DNA from: Phoenix dactylifera
Taxonomy: Eukaryota; Streptophyta; Magnoliopsida; Arecales; Arecaceae
Length of the DNA stretch: 64,000 nucleotides
Reading direction: 5' to 3'
NCBI RefSeq assembly: GCF_009389715.1
Contig: NC_052393.1
Location: 4,588,001 to 4,652,000, forward strand
Below, one piece after another: positions 1-64,000 of the stretch. The notes under the pieces were generated by a model. It saw only the letters and a list, made by a program, of their open reading frames with translations, had not been told where the DNA came from and did no database searches. The position numbers and the translations under genes are program-made. Within the stretch, counting starts at the first letter, position 1; the number at the start of each line of letters is the position of its first letter.

Positions 1-101
1 GAGAAATAAATCACAGAAGCTCTGCAACGAATCATGTTCTGCATCTGCTCATCCTTTTCTCTCTGTTTTCCAAGCATTGGATTCCACAGCTGGTTAACAA
101 C

Positions 102-335
102 CAGGGCCGGCCCAACTCTTAGATGCATGATTGAGGCGGTCGCATAAGGCCCTGGCCAAAGAAGGCCCACCATAGAAAAGGCCTCAAAGACAAAATAGAA
201 AGGAAAAAAACCTTCTTAGTGAGTTCGCTTTAGACCGGCCTACTATTGGAAAAGCCTCAAAGACAAAACGGAAAGAAAAAAAAAATGTCCCTCTTAGTGA
301 GTTCGCCTTAAGCCCCTAAATATATTGAGCCACTC
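102..335. mobile_element. Short insertion with hAT-like CAGGGCCGGC end
   Basis: This interrupts sequence that is continuous in the two other copies (about 6535-6570 and 27335-27365, the latter inverted). It begins CAGGGCCGGCCC, a terminus common to plant hAT-superfamily elements. It contains an internal direct repeat: CTCAAAGACAAAA... followed by CTTAGTGAGTTCGC at about 183-229 and again at about 256-312. No matching inverted terminus or clean target duplication is visible on the right, so it is probably truncated. Assignment to hAT is tentative. Confidence 0.4.
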
Positions 336-348
336 CTATCCATAACCA

Positions 349-594
349 TCAGACATGTCTGAGAACAATAAAATACAGAGAGTTTACACCATTGGACTGC
401 TCACAAGAAGCTCCGGAGGAGAAACGAGAAGCCAATCCTTGTGCCATATCCTTTGCATCAAAATTGACCTTTTTCCGTCCAGCTGCCAAATCCTTTTCAC
501 GATCCCAGGGTTTCCAAGGGTGTTTACCCTCCCATTCCTCTTTGTCCGGCTGTTTGGATTTCTTTCTCAGACTGCTTATTTCTCGGATTAGCAA
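349..594 (-). pseudogene. Fragment of J-domain gene last exon (inverted copy)
   Basis: The minus-strand translation contains KKSKQP.KEEWEGKHPWKPW and VNFDA.DM.QGL.SRFSSG, matching the C-terminus of the J-domain protein ending at 27292. Only the distal part of the last exon is present; similarity stops near 592, after EIS. Relative to the intact gene it lacks 13 nt after SSG, which removes the normal QRNFL end and lets the frame read on into former 3' UTR. With no promoter or upstream exons it is a non-functional duplication remnant. Confidence 0.85.
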
Positions 595-595
595 G

Positions 596-1620
596 TTGGG
601 TCAGATCGGCCTCATATATCAAGATTCATGATATCATCATTTGATAAGTCTGTTGTGTAACAATAATGAAAAAACATTGCTGATTGGGAACTTTTCTTGA
701 TAGACATTTCTTGCGGATGAGGAAGTTGGTTGATCATGGAGTTGCAGAAACAACAGTTCTAGGGCTTGATGAACTTTTGTTTCTAAAAAATTAGAAAAAA
801 ACTGGGATATAAAAAGCTAAACTGGCTTGAAAACAACACACTCTTGTATCTTTGTTGGAAAGCGTACTTTTTTTTCTTTGTTGTCTCAGAAAGCATGACT
901 GGCGAAAACTAGAGGAAGAGGTCCTGAAAATTTTCTTGTGCCAAGATCTAAATGGGGCCTATTTCTTGACCTTTTCCATGACAAAAATATACGACCTTAC
1001 TTAAACATGATCTGTTCTATTGGCATGTACATGGTAGAACAAAATAATATTACTTCAAGTGGTGCGCGGTTTGGATTTTTTTAATATGTATAGAGGTTGT
1101 TTAGTTGCCCGTAGGCTGCCTTCAAATATCAAAATCCATCATGCATGGCTAGTACTTCTAAAATTGAAACTTTGTTTTCTCTTCATAAAAAGGACTAAAC
1201 TACGCTCTTAGGGTTTATTTTGGTATTTTTGTTATTTTTGTCATTTGTTTTTCTGTAAGTTGATGTTGGATATAATATTTGCATGATCCTTGCTTTTATT
1301 TTCATATTTCTTGAACGAAATAAATGTTTCCAACTAAAAACTCTAAATATTTTTACAAACAATTTAAAAACCAAAAGGATTTCTGTCATGTATGCTTGTT
1401 CAGTCTAGTTTAAGTTTCCTTTTAGATTTTCTAAAGAACAATAAGAAAACAGAGGCAATACCAAAAAGCCCTTAAGCTCTTGTATAAATTATAATTTTTC
1501 TTTCATCTTTTTGGAAAACCATATTAACATTAACATGATGCAAACAAAGACATCTACTCCCTCAAGCCATCAATTTTTTATATTTTACTCCCTCAAGCCA
1601 TCATCCGCTTCTTAGAGATT
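596..1620. other. Intergenic stretch, inverted copy of 33660-34450
   Basis: No gene is seen. It is recognisable as the reverse complement of the expansin 3' flank; for example, the CATGATATCATCATTTGAT block near 628 matches around 34432-34450. About 30 bp between 595 and 628 belong to neither parent segment and look like junction filler. A tandem duplication of TACTCCCTCAAGCCATCA lies at about 1555-1603; the right arm has a single diverged copy near 33680. Confidence 0.7.
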
Positions 1621-2212
1621 TATGGCAATTTTCTAGAGCCCTTATAGCATAAAAACTTGTATATATGCGTTTTGAGAATGTTACCAGTGTGCTGATTGTT
1701 TTGCCAATCATGCTATAGACGAGGATAATGAGCATGACCCGCTTCCTTAGAGTCTTATGTAATTAATATAAGCTTATGTTGTTCAAGTTTTCTCTAATTA
1801 GTTACTAAACTTAGAATATAAAAATCATCTTAACTCCATATCTAAAAAGTGAAGACCAAATTGAGATGACAATCCGGAACAGAATGAGGCCGGATCCGGA
1901 CTTTGAGAAAGTAGCAGTTGGGGGCCCGAAATCAGGACCCGTCCTTAGCCAAAGGCAGGGTGTTTTGCTTAACTGGGGCCTGGCATTGATGCTTGTCTTA
2001 TATAGTCTTGTTCTGGGTTAAGCTAGGATTCGAAGTAACTCGACTGTATGAGCTTTCGGCCACGACCTAGAGGGGTGAAGAGGTGCTGTTGAGCCCGACC
2101 ATCCATTACATCATAATTTAGGATATGTTGATTTTATGGTGTATAAGCTAAGGTTCAACAGAAGTTTGTCACCAAATTCGAAAATAAAGCAGAAAGATTC
2201 AAAAATATAGGC
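1621..2212. other. Unassigned stretch specific to left arm
   Basis: No long reading frame and no match recognised. Its GC-richer core (about 1870-2100) has no counterpart in the right arm, where 32040-33650 is also unmatched. Either arm may hold an insertion here. Confidence 0.4.

Positions 2213-2279
<67 letters not shown>
2213..2279. repeat. (TA)n microsatellite
   Basis: A nearly perfect TA dinucleotide run of over 60 bp. The right arm at the equivalent place (about 31935-31945) has only a short ATATA, so this expansion is specific to the left copy. Confidence 0.95.
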
Positions 2280-2280
<1 letters not shown>

Positions 2281-2365
2281 TTATTTACTTACATTTTCTA
2301 CTATTTGCTGGCTACATTGTATGCAAGACATGTTGTTAAGGCCTGGCCCAAACTTTGGTGATTTA

Positions 2366-3085
2366 GGCCCTGTTTGGGGGAGCTGTTGGCAGTAGAGCTT
2401 TTGAAAGTAGGATTTTTATAAAAAGTCGTTTGCTGTTTAGTAACTACATTTCTAAAGTGCTGTCACTTTAACATATGTTTGGTAAACAAACTGAAAGAAC
2501 TTTTGGTATAACAAAATGACCACAAAAAATATTGCATAGTATTATACAATAGAGCATAATAAAATATAATATGTATCAATACATAAATATATAATATAGT
2601 ATAATATTACTGTAATATAATATAATATTATATACTATAGCATAATAATTTAATAAAATATTAAATTATTTAATATAACGTATCAATTCATTATGATATA
2701 ATGTAATATAATATTATATTTACAATATAATACAATAATAAAGATATAAAATATTATAATTATTAGCGTAAATTAATTTTTCATAATATAACAAATTTTC
2801 TAGCTATGTGATAAAATTGGTTAAACAATTATTAAAGGTATATTTTGTGTAATTGTTATATTTTATCACAGATATTTTGATTAAAAAATAGCTTCCTGAC
2901 TGGGCCTAAAAATGCTTTTCCGAAAAATTCGAAATGGAGCTTCTCCTAAAAAGCTATTTTTAGCTTTCTGAAAAGTTAAAACAGTTTTTCGAAATTTTTA
3001 CCAAACACCTCTATTTCATCTAAAAGTGCTTTTAGAGGGCAAGAAAGTTCTTTTTGGCCGTTCAAAAACTCTCCCAAATGGAGCC
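2366..3085. mobile_element. 720-bp MITE, PIF/Harbinger (Tourist-like), TTA target duplication
   Basis: The ends are imperfect inverted repeats: GGCCCTGTTTGGGGGAG at the left and, reverse-complemented, GGCTCCATTTGGGAGAG at the right. TTA lies directly outside both ends (2363-2365 and 3086-3088), the target preference of PIF/Harbinger elements. The interior is very AT-rich and non-coding. The right arm provides the empty site: GATTTAGTTTAGCC near 31870 (reverse complement) is uninterrupted, so insertion followed the duplication or affected only this copy. Confidence 0.85.
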
Positions 3086-3802
3086 TTAGTTTAATCATCC
3101 ACTATTTTTTACTCGACTCGGAGACCAGTCTAATCTTTTCAAAATGCATTTTGATGAATTCTAAATACATGTTGACCTCCAAGTGGATCGATTAAACTTG
3201 CTTTCATCATTAATTACTTTACTCTTCCTATGCAACAGTTCAAATATTGGTGCGATACGGTAATGAGGGTCTTGAGTATTATTTAGCAACTCGCCAACTT
3301 CTATACTAAGAAACGGGTGGATCTCTAACATTTATTGATCAATAAATGTACTATTCAAATCATAAAATGGTTTTGGGACAAGAGTGTTGAATTCTATAAC
3401 TGCACATCCCAGTAGCTAGATTTTGAACTCTTTTACTTAGGCCGGTGGGGCGCGCCTCATCAAATCTTTGCTTCTCCGGTAAGTGGTGGCGGGTCCACTG
3501 CAATAAAGCAGCACTTGACCGTCCTTTGCCCATCGATTCGCTCGCCGACCAAACAAACAAACCAATAGGGGAAAAAAAGAAGACCCATTCAAACCGTTCC
3601 TAAATTAGCGAGGCAGATAAATTGTATCTTCGAATTTATTTATAAACAAGAAAGAAATAAATTGTATTAATATTCCCCTATAAAAGCTGGCTGCTGATAA
3701 ATGCTAGGACGACAAAGTAGATGGGCATTAGCTGTAACGTTTTTATCATAACCAGGAGAACCGCAAGGTTTGTGGAAATATATAGGTGGGTGGAATTTTT
3801 CT

Positions 3803-3812
3803 GTATATATAG
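3803..3812 (+). promoter_or_regulatory. TATA box of left CAD-like gene
   Basis: TGTATATATAGG lies about 105 bp upstream of the chosen ATG at 3910. The equivalent in the right copy reads TGTATAAATAGG. The 5' leader after it is conserved between copies except for a deletion of roughly 25 bp in the left copy near 3880. Confidence 0.6.
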
Positions 3813-3909
3813 GCGAGAGCGTCAACCTTGAAAGAACACAAAGAGGGCCATACACAGAGTGCGCTTCTTATCGCCGGAGTTCTTCTTAGAAAAAGAGAGA
3901 GAAGTAGAG

Positions 3910-5667
3910 ATGACGGAGACGACGCCAAACCACACGCAGACAGTGGAAGGATGGGCGGCGATGGAATCGAACGGAAAGATAGCGCCTTTTGTCTTCAAGA
4001 GAAGGTATGATCTTGCCTGTTTCCGTTTAACTGCGTGCGTTCTTTGGTTCTGTTGTCCTCTAACATTGGTTAGACCGTCTGTAATGATTCGTACAATAAG
4101 TTATGTGACATGGTGTTCATGGTTAGGGAGAACGGGGAGGACGACGTGACCATAAAGATACTCTACTGCGGCATCTGCCACACTGATCTCCACCACGTCA
4201 AGGACGACTGGGGCATCACCAAGTACCCCGTTGTGCCTGGGTACTCTCTCTCTCTGTGTCTCTCATCTCATTATTGGCATCGTTTTTATTTTTAAATTTT
4301 TAAAATTTATTTATAAAAATCAAGAATAAAAATATATTTCTTATTTTTATCCTAGTTTTTGAATTACTGTTATCATTCAAGGAGCTTATGTTTTACTTCT
4401 ATATGAATCTATTTAATATGATCCCATGCTAGCTTGCTCACCTCTGGCGAATTAACCAGCTATCTGTGCTGACTCCTTGATTTTGTCAGGCATGAGATCA
4501 CCGGAGTGATCACCAAGGTGGGGAGCAACGCGACCAACTTTAAGGTGGGCGACCGGGTCGGAGTCGGTTGCCTGGCTGCGACCTGCCTCGAGTGCGAGTT
4601 CTGCAAAGCCTCCGAGGAGAACCACTGTGAAAAGGTCCAATTCACTTACAATGGTATCTTCTGGGACGGCAGCATCACCTATGGTGGCTATTCCAAAATG
4701 CTGGTGGCTGACAAGAGGTAAACTAGCTATCATAAATTTCTTCTTCCTTAGCTATATGCTCTGAAGGGATTCGGTGCTCTGAAGCTGGCATGGTTATTAT
4801 ATTGATGCTGACAACAAAAACTTCATATTTTGCGACATGATTCAAGATACGTCGTCCATGTCCCCGATAGCCTTCCAATGGATGCTGCAGCTCCCCTGCT
4901 CTGTGCGGGGATCACTGTGTTCAGCCCAATGAAATACTACAACATGTCCCAGCCCGGCAAGAAGCTCGGGGTGGTCGGCCTCGGAGGCCTTGGTCATGTG
5001 GCCATTAAGTTTGGGAAGGCCTTTGGACTTCATGTTACAGTCATCAGCACATCCCCCTCCAAGGAGAAGGAAGCCAAAGAAAGACTCGGTGCCGATGACT
5101 TCATTCTCAGTACCGATCCCGAAAGAATGAAGGTAACACGCAGAACTCTGTCTCAGTTTTTCCTCTTCTTGAAGCAGACTATATATACGTAAGCTCAGAA
5201 GAAGTCCTTAATCGGCATGGCATCAGAGTGGGGCGAGGAGCCTGGATTACATCATTGACACCGTAGCTGCGAAGCACTCCCTTGGGCCAATCCTGGAGCT
5301 GCTCACGGTGCGTGGTACCTTGGTCTTAGTCGGAGCTCCTGATAAACCGGTGGATCTTCCTTCCTTCCCATTGATTTTTGGTGAGGAACTGAACTTAACA
5401 AACTTCCATGGTTGGTTTCTGTTTCCTACTTATCTCTTAAGCATCCCATATGTATGTGGTTTTATAGGCAAGAGGAACGTGGCTGGAAGCATGATCGGAG
5501 GCATGAAAGAGACGCAGGAGATGATGGACTTCTGTGGGAAGCACAACATCACCTGCGACATCGAGCTTGTGAAACCAGATCACATCAATGAGGCGCTGGA
5601 TAGGCTTGCGAGGAACGACGTTCGTTACCGATTCGTGATTGATATAGATGCTAGTTCTGATCACTAG
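3910..5667 (+). CDS. CAD-like zinc-dependent alcohol dehydrogenase (left copy)
   Basis: Six exons: 3910-4004, 4127-4240, 4490-4717, 4847-5132, 5227-5410, 5468-5667, all with GT/AG introns, joining in frame to 368 aa, the usual family length. Seen: catalytic-zinc motif [10 protein letters not shown] (Cys46), GHE at 70-72, four structural-zinc cysteines (102, 105, 108, 116), Rossmann loop GLGGLG (190-195) followed by VISTSPS, and the C-terminal [10 protein letters not shown]. The family (cinnamyl alcohol dehydrogenase/mannitol dehydrogenase group) reduces aldehydes with NADPH in the cytosol. The sequence looks like a class II CAD-like member rather than the main lignin CAD, so the substrate is open. 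The start [11 protein letters not shown] is the first in-frame ATG. It differs at 12 residues from its partner at 28293-31005, including Lys/Met and Val/Ile at the end of exon 2 and Thr/Lys in exon 5. Confidence 0.92.
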
Positions 5668-6605
5668 TCTCTTCGTATCAAGCTTGGTAGCGATATGATC
5701 ACTCAGATGATTACTTGGAGTCGGTGCCTTCGTTCTTTATGCTTTATGTGATTTATGCTGGCTGTTTCCGACTTGGACCAGCATATCCGAAGAAATGAAA
5801 TAATCAGGTTATTAGGACCTGTCATTCCCCACCTAATTGAATTGGGCTTGCGTGGCTTAAAACAGTACTTGTGTCGGGTTAAGGTTTACATCTTATACCC
5901 GATAGGTTCAGGGAAAAAAATTTCGAGCTTGCTCGGTACCCTGCACACGCACAAGAAGGAAAACTAATTGCGAATCCTCACCAAGGAATGGGCTCTCCAA
6001 CCTACTTAACTAAAATCCGTGTGAATCCAAAGCGCTCAATCTCTGTCAAATAATGGTTTGATGCATCCACGATGGAAGCATTATATACTTCGCTATTTTT
6101 CAGCTGCAGCTGATCCTCTACGTTGTGACCTTCCCAGGTCTAAGATCATGCATACCAAACGCAACACTTTGGATATTCTAAAATATCCAAAATGTTTATA
6201 GATAAAATTTTGAATATTCTAAAAATATATTATCGACAGGATGATGTTAATAATCAAGGCATAGCTCAGGCATTCCCTCTAACTAAAACGCATAATTGGG
6301 CATTCAAATATTCATTATAATGCACAATAATGTAAATACCTAAAAATATGATTGATTTATTCTTGGAGACTTAGATGCCTATGCCTATGTAAATCAGGCT
6401 TTGAGCAGGCCATGCTACGTGGTGTCTGACTGATCTGTTCACATGGAGAAATAAATCACAGAAGCTCCGCAATGAATCATGTTCTGCATCTGCTCATACT
6501 TCTCTCTCCCTTTTCCAAGCGTTAAATTCCGCGGCTGGTTAGCAGGCAACTCGGGCAGCCATCAGATATGTCTGAGAACAATAAAATATAGAGAATTTAA
6601 GCTGA
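5668..6605. other. 3' flank of left CAD copy
   Basis: No gene. It is the inverted counterpart of 27310-28290. Similarity stops at about 6600, in sequence equivalent to just after the J-domain gene's stop codon (AGAACAATAAAATA block). Confidence 0.8.
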
Positions 6606-8150
6606 TAGGATAAAATAGATTTATTTTTATATTTTATATTTTATTACAGTTCAAGCCCATTTAGTTTTGGTCTATATTAAATGGCTATGCTTTTAGTTTT
6701 CCTAATTTTGGAGCCATTTATGCTACAACTTATCTTGTCTTTTAGTTCTGAGCTATTGGTCAATTGATCAATAGCTCAAATATTGAATAATTTATTGAAA
6801 TATATAATCAATATAGATATAAATATTTAAAATGTTTATATTATATATTCCTCCATGAAGTTTGAGGGAACTTGACTGGACTTGATCCGATATGCTATCA
6901 GGTCGAGACTGGTTGACCCATGCCCAACTTGCAAATTTGATGGGTTTGTGTAAATGCATCAGGTTAGAAATTGCCCTTAATTTTGAAACCACCAAAGCAT
7001 CTGGAAAAGTTAAAATCGAATCAAATTGACTTTGGACGTCCAATTATGGACTGGCAGATAGGCCTTACATTCAAACAACTTACATAATCAGCATGACGTA
7101 GAGAAGAAAAAAAAATTCTTTACTTTTATTGAGTTCTTTTTTTTTTCTTTCCCTTGGATAAGAATTGATTTTCACAAGCGACTGAACAAGATTTCTTAAT
7201 TGTTCGGATCCACACTGAAAAATATATGAGTGCATTTGCTAGATTCAAAATTCTCTGCATGATTTTAATTACCCAGATAAACTTGCCTTTTTTGTATCTG
7301 ATATAGGGAACAAGAACATTCAAGCTACGCCAAACACTAAAAAAAGGCTATGGAATAGTATTCGAAAAAGTCCAAAAAGTGGACTTATTATGACGATTCT
7401 ATTCAGCCAAAGTTGCAGAATAGAATTATTCCACGAATTAGAAGGTACTACTTATACTTCCAATTATAAATTTGTTCCACGAAAAGAAATTTTTATTCTT
7501 AGAATAAATCCAACTGACACATTTACTTATTTCTTCATTTATTCCTCTAATCAAATATATAAAAGATACTTATTTCATTGAACGGACTTTTCATCGCTCT
7601 TGAAAAAGAATCTACCAATTCTCTCCCGGTCTCTCGTGTCACAGTCGTGATCTTTCACTGTTCCGGGACATCAGCAGAAGATTGGGAGAAACAATACAAG
7701 CTACAAAAGAAGGGGAAAAAAAAGAGGCACGGTATTCTTGATACGGCCACCTCTACCGGTGGGACTGGTCGTCGTGCAGAGATGGGAAAATCCGAGGGTA
7801 TTCCCCCTGCCTCGCGAGCCCCCTTGCTCTTCTCCTCCACTATTATCATCCAAGAGTTGAAATTAAATTGAATATTGGCATATCCATATCTATTTTTGTT
7901 TTGTTTGACGAATATAAATATGGAAACGGATGTTAATCGGATGCAAAAATTCATATCTATATTTGTTTTAAACGGATACAAATACAAATTGGATACCAAA
8001 AATATAAATATAAATATGAACATAAATATGGATATAAATAAGAAACTTTATGATCATAGAATCAAAAATATTATTAAGTGGATGATAAATCAAGCTAATG
8101 ACATGTTAATATGGTTATATTTTTTTCTTTGTTTTGACAAAATGGTGAAT
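6606..8150. other. Unassigned AT-rich intergenic stretch
   Basis: No convincing gene. At 7390-7581 a 63-codon frame exists with no recognised family. At about 7870-8045 there is a low-complexity run built from ATAAATATGGATAT-like words. I recognise no element boundary. Confidence 0.4.
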
Positions 8151-8154
8151 CATG

Positions 8155-11100
8155 TTGTTCTAGCATGAGTACAACCAAGAAAGTCAGAAAAAAAAGTTGT
8201 CAAAGAGCAGGAGGGGCAACCTCATGGGTCTAGAGGACCCCATCCGAGTATTAAGCAACTAAGGAGATGACCCAGTCAGCAACCCTGCTCGTCTCTTGGT
8301 AGATATGAGTTGCCTGGAATGCGCCACAGTTTCTCATTAGCCTATAGATGTCCTGCAAAAGTGAGTAACCATTGCCGGTCCTATGCTGGCCCTAAATCTA
8401 CTCGATCAGCATGGTGGAATTCCTTTCAAGTTGGATGCTATCCACTTCCAATATGAGCCTTACATAGGTAAAGCCTTCCCAAGCAGCTCTCAACTCTGCA
8501 GTAAGGATAGAACTATCAAAAAGGCATCGACCCCCGACCGTGATAAGTTTAGAATCATGACACCTAATCACAAAACCAATTCTTTTCTTGTTGCCACCAC
8601 CAGTGATACCATCATCAAAGTTTACCTTAAGAAAGCTCGGGGATGGGGGCTCCTAGGATATAAAAACCATCTGGGTCACTGTAAAAGCTGAATGGGAGTC
8701 CCATATATCCCTTGCCATCCCAAGTGCTGCATAGGAAAGAGTTGAGTGATTTCAGGAGCTTGCAGTATAGCCTTGTCAGCCACGGTCCTCGGATGTTGCC
8801 TTCTATTTTCAAAGACACGGGCATTTCTATCTAGCCAAATGTGGTAGGCTACGTAAGCACACCTAACACCTCGAGCTACAGTAGTAATGCTCCTCATGGA
8901 TCCCTTCAGGTAGCCAAGGAAGGCTTCAATAGAGGATTGAACTGCAAAAAGCTGGAAACACCCCAACCCCTCTCCAAACCTAAACCACCCATGGGCATCC
9001 AAATAGGATATGGGCGATGAACTCCTCAACCTCTGTACATCCATTGCAAGTAGGACTGAACCTCAACCCCTATTTGGCCAGCACACCCGTGGTTGGCAGA
9101 CAGCTCCTTGCCACCTTCCAAATGAATAGGGCAATGCGAGGGTGAATGTGAAGCCTTTAGATCCAACTCCATCCATCCGTTGAGCCGCCTCAACTCTAAC
9201 CAAATCACAAAGGTCACTAGCTCTCACCTTCGACCTATCGGCCGATCTCTAGACCATCCTGTCTGCAGCTCCTCAAGTGGGAATCAGTAGAGCTAGGACT
9301 CTTTCAGCCAACTGTGCCCCGAAGACTGCTGAATGGTAGCCTCGTTCCACCTTCTTTCCCTCGAGATGAACAAATCACAAACTTTGAGGCCGACCATGCT
9401 CTCGAGGTCGTTCATGGTAGACCATAGACCAAGTGGTTGCTTCATCATCCATCATATCAATCGACTGCCCATCTGATACTAGGGAGCACCAACGGGGTGT
9501 GAGCACATTTCTCCCTCCATATAAACGAGCCATGTCGCCAACCTGAAAATCGGGCACCGTAGTCCGCATGCCATATTTGGCCCTCATCAAGGTACTTCAA
9601 GACTCTCAAGTTCAAGAAGGTACCTAGCTACATATCTAGCATCAAGGAGTTCTTGCCTCAGGAGCAAGAAGTGAATGCCTAGCCCTCCACTGCAAAGAGG
9701 CTGACAAATCACCTCCCAAGCCACTAGGTAAACTCCACTTCTGCCCTCCCGCCTGCCCTAGATGAAGCTCCTGAACATATTCTCCAAGTTCCTCATGGTG
9801 CCTTGGGCACAATGGTATTATAGGTAGACCGAAATCGAACTGAGGATAGACCACACCAAGGTGACTCTTTCCATCATAGAGAGTGTGCTTGATTGCCACC
9901 CTCGAGCCTTTGCCTGATGCCCTGTTCAATGGTAGAACAGTCTGACCCGTGAAGGTGTCTTCCAATGATGGGCACACCCAAATACCTTAAAGTTTTCTCC
10001 TGCTCACCCACACCTAAAGCTTCCTTAATGATAGTCTTGAGTTGTGGCTTGATCTTTGGACTGAAACAGAAGACTGACTTGGTTAGGTTGACCTGCTGCC
10101 CAGATACTACATAATACTCATCCAAGATCCTTTATCAGTTGTGCATTTTGCCTCATAGCCCGGGCAAATAACATACAATCATCAGCAAAGAGGAGGTGTG
10201 AAATCAAGATGAAAGCCGATGCAGGTCTATAGACCTTAAGGACCTGAGTCGTTGAAGCTACCCAAAGGGCTCTAGATAAGGCGCCAGCACAGATAATAAA
10301 GAAGAAATGGAGAGAGTGGACAACCTTGTCGAAGCCCGATCGTAGACTCGAAGAAGAGCATAGGCATGCCATTCACTAGGATGGTGAAGGATGGAGCCTG
10401 AACACAACCTATAATCCATCTGATCCATGTCTAGCTTGACTCCCATCAAACTCCTTCGGCATGGGTCTCACTGGAGAACAAACATAAACTCCTGGGCATT
10501 GAGGACATTGTCGGAGATACTGTGACCCCTAACAAAGGCTCTCTGCTTAGGGATGATGAGTCAAGACAGGAATCCCCTCAGCCTGGACACCAGGATCTTT
10601 GTAGTGGCCTCGTAGAGGGTGGTGTACTGGCTGATCGGTCCATAGTAGCCCGGCTTCGAAGTGTCTTGCCCCTTTGAGATTAGAGTGATAAAGTACCTCT
10701 TCCAAGCCCTAGGCATCAAGGTCATCCCCAAAAACTGTTGGATGGCTACAGTCACCTCCTGCAAAATAATGGCCTAATATCTCCTAAAGAAAATTAGAAG
10801 AAACCCAACCGACCCAGAGCCTTATCCTCTGCCAAGGACCAAATAGCATCTTAAACCTCCCTGGCAATAATCAGACTGACAAGGGCAATATTTTCCTCCT
10901 CCGATACTCTCTCTGTCGATACTGGCTCGTGAAATGGCTCACTACTCCCAAGTTGAGCCATCCACCTCAGCTTGAAAAACTACAGAAACTCCTTACTGAT
11001 AGTTCTAGTATCATCTGTTACTTGACCACTGTTATCCTTGAGGCTTCCAATTTTATTCCTATCTCCTGATAATTGTCGACTAATGGAAGAATTTGGTGTT

Positions 11101-11740
11101 CCGATCTCTCTTCGCAATCCACTGCACCCTAGATTTCTGTCATCATAGGACCTCCTGCTAAAGAAGAAGCAAATGATGCATGGCTAACTATGCCCTAAGC
11201 TCCCCCAACTCCTCCTCAAACAAATCCTCGCCTGTTCCTCTCTAGATTGGAGGTTGGTGATAGAGGCTTCTTTCTCCTCCACCCTCTTGAAAATATTGCC
11301 TACATTCTTCCGATTCTACTTCCACAATCGACACTTCGTCCATTCCAATTTGTGACTGACCCGATAGATGGCACCGCCTCGCACCACTATGCGCCAGGCC
11401 TCCCGCATAATATCCCATGATTGCAAATAGGAGAGCCAATTCTTCTCAAAACGACAAGGACTCCTATATGGGGTAAAGGATGAAGACTACCCAGGATGGG
11501 GCAGTAGTCCAAAGCGATACAGGGAAGGGGGCACACATGGTCGTCCGGAAAGAGCTACATTCACCTAGCTATGGTGAAAGCCCTATTGATCCTCTCCCAA
11601 ACTCTCATTTGGCCCAGAAAGTTATTACACTAGGTGAATCTCAGCTTTGTGAAACCGAGATCAACTAGGCCATTAGTCACAATAAAATTATAGAACTCTC
11701 TGACCTCAATCTTGCTGGTAAAAGAGTTAAAAAGGTCTTC
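8155..11740 (-). mobile_element. Degenerate L1-type LINE, 5'-truncated
   Basis: Read on the minus strand, pieces of one ORF2-like polyprotein follow in order: endonuclease C-terminal part (about 11740-11560, ending near VWERINRAF); reverse transcriptase (YFITLISKG near 10700; FADDCMLFARA near 10170, the catalytic YxDD-type box); ...TLRYLGVPIIG near 9980; the zinc-knuckle-side region (HIWLDRNARVFENRR near 8850); and RNase H toward 8250. The frame is broken many times; for example a TAG replaces the Trp expected in FTW of the endonuclease near 11618. A 3' tail similar to those near 31360-31440 and 56660-56740 ends it at about 8155. It lies about 270 bp upstream of the J-domain gene's ATG, in the opposite orientation. 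Confidence 0.85.
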
Positions 11741-11781
11741 TCTTATTTATTTTTTTTTCCGTTTATATTTCTATTTCGTTT

Positions 11782-11790
11782 CCACGTGTC
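11782..11790 (+). promoter_or_regulatory. G-box (CCACGTGTC) upstream of J-domain gene
   Basis: A CACGTG core with ABRE-like flanks sits about 220 bp upstream of the ATG at 12012, between the LINE relic and the gene. G-boxes bind bZIP and bHLH factors in plants; function here is inference from the motif alone. Confidence 0.45.
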
Positions 11791-12011
11791 ATGTCTGATG
11801 TCTCCCAGTCGTCTCAAGACAACATCAACAGCTCCTCTTGTGTAACGGAGGCCCGCTTGATAGTCGTACGACCATTCCGGCCAGGCCTGGTCCGGCTCTC
11901 GTGAGTCGTGGCCCGGCCCGTAATCTATGAGGCGTGATGCCCAGCCAGCCACCGCCTCAGGCCTCGTCTTGTTAAAAGAAACGGAAGACGGCGTGTAGAG
12001 GGCGAGAAGAG

Positions 12012-15000
12012 ATGGGAAGGGATCGCGGCAGCAACAGGAAGAGCCGGGACGATCGTAGCTCCTGCTCCTCCTCCTCTTTCTCTTCCTCTTCCTTTTCTGA
12101 CAGCGAGAGCCCCGAAAGGAGGAGGAGGAGGACGAAGAAACGGGAGAGGTCGAGCCGCCAAAAAGATAGCAGCAGGCGTCGGAAGAGCCGACACCGATCT
12201 GGGAAGGACTCACGGGAGAGTTCTCGTAAGAGGAAGTCCAGGTCGGAAGATAAAGAGGAGCGGCGGAAGAGGAGACACAAGAAGAAGTCGCGTACAACGG
12301 CCGACTCGCCCTCGCTCTCGCCCTTTTCCAGCGATGTTTCCGACACCGAATCCTCAAAGCCAGAGGCGCTCGCTCGCCTCATCCTTCGGAGATATCCCGA
12401 TGTCGCCGGCGATCTCCAACAGGTACTGCTTCTTGGCTCTATGCTTTCTTGATTACAGTCATATTTTTATTTTTGACTGTTTAATTTGAGAAGGTTGGTG
12501 CATGATATTGGCGATTCTGCAATTGTTTATACTTGATATTTTTTCGCAGTCCGTGTGTTATGGGATTTAGGGTAAATTAGCATGCCTAATTGCTTGGGAA
12601 GTTTCACAAATTTGATATTTTCGACTTGTTTGACAGAAATTATTATAATCTTCTCAAGGAAGGTTTTGATACAGCACCCAACATATATATAAATCGGGTT
12701 TGCATTTTAATGAGCTCTGATCTTTATAATGTAGCATGATGAACAAAATTGCGAACTTGTGGACCCCTTAAGGAATAGATCTATTTATTAGAAAACCATG
12801 CCGAGTAGATTTTCCAAATTACTTACATAACTGACAAACAATGATCTAAATCATTACCCCTTTTCAAATGGTGCTAACGTAACTAATAATGATTATAATT
12901 TATATGAATTTAGTTATAATTTAACTTGAATCACTTCATGATTGCCTTATCACCGTCATTGTTGGATAATTTTTCTTAATGAAGGTGACCAAGCTATTGT
13001 TCATTCACTGCTTTCTTTCTAGCTACAGTTTTAGCTCTTCTTGAATATTCATCATAGAAAAAGCTCTCCTGACAATTCTTGTTGCAATTAATTCTGTTGA
13101 TCTTAGTTTCTCCAGTAAGTGTACTATTTGTTCTTTTTGCCCCCTGGGTCCCACCAGTGTGAATTGATTCAATCCACACCATGCAGGTTCATACATTGTG
13201 ATAAAGGCCTGTATCTTACTTTCCTTTTTTGTTGAGGATAGTCCAAAACTCCTCCAATGATTGTTTCACCCTTTTGGCATTTTTTCGAGGATTTGGTGGT
13301 TCAGTATATATGTATAAGATGTGTAGTGATGCATAATTGTCTTCAACATCAGATAGAAGGATAGAACCCATTTGTTTTAGCCTTTTGTGGTTTTCTTGGA
13401 ATAGACAATTTTATTATACTTTTCTTTAATTTGAGTAGGGAATATGGAGTTTGAGGAAACTGCTCCATGATATATCACATTTCCATTTACTTTGGGTCCT
13501 AAGGATAGTTTCTTAGTGCTTGGAGGCTATTACAGTGGGTTTCTAGGTGTTCCAGTTAGAAGGAGACTTGTCAATAGCAATTAGCCACAAATTAACAGGC
13601 GTTCGTCTATGTCCATGCCTTAACATCCATATGGTCATCTCAAGAATTTTTAGTACTTATTCCTTACATGATTTGTCACCCAATATATCTAATGATTGGT
13701 GTTAGATTGGAAATATCATGTGCACATGACTCATGTAGGTGGAGGTTTCATCCCCTGATGGCCATTATATGCCTACTCGATATGCCACTCTGACCATTCC
13801 TGTCCACACTAGCTCCATGTGATAGGTGTTGCAATACCTTCACTTGCCAGGTGGTTCATGTCCAAGAGAATGTGGGTAAATGGAGTATACAGAGTCCAAA
13901 AGACATGAATCAGAATTGGTACTGCTAGCACATGAGTTCCATATAATGTACAAAACCTTACATGTCGTGTCCTGTGTACCATGGTTTGAGTTTGACAGTG
14001 TCTATTAGTGTGGACAGGGTTGTGTACTTCTAGTTTGCAACTTTGCATGATAAAATTACTTAGGCCTATATTATTACATCGCACATAATAGCACAGACAT
14101 CCAGGATGAACTTTGATATTAGATTTCTATTGGTTAGATTCAAAACATGTCTATGCTTTATGTCACAAAAATACAAGAGTCACAAATCTTAGCATGCGAC
14201 TTATGATTTTTGATATCTTAATTTCCTACCATGCTCAAAGTGTGGGCATGGTACAAAGTGATGACTGGCAAGTCTTTTGTGCTGGCAAATGTTTGGAGTA
14301 GGCAAGCTTCAGAGTTTAGTCCTTGATCTCCAAAATGCTGCATGATGATCACCATTAGATTTGTTTCATTGTTGCTACAGTGTGACCTTTGATGGATCAA
14401 GACACATCCACTTGCACAAACATATGCATCTGATTGGATTGTATAGTCATGGATTCATCTGATTATTTTTGTGGTCAAATAAAGAGAGTGATTGGGGCAA
14501 TGTTCTAGAATAAGAAGAGCACCCGAATTAGACAACTTGCAAGTTGCAACTTGTTCTTGTGCCACTATTTTCATTTGGAAGTATGTCGTGTGATCCAACT
14601 ATTTACGAAGTTATGAACTTTATGGAAATATTTTTAATTCTAGTTTTCTTTCATCAGGTGTCTCTAATGTGTTATTTTTATTCCAGCTTCTCCAAATGAT
14701 AGACAATGGACAGGGTGTTGATATCAGTGGAATTTCTAACAACTCATTGGTGAAACTTTTGAAGAAACTTTTCTGGTCTCTAAAGCTTAAGCAAAATGAA
14801 AATGGAGTTTTTTTGCGGCCTCAAATGGGCCTTCCTACACTTAAGGTTGTTGGATCGCTATTAGGCTCACATCTTAAACCTGGAGATGGTCACCATCCAA
14901 TTCCTGGATCACCAGATAGACGACGATCTTCGCCATCTGATAAGAGAAGTAAAGATGATATTGATGCTGCACAATTGGCAGAAATGCATGATAAACAGGA

Positions 15001-15221
15001 ATCCCCAATTCCCTGTAGAAGAAGGTGATATCATTTTGTTTCTTTCAATGGTCCTATTTCAATAATGCAAAAATTTGCTTCTCTGTCAGGATAACTTTAT
15101 TTTGTCCTGTCACATTTGTAGTCTGAACTTAGTATCATTTCTGTGTGTGTACCTTGTGAAGTACAATTTTGATTGCGTTGCTCCTATATTGTGAACACTA
15201 TGGTATATATTTATTTTCTGA

Positions 15222-15275
<54 letters not shown>

Positions 15276-18200
15276 CAACCAGTATTCCCTTTTATGCATG
15301 TTTGTGCTATTACACTATAGTACTATTAAATAAGGTAAGTAGATTGGTTAAAGTTAATGCTGTCAATATTTAAAAATACTAGTTGCTTTCTTTGTAAGTC
15401 ATGAATATTGCTTCACTATGCTGAGATCATCACTTAAGTGGTGCAATTCTTTTGTTAAAAACTAATCAATGCTACATGCTTGTCTATTAAACAAAAGGTT
15501 TGCACATGCACTCTTCGAGAAATTGTAAATGTAATCATCATAGTTTATTGTGCTTTCAATATTCTATTCCTGTTAGTAAGTCTTTTTCTAATTGATCTCT
15601 AGTAAGTGTTGCTTTTTAGTTTTCCAAACTTAAAGTTTAAATTCTAAATGTGAGCAATATATAGACTATGCAAATATTATAATAAGTCTGCAGTAGGCTG
15701 CTTAATAGTTATTTTAAGTGCTGTAAAAACTTATGATGCATATGTTTCAATTTTTCAGCGGACAAGAGACTGTGCTATCTATTTGGTTAAAATGCCATGG
15801 TATTGGAATGTAGGTTTTAGTCATCCATATATTTTCTTTACCATTCTAGACAAAATTTTGAAGCATTTTAGTCAGTTCATAAGCTACATGATAGATTTTA
15901 GACTATCTCACAAGAAGAAGATTCTCTGCATTTTATTTTATTTTATTTTGTTGGAAGGGGGCAGCCTATTGGTAAATCTCCTTTTGAGTCATATACATGT
16001 TCCTTGAGTTGATGGTCATGCAGATTGTAGAAGAGGAATCATGTTGCTTAATCACTTCAAAATAGATTTATTTTTGCCAGAGATTCTGTTCTGATGAGAA
16101 CATTCTTGGAAAGTACACTTTCCCTTAAATACCTGTTACTGTTTCTTTTACCTATATCTTAGCGATCTTCAACTGATCTTTTTGTCCTTGGTTTACCTAG
16201 TTATAGATACACTGATTGATGTGTCGATGAACAGAAATGAAGAGCATGGTAAATGGCATGGAAAACATGTCCATCAAATGCGACAGAGAATTAATATCTA
16301 ATTTATTAGGACAATGTATAGAAATGCATCATGGGTTGAAATAGATTAGATTCATGGGAACGTTTCTAGTGTAAGTAGAGAATGCTGAATGGAGTGGGAA
16401 TTGGAATCATCATCTGCAGTTGTTTTCAGGTGCTTGTATGTTGTGTAGAAATATTAGGAAAGATGAGTTATTATGATTGTACTTATAAACTTCCATATAT
16501 GACAAAAGATTTAGGGAAAATATATTGAGACAACTATTAGATCTGCATACTTACGTTGTTTTAAAAAATAACACTTCATAAGCTGTATAATGTATTGAAG
16601 CCACAAAGAGTGTATTTAAGAAAGAATTGAGTGCACTAATGGTAGATGAAGTGCTAGACTGTTGATTGAAATGGTTTTCATGAAGATTGAAAATTGTAGC
16701 TGCGAGGACCTAGATTTGTATTTATGTATTTATCCATGTATGATCTCGGTGTTCACACGTACACATGCATAACATACACATACATGTATGCGGTGCATGA
16801 GTGCATTGATATATGTGTATAACTATGTATGTATATGTATATGTAGACATGCATAATATATGTACATGCATATATATGAGCGCATTTGTGTGAGTACAGT
16901 AACTTTAAGAAAAATTGATGGCAGTTTAGGGAAAAAAATTGGCAGCTGCAATCTTTGTCGGGTTTCAAAATTCCTATTTTATTATTTATAAATTCCTTGA
17001 CTGTTTCTTTTCAAGCCCCCCTCCCTCCCCCTTGAGTAACATGTAATTTAAGGAATTTAGATGTCTTAAAATAATTGTCTTCCTTTCATATAAATAATTG
17101 TTCAATCGTCAAGTGTTAATTGTAGGTCATATTGCTGTTGATAGTTTTCACATTTATTCAATATAAATAACAAGAGTAGAGCAAAATTCCTGTCTCGTTC
17201 TTTTTCCTGCTAGTTCACATGCTTTAGCTGTTGTAAGTATATCTCTATATGAAATGCCAGTTTATGAAAATTGGCCAGTTTGGTAAAACAATTTGAATCG
17301 TATCTGGTATGGCGATTTGGTTCTCTGGGCCAGTTTGAAATCCTGCTTCACATTTTCCATAATAGGAATTCAAATTCAAGTGGTGACACCACATGTTGTA
17401 TGTTCGTTCCATGCAATATTTTAATTAAATTCTATTGGATGGAACAGTAGCCAATTTTACATCTGAGTACTTGGTCATGTAGTTTAATCATAATAATCTA
17501 CAAATGTTTAGGTTTCGTTTCATCTCAAAATACATTTCCTTGGTCATGTGGTGTAGTCATAATAATCTACTAAATGTTTAGGTTTTGTTTCACCTCAAAA
17601 TACATTTTTCTTTCATTTTTCTTTATCTTTTGTCTTTTTTCTGTTATGGTGCACCATGCATAGCTTTTCTTGATGTGTTAAGATCTAATCTTCTTTCTGG
17701 CATTAGTTTGATGACCTATTAAGATCAAATTACAATGGTCAAGATTCTTAATTTCTTTCCATGTCTCAAACAATGTAATCAACTTCCCCTGCAGGTTAAT
17801 TGGGCCTGAAATGCCATCTCGTGAGTTGCTAGATGCAGCAGCTAAATTAACAGAGGCAGATAATTTGCTGAGGTACTTACATGTAATTGTTTCTGATATG
17901 TTTCTCCTCTAATTGTTACATTATCTCAAATCATTTTTAGCATTACATTTTAAATTGTGCGGTATGTTAAGGTCTTTCCTCTTGTAAACATCTTGGCTTA
18001 TTTTGAGGAAAATTTTTCCATCTTCACTTTGCATTACACATTTTTGACTTGTGAAATCTGTTAGTGTACTGTCTTCATATTGACCATAGTTTTTCTTTCC
18101 ATTAAAGTTTTGTTGATGGAAAACAAAATTTTCAGGGAAGCTGATTTGGAAGTTGACGATAATTTGCTTATAGGCCCTCCTCCACCTGCCATGGTTGCTG

Positions 18201-21200
18201 AAGCTGAATCTGCGAATGAAGCTGAGCGGTTTGAGGAGGTACCAGTGGCTTCTTATTTTTGTTGCTTATGAGCAGTTTCCTCTGAATTCAGGGAAAACCT
18301 AAAGAGTCCAGCCATACCGGTCTGCAAGAGTTTAGAAATGCCCTTGATTTTTTTTAATAGCAAAAAAATTCAGTAACTGAACGCCACCAAGGTGCAGGCA
18401 GGAGGTGGTTGTTTGCTGTATACTAGATTTACTTTGATGCTTGCTATGAAATTGACATAAAAAATGAACATTTCAAAGGTGGTTGTTTTTAAAATGTAGT
18501 AATATTAATTGATGGAGGACTTATGGGCATGTTTTTTAAATTTAAATGACATTTACATGGATATAGTATATTACTCCATATCAATTTAGCTGTGTATTGA
18601 TGTTGATCAGGTGGCTCGAATTGCTGCAGCAGATGTCGATAAACCGTATGACGTACTTGGAGCAAATTGGAAAACTTCATTTGATAGCATCAAGAAAAGG
18701 TAATAATCTACTTTTTGTTGCCTAATTTATGTTTTGTGCATGAAGATGACCCTAGATCGAATTATAAACCTTATTTGCTGTTGCTGCTATGATATGCTAG
18801 ATTTACATGTCAGGGAAGTTGATGTCTTAAAGGTGAAAAGGAAGAAACTTTAGGTCAATCGTCATAATTGATAAAAGATGCCTATCAAAATTATGGGGAG
18901 AAACAGTTTTTAGTTTCAACATTATAATAAAATTGAAGCTCATTGCTGGTCCTAGTGATGCATGATGACATCTTGCACTCGAAATTGAAGAACTTCTGTG
19001 ATGATAAATGATTTAACCAATCAATTTTGGTATGCATTCTGTTGGAGATAGCACAGGGAGATATCAAAGAACAGGAAGTGGAAACATCAAAACATGGGGC
19101 ATAGACTTTGAAAAGAAGGGTTAGTCATCATGTAAAACATTGTAAGCTTTGTCTATATCTTGCATAACAGAAAGATAAAAGTTTGTGACTTTGCCAACTC
19201 CCCCAAAGCCCCCCAACTCCCCTGGGAGTAAGGGTGGCAATTGGTTGGGGTTGGGACCGAGTCAAACTCGTGTCAGGTCAATAAACCCTCTACCCATAAC
19301 TAACCCATTTTTTTCTTCATGGATCCATACACCATACCTAAGTTGTTAACCCAATTAGCACTTCACATGCCAATTATATGCCTGCGGGTGTGTGTAATGG
19401 CCAAACCCAAGGAATTTAGGGTTGACATCCAAATAAATTTAGAAAGCAAGGTTAAAAAAAAAAAGTGAAGGGAAAATGATAAATCTTTTAAACAAACTGT
19501 TCCATCCACTTCTCTTTTATCTATTTTTTATTCTTGTAACCGTTAATTATACAACCTTCATAATCATCCAATTCAGTCAGAGCTCATCAGGCAACTACCA
19601 CTATCTTAGGGGCTTTTGGAGATGAATTATAAAGGTTTGTTCAACCTGTGGTGGCCTATCGGGTTGAAAGGGCCAAACTCCCATTTATAATCAGGTTGGT
19701 CTTGGCTAAAACGTACCCAACCCAATTACAGAATCCCTCAACCAAACCTATTTATTTCGGATAGATTCAGCTGCATTTGATGGGTCTAGGTCAAAAACCT
19801 AAAGTAAATTATTGCTCATAATACTTGATTAAACAACATGCCACAACTTATGGTTAATTAAGGAGTGTATAGTATCCTAAATATTAGGGGTCATGTACAA
19901 GCAATGGTAAGTCTTATAGCAAGGTCCGCAATCTCGGTAATAGGTACCGTATCAGTACTTTATTGGTTCGGTACGGTACGATACAGTATACCTATTTGCC
20001 GAAATAGCTTTCTAACTATTTTTCTCAATTTTCATCTTGGTACGTCTCGGTGTGGACCGGTACATACCTCGATACCCCTTGATATGGGGCGGTATACCTC
20101 GGTATGAGCAGTACAAAGCTTGTACCAATTTGAAGGTGTGTTTCATATCGGTTTTCTTCCGGTACGGTACAGTATGCCCCGTACTGTGGATCTTGGCCTA
20201 TAGAGTTAAGAAATGCTATGTCTTTTGTCCAAAAAATCTATTTTCTAACAAATCCTGATAGAACTAGCGATCTTGGTTAAACATGGTCAAGCAAGGTTTT
20301 CTAGAGCATCATCTGGAATTATGGTCAGTACTTAGATGGAACTAGGGTTTATAGATAATCTTCTTTTGGTCCTGAGAAGGGTTTGTTGGAGACATTGAGG
20401 CCTGGTTGTAATAAGATTTGGATTAATCTGGTTGGCAGGAAAAGGTAACTATAGTGGCTAGGAAGAAATAGATGGGAGGAAGAGAATATAAAAGAAGAAA
20501 GGCAAAGGGAATGCAGTAAAGATTAGAGGAAGGGAGAAAAGGCTGGCCTAGCCTAGCCCTTCTACTAGTATCTTGTGTCAAAAATCAAGAATGCTCAGAG
20601 TGCCCAGATAATAGCCGGTTATATAATGTTTCTCCAGTTCTCTAACCTTCCTATTTGAGTCCAACTTGGTATGTTGTGATGAAAAAAGAAATAAACTTCT
20701 GATTTCTCTCTGCGCCGACCATTTCTTTTCACTTCGGCCCCTTCATTCATGATGTAAAACCGAACAATAACCAATTTTAGAAAAACCACCCATATTTCCT
20801 TGCAAAAGAACCTTCCCATTCTTTATTGATAAATTAACAATACCTTATGAGTAATCATTGGCGTGTAGCAGAAACTAAATCTGCATGACATCCCTGATTT
20901 GCTGATTGAACTGGTTCCAACAGCTTCGCTTTCCTCTCTCTTTCTTCTAATTTAGCCTCAACAAGTACAAAAACCTTCTGGCAACAGTTTGTCATGAAAT
21001 AAGATTCGCCGATGGGGTTGAATAACATATTTTGTATTAATGCTTGTGTTTTAGCAAAGGTGAATGATGGGTCTTTTAATTCATATGTTTTGCCGTCTAG
21101 ACTTCTGGTAATAAAGTTTTTATTTTCTTGAAATTGTTCAATTTAAAAATGATCAATTTGAACTGTTATGGAGATAATTATTTCTTTTTGGGGGTTTTAT

Positions 21201-24200
21201 ATAGATCTGTTTTCATAGGTACTGGAAGTTATCTCTAATGGTGCATCCAGACAAATGCTCCCATCCACAGGCACACCAAGCATTTGTGATATTGAACCAA
21301 GCTTTCAAAGATTTACAAGATCCTGACAAGGTTTGACTTGTTATACTATGCTACATAGTTATGCGAAGAGCTAGTATAAGCTTTTGACTTCCTTTCAGTT
21401 TTGAAATTTTGTTTAGAAAGGCCGCTGCACCAACTTTATCAATTAATGCAAATGACTTCTTAAGTGATATTTTTTGTTAGAGACTTAAAACATAATAAAG
21501 TGTTATAGTTTTATATTTGAGATAACAAATTAGTTTATCAGAAAGGTGGAAACATATAAGAAGCTTCTGTCAAAACAAAATTTGAGAATATAAATATCAT
21601 TTTATCATGGCAGCTGTCCTAGAGCTTCTCACATCATAGTATGCATATTGTCAAGATATACACATCTGGACAGGCCCTGACATTTCTGTCATTTTATTTT
21701 TATGGATAAAAAACCAATATCCAGTCAAGTTCATGCCTGAGTCTTGGCTTACGATGGTTGAAGTGATCGAACTAATCTGATAGGGGAAGGGAATAGCCTG
21801 AATAAGTATAATAGACTAGTAATAGGTCATAATTCTGATATTGCTTCGTGCAACAATATATGGACTAGACGGTACATATTTTGCAAAATACAGCTATACG
21901 TAGTGGATTATAAACTGTGTGCCTGCCTAGTAGGTATTAGAAGGTTAGCATTCACAAGCTGAAGCAATTATGCATGTGGTCATAATTGTTTGATGAAGTG
22001 GTAGTCAATACCAATATACTTTTCGGTCCAGTTGAAAGTCTATTATTAGCTTTTTGATTAGCATCCCATTCATCTCAATAGGAAGGAGTAGAGAGTAGGT
22101 AATCTGAGAGAGAACTTGGGTAATGATAGCAATGTTTATAAAATGAGCCATTGTGTCACACAAAACCTCCATTTGTGGTTAGAAACACTCCCTATTCTTT
22201 TAGGAGAGGAAAATATCCACCAGCAGAGCATAAATTGGGTAGACCAGCCTATGCAGCATTAGAAGGCTGAGGCTGGCTGGATGGTGGAAATGAGAGAGCA
22301 GTGATGGGCCCCTTAATGGGAAATGTGAAACAATGACGATAAAGAATGTGCAAAATGCTCTATTTTGAATGGAACAGATGAATACTAACGAATAGGCTTG
22401 CAACATTAGCATGCAACCACAGACCATCCAATGACTCTTGTTTTTTTGTAGAATCCTACTAGGTTTTTCCATTGGTAAGATAATATTTCATATTTAGGTC
22501 CCAGTAGGGTTTTGGTATAGCTTGCATCTGATAGACATGCATATATTTAAGTATTATTTGTTTCGATAACAATTTTGTCTATGAAAAATTTAACTTCAAG
22601 CTCCAAGAAGTAGAAAAGATCTACATTATTTTTTCCAAACTAACATAAGAGTTTTTACTTTATAATTCAGATTGAGAGGGTGGAAGCATGTTCACTGTGA
22701 TTATGTATTTACAAAGTTTATGGTCAAAACCTCATGAGTCCTAGAACATCTCAATAGTAGCTCTGTGAAGCTGAGCTTAAAGACTCTCGAATGGAATTGC
22801 TTAAATGAGAAAAATGCTACTTGGATGAGGTTACTGGTCCATATCCAATGATAAGTATAAAGTGCTCTGTTACTATCTTGTGTGCAGCTTCATGGTGTGC
22901 CAAAATTCGTGAGTGCAACCACCTGGTCATCCTGTTTACAGATCTAGGTCTGGTTAGAAAAATTTCAAAATCATTAGAATTAAATTTCTGCAAAGTTTTG
23001 TTTGGGTATATAGATCGGGTTCTTCTGCTTTCTTTTCTTTTATGTTTATCATCTCCCTCTGTGGATGTGTATGTGTGCATGCGCATGCACACTTTTGTGT
23101 GTTTTTCAGTCTTTCTAGGAAATAGATGGTAGACCTTAAAGTTGCAGTGTTACTTCTTTTTCTTCTTGGGAGAAGTGATTCACGTTTTTGACTTGCTAAT
23201 TTAGGACAAGTGGTTGTTTCTTTTATATGCTTTTCCTGTGAACTACAAAACACTCATATTGGCTTATATAATTGATTATCTATTAGTAAAATATATTAGT
23301 GACCCCTGCACCTTAAATATATCCCTTCCTTACATATTGAATTCTCCTGAAGATGATCTCAGGTTCAACAGAAAAACTCCATCTAATTGAGTTTAGCTGC
23401 TAGGTAGTATAACAAATTTTGAGAAGATTTCTAGCAAATTTAGTTTTATCAAACCTTACAACGTCCTCTGTACTAAAGCTTCATATTGTTTGATTATCCT
23501 GCATAAGTGTTCAATTCTTGTTACCCTCGATGCTTTCATGCATTGAATTGTGATGCGTGAACTTGTCCTTGTTATCCTAATGCGTACTATCTTTAGATAG
23601 TTTGTTCGAGAAGCTTGGTTTGACATGTTAGTTAGTTCTTTTTTTTGTCATTGAGATTTTTTTTGATGATTTAGTTTCTAGTTAATTTTCTGCTACCTGT
23701 TTTACAGAGAAAAGCTTTGGATGAGAAAATTAAACTTAAAGAAGAACAAGAGGAGTTCAAGGTAAGATTTCTTGTGTCTAGATGCCTCCTTGGTCTACTC
23801 TCACTTAAATTGCTGATTTAGTTGAAATTCTGAATTGCTCTGCCTTTCCAAACAGCCAAGTGGAGGTTCCTTTGTTCAAATCTATTCTTAGATTTCATTG
23901 GACACATTTAACAGAAGTACCTTTGGACAATTCAGCATTCTGTTGCATGGTTATGAAGTCAATTATCAAATGCAATGTCTGTCTGAATTGAATAAATTTT
24001 ACATCATCTAATATTTACAATATCTTGTAATAAATCTTGTTATTTTTATCTTTTTCTTTCCTAACCAATTTTTTTTTTATTAATGTAGATTGAGTTGCAG
24101 GCACTTTGTGAAGCTGCACAATGGAGACGATCACAAGGTTAGCTATTTTATACTTGATAATCAGAATATAGCAACATAAATATTCTAATAATTTCATTTA

Positions 24201-27200
24201 GAATATTATCTTTCAATTTGATTGTGCTAAACATAAATGTTGATTTTTAAGATTGAACATTGGAAGGCTGATGTCTTTATCAAACAGGCAATATTAAATA
24301 TGCATTAACAAGATTAAAAATTTTAAGCAGTCAATGAAAATGTTGGGCGAGAGAGATGATACAAGAGATGAGGATTGTTAGGAACATATCTGTGGTAGAA
24401 CTTTATCAATAGGTAATAAATGGTACAGTTTGGGAAATCTAGATAAGATTAAAATTTTTAAGTAGTCAATGAAAATGTTGGGCGAGAAAGAGATGATACA
24501 AAAGATGAGGATTGTTAGAAGCATACGAGGAGGCATATCTTGTTAGCTGCCCATCTCGGGTTTATGTTGAAGTGTCAGAAAAGAGGAAGATCACTTTTAC
24601 TGACTAGGATAAATGTCACAGGATATGTCATTATGTGTTAATAGAAATGTAGCCTCTATTAGAAATTCCCTAGGTATATGTACACATGCTGTCCTATATA
24701 ACAAAACGAGAGAGGGAATATGCTGAAAAGATTCCATCTGCCAAAATCTGTTGAGAAAAATGCTATTAAATTAATGAATAAGACTTACTAGAAGATAATC
24801 TTATAAGGGTGTAGAGGGTATGAAGGGAACTTGCACAATTATGATGCACATGTATTTTTATTTTTTTAGAAAACTTTGTTCTAATCTGAGAGTCTGACCG
24901 AACTTCCACATAACCTCATCTATAAACAAACTCAAGCATCCGTCCAATTTTAAAAAAATTAACAATAAAGATCCATTTTAGATAATAATAAGAAACCACT
25001 TAGGGGGAAACAAGACTCAAACATTTGTGGAAATCAAAATTTTAAGGGAAGATATGTTTTATTCTTATGATCTTATTTTTATTTATTATTATTTTAATGT
25101 GCAGTGCACTTGCTTGGTTGCTAGTGTGTGTATATATCAAGAGAGAGCCAAAGAGAGAACATTGTTGAGTGCATTTTCATTTTGGAACATTAAGGGTCAA
25201 ACACTCTCAGAAGCACTCTAACACTCTCTGATAGGTGAGGGGGAGAGTACATCAAATGCTAAATGTTAAATTATTGGTGAATAACTTAATCATTCAGACA
25301 ATCCAAATTGGAGATGCACACAATTGATCATGGTCTACGCTGCTGGAGAAGTGCCTCTGATCTATGCATCAAGTGGATGCAATAATGGACATTAACAATT
25401 GTGGTAATGTACTAACACACATAATAGGGCACGATTCATATAAGAAGATCTCCTTGTGTTTGAATTTTAAATATGTTTCATTGTAGAATATATCCTATTG
25501 ATTGATGCTAATAAACATGATATTTTAGTATGCTTATTGGGTACTAGAAAACATCATCATTTGGTTCCCAAAAGAAGGTAATTTGCTAGTCTTTTTCTTA
25601 AAACAAATGTTTGAATAGAAAAAGATAAACAGAACCTTGGAGCGTCATGAACTTCCATATGGCGCACTAACTCAAGGTTGTATCATGTTGGTAGGTATAT
25701 CTATTGAGGGTGATGAGGAACTTCTTGCAATCCCTAAAGAGGCTCCAAAAAGAGAGGAGTGGATGACAACATTACCACCTGAAAGGAAGGTAAGCAGCCA
25801 GTCCCCTGCTTGTCTTTATATTTCTTTTCAACTCAGTCAGCTGCAAGAATGAATAATCTTAATTATTTCAGTCAGCTGCAAGAATGAATAATCTTAATTA
25901 TTTCTTTCTTTTGTAGCCAGGAATGACTATGCAGTCAACATCATTTAGTAGGACAAGTAAAGAAGGACGAGGAGATACTAGCATTTGGACTGACAGCCCT
26001 CTTGACAAAGCAGACAAAGCAAAGCAAAAGTATGAATTCACAATCTTGTACATATCCACTGATTCGGTATACTCGAAATACACCTTTGGTACAAAATTGA
26101 CGATCTCACAAAGATGAAATATCAGTAGTTTTCCATTTACTGATCCCATCTTTCACGGAATCGATTTCTTTTTTGTTTTGAATGTACAAAAATTTGCTAT
26201 GTTTGTGCTTAATGCTAGGTTGTGGTTTATGCAGCCCTTAGGACATGATATGGGACTGAAACTAATCTGTAACAATAATGATTGTTGATAAAAAAGTGCA
26301 ATAGGATATGAGATCTGTAAAATATATTGCCATTTTTTTTAAAAAAAATAATTAACCAGGTGAATACTATGAACCTATGGTTTCTCAGTAACATCATTCT
26401 TTGCATCATTTTCCGCATGTCTAGTTCTCCTGGTTGCCCCATGAATTACCCTGCTTTGTCCTATGTTGCACCTGCCTGTGCAAGCAGGTCCTACCTGCTA
26501 TTACTGGATACATTCAACCGACAAGGTGTGACCAAATAAGCACATAAATGTTCTACCTTCTGCAATCAATGATGTTACTTCAGATCAGCTAGTCCATTTA
26601 CTGGCTTCATCATCAGTAGACTTAGTGGACAATGTAACCATGCAAAATTTTTGAAATCCTCCATTTGGTGCACTTGAATGCTGGTGTAAAAAATTTTTAT
26701 CCAACCAAGAGTTGGATGATTTTGGTACTTTTTATTTGCAGTTATCCGAGGCAAACAATATGCCTTTTCTCAGTCTATTATGTACTTTTCACCAATAATG
26801 TTATTCATTCTGCTTGCATATCTTTTCTGGATTTAGAACTTCAAGGCAAAGAATATGCGTTTGCTCAGTCTACTGTCTAGTTTTCACTAATGTTGTTATT
26901 CGTTCTGCATGCACATCTTTTCTGGATTTAGAGTAGTAACTTGGTACTTTTACTGCAGTTATCTAGAGGCTTACAACAGAACCAAAGCACTTGCTGACGC
27001 AGATGACCAAAAGAGAGGAGCAATTTCAGATGCTGAGCTAGTTGACAAATTTAACTCTTCCAAGCGCAAGAAATCTCTTGTGCAAAAGCATACAGAAGAA
27101 ATAAGTAATCCGAGAAAGAAATCCAAACAGCCGGAGAAAGAGGAATGGGAGGGTAAACACCCTTGGAAACCCTGGGATCGTGAAAAGGATTTGGTAGCTG

Positions 27201-27292
27201 GACGGCAAAAGGTCAATTTTGATGCGGAGGATATGGTGCAAGGATTGACTTCTCGTTTCTCCTCCGGAACTTACCAGAGAAACTTCTTGTGA
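12012..27292 (+). CDS. Arg/Ser-rich J-domain protein with DUF3752/GPALPP-type C-terminus
   Basis: Eleven exons: 12012-12422, 14687-15024, 17795-17872, 18136-18238, 18611-18699, 21219-21330, 23708-23761, 24089-24137, 25695-25789, 25917-26029, 26959-27292; all GT/AG and in phase, giving 591 aa. Residues 1-115 are rich in Arg, Ser and Lys (RS/RK runs), as in nuclear speckle and splicing proteins. The J domain is about 320-385: KPYDVLG, then the HPD triad at 349-351 in LMVHPDKC, and helix IV around QAFKDLQDP. A charged stretch (KIKLKEEQEEF) follows, then EEWMTTLPPER near 426-442 and a Lys-rich tail with HPWKPWDREKD, typical of the GPALPP1/DUF3752 family. The HPD triad predicts stimulation of an Hsp70. 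A nuclear, splicing-related co-chaperone role (compare human DNAJC8) is inference. Its last exon was copied into the left arm. It spans 15 kb because of long introns carrying repeats. Confidence 0.9.
12423..14686 (+). other. J-domain gene intron 1
   Basis: A 2.3-kb intron with consensus ends and no recognised element or RNA gene. Confidence 0.7.
15227..15272. repeat. (CT)n microsatellite
   Basis: An almost pure CT run in intron 2 of the J-domain gene. Confidence 0.95.
17472..17606 (+). repeat. Direct repeat in J-domain gene intron 2
   Basis: Two copies of about 65-70 bp, each containing TTGGTCATGT, AATAATCTAC, AAATGTTTAGG and TCAAAATACATTT, lie next to each other. They look like a local tandem duplication. 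Confidence 0.75.
19224..19800. repeat. Dispersed repeat beginning GGGTGGCAATTGG
   Basis: Starts AAGGGTGGCAATTGGTTGGGGTTGGGACC and is rich in GGGT/ACCC words such as AACCCAATTAC and CAGGTTGG. A similar-style sequence, reverse-complemented, ends GATTACCACCCCTAA near 30075 inside the right CAD intron. Plant genomes carry many such non-autonomous repeats; I cannot name the family or fix the ends. Confidence 0.45.
19918..20185. repeat. GGTACGGTACG-type monocot repeat
   Basis: A cluster of related words: GGTTCGGTACGGTACGATAC, GGTACGTCTCGG, CCGGTACATACC, GGCGGTATACC, CGGTACGGTACAG. Such interspersed GGTAC-rich repeats are common in palms and bananas as I recall; the identity of the element is unknown. 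Confidence 0.55.
21331..23707 (+). other. J-domain gene intron 6
   Basis: A 2.4-kb intron with short purine/pyrimidine-rich and GTGTATGTGTGCATGC-type runs near 23060. No gene or element recognised. Confidence 0.7.
24138..25694 (+). other. J-domain gene intron 8
   Basis: A 1.56-kb intron after the codons for RRSQ. It includes an 80-bp direct repeat (listed separately); nothing else recognised. Confidence 0.7.
24311..24526 (+). repeat. Direct repeat pair in J-domain gene intron 8
   Basis: About 80 bp at 24311-24390 recurs at 24445-24526. Both carry GATTAAAA, TCAATGAAAATGTTGGGCGA, GATGATACAA and GATGAGGATTGTTAG. Spacing is about 135 bp, consistent with a tandem duplication of a roughly 135-bp unit whose remainder has diverged. 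Confidence 0.85.
25834..25903 (+). repeat. 35-bp tandem duplication just before exon 10 acceptor
   Basis: Two exact-looking 35-bp units (CAGTCAGCTGCAAGAATGAA...) sit at 25834-25868 and 25869-25903. The exon 10 acceptor is at 25916/25917, so the duplicated block covers the likely branch-point zone (TCTTAAT). Confidence 0.9.
26729..26958 (+). repeat. Duplicated block including a decoy splice acceptor before exon 11
   Basis: TTGGTACTTTT-TTGCAG plus TTAT.C.GAGGC, the acceptor and first bases of exon 11, occurs at about 26722-26752 and again at the true site (26940-26969). Between them, about 90 bp (GGCAAA.AATATGC...TTTCTGGATTTAGA) is present twice (about 26750-26837 and 26846-26932). Using the decoy AG at 26740-26741 keeps the entry frame but reaches a stop at 26878-26880, so it would remove the C-terminal domain. 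Confidence 0.85.
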
Positions 27293-28292
27293 GCAGTCCG
27301 GTAGTGTAAACTCTCTGTATTTTATTGTTCTCAGACATGTCTGATGGTTACCGGAGTTGCCGGCTGACTAGCTGTGGAATCCAATGCTTGGAAAAGGGAG
27401 AGAAAAGGATGAGCAGATGCAGAATGGAGCTTCGGTGATTTGTTTCTCTATATGAACAGATCTGTGATGCCGAACCTGTTCGTTTGCCCTTTCCCATTGT
27501 TTGGTCTGCCGTCATATCAGTCAGACACCATGTAACATGGCCTGCTCAAAGCCTGATTTACATCGGCATGGGCATAGGCATAGGCATCTAAGTCTCCAAG
27601 AATAAATCAATCATATTGTTAAGTATTTACATTATTGTGCGTTATAATGAATATTTGAATGCCCAATTATGCGTTTTGGTTAGAGGGAATGCCTGAGCTA
27701 TGCCTTGATTATTAGTATTATCCTGTTGATAATATATTTTTAGAATATTCCAAATTTTATCTGTAAACATTTTGGATATTTTAGAATATCCAAAGTGTTG
27801 TGCTCGGTATGCATAATCTTAGACCTGGGAAGGTCACAACGTAGAGGATCAACTGCACCTGAACAATAGCGAAGTATATAATGCTTCCATCGTGGATGCG
27901 TCACACCATTATTTGACAGAGATTGAGCGCTTTGGATACACGCATTTTAGTTATGTAGTTGGAGAGCCCATTCCTTGGTAAGGATTCGCAACTAGTTTCC
28001 CTTCTTGTGCGTGTGCAGGGTACTGAGCAAGCCCGAAAATTTTTCCCGGGACCTGTCGGGTATAAGATGTAAATCTGAACCCGACCCAATTACTGTTTAT
28101 AAGTCAATGCAGGCCCAATTCAATTAGGGGGGGAATGTCAGGTCCTAAAAGCCTGATTATTTCATTTCTTCGGATTAGCTGGTTCAAGTCGGAAATTGCC
28201 AGCATAAATCACATCAAGCATAAAACACGAAGCCACCGACTCCAATTAATCATCTGAGTGATCATATGGCTACCAAGCTTGATACGAAGAGA
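27293..28292. other. Intergenic region between J-domain gene and right CAD-like gene
   Basis: About 1 kb with the two 3' ends facing each other. No other gene. The sequence is shared with 5668-6605 in inverted orientation, and its first 160 bp also with 1-360. Confidence 0.8.
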
Positions 28293-30608
28293 CTAGTGAT
28301 CAGAACTAGCATCTATATCAATCACGAACCGGTAACGAACATCGTTTCTCGCAAGCCTATCCAGAGCCTCATTGATGTGATCTGGTTTCACAAGCTCGAT
28401 GTCGCAGGTGATGTTGTGCTTCCCACAGAAGTCCATCATCTCCTGCGTCTCTTTCATGCCTCCGATCATGCTTCCAGCCACGTTCCTCTTGCCTATAAAA
28501 CCACATACATATGGGATGCTTAAGAGATAAGTAGGAAACAGAAACCAACCATGGAGGTTTGTTAGGTTTAGTTCCTCACCAAAAAACAATGGGAAGGAAG
28601 GAAGATCCAACGGTTTATCAGGCGCTCCGACTAAGACCAAGGTACCACGCACCTTGAGCAGCTCCAGGATTGGCCCAAGGGAGTGCTTCGCAGCTACCGT
28701 GTCAATGATGTAGTCCAGGCTCCTCTTCCCACTCTGCTGCCATGCCGATTAAGGACTTCTTCTGAGCTTACATATATATAGTCTGCTTCAAGAAGAGGAA
28801 AAACTGAAACAGAGTTCTGCATGTTACCTCCATTCTTTCGGGATCGGTGCTGAGAATGAAGTCATCGGCACCGAGTCTTTCTTTGGCTTCCTTCTCCTTG
28901 GAGGGGGATGTGCTGATGACTGTAACATGAAGTCCAAAGGCCTTCCCAAACTTAATGGCCACATGACCAAGGCCTCCAAGGCCGACCACCCCGAGCTTCT
29001 TGCCGGGCTGGGACATGTTGTAGTATTTCATTGGGCTGAACACAGTGATCCCCGCACATAGCAGGGGAGCTGCCGCATCCAGTGGAAGGCTATCGGGGAC
29101 ATGGACGACGTACCTTGGAATCAGTCACAAAATATGAAGTTTTTGCTGTCAGCAGCATCAATATAATAACCATGCCAGCTTCAGAGCACCGAATCCCTTC
29201 AGAGCATATAGCTAGGGGGAAGAAATTTAAGATAGCTAGGTTACCTCTTGTCAGCCACCAGCATTTTGGAATAGCCACCATAGGTGATGCTGCCGTCCCA
29301 GAAGATACCATTGTAAGTGAACTGGACCTTGTCGCAGTAGTTCTCCTCGGAGGCTTTGCAGAACTCGCACTCGAGGCAGGTCGCAGCCAGGCAACCGACT
29401 CCGACCCGGTCGCCCACCTTAAAGTTGGTCGCGTTGCTCCCCACCTTGGTGATCACTCCGGTGATCTCATGCCTGACATAATTAAGTAGTCAGCACAGAT
29501 TGCTGGTTAATTCGCCAGAGGTAAGCAAGATAGCATGGGATCATATTAAATGGATTCAGATAGAAGTATATGAGATGGACGGGGGCTTAAAGCTACAGTT
29601 TGTATGTCTACTGGTGCCGGTTAAAGTTGATAGAACATCTTTATCAAATGGGTCGGATTCAAATTTAGACCTTTCACCCATCTAACCTGTTTTGATCTAT
29701 TTAATAATTGGGTTGGATCCAATTATTAACTTTGCTAATTTATTAACATGATCCAACTCATTTGACCTATTTAAAACTTATTTAATCTGTTCAAAACCTG
29801 CTAAACATATTTTTATATTATTTAACTCAACCTGCTTAACCTATTTAAATATTATTTTAATCTATTAATGACCTACTTAACTTGTTTAACTTGATTTGTT
29901 TAATAAACAAATTGTTTGGGTTACATTGAGTTACCTGTTTAATAAATAGGTCAGATTTAGATCTAAAAGTTTGGCTTGTTTGGCAAACAGTACAGTTTAG
30001 CTTAATGAATTTTTGACCGAAGCCATATCCAATCTGACCTGTATCCGACGTGATCTGAACCGATTACCACCCCTAATTAATAGAAGAAAGTAATGAAATA
30101 ATAAATATAGGGTAAACCTAACATAGTAGGGTTATGCCACAATATTGTGGCTCTTGTCCCATTGAACGCATCCACCACGTAAAATATATTTCACTTTCGT
30201 CCTTTGGCCTTTAATTTCAACCAAGGCCCACAGAATTTTGTTGGCAGCAGTGATAATGAATGGATGTGGCTGTATTGATAACATCGGCTAGGAAAGGGAA
30301 GTAAAATTAAAGGCTGTAGTCACATATTGGTGATAATGAAGAGATGCCAATTATATATGGTGGAAGTTGTGAGGATGATGACTGTTATAGTAGCCACAAA
30401 AATAGTAGCCACCATGGTGGTGGTGATGATAGAGATGACTACATTAGCAGCGGCCAAAGTGACTACGTTGATGGTTGAGATGATAACTATTTTAGTAGTA
30501 AAACATAAGTTCCTTAAATAATACAAGAAATTCAAAAACTAAAAAATTAAAATAAAAACAAAAATATTTTTATTCTTGATTTTTATAAATAAATTTAAAA
30601 TTTTAGAC

Positions 30609-30671
<63 letters not shown>

Positions 30672-31005
30672 TACCCGGGCACAATGGGGTACATGGTGAT
30701 GCCCCAGTCGTCCTTGACGTGGTGGAGATCAGTGTGGCAGATGCCGCAGTAGAGTATCTTTATGGTCACGTCGTCCTCCCCGTTCTCCCTAACCATGAAC
30801 ACCATGTCACGCAACTTATTGAACAAATCATTACTGACGGTCTAACCAACGTTAGAGAACAACAGAACCTAAGAACGCACACAGTTAAATGGAAACAGAC
30901 AAGACCATACCTTCTCTTGAAGACAAAAGGCGCTATCTTCCCGTTCGAGTCCATCGCCGCCCATCCTTCCACCGTCTGCGTGTGGTTTGGCGTCGTCTCC
31001 GTCAT
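28293..31005 (-). CDS. CAD-like zinc-dependent alcohol dehydrogenase (right copy)
   Basis: Six exons on the minus strand: 31005-30911, 30788-30675, 29472-29245, 29113-28828, 28733-28550, 28492-28293, joining to 368 aa. All zinc ligands and the GLGGLG nucleotide loop match the left copy, so both are predicted catalytically competent NADPH-dependent aldehyde reductases of the CAD/mannitol dehydrogenase group. Exon lengths are identical to the left gene (95, 114, 228, 286, 184, 200 bp). Intron 2 is 1202 bp against 249 bp at left because of an insertion and a longer GA run. Twelve residue differences: E19D, K/M and V/I in exon 2, H/Y and E/D in exon 3, M/L and K/E in exon 4, A/K, T/K, V/L, I/F and F/L in exon 5; exon 6 is identical at protein level. 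The in vivo substrate is not predictable from this. Confidence 0.92.
29575..30505. mobile_element. About 0.93-kb insertion in intron 2 of right CAD copy
   Basis: Comparing the copies, left intron 2 runs straight through CTTATGTTTTACTTCTATATG, while the right copy (reverse complement) splits between TTTTACT and ACTTCTATCTG. The insert holds an AACCC/GGGTT-style repeat (about 29620-30080, with ACCACCCCTAA near 30070) and a GATGATGACTG/GGTGGTGGTGATG-like segment (about 30350-30480). A short ACT/TACT repeat lies at the junctions; no clear terminal inverted repeats, so class is unknown. Confidence 0.65.
30609..30669. repeat. (GA)n microsatellite at intron 2 donor of right CAD copy
   Basis: About 60 bp of GA sits a few bases inside the intron 2 donor (minus strand reads GTAACC(TC)n). 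The left copy has only about 20 bp (4243-4265), so the tract length differs between paralogues. Confidence 0.95.
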
Positions 31006-31124
31006 CTCTACTTCTCTCTCTTTTTCTAAGAACAACTCCTCTCCCAAAAGATGCCTAGCCAGGCGATAAGAAGCGCACTCCGTGTATGGCCCTCTCCGTG
31101 TTCTTTTAGAGCTGATGCTCTCTC

Positions 31125-31134
31125 CTATTTATAC
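31125..31134 (-). promoter_or_regulatory. TATA box of right CAD-like gene
   Basis: The minus strand reads TGTATAAATAGGAG about 125 bp upstream of the ATG at 31005. The context matches the left promoter, but this copy keeps about 25 bp in the leader (CTAGGCATCTTTTGGGAG region) that the left lacks. Confidence 0.6.
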
Positions 31135-31324
31135 AGAAAAAATCCACCTACCTCCATCTCCTGGTTATAATAAACATATGGTACCAACTACAATGTCCAG
31201 GGGGGCCCGTCTACTTTGTTTTCGTTCTTCCCAAGTGGAATATTAATTTAGTTTATTGCTTTTTTATTTCTATATTCTGAAAATTTAATTTATCTGCCTC
31301 TCTAATTTAAGAATATTCTTAACG

Positions 31325-31450
31325 TGTCTTTGCTTTTTTTTATTATTATTATTATTTTTTTTTAGTATAATGATTGCTCACGCTACTCTAGCGTGGACAA
31401 AACTAGTAAAATCAAAAAAAAAAAGTCAATTCTAAAAATTGGAGAAACAA
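31325..31450 (-). mobile_element. LINE 3' tail, extremely 5'-truncated
   Basis: A T-rich run (31330-31362) is followed by AGTATAATGATTGCTCACGC...ACTAGTAAAATC(A)n. The same signature (GATACAATGACCGCTCACAC...CAGTAGAATC(A)n) starts the LINE fragment at about 56668. Only the extreme 3' end of the element is present on the minus strand. It is absent from the left arm, so it was inserted after duplication. Confidence 0.65.
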
Positions 31451-32030
31451 CCTCTTGGTCAAGCGAAATGATGGGCAACGGACAAGTATATTTCTATTCA
31501 ACGGTCACTCGTTCCTACCGGAGGAAAGAGCCATGCGAGACACGCTACATCGCATGAGAAGATTATGGGTTCAATTTGGCCGGAGGCGACAACATGGTGG
31601 AGCTCACGAGAAGGAAAGATCTGACGAGCCCGTACGGATGGCGCGCCCCACCGTCCCAAGTAAAAGATTTCAAAATCTAGCTACAGGGATGTGCAGTTAT
31701 AGAATTCAACACACCTTTTTATCATTTGAATAGTAAATTTATTGATCAATAAATGTTAGAGATAACTGCATCTTAACATAGAAGTTGGTGAGTTGCTAAA
31801 TAAACCATATTTCGAGGTCAACATGTATTTAGAATTCATCAGGAGTCGAGTTAAAAATAGTAGATGGCTAAACTAAATCAGCAAAGTCTAGGCTAGGCTA
31901 TGACCACAAATAGTAGAAAATATAAGTAAATAAGTATATAAAAATTGTATTTTTAATCTTGCTATTTTATTTCCGAGTTTGGTAATCCAATCTCGGCGAA
32001 CTTATGATGAACTTGCTGGATTTTGTTTTT
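31451..32030. other. Upstream region of right CAD copy shared with left arm
   Basis: No gene. Matches 2280-2360 and 3090-3590 inverted (for example TTTATTGATCAATAAATGT and GGCGCGCCCCACC). It provides the empty site for the left-arm MITE. Confidence 0.7.
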
Positions 32031-33655
32031 TTTCAAATTCTAAATTTTAACCCTAGCGGATTGTTCCACTTGCGAGTATGGTGGCAAATTGGTAATCTAA
32101 TCAGAAAGTAAATTAACCAAGCCAACTGGCTTGAGTCCCAACCTACCATATTCCTTAAATAAAGTACAGAATAGAGTCCTTTTCATTTCCATAAAAAAAA
32201 CAAAAACTATATTTCTGAAAGCAAAACTAGTATATTAAAATATATAAAATTAATTAAAGGAAAGGTGCATTCCCCCTTGATCTGATCCTCTGATAGGGAA
32301 CCCACTATATTTCTCACAAAACAAACTATTAAATTAAAAATAGTTGTAGTCCCCCCTGACTAGACGCAATATGAACAAGCAAGACAGGAGGGGGTCCGGT
32401 TTCTTTCCACGTAAATGCCCTTGCAGAACTGGTCTAAAGTGCAAGTTTCACGAGGAATGCAATCCAAATGCCTGCAGAGTCCTACGAAATTGCTGTTTCT
32501 TGACCATGAATCCAAGATGACCCCCAAACTTCTGAGAGAGACAAACAGAGCCACTCCTTTTATTCCTGCAGAAGTCTGCATGAGGCCACAGGAACGGGTC
32601 ACCAGGTGGAGCTGTAGCTGCCTCATATTCTCCAAAGAATTGCCTGGAAAAATCTCTAGGGAGTCCGTTTTGGCTCTATCTAGAGAAGGGGAATAGAGAA
32701 TCCAAGGTCCATGAAGTGCTGCTAGATAGAAGATGGTCAGCTTCTACGAGTACGCAAGGGAAGAGTAAACCAGTACCTTTCATGGAGGACTGACTTCACG
32801 AATGAACTCGAACGACCATACTTACAGGCTTGGTGTGTGTATGCTCTGTACCATGACCAGACCTGGATTCGAGGTCATTGCGACCAAGTATGAGAGGGTT
32901 GACGCGGACCAGAATAATTCTACTCAAGACTAGATGGGTGAGACCAGAGAGTGACATCAGGCTAGCTTGGGGGGGAGGCCATGGGTTTCAAGGTTTGCGC
33001 CGGATGCCGCAAATTCACTGTTCTTCCGAACAGTGAGAACTATATATCATCTCGCACATAACCTCACCAAGCGTTTTTACTAGGAGTGAGAAGTTATAAT
33101 TTTTTTAAAATTTATGAATAGAAAATGTATAGATATATTGACATGAGTAAATAAATATTTTTAAATTAATTATACATGTATTAGAAAATATATTTATTAT
33201 TATCAATAAATTTCAGTATGTTTTAGTATGTAAATAAATATATTAATTACTAATAAATCCTATGTTAGATTTATTTATAATTAATAAATATTTGTCAATT
33301 ATTTTATTAATAATTTATATTTATTTATAATATTACTAATATATTAAATATCTTATTATTTGTAGATATTTATTAATTATTATATTAGTAATATATTTAT
33401 ATAATTATTAATGTAATTAATATGATATAATTGAGGGTATTTTTGTCAAGAAATAATATTTTTAGATTACCTCCACTTAATAATTCGGCATAGAAAATAA
33501 ATACCCACCTCCTTAATAGTATTTATTTTACATTCTCTATCAGGAAAATAGACACAAGACCCATCTTTTTTTTTACCACCATTCTCATCCACTTTTGTTC
33601 CAAACATCGTAATTTAATATGAAATTTATTTTTTTTATACTAGATTGTCTCTAAC
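32031..33655. other. Right-arm-specific stretch, unassigned
   Basis: About 1.6 kb with no counterpart in the left arm. 32270-33060 is of mixed composition with no recognisable protein; 33090-33450 is very AT-rich (TATTAATTATTATATTAG words). Possibly one or more insertions; no terminal repeats found by eye. Confidence 0.45.
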
Positions 33656-34702
33656 CAAGTGGGTCCTAAGCAACAGATGATGGCTCGAGGAAGTAGATTT
33701 GTTTCCTTCCATCTTGTTAATGTTAATATAGTTTTCCAAAAAGATGACAAAAAATATATAATTTATAAAAGAGCTTAGGGGCTTTTTGGTATTGCCATTG
33801 TTTTTTTCATTGTTTTTGAGAAAATCTAGATGGAAACTTAAAATAGACTGAACAAATACGTATGATGGAAATTCTTTTGGGTTTTAAATTATTTATAACA
33901 ATATTTACAGCTTTTACCAACAAACATTTATTTCTTTCGAGAAATATGAAAATAAAAGCAAGGCATACAGATATTAATATCCAACGTCAACTTACACAGA
34001 AACAAATGACAAATATAATAAAAATAGCAAAATAAACCTAAAAGTGTGGTTTAGTCCTCTATGAGGTGAAAGTAAGCTTCTATTTTAGCAGTACCTGTGA
34101 TGGCATGATGCATTTTAATATTTGAAACCAAGCAGCCTCTATGCATATTTAAAAATTCTGGATTGTTATATAATAGCAATTTCCCAAATTATATGCACCA
34201 CTGAGAGAAATAATCTATTCTATCATGACTTTATGTAAAAGGTGAAGAAAGAGGCCCCATTCAGATCATAGCACGAGGAAATTTTTTTAGAAAATGCAAA
34301 AGTTTATCAAGCCTCGGAACTGATGATTCTGCAACTCCATAATTAACCAACTCCCTCATGTATAAGAAATGTCCATCAAGAAAATTTTCTAGTCAGCAAT
34401 ATTTTTTCTATTATCGTTATACAACAGACTCATCAAATGATGATATCATGAAAAGGATTTCACATCGATAAAGATAACTATCAGTGGAGCACATTAGAAC
34501 AACCGCATGTTCATGAACATCCGCTTCTTTGATCTTTTCATCGAATGAATTTTATGCCATCCATCTTCATACCCTAGTAGTCGGCTGAAGATTTGGTCCT
34601 TTCTTCGATCGCATAAGAAAATAATTGGGTGGCGGGCTACTCTAACAAAATTATAAGCATGCCTCTGCCAACCTAGATCTTGAAACTTGCATCCCTGACC
34701 TT

Positions 34703-36178
34703 CTAGGAGAAGTGTAGATTACTGGAGAAAGTTTGTCCAAATGCCCAATTTGATGGGGCTATATCCGGGAAGACAAGGGTCTGGCCATCAGATGTTGTTA
34801 CTGTGAAAGAGAGCGACTGGCCATTTAGATAGGCATTGGATTGCCAATTTGCACCCCAGTTTCTTGACATCACCAACCAGCCTGTGTTTGAACCTTTGAT
34901 GGACATGGACTGGATGGATCCGCTGCCTCCCACATTTGATATGAGAACGAGTTCGAAGTAGTCTCGCCCGTTGATGGTGAACCTTACTCCACCTTGCTTC
35001 ACACATGGGACCCTGCATTGTGAACCCACTCAAAGCAGTCAAATAGATAAGCTCCTACAGGCTAATTACGCATATTAGATCCACTTTGATGTTATTATCA
35101 TTTGGAAGAATATTACAATCTAAAAGAAAAATAAGAGATAGAAGTCCAAAAAAAAAAAGCAGCAGCAAATTTATGCTTATGTTTAAACTTCTAAATATGA
35201 GGGCTCGGGGGGGGGAAGCCTGAGTTGAACCCTCAAGAACAAGAAGGCCTGAGCCTGGCCATGTCCAAAGGTTAGATGAGGTCGTCTTGTTTTATAATTT
35301 TGTTAGCTTTTTTCTGTTGTATTTAACCTCCTAAAAGATTGGCGTTAAAACAGACCAAGAAAAAAGAGTTCTATAGAAATTATCTCAGTTAATTTACTGT
35401 TTAGAAACAATTAAAAAAACGCTTAAAAAAAAAAATCTTAGTTCAGATTTGAAGCCCAAGACTAATAATTCTTGAGGGTGGTCAGGGTCAACATTTGAGA
35501 CCTAGCATCAATTATATTGATTGTCCTTGGAACACCTCTTATATCTGATACAATAACAAACAGGAAGCAAGCAGTCAAGCGGAAGGGAACAGTAAGAGTT
35601 GAAAGAAAGCACCACCTTTGGTACAAAACTGGCACAATTCCTCCTCTGTAGATACCAATCTTCTCCCACGCGGGCTGCGCCATGTCGAAGTGCTGGCGAG
35701 GCGGGTTGCACCAGCCACCATTATCATTGGGGAGGGCATAGTTTGGAGGGCAGAAGTTGGTGGCCGTGATGGTCACTGAAGTGCCCTTGATGCACCACCT
35801 GGAGTCCGACTGGTAGTCACACATGATCTTAAAGCACTGCCCGCAAGCCGCCCCATCGTCGAACAAGGCCGTGCTCAAAGCTGCAGTATCCGTCCCGTAC
35901 CCCGTCGAGTACAGATTGCCATAACCACAAGCTCCACCTGCAATCCACGATCCACTGCTATTCATCTCCGTGTATTGTAGACTCAGCAAACAACTCATGA
36001 AGAAGCTGACAGATTAAAGAAAGTTGCAAAAAATTACACTACCCATGGTTCCAGAGGCATCACTTCCACCATAGAATGTAGCTGAAGCCTCAGTCCACCC
36101 AGAAGGTTCGAAACCTTCGACGCCACTCTGCAGGAGGCACAATGCGAGGATGATCGACAATTTGAGGAAGGCAGCCAT
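34703..36178 (-). CDS. EXPA: Alpha-expansin
   Basis: Three exons on the minus strand: 36178-36043, 35937-35616, 35012-34703, joining to 255 aa, the normal alpha-expansin size. Residues 1-22 form a hydrophobic signal peptide ending near GVEG. Then comes [20 protein letters not shown], the family's N-terminal signature; a cysteine-rich domain 1 with HFD at 128-130 ([14 protein letters not shown]); and the C-terminal CBM63-like domain with conserved Trp residues ([25 protein letters not shown]). Expansins are secreted and loosen cellulose/xyloglucan contacts in the wall at acid pH without hydrolysis. The more upstream in-frame ATG (36211) would put a charged extension ahead of the signal peptide, so 36178 was chosen. 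The 3' flank marks the outer limit of the inverted duplication; the gene itself was not duplicated in this window. Confidence 0.95.
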
Positions 36179-36278
36179 CGTGAAGCACCCGAGCCAGATC
36201 CCAAAATCCAAAAAAAAAGAGATGGGTAGTTGTTTAACACTTCAGTGGGTGTAGAGGAATGGCTGCACCTTGGCATTG

Positions 36279-36288
36279 CTTAAATAGG
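36279..36288 (-). promoter_or_regulatory. TATA-like box of alpha-expansin
   Basis: The minus strand reads ACCTATTTAAGCA about 105 bp upstream of the ATG, at a plausible distance for a plant core promoter. Confidence 0.5.
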
Positions 36289-36289
36289 T

Positions 36290-36778
36290 AGAAGAGGAGG
36301 TGAAAGCCTATAATTTTTTTTCAGAGAAAGATTGGACTAAGAAATAACACCTATGCGATTGCCTGCACCTACCAGTCCATGACTTGCGGGATTGGTGATG
36401 ACGACAAATTCCTTTCTTTATGGAATAATCTGATGTTCTGCAACCGACTTCTCATTTATATCTCTGCAACTCTGGGAAGAGCGCTTCTCATTTCCGCGTT
36501 CTCTTCATTTCGGAAAGAGTATTTTAATTCGGTAGTTCGAGTCATTGATTTCTTTTGTCACATGGTCACGTTTCTCCTGAACAGGTGAGCACATGGCTGC
36601 TGCATTATAATTTGGAGCGTCGTACGCTTGTTGGCTAAATAAAATCTTTTATATCTATTTTGAAGAGGTTGCGTTCCAAGCGCAGTGCTGAACGTAAGCA
36701 GAATTTGCTCCAGGGATTGATCTCTGGAGTCACTACTGGCCAGAGAACAAGGAACTGACTTAGAAATTTCAGGGGGCA
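36290..36778. other. Upstream flank of expansin up to hAT insertion
   Basis: No gene recognised. The hAT element begins about 615 bp upstream of the expansin ATG and may have displaced distal promoter sequence. Confidence 0.5.
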
Positions 36779-36938
36779 ACTCACAGTTCCTCCTAGGGAT
36801 GGGCACTGGGCCGGGCCGCCCACGGCCCGGCACGGCACGGCACGAAGCGGGCCGTGCCACTCACAGTTCCTTCTAGAGATGGGCACTGGGCCGGGCCGCC
36901 CACGGCCCGGCACGGCACGGCACGAAGCGGGCCGTGCC
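36779..36938. repeat. 80-bp tandem duplication of hAT left end plus flanking DNA
   Basis: ACTCACAGTTCCTCCTAGGG at 36779 recurs as ACTCACAGTTCCTTCTAGAG exactly 80 bp later, followed in each case by ATGGGCACTGGGCCGGGCCG and the same GC-rich run. The unit contains the target duplication, so the true element end is present twice. The outer 8-mer (GTTCCTCC) matches the right-hand duplication exactly; the inner one (GTTCCTTC) has one change. Confidence 0.9.
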
Positions 36939-37165
36939 TGGCACGGCCCGCCAGCTACAGTGCCGGGCCGTGCCTGGCACGGCCCCTTTGAGAGGGCCGT
37001 GCTGGGCTAGAGGGTCCTGGCCAGCGGGCCGTGCCAGGCACGTCGGCCCGGTCTAGGCCCGCGGGCCAAGCACGGCACGGCCCGCGGGCCAGCACGGCAC
37101 GGCCCATAAGGGCCTGGGCCGGGCTGGCACGCGGGCCTGGCACGGTCCGGGCCTGCGCCCGGCTC
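36795..37165. repeat. hAT subterminal GGGCCGTGCC repeats, left
   Basis: Many copies of GGGCCGTGCC/GGCACGGCCC in both orientations, some as near-perfect palindromes. Composition contrasts sharply with the AT-rich surroundings. In hAT elements such clusters are transposase-binding sites. Confidence 0.8.
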
Positions 37166-37502
37166 GGCCCGATAAAAATTAATGCTTCATAAATTTTTTT
37201 AATAAATTAATAAATATTGAACACTAAGAATTTATGATTTATGAATATAAAGCCACCTTAATGGTGGGGGGTTTGGCATAGACCCCTACCAGTTTATTAA
37301 TTTAAATCAAAATGGTACATGAAGGGAGGTTTGGACCTTGGTCTGACCTCTAGAATACAGCAAGAAACTAAGAAAGGGCCGAGATTTGGACCTTGGTCTG
37401 ACCTCCAGAATACAATAAAAATGTACAATTATAAAAAATTAAGAAATCTTACTAATCATCAGTGATTCAGTGAATCAGTATTCACTCTTCAGTCTTCAGT
37501 CT

Positions 37503-39526
37503 TCAGTCTTCAGTAGTGTTTGTATCATCATCATCAGAGGATGTTGTATTATGTCCACCTTTATCTTGAAGTCTTGCCTCAGCATCCAGCCAATCCTTGA
37601 AGCAGAGAAGCATCTCCACCGTTTCGCCCGTCATCCTACTTCTCTTTTCGTCAAGAACACGCCGACCTGCACTAAAAGCGGATTCCGATGCTACCGTGGA
37701 CATCGGCACAGCTAAAATATCGCGTGCAATTGCAGGCATAACAGGATATTGATTTCTAACACTCTTCCACCAAGATAATACATCTAGATTCTCTATTTGA
37801 TTTTCATCATATGCAGAATGAAGATCATTTCGTAAATAAAATTCTAGTTCACTACTTAAAGATGAAGGAGATGAAGAGGAACTTGAAGCATGTGTGTGTC
37901 TTCTCTGTGCAATGAATGAAAAAATAGATGACGAACGAGAACTACTAGAAGGAGAAATAGAGGTTTGTATTTGTGTTCTAGATCCACGAATTTTTTCATC
38001 ATATATAGCATAAATATCATAAAGAAGTTTTTTTACCTCATCTTTAGCAGATTCAGCATCTTGATTCATATTTTCAGAGTATGCATCAAGTAAAATTAGC
38101 ACGCCATTTAATTTAACTCTAGGATCAAATACAGCAGCTAAGTTATGCATAGGACATATCCTGTCCCAATACTCATTCCATTTAGATTCCATTAGGTCAA
38201 TAATAGGCATTAAAACATCATCATATCTATGTTCTGCAAATTTTTGACTAATTATATATGCTTGTTGTAAAAATGAACATGAAGTAGGGTAATAAATACC
38301 AGAAAGAACATTGGTAGCATTATAAAAACTAAGCAAAAAATCTTCCAAAATTTTTTCTTTATTCCAATCAGTTTCAGTCAATGTAAATCCTAATCCACGA
38401 TCATTAATATATGCACTTAATAAATTTTTATATGGGTATGCATCATGTATCATGCTATATGTGGAGTTCCAACGAGTAATTACATCAAGTTTAAATTTTT
38501 TAAAACGTTTACCATGATTTATGCATAATTCCTTAAATTCTTGAAGTCTTGATCTAGAAGCATGAATAAAAGAAACTGCATTTCTAATTTTTGAAATCAC
38601 ATCTTGAATCATGCCCATGCCAGCTTGAACAGAAAGATTTAAGATATGACATGCACATCTAATATGCAGTAAATTTCCATCTAATATGGGATGCAATGAG
38701 TCTTTTAATAATACAACAGCAGAATTATTATTAGATGCATTATCAAAAGTAATAGACATAATTTTATCATTAATATTATATGAACATGCAGTTTGATAAA
38801 TTATATTTGAAATTTGTTGCCCAGAATGTGGAAAATCAAAAGCACGAAAAGCAAGAATACATTTATTTAATTGCCAATCATTATCAATATAATGAGCAGT
38901 AATGGCAATAAAACAATTACTACCTACAGATGTTGACCAAATATCAGAAGTTAATGAAATTTTTACATTTAAAGTAGAAAGTGTTTCAATTAAATTTTGT
39001 TTCATTGCTAAAAAATTGGTCATAGCTACTCTTCTAAATGTACGCCTACTAGTTCTTTTGTAAGCAGGTTGTAGGTTTAATTGAACATATTCTTCAAAAT
39101 TAAAAGATTCACATAAACTAAAAGGTAATTCATCCTTAACTATCCATTTTACAAGTGCTTTTCTTTGATTTTCATGATATATGCAAAATTACCTACAAGT
39201 AATCCCCCTTGTATATTAAGGGTACTTTGAGTTTGAGCATGAGAATCATGCATCCTATGACTCTCTTGATGTCTTTTTAAATGCCCTGTTCCCCCACTAC
39301 TACTACAACTATAAAGTTTGGCACATTTTTTACATTTAGCTTTCCAGACTCCCTCAACCATAACTCTATCAAATTCATTCCATACAGTACTAGTCCTCTT
39401 ACGAGAAGAGGTTTGACCTTCACTCGGTTCACCAGTTCTAGAGGAACTAGGAACAGGGGGTTGGGGATTAGTTTCTTCTCCCTCAGAAACAGGAATGCCA
39501 AACTGACTTTCCTCAAAAGATGACAT
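37503..39526 (-). pseudogene. hAT transposase (RICESLEEPER-like), one frameshift
   Basis: The first frame (39526 to about 39180) gives MSSFEESQFGIPVSEGEE, then a BED zinc finger (WNEFDRVM..., CKKCAKLYSC, GTGHLKRHQESH; C2H2 pattern). The second frame continues as HENQRKALVKWIV, AYKRTSRRTFRR, the long RNase-H-like core (SLTSDIWSTSVGSNCF, HIRCACHILNLSVQAG, DVITRWNSTY, MHNLAAVFDPRVKL), and the C-terminal hATC dimerisation domain (LDVLSWWKSVRNQYP, VMPAIARDILAVP, STVASESAFSAGRR). The break lies in a TATAT run at about 39175-39184. Apart from that slip the frame is open for about 670 codons, so this looks like a recently active element. Transposases of this type bind the subterminal repeats and cut and paste the element in the nucleus. 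Confidence 0.92.
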
Positions 39527-39927
39527 ATCTATGATTAATTCAAAAAATAAAAACTAACCGCAAGGAGGAATTGAGTAGAGGGTCGGAGGGCAGAGGCAGA
39601 GCCGAGATTCCGAGCTTCCTCTTGTGCTCTCAACAGAAGCGACCTTCTCTTCTCAACAGGAACCTCCTCTTGTGTAGCACTTGAACAAACTAAAAATTAA
39701 ATTGCTAGAAGAGCACTTTAGAAGAGAGAAATAATAGCAGTAGAGAAGGAGAGAATGAGAGGTTTGGTGTGGTGAGAATGAGGGAGGAATGGGCTATTTA
39801 TAGAAGCCCAAAAATTTTTTTTCCCAAAATACCCCTCAATTCAGCCGTTATTGGACTGTTGGGAGGGGTAAAAGGGTCATTTTTACGAAAATAGCCGTTG
39901 GAAACGGCTATTTTCCTCCCCCCTCTC

Positions 39928-40215
39928 CAGACGGGCCGTGCCTGGCACGGCCCGTCTGGAGACGTTGCGGGCCGTGCCAGGCACGGCCCGTCTGGAGACG
40001 TTGCGGGCCGTGCCTGGCACGGCCCGTTTGCGCCCGTTACGGGCCGTGCCTGGCACGGCCCGTGGCGTGCCGTGCCCGGCCCGGCCCACCAATAGAGGGG
40101 CCTGGGGCCGGGCCGGGCTGGCCTTCCGTGCTGGACGGGCCGTGCCAGGCACGGCCCGTTTAGTTTTTGGGCCCGGGGGGCCTGGGCCGGGCCGGCCCGG
40201 CACGGCCCGTTGCCC
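39928..40215. repeat. hAT subterminal GGGCCGTGCC repeats, right
   Basis: About four consecutive units of GGGCCGTGCCTGGCACGGCC separated by short spacers such as CGTCTGGAGACGTTGC, which itself occurs twice. It mirrors the left-end cluster. The transposase promoter should lie between here and 39526. Confidence 0.85.
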
Positions 40216-40267
40216 ACCTCTAGTTCCTCCGCCGCAATACCAGTGAGACATACTTGGGCCATCCACT

Positions 40268-40268
<1 letters not shown>

Positions 40269-40310
<42 letters not shown>

Positions 40311-40317
40311 CATATAT
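40269..40317. repeat. (TA)n microsatellite
   Basis: TA run with a TACATACATA tail just outside the hAT element. Confidence 0.9.
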
Positions 40318-40319
40318 AG

Positions 40320-41475
40320 TTTTTTTTTCATTAAACAGTGGATCTCTGAAACCTAAGTTGTAACAATTTCCTACGTTGGGTAGATGGCAGAACCTTTGGT
40401 TGGAAGCTAGAGGAGCAACTAATAAGAGAATTGGTTTAGATCGCCATTGATGGTCAAGTGGAGCATCTTAAAGGATCGTGGACTGTGGGTTGCTAGATGA
40501 GAGATCTGAAAATGCAATGCAATGCATGAAGATGTTGGGTTCAATCCTGCAGCCCCATGTACAGTATATCACACATCACAATTGCAACATTTGTCAAGCA
40601 AACCATGCATTTCTGCTAACAGAATATATTTACCATCTTGTTACTCTTGAATCATCCGCCTTCATGGATGTTAACTGATGGTTACAAAGGTAGAAAACTA
40701 TATGATTAAACACAGGCAAGGGAAAGACATCTTTTTACATAGGCGCTTTGGGCATTTTTAAAACTATGTGATTAAACACTACTAGGGCCAAAGGTAGAAA
40801 AGATTCACTAGTTCTCCATAATTTAAAATGCAGCCAAGAGCTTCACTTGTAAGCTGAATCTAAATATGAAAATGGAGGTCTCTCTATCTACCTTCCCTTT
40901 GCTCATGATTGGTCAAAAGCTTCATAACACCGCAAGATGGCAACATGAAGATCTCGAGAATTTGTCCACTTGGTGTTTGGTGCATCCAACATTGCTAATT
41001 TCTAAACCTACCTCAAGAAGGTCAGCTCTTGAAGTGGTGCATGTTATCAGAAAGAAAGTACCTGCAGATCGCAATGCCATAATTTATATCAGCTAGAAAA
41101 GTCGCTAGGAGTTTCTATAAGCACATGATCAAGAACAAGAAGGGTGGCATATGGCTGACCATGTGGCCGAACATAGCATTAGAAGCCTAGCGATGAGGAA
41201 ACTAAATAGAGTACCACTCCCACTTCAAGATCACTTGAGAATTCTTCGAATTGCCAGCTACCAATCATGGGAAAGCCCTCTTTTATTTATTTTTATTTTT
41301 ATTTTTACAATAGCAGTTGACATGCGACGAGTGTGAATGCGGCCAACAAGATAAGAAAATAAAAGAGCACACAATGGCTCAAGCACAGAAGCATGGTCCG
41401 CTCAAATAAAACCTCCGAAATGGTGGGTAGCAAAAGAAGAGCGGCACCATTTGTTTTTCTGTATATATGCATGGT
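40320..41475. other. Intergenic stretch, nothing recognised
   Basis: Mixed-composition DNA with short frames only. No family match or repeat structure seen. Confidence 0.5.
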
Positions 41476-42011
41476 CTAATAGGAGCCACAGTCTCCCAAG
41501 ATCCTGCGGATGTCATGGAGTAGCAACCTTCCCCCAGCAGCGCAACCCTGACCTCTAATCCGCTCGATCACCGTAGCTGAATTTCCGTCGAGGAGGATGC
41601 AATCCGTGCCGAGCACACGCCTCGCATAGGTTACGCCCTTCCATGTAGCTCTGAACTCAGTGCTGATGACAGTCATGTCAAAAATTCGCCGCCCCTTGCC
41701 GCCACGAGCTTGGCGTTGTGATCTCTGATAACAAAACTGGCACCTCCATTGCTCTCTCCCTCGCCAACATTACCATCAAAATTTATCTTGAGAAAATAAA
41801 GGAGTAGAGGCTCCAAGAAAATAAGCACGGTAAGGAAGCTACCGGCGCCTCCATTGCTCCCTCCCATGGGAGAGCCTTTTAAATGCATGCCTTTTAGGAA
41901 GGAGAGACCCCATTCAGCTTGCAGGTCCGAATGAACAGTACGGTAACGTGTATGCGAGGACTTGAAATCCACTTGCGTAATATGAAAGGGCACATTGCTT
42001 AACTTCGCCAT
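41476..42011 (-). mobile_element. LINE RNase H domain fragment
   Basis: The minus strand encodes KINFDGN...GGASFVIRDHNAKLVAA, then across a frame change EFRATWKGVTYARRVLGTD, LLDGNSATVIERIRG and LLLHDIRRIL. This is the RNase H domain that ends plant L1-type ORF2 proteins. It is a 3' remnant with broken frame, lying just beyond the 3' end of the RPN3 pseudogene. Confidence 0.75.
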
Positions 42012-42675
42012 GCATTTTTCTCGAAGTGCTAAATGTCAAAAGCTGTGATTTTAAATAGGTAAAGAGGGGAGATATAATTGGGAATAAGTAGATGGATTTC
42101 AAATTATTGCTCCTTGGCAAATAAACCATTAGAGTCAAACTAAGCATAGCATTAGAATTAGGATCCATTCCCTTGTAATTCAATTTGATAGCTAAATGAG
42201 ATTGCCGCATGAGCTTTAGTTTCTCTACTAGGCTTGCATTGCATTATGTTTTCATGCCCATTTCTAGAACCATTCAACTAATCTGAACTTAAATGTGGCC
42301 TGGGTTCCAAAAACCATAACACAAGTCTCTACATTCTACAACGACGGACAGAGATGGCACTGACATAATTTCATTTCAAAATCGGCCCGCTATACAATTA
42401 CCCTCCTCTCAACAAATCTTTCTAGCAGTAAATTATTTCAAGCAACTACCATCATCATTGTCATCGTCCAAGCCTTCTTCCTGTCTAACAATCAAAAAGC
42501 AATCTCTTCCAGATCAATGCAGATCAATGCATCCTGGATACTGGAAACTGGAAGCAATGAAGAAAGAGAGTAGGGACAAAAAAAAAAGTAATTTCTACTT
42601 GCATTATCCTCACCAATCAAAGGAGCTTTCGAAGCACCTTTCACTCAAACAATGTAGCATCTGACAAGGTCATAA
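42012..42675. other. Intergenic stretch, nothing recognised
   Basis: Short frames only; likely former 3' flank of the RPN3 pseudogene. Confidence 0.5.
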
Positions 42676-45600
42676 TCAGAACTCATCATCATCTTCACCG
42701 GCAATATGCTTCGCGAGCTCCTGTTCCTGCTGTTGGCTCTCTCGCCTCTCCTCTGCACTTTCTTTCTCCTTATGGGAGTTCGGCGGGAACCTCAGTGCCC
42801 TCGCTGCTTCATCGTACGTGCATGTTCAGACAGAAGACAATCCTGGAATTGAAAGCAATCTGAGGTTCATTTGTCGAGTGGATATCACCAGTTTCTTTAG
42901 AAACCATCCACCCATTTGCATGATCTATCGTTGCATCAGTCGCGCCATCTCGGATGGCCTTGGCAACCATGCTCTCAGCATCGGCCACAGGATTCTGAGG
43001 GTCCAATCTCAACTTCCTGGCTATATCAGCCAGAGATATGCGGGAATAAGAGATGCTGATATTGCAGAGCCCACTTTTTATCACACTGTGTCGCAATCTC
43101 ACCATCAGGTTACGTGTCCTGTCTGAATTGAAAGTCCCAGAAAATTTCTCTGCAACAGTCCTAAACAACCCCAAGTCCCCAATTCGCACAGCCTGAAATC
43201 AGAAAAAATAAGAACTTGGAAAATCAAGCCATCACTGCTTTGTGTGCTAATGACATAGCCTAAATAATAATGCTTAGCTGACATTTTCCTATAACTACCT
43301 GTCTTACCAGAAAAAAGAATATCAAAACAACCAATAAAGGCAATGATTTTTCTTTCCCAAACAACCATGAAGTCATCCAACCAAATATGAAAACAGGAAA
43401 AAAAAAATCCTAGGAAAGACATTTTTCCTGTTGATTTGAATGCGCCTCGAAACGAGGTGCCTTCAACCTCAACTTTTCTGCCTGGTCATGTAAGTTGTAA
43501 TGGATGCAATTGCGAAGCAAAAGGTTCAGAAGAGTTTCCTGCATATCAACATAATAATGAGCTAGCACCTCATGTATATCTGAAATCTGAATATCCAAGT
43601 CAATCATATAAGAAACAAACCTGACCCAACTCATCACGCCGTAATGTTTCCATTCTATGCAAGGAAAGGAGGGTTCTGACAACGGGGAAAGAAAAATAAG
43701 ATTTTATTCTAACACCTTCTTACAAAGGCTAAAAAGAAATTTGCTTGGCTCATGAGACGTGTATGGTTGTTTATTTGATATAAAGTGTCGCCATCGAATG
43801 TCAGCAAGACCATCATAAGTTCATTACTATAAGAATAATAGAAGTATGGCCGAGATGCTAGAACATCAACTGTCCTCCTGTTCATATTCTTCAGGCGAGC
43901 AATGCTAGCAGAAGAACAAGCTTTAGCCTGCAAGAGAAGTTACTGGAAAATTGAAATAGCAGATAAATTTCAGATTCAGTAAGGAAATTAAAGCATTCAT
44001 TAACTATAGAAAATTACCTCGTTGTAACTCTTTTGATCAATCAGATATATCAGAACAAGCAATAGTAGATTTCAAGCTCCGGCAAGAATACTTAGCAGGA
44101 CCCCGAGCTGCTGTATCCACGTCCATATCATGTTCCTCATCCTAAAAACAAGCCAATATAAATTTGTGAAAGTGTTCTAAAAATACAGATACACAGAAAA
44201 CATGATTGCAAACAGTATCAAATGCAGCTGAACAGTATAATCCATTAATTGCATTGCATGAGAGGAATGCTTTATAAACAGATTTATGAGAATAACAGTA
44301 CAATGAGGCTGATGGGAGTCAGTGGCTTCAATTTTGAAATTCCCAGGACCTGTACTGTATTGGGAGGTTTATAAGAAATCTAAAAAGTCGAAGCATTTGG
44401 TATCGAGTGATGCATGAAGGGATATTGGGGCATGATCCAATATAAGGATGCTAAGAATGCACAAAACATAGAAATGAAATTATTTTTTTTTTCTACTTTA
44501 GAAATTTGATGCCCATACTCATGGTAGCCATGTGCTTTGTGAGTAAGGGTTACATAAATAATTACAGGTACCACAATAATTTCCTGCATATCCCATGCAA
44601 AGAAGAAGACTTGGAATGATACAAAATATCATAACAAAAAATCATTGAGAGAAAGCAATTTGGTCAAGCTACGTATACAAGTCTGTGAGTCAGGAATCGT
44701 AAGATGGAAACATATTGCAGTTTCAATCCAGAAGCCTCCAGGCTAGAGGCAGAGATCCAAAACACAGACAAAGTGCAAAGGACTCGGCCATAGATTTTGA
44801 AAGGAATTGGATAGCAAACATGGAGAAAAGCTCCACCAAAAAAAAAACCTTCTTATCTATTTGCTCATGTAAAAACAAGCGTGGAGGAGATAGAACCATG
44901 AACCATAAGAAAAAGACCACCACTACCAGCAACTTATAACATCATAATTTTGGAATTTGTAAGGGCTTCTTAAATTGATTACGAATAATTTAAAAATAAA
45001 TTTTAAAATTAATGAATAGTTGACTAATTCTTAATTAATTTGATTATCTAAGAATAATTAGAATATATGTGAATAATTGGAAAGCAAGTGCTCTTATTTT
45101 AGTAAAGTTATTATTATTCAGCTGTGGGGAATAAGATGCTTGCAAGAAATTATTGAAAGTGAACCTAAAGATCTTAGCTTTTCCGCTCATGTACAAGGAC
45201 CGGAAAAAAAAACACTTTGCATTACAATCCACAAAGACTTGAACCTGGTTTATATATTATATGAACAAGTAATCTTAGTTTAGCCCTCCAATTTCATAGT
45301 ACCTGGTTGCAGGATAAGCCCAAATAAAAGAGGGGGTAACAGGTTATCCTATCAAATGCCTTAGCTTGTTGTGGAATAGAATAACTCCAGTCAATGCAGG
45401 CGGGTTCACCTTTCAAAGAATAAGTCAAACCAAACTTATGTTTTGTCCCATCAATTATTCCTCTCGTTTCCACTTTTTACTTTTATATTACTCTTTTCAT
45501 CCTTACCATTCCATTATCTGGTTGCAACCAAACAAGGTTATCCCCTGACCACAGGAAACAAGAACCTTTTTGGAGGAAAACTGAGGCCTCCCCTCCCCCA

Positions 45601-48585
45601 ACAACCAAAAATAAAAAACAAAGTCCACTACCAAACACAATCCTAGTTTAAGTGAATGAAAATGAAGTGCACAACAAATGGATTTGAAGGTACCACTAAG
45701 GTATTATTGCAAGGATGAGAATACAACTAAGAATTTATTAAGATATCTTGTTGTATAGTTGACCACTCTTTATGCTATGTAGAACCCGAGTTCTACTACC
45801 TCTAGGATGACTTCAACCCACACATTTTATGCATTCCAAAAGAATAGTAAATTGGGCCTACAATCATGATAAGAAGTTATAGTTAGATCTGGGAACTAAA
45901 ATACTTCAAAGTTTAATCACTTTTGCCTCCCCTATTTTGCAACATCCTTCTACATGCATCATCAATGTTAACCAATGCATGTGCATGGTACACATAACTG
46001 GAGGGGATGGTGGGCAACCTAGCTAGGGGTCTCATAATGCCGTGATATAACATTGGCATGAAAAAAAAATCTACATTGTTGCAAACCCAAAAGAAGGAAA
46101 AGCAGGAAAGAGGTTAGGGTGGCTTCAACTATTTTAATATATAAAGCTGACTCACAGCGTATAAGGCAAATCATCCACATGGCCAACCACAAAGATGTTT
46201 CTTACAAATACCCAACTTAGCCTTAAGATGATGCCTTGTATATGAAACATATTATGACATGTCTAGAACCACACTGAAATATATTAAAAATTATACATTA
46301 TAGAGCTACAAATTTGAACTTAGGTTTGGGTAAAGAGTGTAGATATCCAACTTTTGGTGTTCAGTAGAGCAGTCTATAAATCTATGTATTATTGATGCCC
46401 CATGTTTCCACACTTAAAATGCACTCAAAGTCATTTTTATTAACTCTGAATTCCCTTGGCATCAATAGACTTAGTACATTCCCTTTTCCATGTGCAACAT
46501 CTACAACTCAACTCAACTAAGCCTTAATCCCTAACTAGTTGGCATTAGCTATATGAATACTTTGCCTCCATTCTGCTCTATTTAGGGCCATACTTTCTTA
46601 AAAATGAAGCGATATCAAGTCCTTTACTACTTGGTCCCTTTTCCATGTGCAATATCATAACCAAAATAGCCTCACATGAAATCCATATCAAGTTTTCAAA
46701 AATTTCTTTTTCTTTTAAGTTTTATCCAAATAGCTAGAACGATGCATAATGGACAAGGTATCAAGAATCTAATACATTTTAAGAATTTGAAATCAAGTTC
46801 AGAGTAGAGAGCTATTGCCAATTCACAAAGGACTGTGCAGAATGCAGAAATTACATGGGATGAAGTAATTTTGGTCCAACTGCTCCTAATTTGAAGTATA
46901 AACATCCTAGCATGTCATGGACTGGTTTCCAAAGGCATCTCAAACCTTTTTAACCTTTCTTTGAAGCCAAGAAAATATATCGATATGCTCCTTTTCCATT
47001 AGTCCCAATATTGAAACCGACCGAAGTGTAATAGTGTGTAGGCATCTATAAATATTCAAAACGTCCCAGAGAGCCGGAAGGTCCTCCCCTAGTGCTAGGT
47101 TAACATGTTTTCTCAAGGAAGGTCAAATAATAACAGTTACTTTTCTGACTTTGGAGCATAGTGGAAGCTTGTGCAAAAGAACCCAGAGGTTGTGAGCTTG
47201 TCAGTTCTAGAAAGTCTTTCTCTTCCTCCTTTTCCCTTCTTTCATCACCTTTTTTCGGTATATTCTTGTAGTTTTTTGACTATTGCATCCATCTTAGTCT
47301 ATTTTATTTTGTATATTTTTTTTTCTCTTTCCTAAAGTCCCTTCTTTTACGTGGCTTTAGTTTTAGAGAATAAGGTAAGATCCTTCACCTTTCTCGTTTC
47401 CCACCAAACCAATTAGATAAGTTTCTCCTTTTATTTCTCTACTTATGAGAGTAGATGCTACACTAGAATTTTGTTTACTTTCTTTTATTTCCCTTTTCTT
47501 TGTAGATAGTAGTACAAAGACCTCTAAATTGTGTATATCCCTGACATGGAGAGGAAGAACCCATACAGAATGCATGTCTTGATTGGTGTCTCAACAATCT
47601 TAATTGTCCAATGGTGATTGTGGAACCTTCAAGTAGCAATATAATCTTGCACAAAGATTAGAATATCAATAGTAGCAACAACTTTCCACCGTCGACTAGA
47701 GAGTGGTGCCACAACAGACTCCAAATTTAAACTCCACTATTTATTGAAATCAGAAAAGCATTATTGATAGGTTGGCCAAGTATGGACGCAATAAGACGAA
47801 TTTATGGCCAACACTACAGAGAGCGACAGCCCTCTGTAAGATCGGGTTCATGTAGCTCTCTGGCCAATGGAGGGTTGCCACTATTGTTGATACTTTAACA
47901 TTGATGTGGGATTCTTCTGCTATTCAAAGGTTCAACAATTGCCATTTCATAGTTTTGACTGCTAAGGTGCCCCCTACCCTTCCAAGAGATGTATTCTACA
48001 TGGGTCATTCATCTCTAGTTGATATATATATATATATATATCTACGAGAGGCCTTCATGTTGGTAGACATAAAAGAAAAAACAAAGTGCAAAAAAAAAAA
48101 AAAATCTAATGCAATTGGGAGAACTAAGAGTGCCTCTGCGACGAATCGCTTTAATACCTTGGGAAGATAGGAGGAGAGCCTCGAGTGGGCATCAGAGACC
48201 GAGGCAAGGGCATAGCTAAGGAAGGCAGAGACCACGGGCGCCCTGAGCTACCGGCGGAGCATCATGGTGAGCCGCACCGCCCGCACGATCCGCCGCACTT
48301 CCCTGGCATATGCGCCGGTCTCGATCAAGGAAGCAATCTCCTTCAGATCTGAAACCAAACCAGGATCAATAAATTTCTCTTTTAAGGCCAAAAAAATCGC
48401 AAAAAATAGAAGAAACTGTAGAGAATTAGAGAAAAAAGCAGGTTCTTTTTTAAAAAAATTCCCTTCGTCGTTAAGTTGTCGTAATCTTACGCTGAAGTGT
48501 GGAAGAAGCGGTGTCGGAGGACACGGAATTGAATGGAGCTTGAACCTCCTTCATCTCCACATCATTAATAATCTTTTTTCTTTTC
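42676..48585 (-). pseudogene. RPN3: RPN3 (26S proteasome non-ATPase subunit 3) pseudogene
   Basis: Segments in order on the minus strand: NDVEMKEVQAPFNSVSS (about 48582-48484); LKEIASLIETGAYAREVRR...RLSSYLPK (about 48350-48161); EEHDMDVDTA... (about 44141-44030); AKACSSASIARLKNMNRRTV (about 43928-43805); LLSLHRMETLRRDELGQ (about 43683-43622); ETLLNLLLRN...EAHSNQQ (about 43531-43428); AVRIGDLGLFRTVAEKF...CLNMH (43195-42815); ALRFPPNSHKEKESAEERR...GEDDDEF stop (42808-42676). These are PCI-family RPN3, a lid subunit of the 26S proteasome. Lesions: TAG at 48250-48248 where a Lys codon is expected after LTMMLRR; frameshifts near 44080 and 43840; loss of about 80 codons between SNQQ and AVRIGD, with only about 230 bp left there; a 4-bp GTAC excess at about 42811 that shifts frame; no start codon at the expected place. 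Introns are retained, so this is a duplicated, not processed, pseudogene. Confidence 0.9.
44150..48160 (-). other. Long former intron of RPN3 pseudogene
   Basis: About 4 kb between two exon relics. No coding similarity recognised. A short (TA)n lies near 48020-48042. Probably contains old insertions I cannot identify. Confidence 0.5.
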
Positions 48586-48850
48586 TTTTTCTTCCTTTTT
48601 TCCTGATAAAAACAATCAGCAAATAGTGAAAGAAAAAAGAAGAATAAAACGCACGAACGAAGAAATCGTGGATCCAATGATGGAGAAAGGAAACAAGAGA
48701 AAAGATATTAATTCGAAAGTATGGGATTGGGAGTAGCTCACGTCGATGCGAGGACACGAAGAGGAGGACTGAACTAGGGTTTGGTCCCTCGAACACAAGA
48801 ATGCCCTTTTTCTTCCCCACTTCCCGTTGGCTTCTTGAGCTCGAAGAAGA
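48586..48850 (-). other. 5' flank/leader of RPN3 pseudogene
   Basis: Includes a former leader and first-intron region. It is duplicated, in the same orientation, at 60960-61129. The two copies share GGATCCAATGATGGAGAAAG-like sequence and GACACGAAGAGGAGGACTG. Confidence 0.7.
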
Positions 48851-50597
48851 AAATATTTTAGCGCGGTGCCACGGTCAAGTGATTTCGGGTCGGGTAAGGT
48901 TAAGGCGAACCCCGCTGACCTTTAACCCGAACCAAGCTGAGTTGAGTTGACCAGAGATATTGTGTTCGTTGGATATAGGATTAACACCCTAAGCAAATCT
49001 ATGGGGTTCCCACCAACCAAAAAAAAAAGGGCGTGGGCATACGTAGCCAACCCGTTAACTCCTAAGCTGGTTAAGGGCTCAAAAGCTAAGCCCAAAGGAT
49101 GAATTAAACCATTCGAGATCCCGCTAACCATCACCCAGGGCGATAGTTAAGAAATATTAATTAGTCTCTAACTATCTTCAGTACATTTTTTTTTTCAAAA
49201 AATAAAGTGAAATCTTTATTTAATATAATATATCCTTCCAATATTATAATAAATGGAGAGAGAAAATAAATAATAATAATCATAAAAGTAACTAGTTATT
49301 AAGAGGGGATGGGTGCGGAAGGAAGACGAGAGGTAATGGGAGGTAAGAGACAAATAGAGCGAGGGAGGAAGAGAGCGTCACCTGAGGCATCGGCTTCCGG
49401 CGAAGAAGATAGTCGGCAGTGAAGGAAGACGACGGCGGGCGGGTTCGGCGAGGAGGGAAGGAAAGAAGGATCCGGGGCAACCATGTGTCATATAATTTGA
49501 ATCCCACTAATCATCCCGAGTTAAGTGATAATAATTAATCTCCAACCACCTTTATTACATTTTTCCTCGGCTGCTTTTTAGAAGCAATTAATATTCTTGG
49601 AACAAGTTGCCTTTTGGAAGCAACTAATATCCTTGGAACAAGCTGTCTTTTGGAAGCAATTAATATTTCTGGAACAAATTGTCTTTTGGAAGCAATTAAT
49701 ATTGGGCGATGGTTATCATTTGCCTTTTTCAAGATGCAGAGCATTTATTTTAAAATATCTAATAATTTATCATACCAATATTATCAATTTGATGCATAAT
49801 TTCTAATAACCTTAGTATTGATATTTTAAGTAATAATGGATCAGTGTGTGCCATTAAAATTTTTTTGATCTTGAATCACAAGCATCAATCAAATACCTTA
49901 TCGACTCAAAATAATCAGATGCATCATGAGTAAGGATAAATTTCATAAAATAATGAGATCACAACCATCCATCAAATTCCTATTCTCTCTGAATTAGTAA
50001 TGATACATGGCATGTTGCTTGTTGATTCAGTCACCCATCGAATAGTTTTACTTTCTTTCGATTCACCGGTAAGAACATAATTATTCATCAAATGCTCTTT
50101 GTTGTTAAATCAAAATCGTCATTACACATGCCATTGAATAAATTCATTTGCCTAGCACAAGTAGCTGTAAACTTTTAAAGATATTTCCATATTTATCAAG
50201 TTCACCATTTGTACTGTAGTTCTTGATTATTTTAAAGTGGAAATTTTCATCAAGTTGGAAAAAGTTTTTCATCAAAGGATAAAGTCACCCTAACTTTGGT
50301 CATTCTCATGGCACATGCCAAATACTAATGCTTACACACAAGCGAATACGAGACAGCCTGCACAGATTTCCCTTGTAATAAACTCAAGATATCAATTACC
50401 TAATGTGGATTAAGCATGTCTACGGGGGTCGAATTTGAAACAACATAAATTTAGGCTCGTGGATTGGCCTACTAACGCCCCAATAACAGAGCTTTTCATC
50501 GGAATTTTGCTGCATAAATTAAATACCAGTTAATAATTCTGGCACAGTTCCAGTTACATTATGACATAAAAGAACTCAATATTAATTACTAATAGCT
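48851..50597. other. Intergenic stretch between RPN3 pseudogene and monooxygenase
   Basis: No gene. Contains a weak direct repeat (about 49119-49190 and 49499-49563: ATCCC.CTAA.CATC... ending ACATTTTT) bracketing about 310 bp, and a 36-bp minisatellite. The remainder is AT-rich and unassigned. Confidence 0.5.
49581..49703. repeat. 36-bp minisatellite, about 3.4 copies
   Basis: Units start at 49581, 49617, 49653 and 49689, each GAAGCAA(T/C)TAATAT... then GGAACAA(G/A)...TTTTG. The period is exactly 36, a multiple of 3, so all frames stay open through it; no coding role is suggested. Confidence 0.95.
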
Positions 50598-53500
50598 TTA
50601 GAGCTTCCCAAAATCAAAATCAGCTCTTTCTAAGAGCAACCCAGCCATTGTACCGGACAAACATTTGTCCCTTAGGAAACCCATGATTGCACCGTCACTT
50701 TGTTGTATACGACCAACGACATAAGATGTGGCAATCAACTGAAAGCTCCTCCATCTTCTCTCCCTCGCATACTTCTCCAAGCCCTTCTTAATTTTGTCGT
50801 ACCCTCCTTCAGCTCCTCCATTGTGCTCCGCCAAAAGGGCTTCGCTCAAGCATCTGGCCAAAACAATGCTATCTTCAAGTGCCGAGCAGCCTCCTTGACC
50901 TAAATCAGGTGTCATGGGATGGAATGCGTCTCCGGCCACACAAACATTTCCCTTGCTTATATTCCCCCACAACAAAGAAAATGGCCACCTGTATCTCAAT
51001 TGAGCTGAGACCGGATTGCTGAGTTCGCTTATTTCTATGACATGTATAAATTCCTCAGGCACCTTGGAATGCTTCAACTTGCTTAACATATATTGTTTCA
51101 TTTTCATTGCACTTTCTTCCACTTCCTTTTCTGTCAAATAAAACCAAACAAAAGAGTTAACATTTTCAAATTGATAAAAAAAAAAGAGAGGCTTGTAGGT
51201 ATACAATGAGTAAAATTTACTTCTTGTTCTCTTTCTCACGCTCTCTCATAAGAAATCCCTCTTTTCAGGACTGACTCTCTTGTCCCGCCCAAAACCCCCA
51301 CTTTTTTTTTTCTTTGGCTGAGCCCACCATGCGGTTAGCATAAAGCGAAAGAATTCTTCTTGAGCCACCGTGGTGGTAGGCTAGTGGTAACGGAGCGATA
51401 ATTCCATTCAAATTGTCCGAGTTCGAAATACACGGACGTCGATTAAATTAGGGGATCGAATGCCCCACTCCCGGATGGCTTGCTGGCGGTCGGTTATGCT
51501 TTCCTTCCATTTGTACCAAGGTGGCGCTGGGGTGACGTACCCACACGTAAGGCGGTGAGCCCACGGGTCGAAAAAGGCACGCGAAACCTGCGACCTGTAT
51601 CGAGCATTTTCTAGTGGAAGGAAGGCCAAGTGAGGACAACTAAGCGGGTGGGCTGGTCCCTCCCCCTCTCCTCCTATTCTTTTATCAAAAAAAAAAAAAG
51701 AATTGTTTTGAGTTTCTCATAAATTGGTCATTAATTTTTTTGTGTTTATATATCTGTCTCCATTTCCATATTTATATAAAACTCTTGCAAAGTCTTACAT
51801 TTGTACGAAACAATTCTTCCTCTGGTTTTTTTGACTGAACCCTGCCAGTGTTGTAGAATGACAAATATATCATTATTTTAAGGGCAGATGAGGCCAGGGG
51901 CTCTGTGCCTCTGTCACTTCCTACTTACTTTCCCTTTTCCTTGCGATTGAGTGGCATGGGTTTAGAGGTCTGTAAGTACGAGGGCTAGAAATAAAATATC
52001 CAAAAGTTATGTAATTAGCATTGTTGGAAGAATATAAGTAGAATATTTTGTTGTCATCTAGTTAAGTTAACACGAGATACACGGATTAAATATAAATATG
52101 GAATAGGCAGGAATGAATATATAAACACAAGAAATATCAGGGACTACCTTGCAAAAAAAAACTTTTTCTTTTTAATTTGTAACTAGCTAAATCATAAATC
52201 TTTAAAATATCTGTTTTATCCTCAATAAATTTAAGAGCTGAGATTTAATATAAAAAATATTTACTATTTTTAATAAGCGAAAGCGAGCATTGATTTTATG
52301 TATTTTTCTAGCCTTTCAATTCATAGGTAATGTGAAGAAAAAATATAAAATAAATAGCCTCAAAACCATATTCTTTTGGAATAAAACGTAACACATGTTT
52401 CAAGCAATTAACTGTAACACCGATGGTCCAAATTCTATGGCTATACAATCAAGGAAGATGCCGAACTATTTTTCAATTAGCTTCACTGCTCATAGCGGGG
52501 CACTATATTTAATAAGCTTGCACTGTTATGTACTTATGTTCAATGTTGAGTAAATTTTTTTGGGTCTATATTTGAGTGGAAGTGGAGCATTCTGCCTGTT
52601 CGGTCTCATTTACTTTGAGCACAATATGCACAATAGAATGCATGCAAACATAACAAAAATTGTAGAGCTTACCTTGCTCAGAGGGAGTCCAAGTGAAAAA
52701 CCAATAAACAATTCTTTCGTTACAAGGCAATAAACCTGCACGAAAGCCTTCTCCAGAGTATTGCGCGAACTCGGGTTTGAAACCATGGCCATTTGGAAAC
52801 TCAGCAAAACCTCTTGAAGCTGAACGCCCCGTAAATGCGGGTTTCTTTAGGCCCAACCATCTTGCTACCACTGAATTCACTCCATCACAACCTATCAAGA
52901 CCTATAACATGAAAAAGAAAAAAACAACAGAAATAGTTTTCAAATGATTCTATTAACAACTCTAGAAAGTTTATATGCCACATTGATACATATTTTACAT
53001 TACAAATCATTTCATCCATGTTCCTTTCCTCTTAGAAATATGTGCACCTTAGTTTTGAGCATGGAGCCATCGGCCAAATGCAGGAGCTTAAAGTAGCCAT
53101 CCTCCTCAATTGCAGCAACTTTGGAAGAGTATCTAACCGTGCCAACTGGTAACTCCTTTTCTAAGGCTTCCAACAATATAGTCCTCCTTAGGCAGCGAAC
53201 TTCATGCTCCCCACTGCATCATTTTTCAATTTTTTTAGATTAGAAAACATAATTTATATAGGCAACCAAAAGATTCCACCAGAAAAGACTATAATTAAAT
53301 GAATGGAACACATTACTTTCTCCCGAGAAGATATTAATGGGATACCTCGTTAGTGGTTTCTAGCAAGAGACTGATATATTTTTATTTGATCTACAAATAA
53401 TTATTGCATGATCACATTACAATTATATCATATAACTAGCAAGTATGTATTCAAAATACGAGAAATATAGATTAACTTCAATCGTCTGGTGGCTAAAGAA

Positions 53501-53752
53501 TAATACAATGTGATAAAAAAAAAAAATGGTTCGTGCGTGACACAATCTACAAGCTCACATCTTCCCTCGTGCCACAAATGCCAAATTTGATGTTCTCGCT
53601 CCAGAAGTTGAGGAAGTAGCTGTCAGTCTGCACACACAAAAACATTCATTAATTTATATTTGTACATACATACATACACACACACATACATACATATATA
53701 TCTATACATACATACATACATACATACATGCATATGAATGTATGTATGTATA

Positions 53753-53796
<44 letters not shown>

Positions 53797-55121
53797 TGTA
53801 TGTATGTATGTATGTATATATATATTGCTTTTCATATATGTATATATTAGGCATGAAAATGATATGCATTTATTATTTGATCAAGTTGCATAAATTTTTT
53901 TTCATAATAAACTAGCAACATCTATGTGTGTAGGAACTTGGGTAAATCACATGTGCCAGTTTTAGTTATAAACTACGAAATTTTGCAATTGCTTGAGACT
54001 ACACATATAAGCTATCCACAATTCTTTGCATTTTTAAATAGGGTGCATATTCAACTAGTACAATTGGTAAAGTCGGTAGAGACTAATTTGGTAATTTAGG
54101 TTTGAATTATTTAACCAAGATCTTTTAATTAATATGTGGCCCATGCACCATAGAGTATTCGATGGCTTCCACTAAGAGATGGACGGCCATCAAACAATAC
54201 ATACCATATATGACATGGTACACATTTGTGGATTATCTTATTTGATGGCTATCTATATATGGCACGTACTTGTGGATTGTCTTATTTGATGGTTATCCAT
54301 CTTTTGATGGTGGCCATCCATAGTTGTACGTATAACACTCTGCGGTGCTACATGCACACTATAAAAGATTTGTGCTCTTAAATCATACGATCTCATCCAA
54401 TTGGATATGATTGGCTTACACATCTAAAGTGCTCCAAATTCCCAAATAAAAATACGTGGATGGATGCACGAACAGAATCAAGAAAATTTGCTGGATGTAT
54501 CCTAGGTAATAGGAGATGTATTGGATCTTTGATTTCTTTATTTTTTTAAAAATTCTCTCTCTCTCTCTCTCACTCTGTCTGTCTGTCTAAATTGTATTTG
54601 AGCTTCTTCGAAAGGCATAATAAATCGTGTGATCGATGCATGTCTTCTCAATTAAAAGGATTCAGTACTTGAGAACCGAATAACACACACACAAAAAAGT
54701 CCTGTAACAGATGACCACCACTAGATAGTTGAGATAGCAAATCGATAATAAGAGAGAGAAAAGGTGTTGCTGCTGCTTACCCTTGTATGCGGTCATGACT
54801 CTGCCGAAGAGAGTCCCCCACCCCAAGCGCATCCAGTGCTCTCCAAGCATTGGTCCATGTGGTAATCCCGAAACCCGCCGCCCTCAGCGACTCGGACGAC
54901 TCCAACACCAAGCTCCTCACTCCCTTCCTGCATCCATCTCTCAAACCACAATGTCATTTTCTCCTTCCTCCCAAGAACAATATATAGAAGATATTAATGT
55001 CACCAGGCCACACAAAAACCAGCGTATTATTGTTAATTAGTACATACCTATGGAGTCCCAAAGCTGTTGCGAGCCCAGCTATTCCGGCGCCGATGATCAC
55101 GACATCCTCGATGGCCTCCAT
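50598..55121 (-). CDS. FAD-dependent monooxygenase (plant MO1/MO2, zeaxanthin epoxidase-like)
   Basis: Six exons on the minus strand: 55121-55048, 54927-54781, 53627-53559, 53213-53048, 52901-52673, 51130-50598, joining to 405 aa. The N-terminal FAD loop is [19 protein letters not shown] (GxGxxG at 11-16). The DG motif is IGCDGVNS near 155-162, and the second FAD motif [15 protein letters not shown] starts at 295; [12 protein letters not shown] and the Trp-rich YWFFTWTP are family traits. These are the three flavin motifs of class A flavoprotein monooxygenases; the plant MO1/MO2 (CTF2-like) subgroup has unknown natural substrates. No clear transit peptide is present before the FAD loop, arguing for a non-plastid location. 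Intron 5 holds a SINE and intron 2 a long simple repeat. A rearranged piece of a related gene lies at 58190-58405. Confidence 0.92.
51365..51699 (+). mobile_element. tRNA-derived SINE in monooxygenase intron 5
   Basis: The head reads GTGGTGGTAGGCTAGTGGTAACGG (RNA polymerase III A-box-like), followed by GTCCGAGTTCGAAATAC (B-box-like), a body of about 260 bp and an A-rich end (51687-51699). Flanks look like an imperfect 13-14 bp target duplication: GAATTCTTCTTGAG (51351-51364) and GAATTGTTTTGAG (51700-51712). It lies antisense to the host gene. Confidence 0.75.
53655..53826. repeat. Compound microsatellite (CATA)n/(TG)n/(TA)n
   Basis: Consecutive CATA, TGTA, TG, TA and TATG runs in monooxygenase intron 2, partly mutually complementary (CATACATA... 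and TGTATGTA...), so it could form a hairpin. Confidence 0.95.
54556..54590. repeat. (CT)n/(CTGT)n microsatellite
   Basis: Short CT run followed by TCTGTCTGTCT in monooxygenase intron 2. Confidence 0.85.
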
Positions 55122-55173
55122 TTGATGCAATGCGAGCTGTGGATGTGCTGAGGCAGGCGAGACGAGGAAAAGA

Positions 55174-55184
55174 ATACTTATAGC
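55174..55184 (-). promoter_or_regulatory. TATA-like box of monooxygenase
   Basis: The minus strand reads GGCTATAAGTATTC about 55 bp upstream of the ATG, implying a short leader. Confidence 0.5.
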
Positions 55185-55189
55185 CGGAA

Positions 55190-56655
55190 GGGGAGAGAGA
55201 GTGGGGACTCTTGTGAGGTCATCGCTGAACTACTCTTTAGTCATCCGAACGTTAAATACAAAATTTTTGCCTGCAGCAGCTAGCAGCATGCGCTAATTAA
55301 AAGGATTGATGCGACTAGAGGATTGTCTTTTTCTTTTTTTCTTGGACCAGGGGGGACTAATCCATACTGATCCTTCTTCTCCGTTCCACTTTATTTTCAT
55401 TGGAGGGTAGACCTCCAAGAAGACCGAACCTTTCAATGAACCGAGAATCCACTAATTTAGATTCAAAGGGGGTTGTTGTCATCCAAAATGGAATCCCTAA
55501 CCTCTTGCTCCGAAGGTAAGAGGATATATCATGAGGGCATGATTAGAAGAGATTATAGAGCAACAATACCCTTGCGTCAAAGATAATTATTCTGCATATT
55601 ATAATAAATAGTTAAATACCATAAATTTTTATATATTATAACTTTTTGAGGGATGTTTTGACTTTTTTTTCTTCTTTTTCTAAACTATTTAGGACCTAAA
55701 GAAAGGAGGAGGAAAATTATGGTCAACAAAAAAATAAAGAAATATTTGGTTGTAGTTTTCAAAAAAGGGAGATGGAAAAGTAGTATTCTCGTGAAAATAA
55801 GATTTCAATTTATTTCCATATGGAAAAGAAAAACTTATGAAGGACATGAAAAAACTACTTTTCCACATGTTGGGAATTGGATACTTTTTTTCCAAAAGTA
55901 CTCTTAAGTCATCAAAATTTATGAGTAAAATTTTTCTTTTTATTAAGTATATAATAAATATTTCATATAACTTTTTTAGAAAAATAAATGCTCGACCAAA
56001 CAGAAGTCACTTTGTAATGTGCGACTTTTTCATTATCAAAATTATTTTTTCAAACATCATATACTTAAAAAATTATCTTTTCAAAAAATATTTTAATAAA
56101 TTTTTATTTTTTATGAACCAAATGAGTCCTTGCATGTGCATGGAGGGAAGTCCCGGCGTGGGCTTTGCCGAGAAAGAAATGGAAATTTATCGTAACGGAA
56201 ATTCATCGAATTTTAGTTAATTTGATCACCAACCGGTTGCCCTGTGCATTGGACTCCAACCGCCGTGGAATCGCATGACGTAGCATCTTACGCCTTACGT
56301 AGTTAGCTTTGATTATTTTAGTTAGAGGCCCATGTTCGTGCTCGTACCGTCCACAAAAAAATACATATGGCTGGTCAGCCATCCCTATTCGAGGAAAGCC
56401 TGCTTGACCAGAGGTCAATAATGCTGCTGTTTTATATTTGTAGCTTGGTGGATAGTTACCATCATGAGAGGTTGTCATCATCATAATAATATTATTAAAT
56501 TTGTCCTTTAATTTAATAAATTCCTTTTGATACTTTGCGCCTGCCGCTTCTCTTAAAAACTGAACATTAAAATAATTGTTATAGCATTCTCATAACAGCA
56601 TATATGGAAAAAAAAAAGTAAAAGACAATAATGGCGCATGTCTCCAATTTATTTT
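55190..56655. other. Intergenic stretch upstream of monooxygenase
   Basis: AT-rich; short frames only. No family or element recognised. Confidence 0.5.
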
Positions 56656-57240
56656 ATTTTATTTTATTTTTGATACAATGACCGCTCACACTACTACTCT
56701 GGCGTAGATGCAACCAGTAGAATCAAAAAAAAAAAATGATGACTCAATACTAAGGAAACGACCCTCTAGTTTGTCTAGAGGATTTCTCCTGAATGCTGGC
56801 AGCATACACGGCGACCCAGTCAGCAGTTCTGTTCGTCTTCCGGTATACGTGCGCGGCTCGAAATGTGCTACAGTCTTTCACCATCTGATGGAGATCGCGG
56901 AGCATGGGGTTGCCATCCCTCCTCCTAAATTCAATCAATCACCATCGCTCATGAGTCCCTCTCGAGGAGGATACACTCTGCCCGCAACACCCCCTTGCAT
57001 AGGAGATGCCCTCTCAGGCTGTCATGAGCTCCGCTCCAGCAGCTGACAGACCCACGGTGCTTCGCCCTCTAGCAGCTATCAATCCAGAGTCATGGCTTCT
57101 GATCACGAAACCAATACATGTCTGCCTCCATCACCGAATGCGCTACCATCAAAATTTACTTTAAAATGGCCCGAAAGTGAGGGCTCCTAAGAGACGAGTG
57201 ATCCTGGGCGTTGTAGCAGCACGAGGGGTCCTACAAAAAA
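56656..57240 (-). mobile_element. LINE 3' fragment (RNase H end and tail)
   Basis: The minus strand encodes LRDLHQMVKDCSTFRAAHVYRKTNRTADWVA, the C-terminal RNase H region of plant LINEs, followed by the tail (CTACTGGTTGCATCTACGCC...) and an AAAAT-rich end near 56656-56672. It shares its tail with 31325-31450 and probably the element at 8155. Frames are broken. Confidence 0.8.
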
Positions 57241-58180
57241 TTATCAGTTTTTAGCAATACGTAAAGTCTAATTTAAGAGAAAAATTTGTAAAAAAATAGA
57301 AATTTGAAAAAAAATATTTAACAAAGTATCATGCAAATAATTACAATTATTCCTACTACATAACAGTTGTTATAATAATATAATGGTCAGATAAAGTTTG
57401 TTAGTTAAAGTTTATTACTCCTTTTAGCCGATGGTCATTACGAGTCGCTATATCTACAAAAAAAAAATAGTGTTATCTGACAAAGTAGTGTTCACGATTT
57501 TCAATATTTATCTCTAATTAATAAATTATTTTATTCAAGATATACTAATATTTTCATTATTCTAGATACACTATGATCATTAACTTAATTATTGATAATT
57601 AAAAAAGAAAGCTTGGATAACTGCACTCCTTGTTATTTCTTTAATTTTTCTGGCAATGGTTGTCTCATGTAATTGTTTCAGTGCAACTTTCCAGGCTGAA
57701 ACATGCATAGAAGCTAATACTGAAAGAGGATGGTTCATCTCTTAGAAATAAAACATGCAAGTAAAAGAGCCAGAAGAGCCGATGATCCAGGTATCCTTTT
57801 ACAGGCCAGAAGCTCTGATTGGTTTGCCGGCAGAACGAGGACTACCATTCTGCAAGGCCTTGGCACCTCACCTACCGAGCTACTCAGACTTGTCTTGGCA
57901 GATCAATGGAATAACTTTAAACGGAACTAGCATATGAGCATGCATTGGCACAAGTTTAGGGAAGAAGAAGAATTGTTATAAATATTTTTTTAATCTATTT
58001 GAACAGTTTTAGTGGATAAAATTTAGAAAAAGGAGGATCAAGAGAAGGGGGGATGGGATTATATTTATTTTTCATACAAGTGCAAAGTTCACAATGTCCA
58101 AAATCAAACTGCAGGCTACGGTAGTACAAAAATCACTAACAGATTTGTAGCCGCAAGCTACTTTATAAAAGATTTCTGCT
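57241..58180. other. AT-rich stretch, no recognised gene
   Basis: A 66-codon frame at 57730-57930 has no family I recognise and overlaps another open frame; I do not call it a gene. Confidence 0.4.
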
Positions 58181-58189
58181 TGAATAGCT

Positions 58190-58405
58190 TTAAAGCTTTC
58201 CACAATCATAGTCAGCCATCTTCAATACCACTTTGCCCATGATCGTAGTCAAGAATTTATCTTGTAGGAAGCTTATAACAACATTATTGCTTTGTTGTAT
58301 CAAGCCCAAGATATAAGCTACGGTCGATGTGGCGAATGCGAAGCCTGTGGTCCTCAACGTCTCTGAGGACTCCAAGACCAAGCTCTTCATGACTCCTTTC
58401 CTACA
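58190..58405 (-). pseudogene. Chimeric deleted copy of FAD monooxygenase
   Basis: The minus strand reads [20 protein letters not shown] (start of exon 2 of the monooxygenase, with the intron-side AG retained at about 58404) fused directly to YILGLIQQSNNVVISFLQDK...KMADYDCGKL stop (end of exon 6). Everything between, about 330 codons and four introns, is missing. The divergence from 50598-55121 is substantial (for example CGKL against FGKL), so it derives from another family member or an old duplicate. Confidence 0.85.
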
Positions 58406-58418
58406 ACCATCTCTTATC

Positions 58419-58471
58419 TATTGCCATTTACTCCTCACTGGATTTGGCTATTGCCATTTACTCCTCACTGG
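58419..58471. repeat. 30-bp tandem duplication
   Basis: CTATTGCCATTTACTCCTCACTGG occurs at 58419-58442 and again 30 bp later, directly upstream of the monooxygenase relic. Confidence 0.9.
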
Positions 58472-58474
58472 TTT

Positions 58475-59733
58475 AGGAATGCGTTTATCTATGAAGGGGG
58501 ACTGCGTCGGCGTGTGCGAGAATGGTAGAGGAGAGAGAGAACTGAGGTGGAGTTGAGAGGCCGGGGGGATGATGGAAGAAGCAAGAGACGGTAGGATGCA
58601 CTGAGGTCATTGCTTATGAAATGAGGGGCCTCAAACGACGTGTTATCTTACGTAATATCAGTCACAGCTTCATGGGCAGACTTTAAAGATTCCTGCTATA
58701 TGCATGGAAGAGTGGGAGTCGTTATCCAACAAAAGGAAGGGTTTCCAAGTTCGACCGTGGACAAGAATGTCCGCAGCATGGTCAACCCAATGAAGAATGT
58801 GATCGATCCAGGTCGGAGCAAGCAATCGTCGACTCAATAGCCAATTGTGATTACCACCGAGAAATCAGTCGATCCAATCTGGATTTCCCCGAGAAAACAT
58901 TGGCTCAACCAATCCAGCTTTCCTCCAAAAGTTATTTGGTTCTGCCGAAGCTCGAAGGAAGGACCAAGGACAAAGATTTGATGGTACGAACACAAGAATA
59001 TATAGACCAAAAGAACGACACTTTTTCTAGAACTGATCCTTAAAGCGTGGGTTGTAGCTTAAATAACAAGAAAACAACGGAAACTAATACAAGAATTTGC
59101 TCAGGCCAGATGTCAAAAACAACAATTCCATGGAGCCATCCTCTAGAATGCAAATAAATTGTCAAGAAAGATGAGCATATAAAACATCCAAACAGACAAA
59201 TTGAAGACACATACCTCCGTCATAGTCAACTTCAGCTTGTGGTTTCACCTGATCTATGGGTAAAGGAGGTTGATATATGTGGAAAGGAATGGACTATTAA
59301 GTAAAATATGGCATAATTTGAAAAGCAAATCTAAACTCTGGGGCCACCAGACTCCAACAAGATTAACAATCTTTGCTGGCAACTAAATGAAAGTGAACAC
59401 AAGTGAGAGTAGTAAAACTCTAAGTTTGCATCAATACTAATTTTAAATTGTAAACCAAATTTTACAAATCACTTATATATGTTTAGAAGTTTACGAACGG
59501 GTCCATCTTGCCATCCAACATGGTGAGTGTATTGTTTGAGCACCTCAATTTGGATAATTTATGTAACTTGGATTAGAGATCCAGGAATAGATTTATGTAT
59601 ATAAATTGTAAACATGATCAATACATCTATAGAATTCTAGAATAACAAATCACCACAGACATCAATTGTGCTTGCTGTTTAGCATCAGATTTTTGGAGGA
59701 AAAATGATGCCTCTCCCAATAATTCCACTATCA
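58475..59733. other. Intergenic stretch, nothing recognised
   Basis: Short frames only. No repeat or protein similarity seen. Confidence 0.5.
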
Positions 59734-60745
59734 CATTACAAGAAAAAAGAATCTTTTCTGGCGCGTTTTGGAGCCTTTACCGATGCTCATAAGCGTCAGT
59801 GTAAGCGTCGACTCATTTTGGTGTACGCCAATGCTTATAAGTATCCGCGAAAACCTACCCATTTTGGAATTTGCCGACACTAATAACTGTCGATTGAAAC
59901 TGTACAGAGGGAATAGTAGTTGGGCTTCCGCCGACGTTTGTTAGTGTTGGCCAATCTGGGCACTTTGGCCATTCCATGTCATGCCAAATTTGTTATTGCC
60001 AATGTTTTTAAGCGTCAGCAATAGTAGTAAAAGCAATTTCTTAATTTTGTATACATTATTTACCAAAATAACAAATACATAACAAAAATCATATAGATAA
60101 GAAAAGTCACATCACAAACAAGAACTTTTCATTGGAAATATTCATGTTGTCATACATGATTACATTTACAATGTGCTTCGAAAATATTAAAAACATACAT
60201 ATCGAATTACTAAATAAACAGTCTACAAAGTATCAGAGGTCGATAACATCATCATCATCTCTACGAGTAGTTAAAGTATTAGCAACCTATAAGAAAAAAT
60301 ATAGAAACTTTAGAAGTTAAGAATATGAAAGTTATTACGTTATAATTATGTAAAATATTCAAATAGATTTAGTTATTTACCTGAGGTGCAAACTTCTACA
60401 ATAAAGATGAAATCTGGTCAAGCTGAACCTACAAAGATTGTATCATTATCTCATGGCTATGCTTCAACTCCGCAACATTGGTCTTATGGCTTTGCCTTAT
60501 CTGCTCTATCTTTGTCTTATGGCTCTGCCTTATCTCCTGTATCGCTTCCTCCATCGTTGTCTTGAGACTACAAACCTCTCAGTGCTACTATATTTTCTAG
60601 CATCTTGGGTATATCTGCTCACTGTAGACAACTGAGTAGAGGTAACTTGAACGCTATAAACCCTTACTCGACTATAACGCTTCGGGCCATCAATTCGGCG
60701 AAGACCTGACCTTTAACACGATTGGTCGTGCCGGATGATGATGAA
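59734..60745 (-). mobile_element. CACTA (En/Spm) transposon end with coding remnant
   Basis: The terminus CATTACAAGAAAAAA differs by one base from the CACTACAAGAAAA consensus. It is followed by subterminal repeats of the TAAGCGTC/CGACGCTTATA type (59780-60020: GCTCATAAGCGTCAG, GCTTATAAGTATCC, TTTTTAAGCGTCAGC). On the minus strand at about 60580-60445 a coiled-coil-like peptide EEAIQEIRQSHKTKIEQIRQSH repeats a QIRQSHKT unit, resembling the C-terminal part of CACTA-encoded proteins. The other terminus is not in view; the element gives way to an RPN3-derived segment at about 60746. Confidence 0.7.
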
Positions 60746-60746
60746 A

Positions 60747-61129
60747 TCGTAAAAAATAGAAGGAACTGTAGAGAATTAGATGAAAAGGCAGGTTCTTTTT
60801 TAAAAAAATCTCTTCATTGTTAATTTATCGTAATCTTACACTGAAGGGTGGAAGAAGCGATGACAGAGGACAAGGAATTGAATGGAGCTTGAACCTCCTT
60901 CATCTCCACATCCTTAATCATCTTTTTTCTTGTCTTTATCTTCATTTTCGTGATAAAAACAATCAGCAAATAGTGAAAGAAAAAAGAAGAATAAAACTCA
61001 CGAACGAAGAAATCATGGATCCGATGATGGAGAAAGGAAACAAGACAAGCGAAATTAATTTGAAAGTATGGGATTGAGAGTAGCACACATCGATGCAAGG
61101 ACACGAAGAGGAGGACTGAATTAGGGTTT
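60747..61129 (-). pseudogene. RPN3: Second RPN3 5'-end fragment
   Basis: A direct copy of about 48385-48775: the minus strand encodes KDVEMKEVQAPFNSLSS...STLQ in the same setting (AG acceptor side, Lys-rich lead-in, leader sequence with GACACGAAGAGGAGGACTG). It stops abruptly at 60746 beside the CACTA-like sequence and at 61130 beside the putative LTR. No downstream exons follow. Confidence 0.88.
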
Positions 61130-61659
61130 TGTCATGCCCCGAACTCAGATCATGACACGACCGTGCTATTGCAAACTTAAGTATACAATAACACACAACC
61201 ACTTCAAAACTTCAAATCAATTATAAACAATTTTATTCATGAATGTCATCAAATGTTTCATCAATAAGGATCGATATAGAGCTTCTAAAAAAATATCAGC
61301 ATTCAATATTCCATTTTTTACATAATCTTGAAGCATGTCAAGCTCCTAGCAATCCTATTTATCTGTAAGAACATAAATAAATTGGTGTGAGCTATAAAAA
61401 CTCAGTAAGTAACCATGCACAATTTTACCAGATCAAGCATAATGTACTTCATGTGAGTGCATTAATTTAAAAAATTAACGGTTATAACAAAGTAAGCATT
61501 TTATATAGCATGTATCCAAATCAGTCATAAAGCATTGCATGCCAATCATGCAAGTTCATAAATATGGTTGTGCATCATAAAACATTGCCATTATTCTCTA
61601 CTTTGAAAACCATGCTCTCAAATAGTAGTGTAGCTATGGTCACTATTATTACCCGTGAC

Positions 61660-61922
61660 AGAGCCGTAATCTTTACCAACTATTATTCTCTGTTGGCAGG
61701 GTCTAAACCAAACTATTATAACCCGTTGGCGAGGATCATAATCTTTGCTAACTATTATTCCTCATTGGCAGGGTCTACACCAAGCTATTTTAACCCATTG
61801 GCGAGGGCCGTATGCCGAGCTACTATATTCGCTGGCGAGGATCGTATGCTGAGCTACTATAATCCGCTAGCGAGGACCGTATGCCGACCTACTATAACCC
61901 GCTGGCGAGGGCCGTATATAGC
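61660..61922. repeat. About 35-bp minisatellite (GGCGAGG.CCGTATGCCGA)
   Basis: The clearest units are at about 61798-61920: (T/C)GGCGAGG..CGTATGC(C/T)GA.CTACTATAA.CCGC, period about 35. Upstream, a longer related unit (TTGGCAGGGTCTA.ACCAA.CTATT.TAACCC.TTGGCGAGG) occurs twice (about 61693 and 61766). Confidence 0.85.
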
Positions 61923-62399
61923 AATCTGAGAGTTCATAAACCATATCATGCTTTTTATAAAACTTACTTCATAAGTAGATTGAAAATTGAATAATGGCAT
62001 CACAATATGCCAAAATTTTTTGATCATGCTACAAACTTCATTTTTCCATGCATCTTTCTACATCATCATAATCATGTGTACATAATATAATAATAATCAT
62101 GATAGATGCTATTTATCCAAAATCATGCAATCATTTGCTAACATATGCTTGATCCTAATTTTCAGAAACATAGAAGTACTATACAATTTCATATCCAAAT
62201 AATTTCATGTAATTGAAAACAATAATATTGTGTCAGGGTCACTTACAATTATTCGCTCGCCAAATATTATGCTTAGATACTAATTCTCTAATACCTACCA
62301 ATATCATTAAATTACATGTTACTTGCACATTCAATTTTTATTTATTTATAACCTTTTCTTAATTAAAATTATTTATAGCCCATCCATAGGATTCAATTT

Positions 62400-62965
62400 C
62401 ATTTTCGGGTTCATAGCCTAATTCAATTTCTAGTTTAGGCCCATGGCCCAATTCAATTTCTGGGTTAGGTTTAATCTACTTTCTGGTTCGGATTTGATTC
62501 AAGTTCTGGTTTAGGTCTGGTTCACCTGCTAGCCTGGGTCTGACCCAATTTCTAGTTCGGGTCTAATCAATTTTCTGATTCGGGTCTAATCAGTTTTCTG
62601 GTTCATGTCTGACCCAATTTCTGGTTCGGGTCTAATCAGTTTTCTAGTTCAGGTCTAGGTCATCTGTTGGTTCGAGTCTGACCCAATTTCTGATTCGGGT
62701 CTAATCAATTTTCTAGCTCAAATTTGATTCAATTATGGGTTCATGTCTGATTCAGCTTCGGGTTCAAACCTTATTCAACCTCTGATTCAGGTCTGATCCA
62801 GCTTCTGGTTCAGGTCTGAGCCAATTCCAACTTCTGGTTTAGACCCACTTGCCTTCTGCTTCAGGTCTGGGCCCATTTGCATTCAGACCCAAAGTTTAAT
62901 TAAATTCTAGATCAGGCCCATGGCCTGATTCTGTTATTGGGCCCATTTGTATTCAGCCCAGTAAC
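62400..62965. repeat. Degenerate 23-25-bp tandem repeat (GGTTCGGGTCTGACCCAATTTCT)
   Basis: Over 20 diverged units of the form GGTTC.GGTCT.A.CCA.TTTCT. The array grades into GGCCCA-containing sequence at both ends. Confidence 0.85.
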
Positions 62966-63263
62966 ATAATTAGTTAACTTATAATTAAACCTATTAGTTT
63001 TAGTTAATTTAAAGGAAGACCATGATTCGGCCCATATAGTTTATATTCAATTGAATCCTTCCTTTTAAGTTTGGACTCCTCAGGCCTAAGTTAGTTTTGG
63101 ATTTAAAAATACTTGTCTCGTACCAGGGCCAACCCGTCTTAGACTCGTAAAATCAGAACAAATTGAAACCATCCTATGGCCCAATTAATCAGCACCCATG
63201 AAGACCCCTTTGGCCCCTTATTAGCCCAAATCTTGAGCCCATTACAATATCTGCCTCATGTTG

Positions 63264-63334
63264 ACAGCCCCATGGTCCAATAGTTAAGACATTGGGCTCT
63301 TAATTCAGTAACCCAAGTTCAACCTCGGTGGACC
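63264..63334 (+). repeat. tRNA-like sequence (Lys-CTT/Glu style), relic or SINE head
   Basis: GGTCCAATAGTTAAGACATT resembles a D-arm, GGGCTCTTAATTC an anticodon arm with CTT, and CAAGTTCAACCTCGG a T-arm with B-box. The T stem has an A/C mismatch and the acceptor stem is not convincing, so it is not a functional tRNA. The T-arm segment plus GTGGACCCT recurs about 104 bp later (about 63410-63437). Confidence 0.45.
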
Positions 63335-63439
63335 CTTTCTATTATAGCCCAGAAAGCCCACAACAATCACAAGCCCATAAGAATCTTTTCCCTTTATAAC
63401 CGATTACAAGAACCCAAGTTCAACCTCGGTGGACCCTCT

Positions 63440-64000
63440 CTTCCCTTCCCGATCGGAAATCGTCTTCTTGTTATCAATCACTTGGCTCACGAAAGCACTC
63501 TCCTCCCCTTTCATCGCTTCTTTCTTCCCTTCCCGATTGGAACCCATCTTCCTCTTCCTCTTCCATTCCCATGAAAACCTCCTTCCCTTATTCATCACCC
63601 CCAAAACGCAGACCCCCTTCTTCTTCTTCTTTTCCCCTTTCTTCCTTTCTTCTCCCGCGAATGGGAGGAGGACGAGTTCCCCCTAACGGGAGGGGTCGGG
63701 CCGCGGCCGGCGGCGCCCGTGGCCGGAGACCGCGACCGGCTCTGCGGCAGACGCTCCCGGCGACGGTGGTGGCGGCTGCGGATCATCCACCGGTAGGCTT
63801 TTTCTCGTTTTTTTTTTTGTTTCTTTTCTTTCTTCTTCTTTCTCTTCTCTTCTTCCCTCTTCTCCTCCCTCTCTCTCTCTCTCCTCCCATGAGGCAAAGA
63901 GGAGCCGGCGGTGCTGCAGCCGAGAGGGAGGAGGTCTCGGTCGTTCCGATCCTCCCTCTCCGACCTCCCTTCTTCTTCTCTTTCCATTTTCCTATTCTTC
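63440..64000. other. Pyrimidine-rich and GC-rich end of window
   Basis: Long CT-rich tracts surround a GC-rich frame starting with ATG at 63661 (MGGGRVPPNGRGRAAAGGAR..., 40-odd codons to a possible GT donor at 63792). It could be a leader exon or LTR interior. Evidence is too thin to call a gene. Confidence 0.3.

Follow-up and report, generated by a model that had tools for sequence, protein, structure and literature searches.

In rice, the four CAD genes OsCAD8A-D stand in succession at a single locus, an arrangement that the report describing them attributes to inverted duplications, and the same report gives a six-exon CAD pattern for both eudicots and monocots (PMC2662859). In Arabidopsis halleri, the coding parts of the HMA4 triplet are described as having been homogenised through ectopic gene conversion (PMC3749932). 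Here we describe a CAD-like locus of the date palm, Phoenix dactylifera, in a 64,000-nucleotide stretch of DNA (the window; NC_052393.1, positions 4588001-4652000, on the contig we call C2) and the DNA adjacent to it, compared against a genome of 773 Mb in 2391 contigs; all comparisons of the CAD units were made within this one genome. The locus consists of three units, A and B in tandem and R inverted, and with three CAD copies in about 43 kb it falls among clustered, inverted arrangements of the OsCAD8 type. As described for OsCAD8A-D (PMC2662859), these are adjacent CAD genes of a monocot with an inversion among them, although rice has four genes and the palm three, and the likeness is one of arrangement only. 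As described for HMA4 (PMC3749932), there are three copies with apparently homogenised coding parts; however, the HMA4 copies are in tandem and were studied with population data, whereas in the palm set, known from a single genome, one copy is inverted and lies beyond a 20-kb spacer. Among the papers listed in literature searches there was no account of this palm cluster, which is not proof that none exists. The triplet is another case of known processes, a fairly ordinary gene-family expansion that leaves the general understanding of gene families unchanged; its value lies in correcting the copy number and gene models of a crop palm's CAD-like locus, and in a small natural case of inverted duplicates whose gene bodies and upstream DNA appear to differ in history.

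Self-comparison of the window showed that the inverted duplication of the original prediction was real, but that its two-arm picture had missed a third unit. The five longest inverted matches linked 343-6599 to 27097-34452 at 83-91% identity (E-values from 0 to 7e-47), namely 4394-6599 with 29568-27307 (91.3%), 3784-4401 with 31153-30493 (83.8%), 1121-1572 with 34126-33678 (83.2%), 625-790 with 34452-34283 (84.7%) and 343-583 with 27350-27097 (89.0%). The left side had been read as one rearranged copy of the right; it is indeed inverted relative to R, but the break in collinearity near 600 proved to be the tandem junction of A and B, since 343-583 and 625-790 match opposite ends of R, which is the pattern expected where two right-hand units meet head to tail. 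On these grounds a third CAD gene was predicted to the left of the window, and it was then found there: a genome search with 27100-29100 returned a third copy with 91% identity at C2:4582891-4584502, oriented as the left copy is, and a search of the adjacent DNA with 26001-36000 showed unit A to match R over window coordinates -8134 to 583. Unit A, on the forward strand, thus has its right end at 1-585, and its remainder, including CAD-A, continues past the left edge of the window as far as about -8173 (about C2:4579827), a start set by reading the sequence, where the string is the same as the one that opens unit B near 586. Unit B (586-6599, start approximate, forward strand) is head to tail with A, collinear, and inverted relative to R, and unit R occupies 27097-34452 on the reverse strand. 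The opening 40 bp of both A and B, which in B precede 625, have no counterpart in R, and the search with 26001-36000 revealed no additional unit between window coordinates -40 kb and +74 kb. A piece of B at 3279-3456 matches 31803-31640 of R (84%), and the search found none in A. Within unit A, an insert of 3.4 kb (about -3480 to -42), flanked on both sides by CATGG as judged by eye and containing an internal 213-column repeat, parts CAD-A from the clipped J-domain tail described below.

Along the DNA the order is A(+), B(+), a J-domain gene(+), R(-) and an expansin gene(-). A Pfam scan, which found families in 6 of 10 pieces, agreed with the earlier claim that the 20-kb spacer carries a J-domain gene; we place this gene at about 11976-27289 (forward strand, approximate extent, first exon by eye), with DnaJ at 21205-21333 and DUF3752 at 26891-27289. 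The DUF3752 domain sits on the last coding exon, which ends at 27289, and the R boundary at 27097 lies inside that exon. Unit A holds a clipped copy of this exon's tail at 343-583 (reverse strand), and unit B ends at the position corresponding to R 27307, a little before the exon, and has no J-domain tail. At its other end, 34452, unit R stops about 250 bp from the stop of the expansin gene (34703-36013, reverse strand, gene start not modelled; DPBB_1 and Expansin_C).

The two CAD genes in the window are intact and point toward each other, as had been claimed. CAD-B (3910-5667, forward strand) has exons 3910-4004, 4127-4240, 4490-4717, 4847-5132, 5227-5380 and 5468-5667, and CAD-R (28293-31005, reverse strand) has exons 31005-30911, 30788-30675, 29472-29245, 29113-28828, 28733-28580 and 28492-28293, so the six exons of the two genes do have identical lengths (95, 114, 228, 286, 154 and 200 nt, with the stop counted in the sixth). 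The proteins are 358 residues long and not 368, and they differ at 11 residues and not 12. CAD-A, outside the window, has an open frame of 357 residues. Intron 5 (5381-5467 in CAD-B; 28493-28579 in CAD-R) is 87 nt long and has no in-frame stop in any of the three copies; its retention would insert 29 extra residues.

All three proteins have ADH_N and ADH_zinc_N domains (PF08240 and PF00107) above cut-off, and all three have Cys49, His71, Glu72 and Cys165 as well as Cys102, Cys105, Cys108 and Cys116, which we take to be the catalytic and structural zinc ligands. Cys97 is replaced by Phe in A alone of the three, and the paralogues on contigs C8 and C11 also have no Cys there. The closest solved structure is a sinapyl alcohol dehydrogenase (PDB 1yqd, residues 7-353, E-value 1.5e-149). 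As given in the source, the marker sites of bona fide CADs are Trp119 and Phe298 (PMC3734214). Among six palm loci, only that on C11 has Trp and Phe at these sites. A, B and R have Phe121 and Met301, positions in their own numbering that presumably correspond to Trp119 and Phe298. By sequence, A, B and R are CAD-like (SAD-like) medium-chain zinc alcohol dehydrogenases, and all three are predicted to be functional dehydrogenases of this class and not bona fide lignin CADs. Elsewhere in the genome, contig C1 carries two blocks, at 5.03-5.06 Mb and 5.16-5.19 Mb, which are separated by about 129 kb and have two CAD-like genes each. The 3-kb pieces that were compared are 99.8-99.9% identical, and the blocks may be alleles that the assembly kept or the product of a very recent duplication.

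The proposal that both copies in the window are constrained held for B and R as a pair (Ks 0.072, dN/dS 0.20, bootstrap 95% 0.09-0.46), but not significantly for R by itself. Pairs that include A had higher ratios, 0.39 (0.22-0.66) for A-B at a Ks of 0.113 and 0.49 (0.31-0.88) for A-R at a Ks of 0.099. Synonymous and nonsynonymous changes by branch were 15 and 31 for A, 9 and 4 for B, and 6 and 8 for R, and the departure from neutrality was significant for B (p=0.0005) and not for R (p=0.11). Judged from these counts B is under purifying selection, and R probably is too. Residues odd in one copy numbered 28 in A, 4 in B and 7 in R, with one gap (A against B, p=2e-5; A against R, p=5e-4). In a comparison with six further palm CAD loci, whose rows are raw search alignments that run past exon edges in places, 18 of the 28 in A appeared to be derived in A, five resembled changes shared by B and R, and five were ambiguous; 2 of the 4 in B appeared derived, and the seven in R divided into three apparently derived, three shared by A and B, and one ambiguous. 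The CAD-A protein is, on this comparison, changing faster, for which relaxed constraint and new function are alike possible; when A was tested against B and R combined, its share of nonsynonymous changes was not significant (p=0.08), which counts against the history we favour below. So do the residues held in common against the other palm CADs (five for B=R, three for A=B, none for A=R), and shared-derived residues judged against the same six loci gave no clear sister pair.

The three units do not tell one history along their length. We counted shared site patterns in columns that were gap-free in all three copies, leaving out R 31364-33674, most of which aligns at about 40-50%; this stretch contains the piece shared by B and R, which counts against our favoured reading. 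In the order A=B, A=R and B=R, the counts were 104, 30 and 27 of 753 columns in the far 5' flank, 48, 13 and 13 of 227 in the near 5' flank, 6, 14 and 7 of 373 from the 5'UTR to exon 2, 26, 4 and 2 of 128 in part of intron 2, 26, 21 and 46 of 1263 from the end of intron 2 to exon 6, and 35, 33 and 30 of 848 in the 3' flank. The patterns of the far 5' and 3' flanks differ (Fisher p=7e-6): upstream, A and B are sisters, and downstream the three copies are equidistant. The Jukes-Cantor distance between A and B changes little (0.098 upstream, 0.081 downstream), whereas that from R to A or B falls from 0.219-0.224 upstream to 0.083-0.087 downstream. With dispersed repeats removed the signal of the far 5' flank was weaker (34, 14 and 10 of 329, p=0.007), and far and near 5' flanks together gave 82, 27 and 23 of 556 (p=1e-4). 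In a permutation scan of 412 non-coding informative sites, which ignores linkage among neighbouring sites, the best-break value was reached in none of 2000 shuffles; the best break fell in intron 2 (B 4378/4384) and not at the gene start, which again counts against our favoured reading. In the flanks, compared among the three units alone, the contrast in topology with the gene body is clear, if weaker without the repeats. The discordance between upstream and downstream patterns suggests that gene conversion took place among the copies in the past. Methylation-driven decay upstream of R was not supported, transitions in the two directions being 46 and 45, and a candidate tract shared by A and R at exon 1 and intron 1 (of 164 non-coding columns, 11 with A=R, 3 with A=B and 2 with B=R) was set aside as too small.

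We think it probable that the locus arose by the local expansion of a CAD-like gene to three copies, in which R was the source, A and B formed in tandem, the body of R was homogenised, and A has been changing fast. A segment that includes the J-domain gene's tail and CAD-R and reaches DNA close to the expansin gene would have been copied inversely onto the opposite side of the J-domain gene, and this inverse copy would then have been duplicated head to tail to give A and B, the junction of which is seen in the sequence. Around the time of that duplication, R would have been converted toward the A/B type over its gene body and 3' flank, and its upstream DNA would have kept the older divergence. 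R is the likely source on the simplest reading, because A holds a clipped piece of the J-domain last exon and the R boundary at 27097 lies within that exon; the absence of a J-domain tail from B counts against this account.

Conversion between inverted copies appears to explain the mosaic best, and second to it stands the idea of a chimeric R, with upstream DNA from an older CAD unit since lost and a gene body of the A/B type, brought together by crossing over in an array. We regard this as unlikely, although it would leave site patterns identical to those expected for conversion, and several breaks are possible, intron 2 retaining the 26 against 4 and 2 of 128 given above; no remnant of a fourth unit is present in the interval searched between -40 kb and +74 kb or among the matches listed in two genome searches. 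That A and B were the originals and R the derived copy is improbable, given that the J-domain last exon is complete at R and just a clipped piece in A. The 20-kb spacer between inverted arms had also raised the idea that the arms act as a switch for the orientation of the J-domain gene. Between B and R there are 11 stretches of 40 bp or more that match exactly, the longest of 190 bp, and given these a flip through the B and R arms is physically possible; the arms also seem to have swapped DNA. A single B-R inversion exchange was nevertheless rejected as the source of the mosaic, as it would make A and R sisters downstream, where the patterns are balanced (35, 33 and 30), and with no inverted allele seen in the one genome we give such a switch very little credence. 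It is likewise a long shot that the inverted copies are still exchanging across the 20-kb spacer, which would keep the enzymes alike as the promoters diverge, with the J-domain inversion polymorphic among date palms. As little credence as to the switch goes to the idea that one arm is the other haplotype placed inversely by the assembly: allelic-looking copies are retained elsewhere in it and 9753 haplotigs are given in its published description (PMC6794320), but an artefact is unlikely, as there are no Ns in 114 kb, the published read N50 of 18.5 kb exceeds the 6-9 kb units (PMC6794320), the three units have ends unlike one another, and divergence among them in the 3' flank is 8.1-8.7%, against about 2% or less by substitutions for allelic-looking pairs (99.8-99.9% identical in two pairs, 98.0% in a third and 95.65% in a fourth, which has gaps at 119 of 3540 positions and so differs by about 1% in substitutions; allele status inferred).

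Some minor features lie around and beyond the right-hand boundary of R. The 3' end of the expansin gene and its flank (34145-34755) are present as a 0.6-kb copy on a different chromosome, at C8:15571193-15571806 (88.8%), and the 30 kb of DNA compared there gave no CAD or DUF3752 matches. A hAT-type transposase frame of 561 codons with Pfam hAT domains lies at 37506-39188 on the reverse strand, with repeats on either side (about 36810-37170 and 39920-40220), and farther along the window a direct repeat of about 0.4 kb joins 48394-48797 and 60744-61147 at 89% identity.
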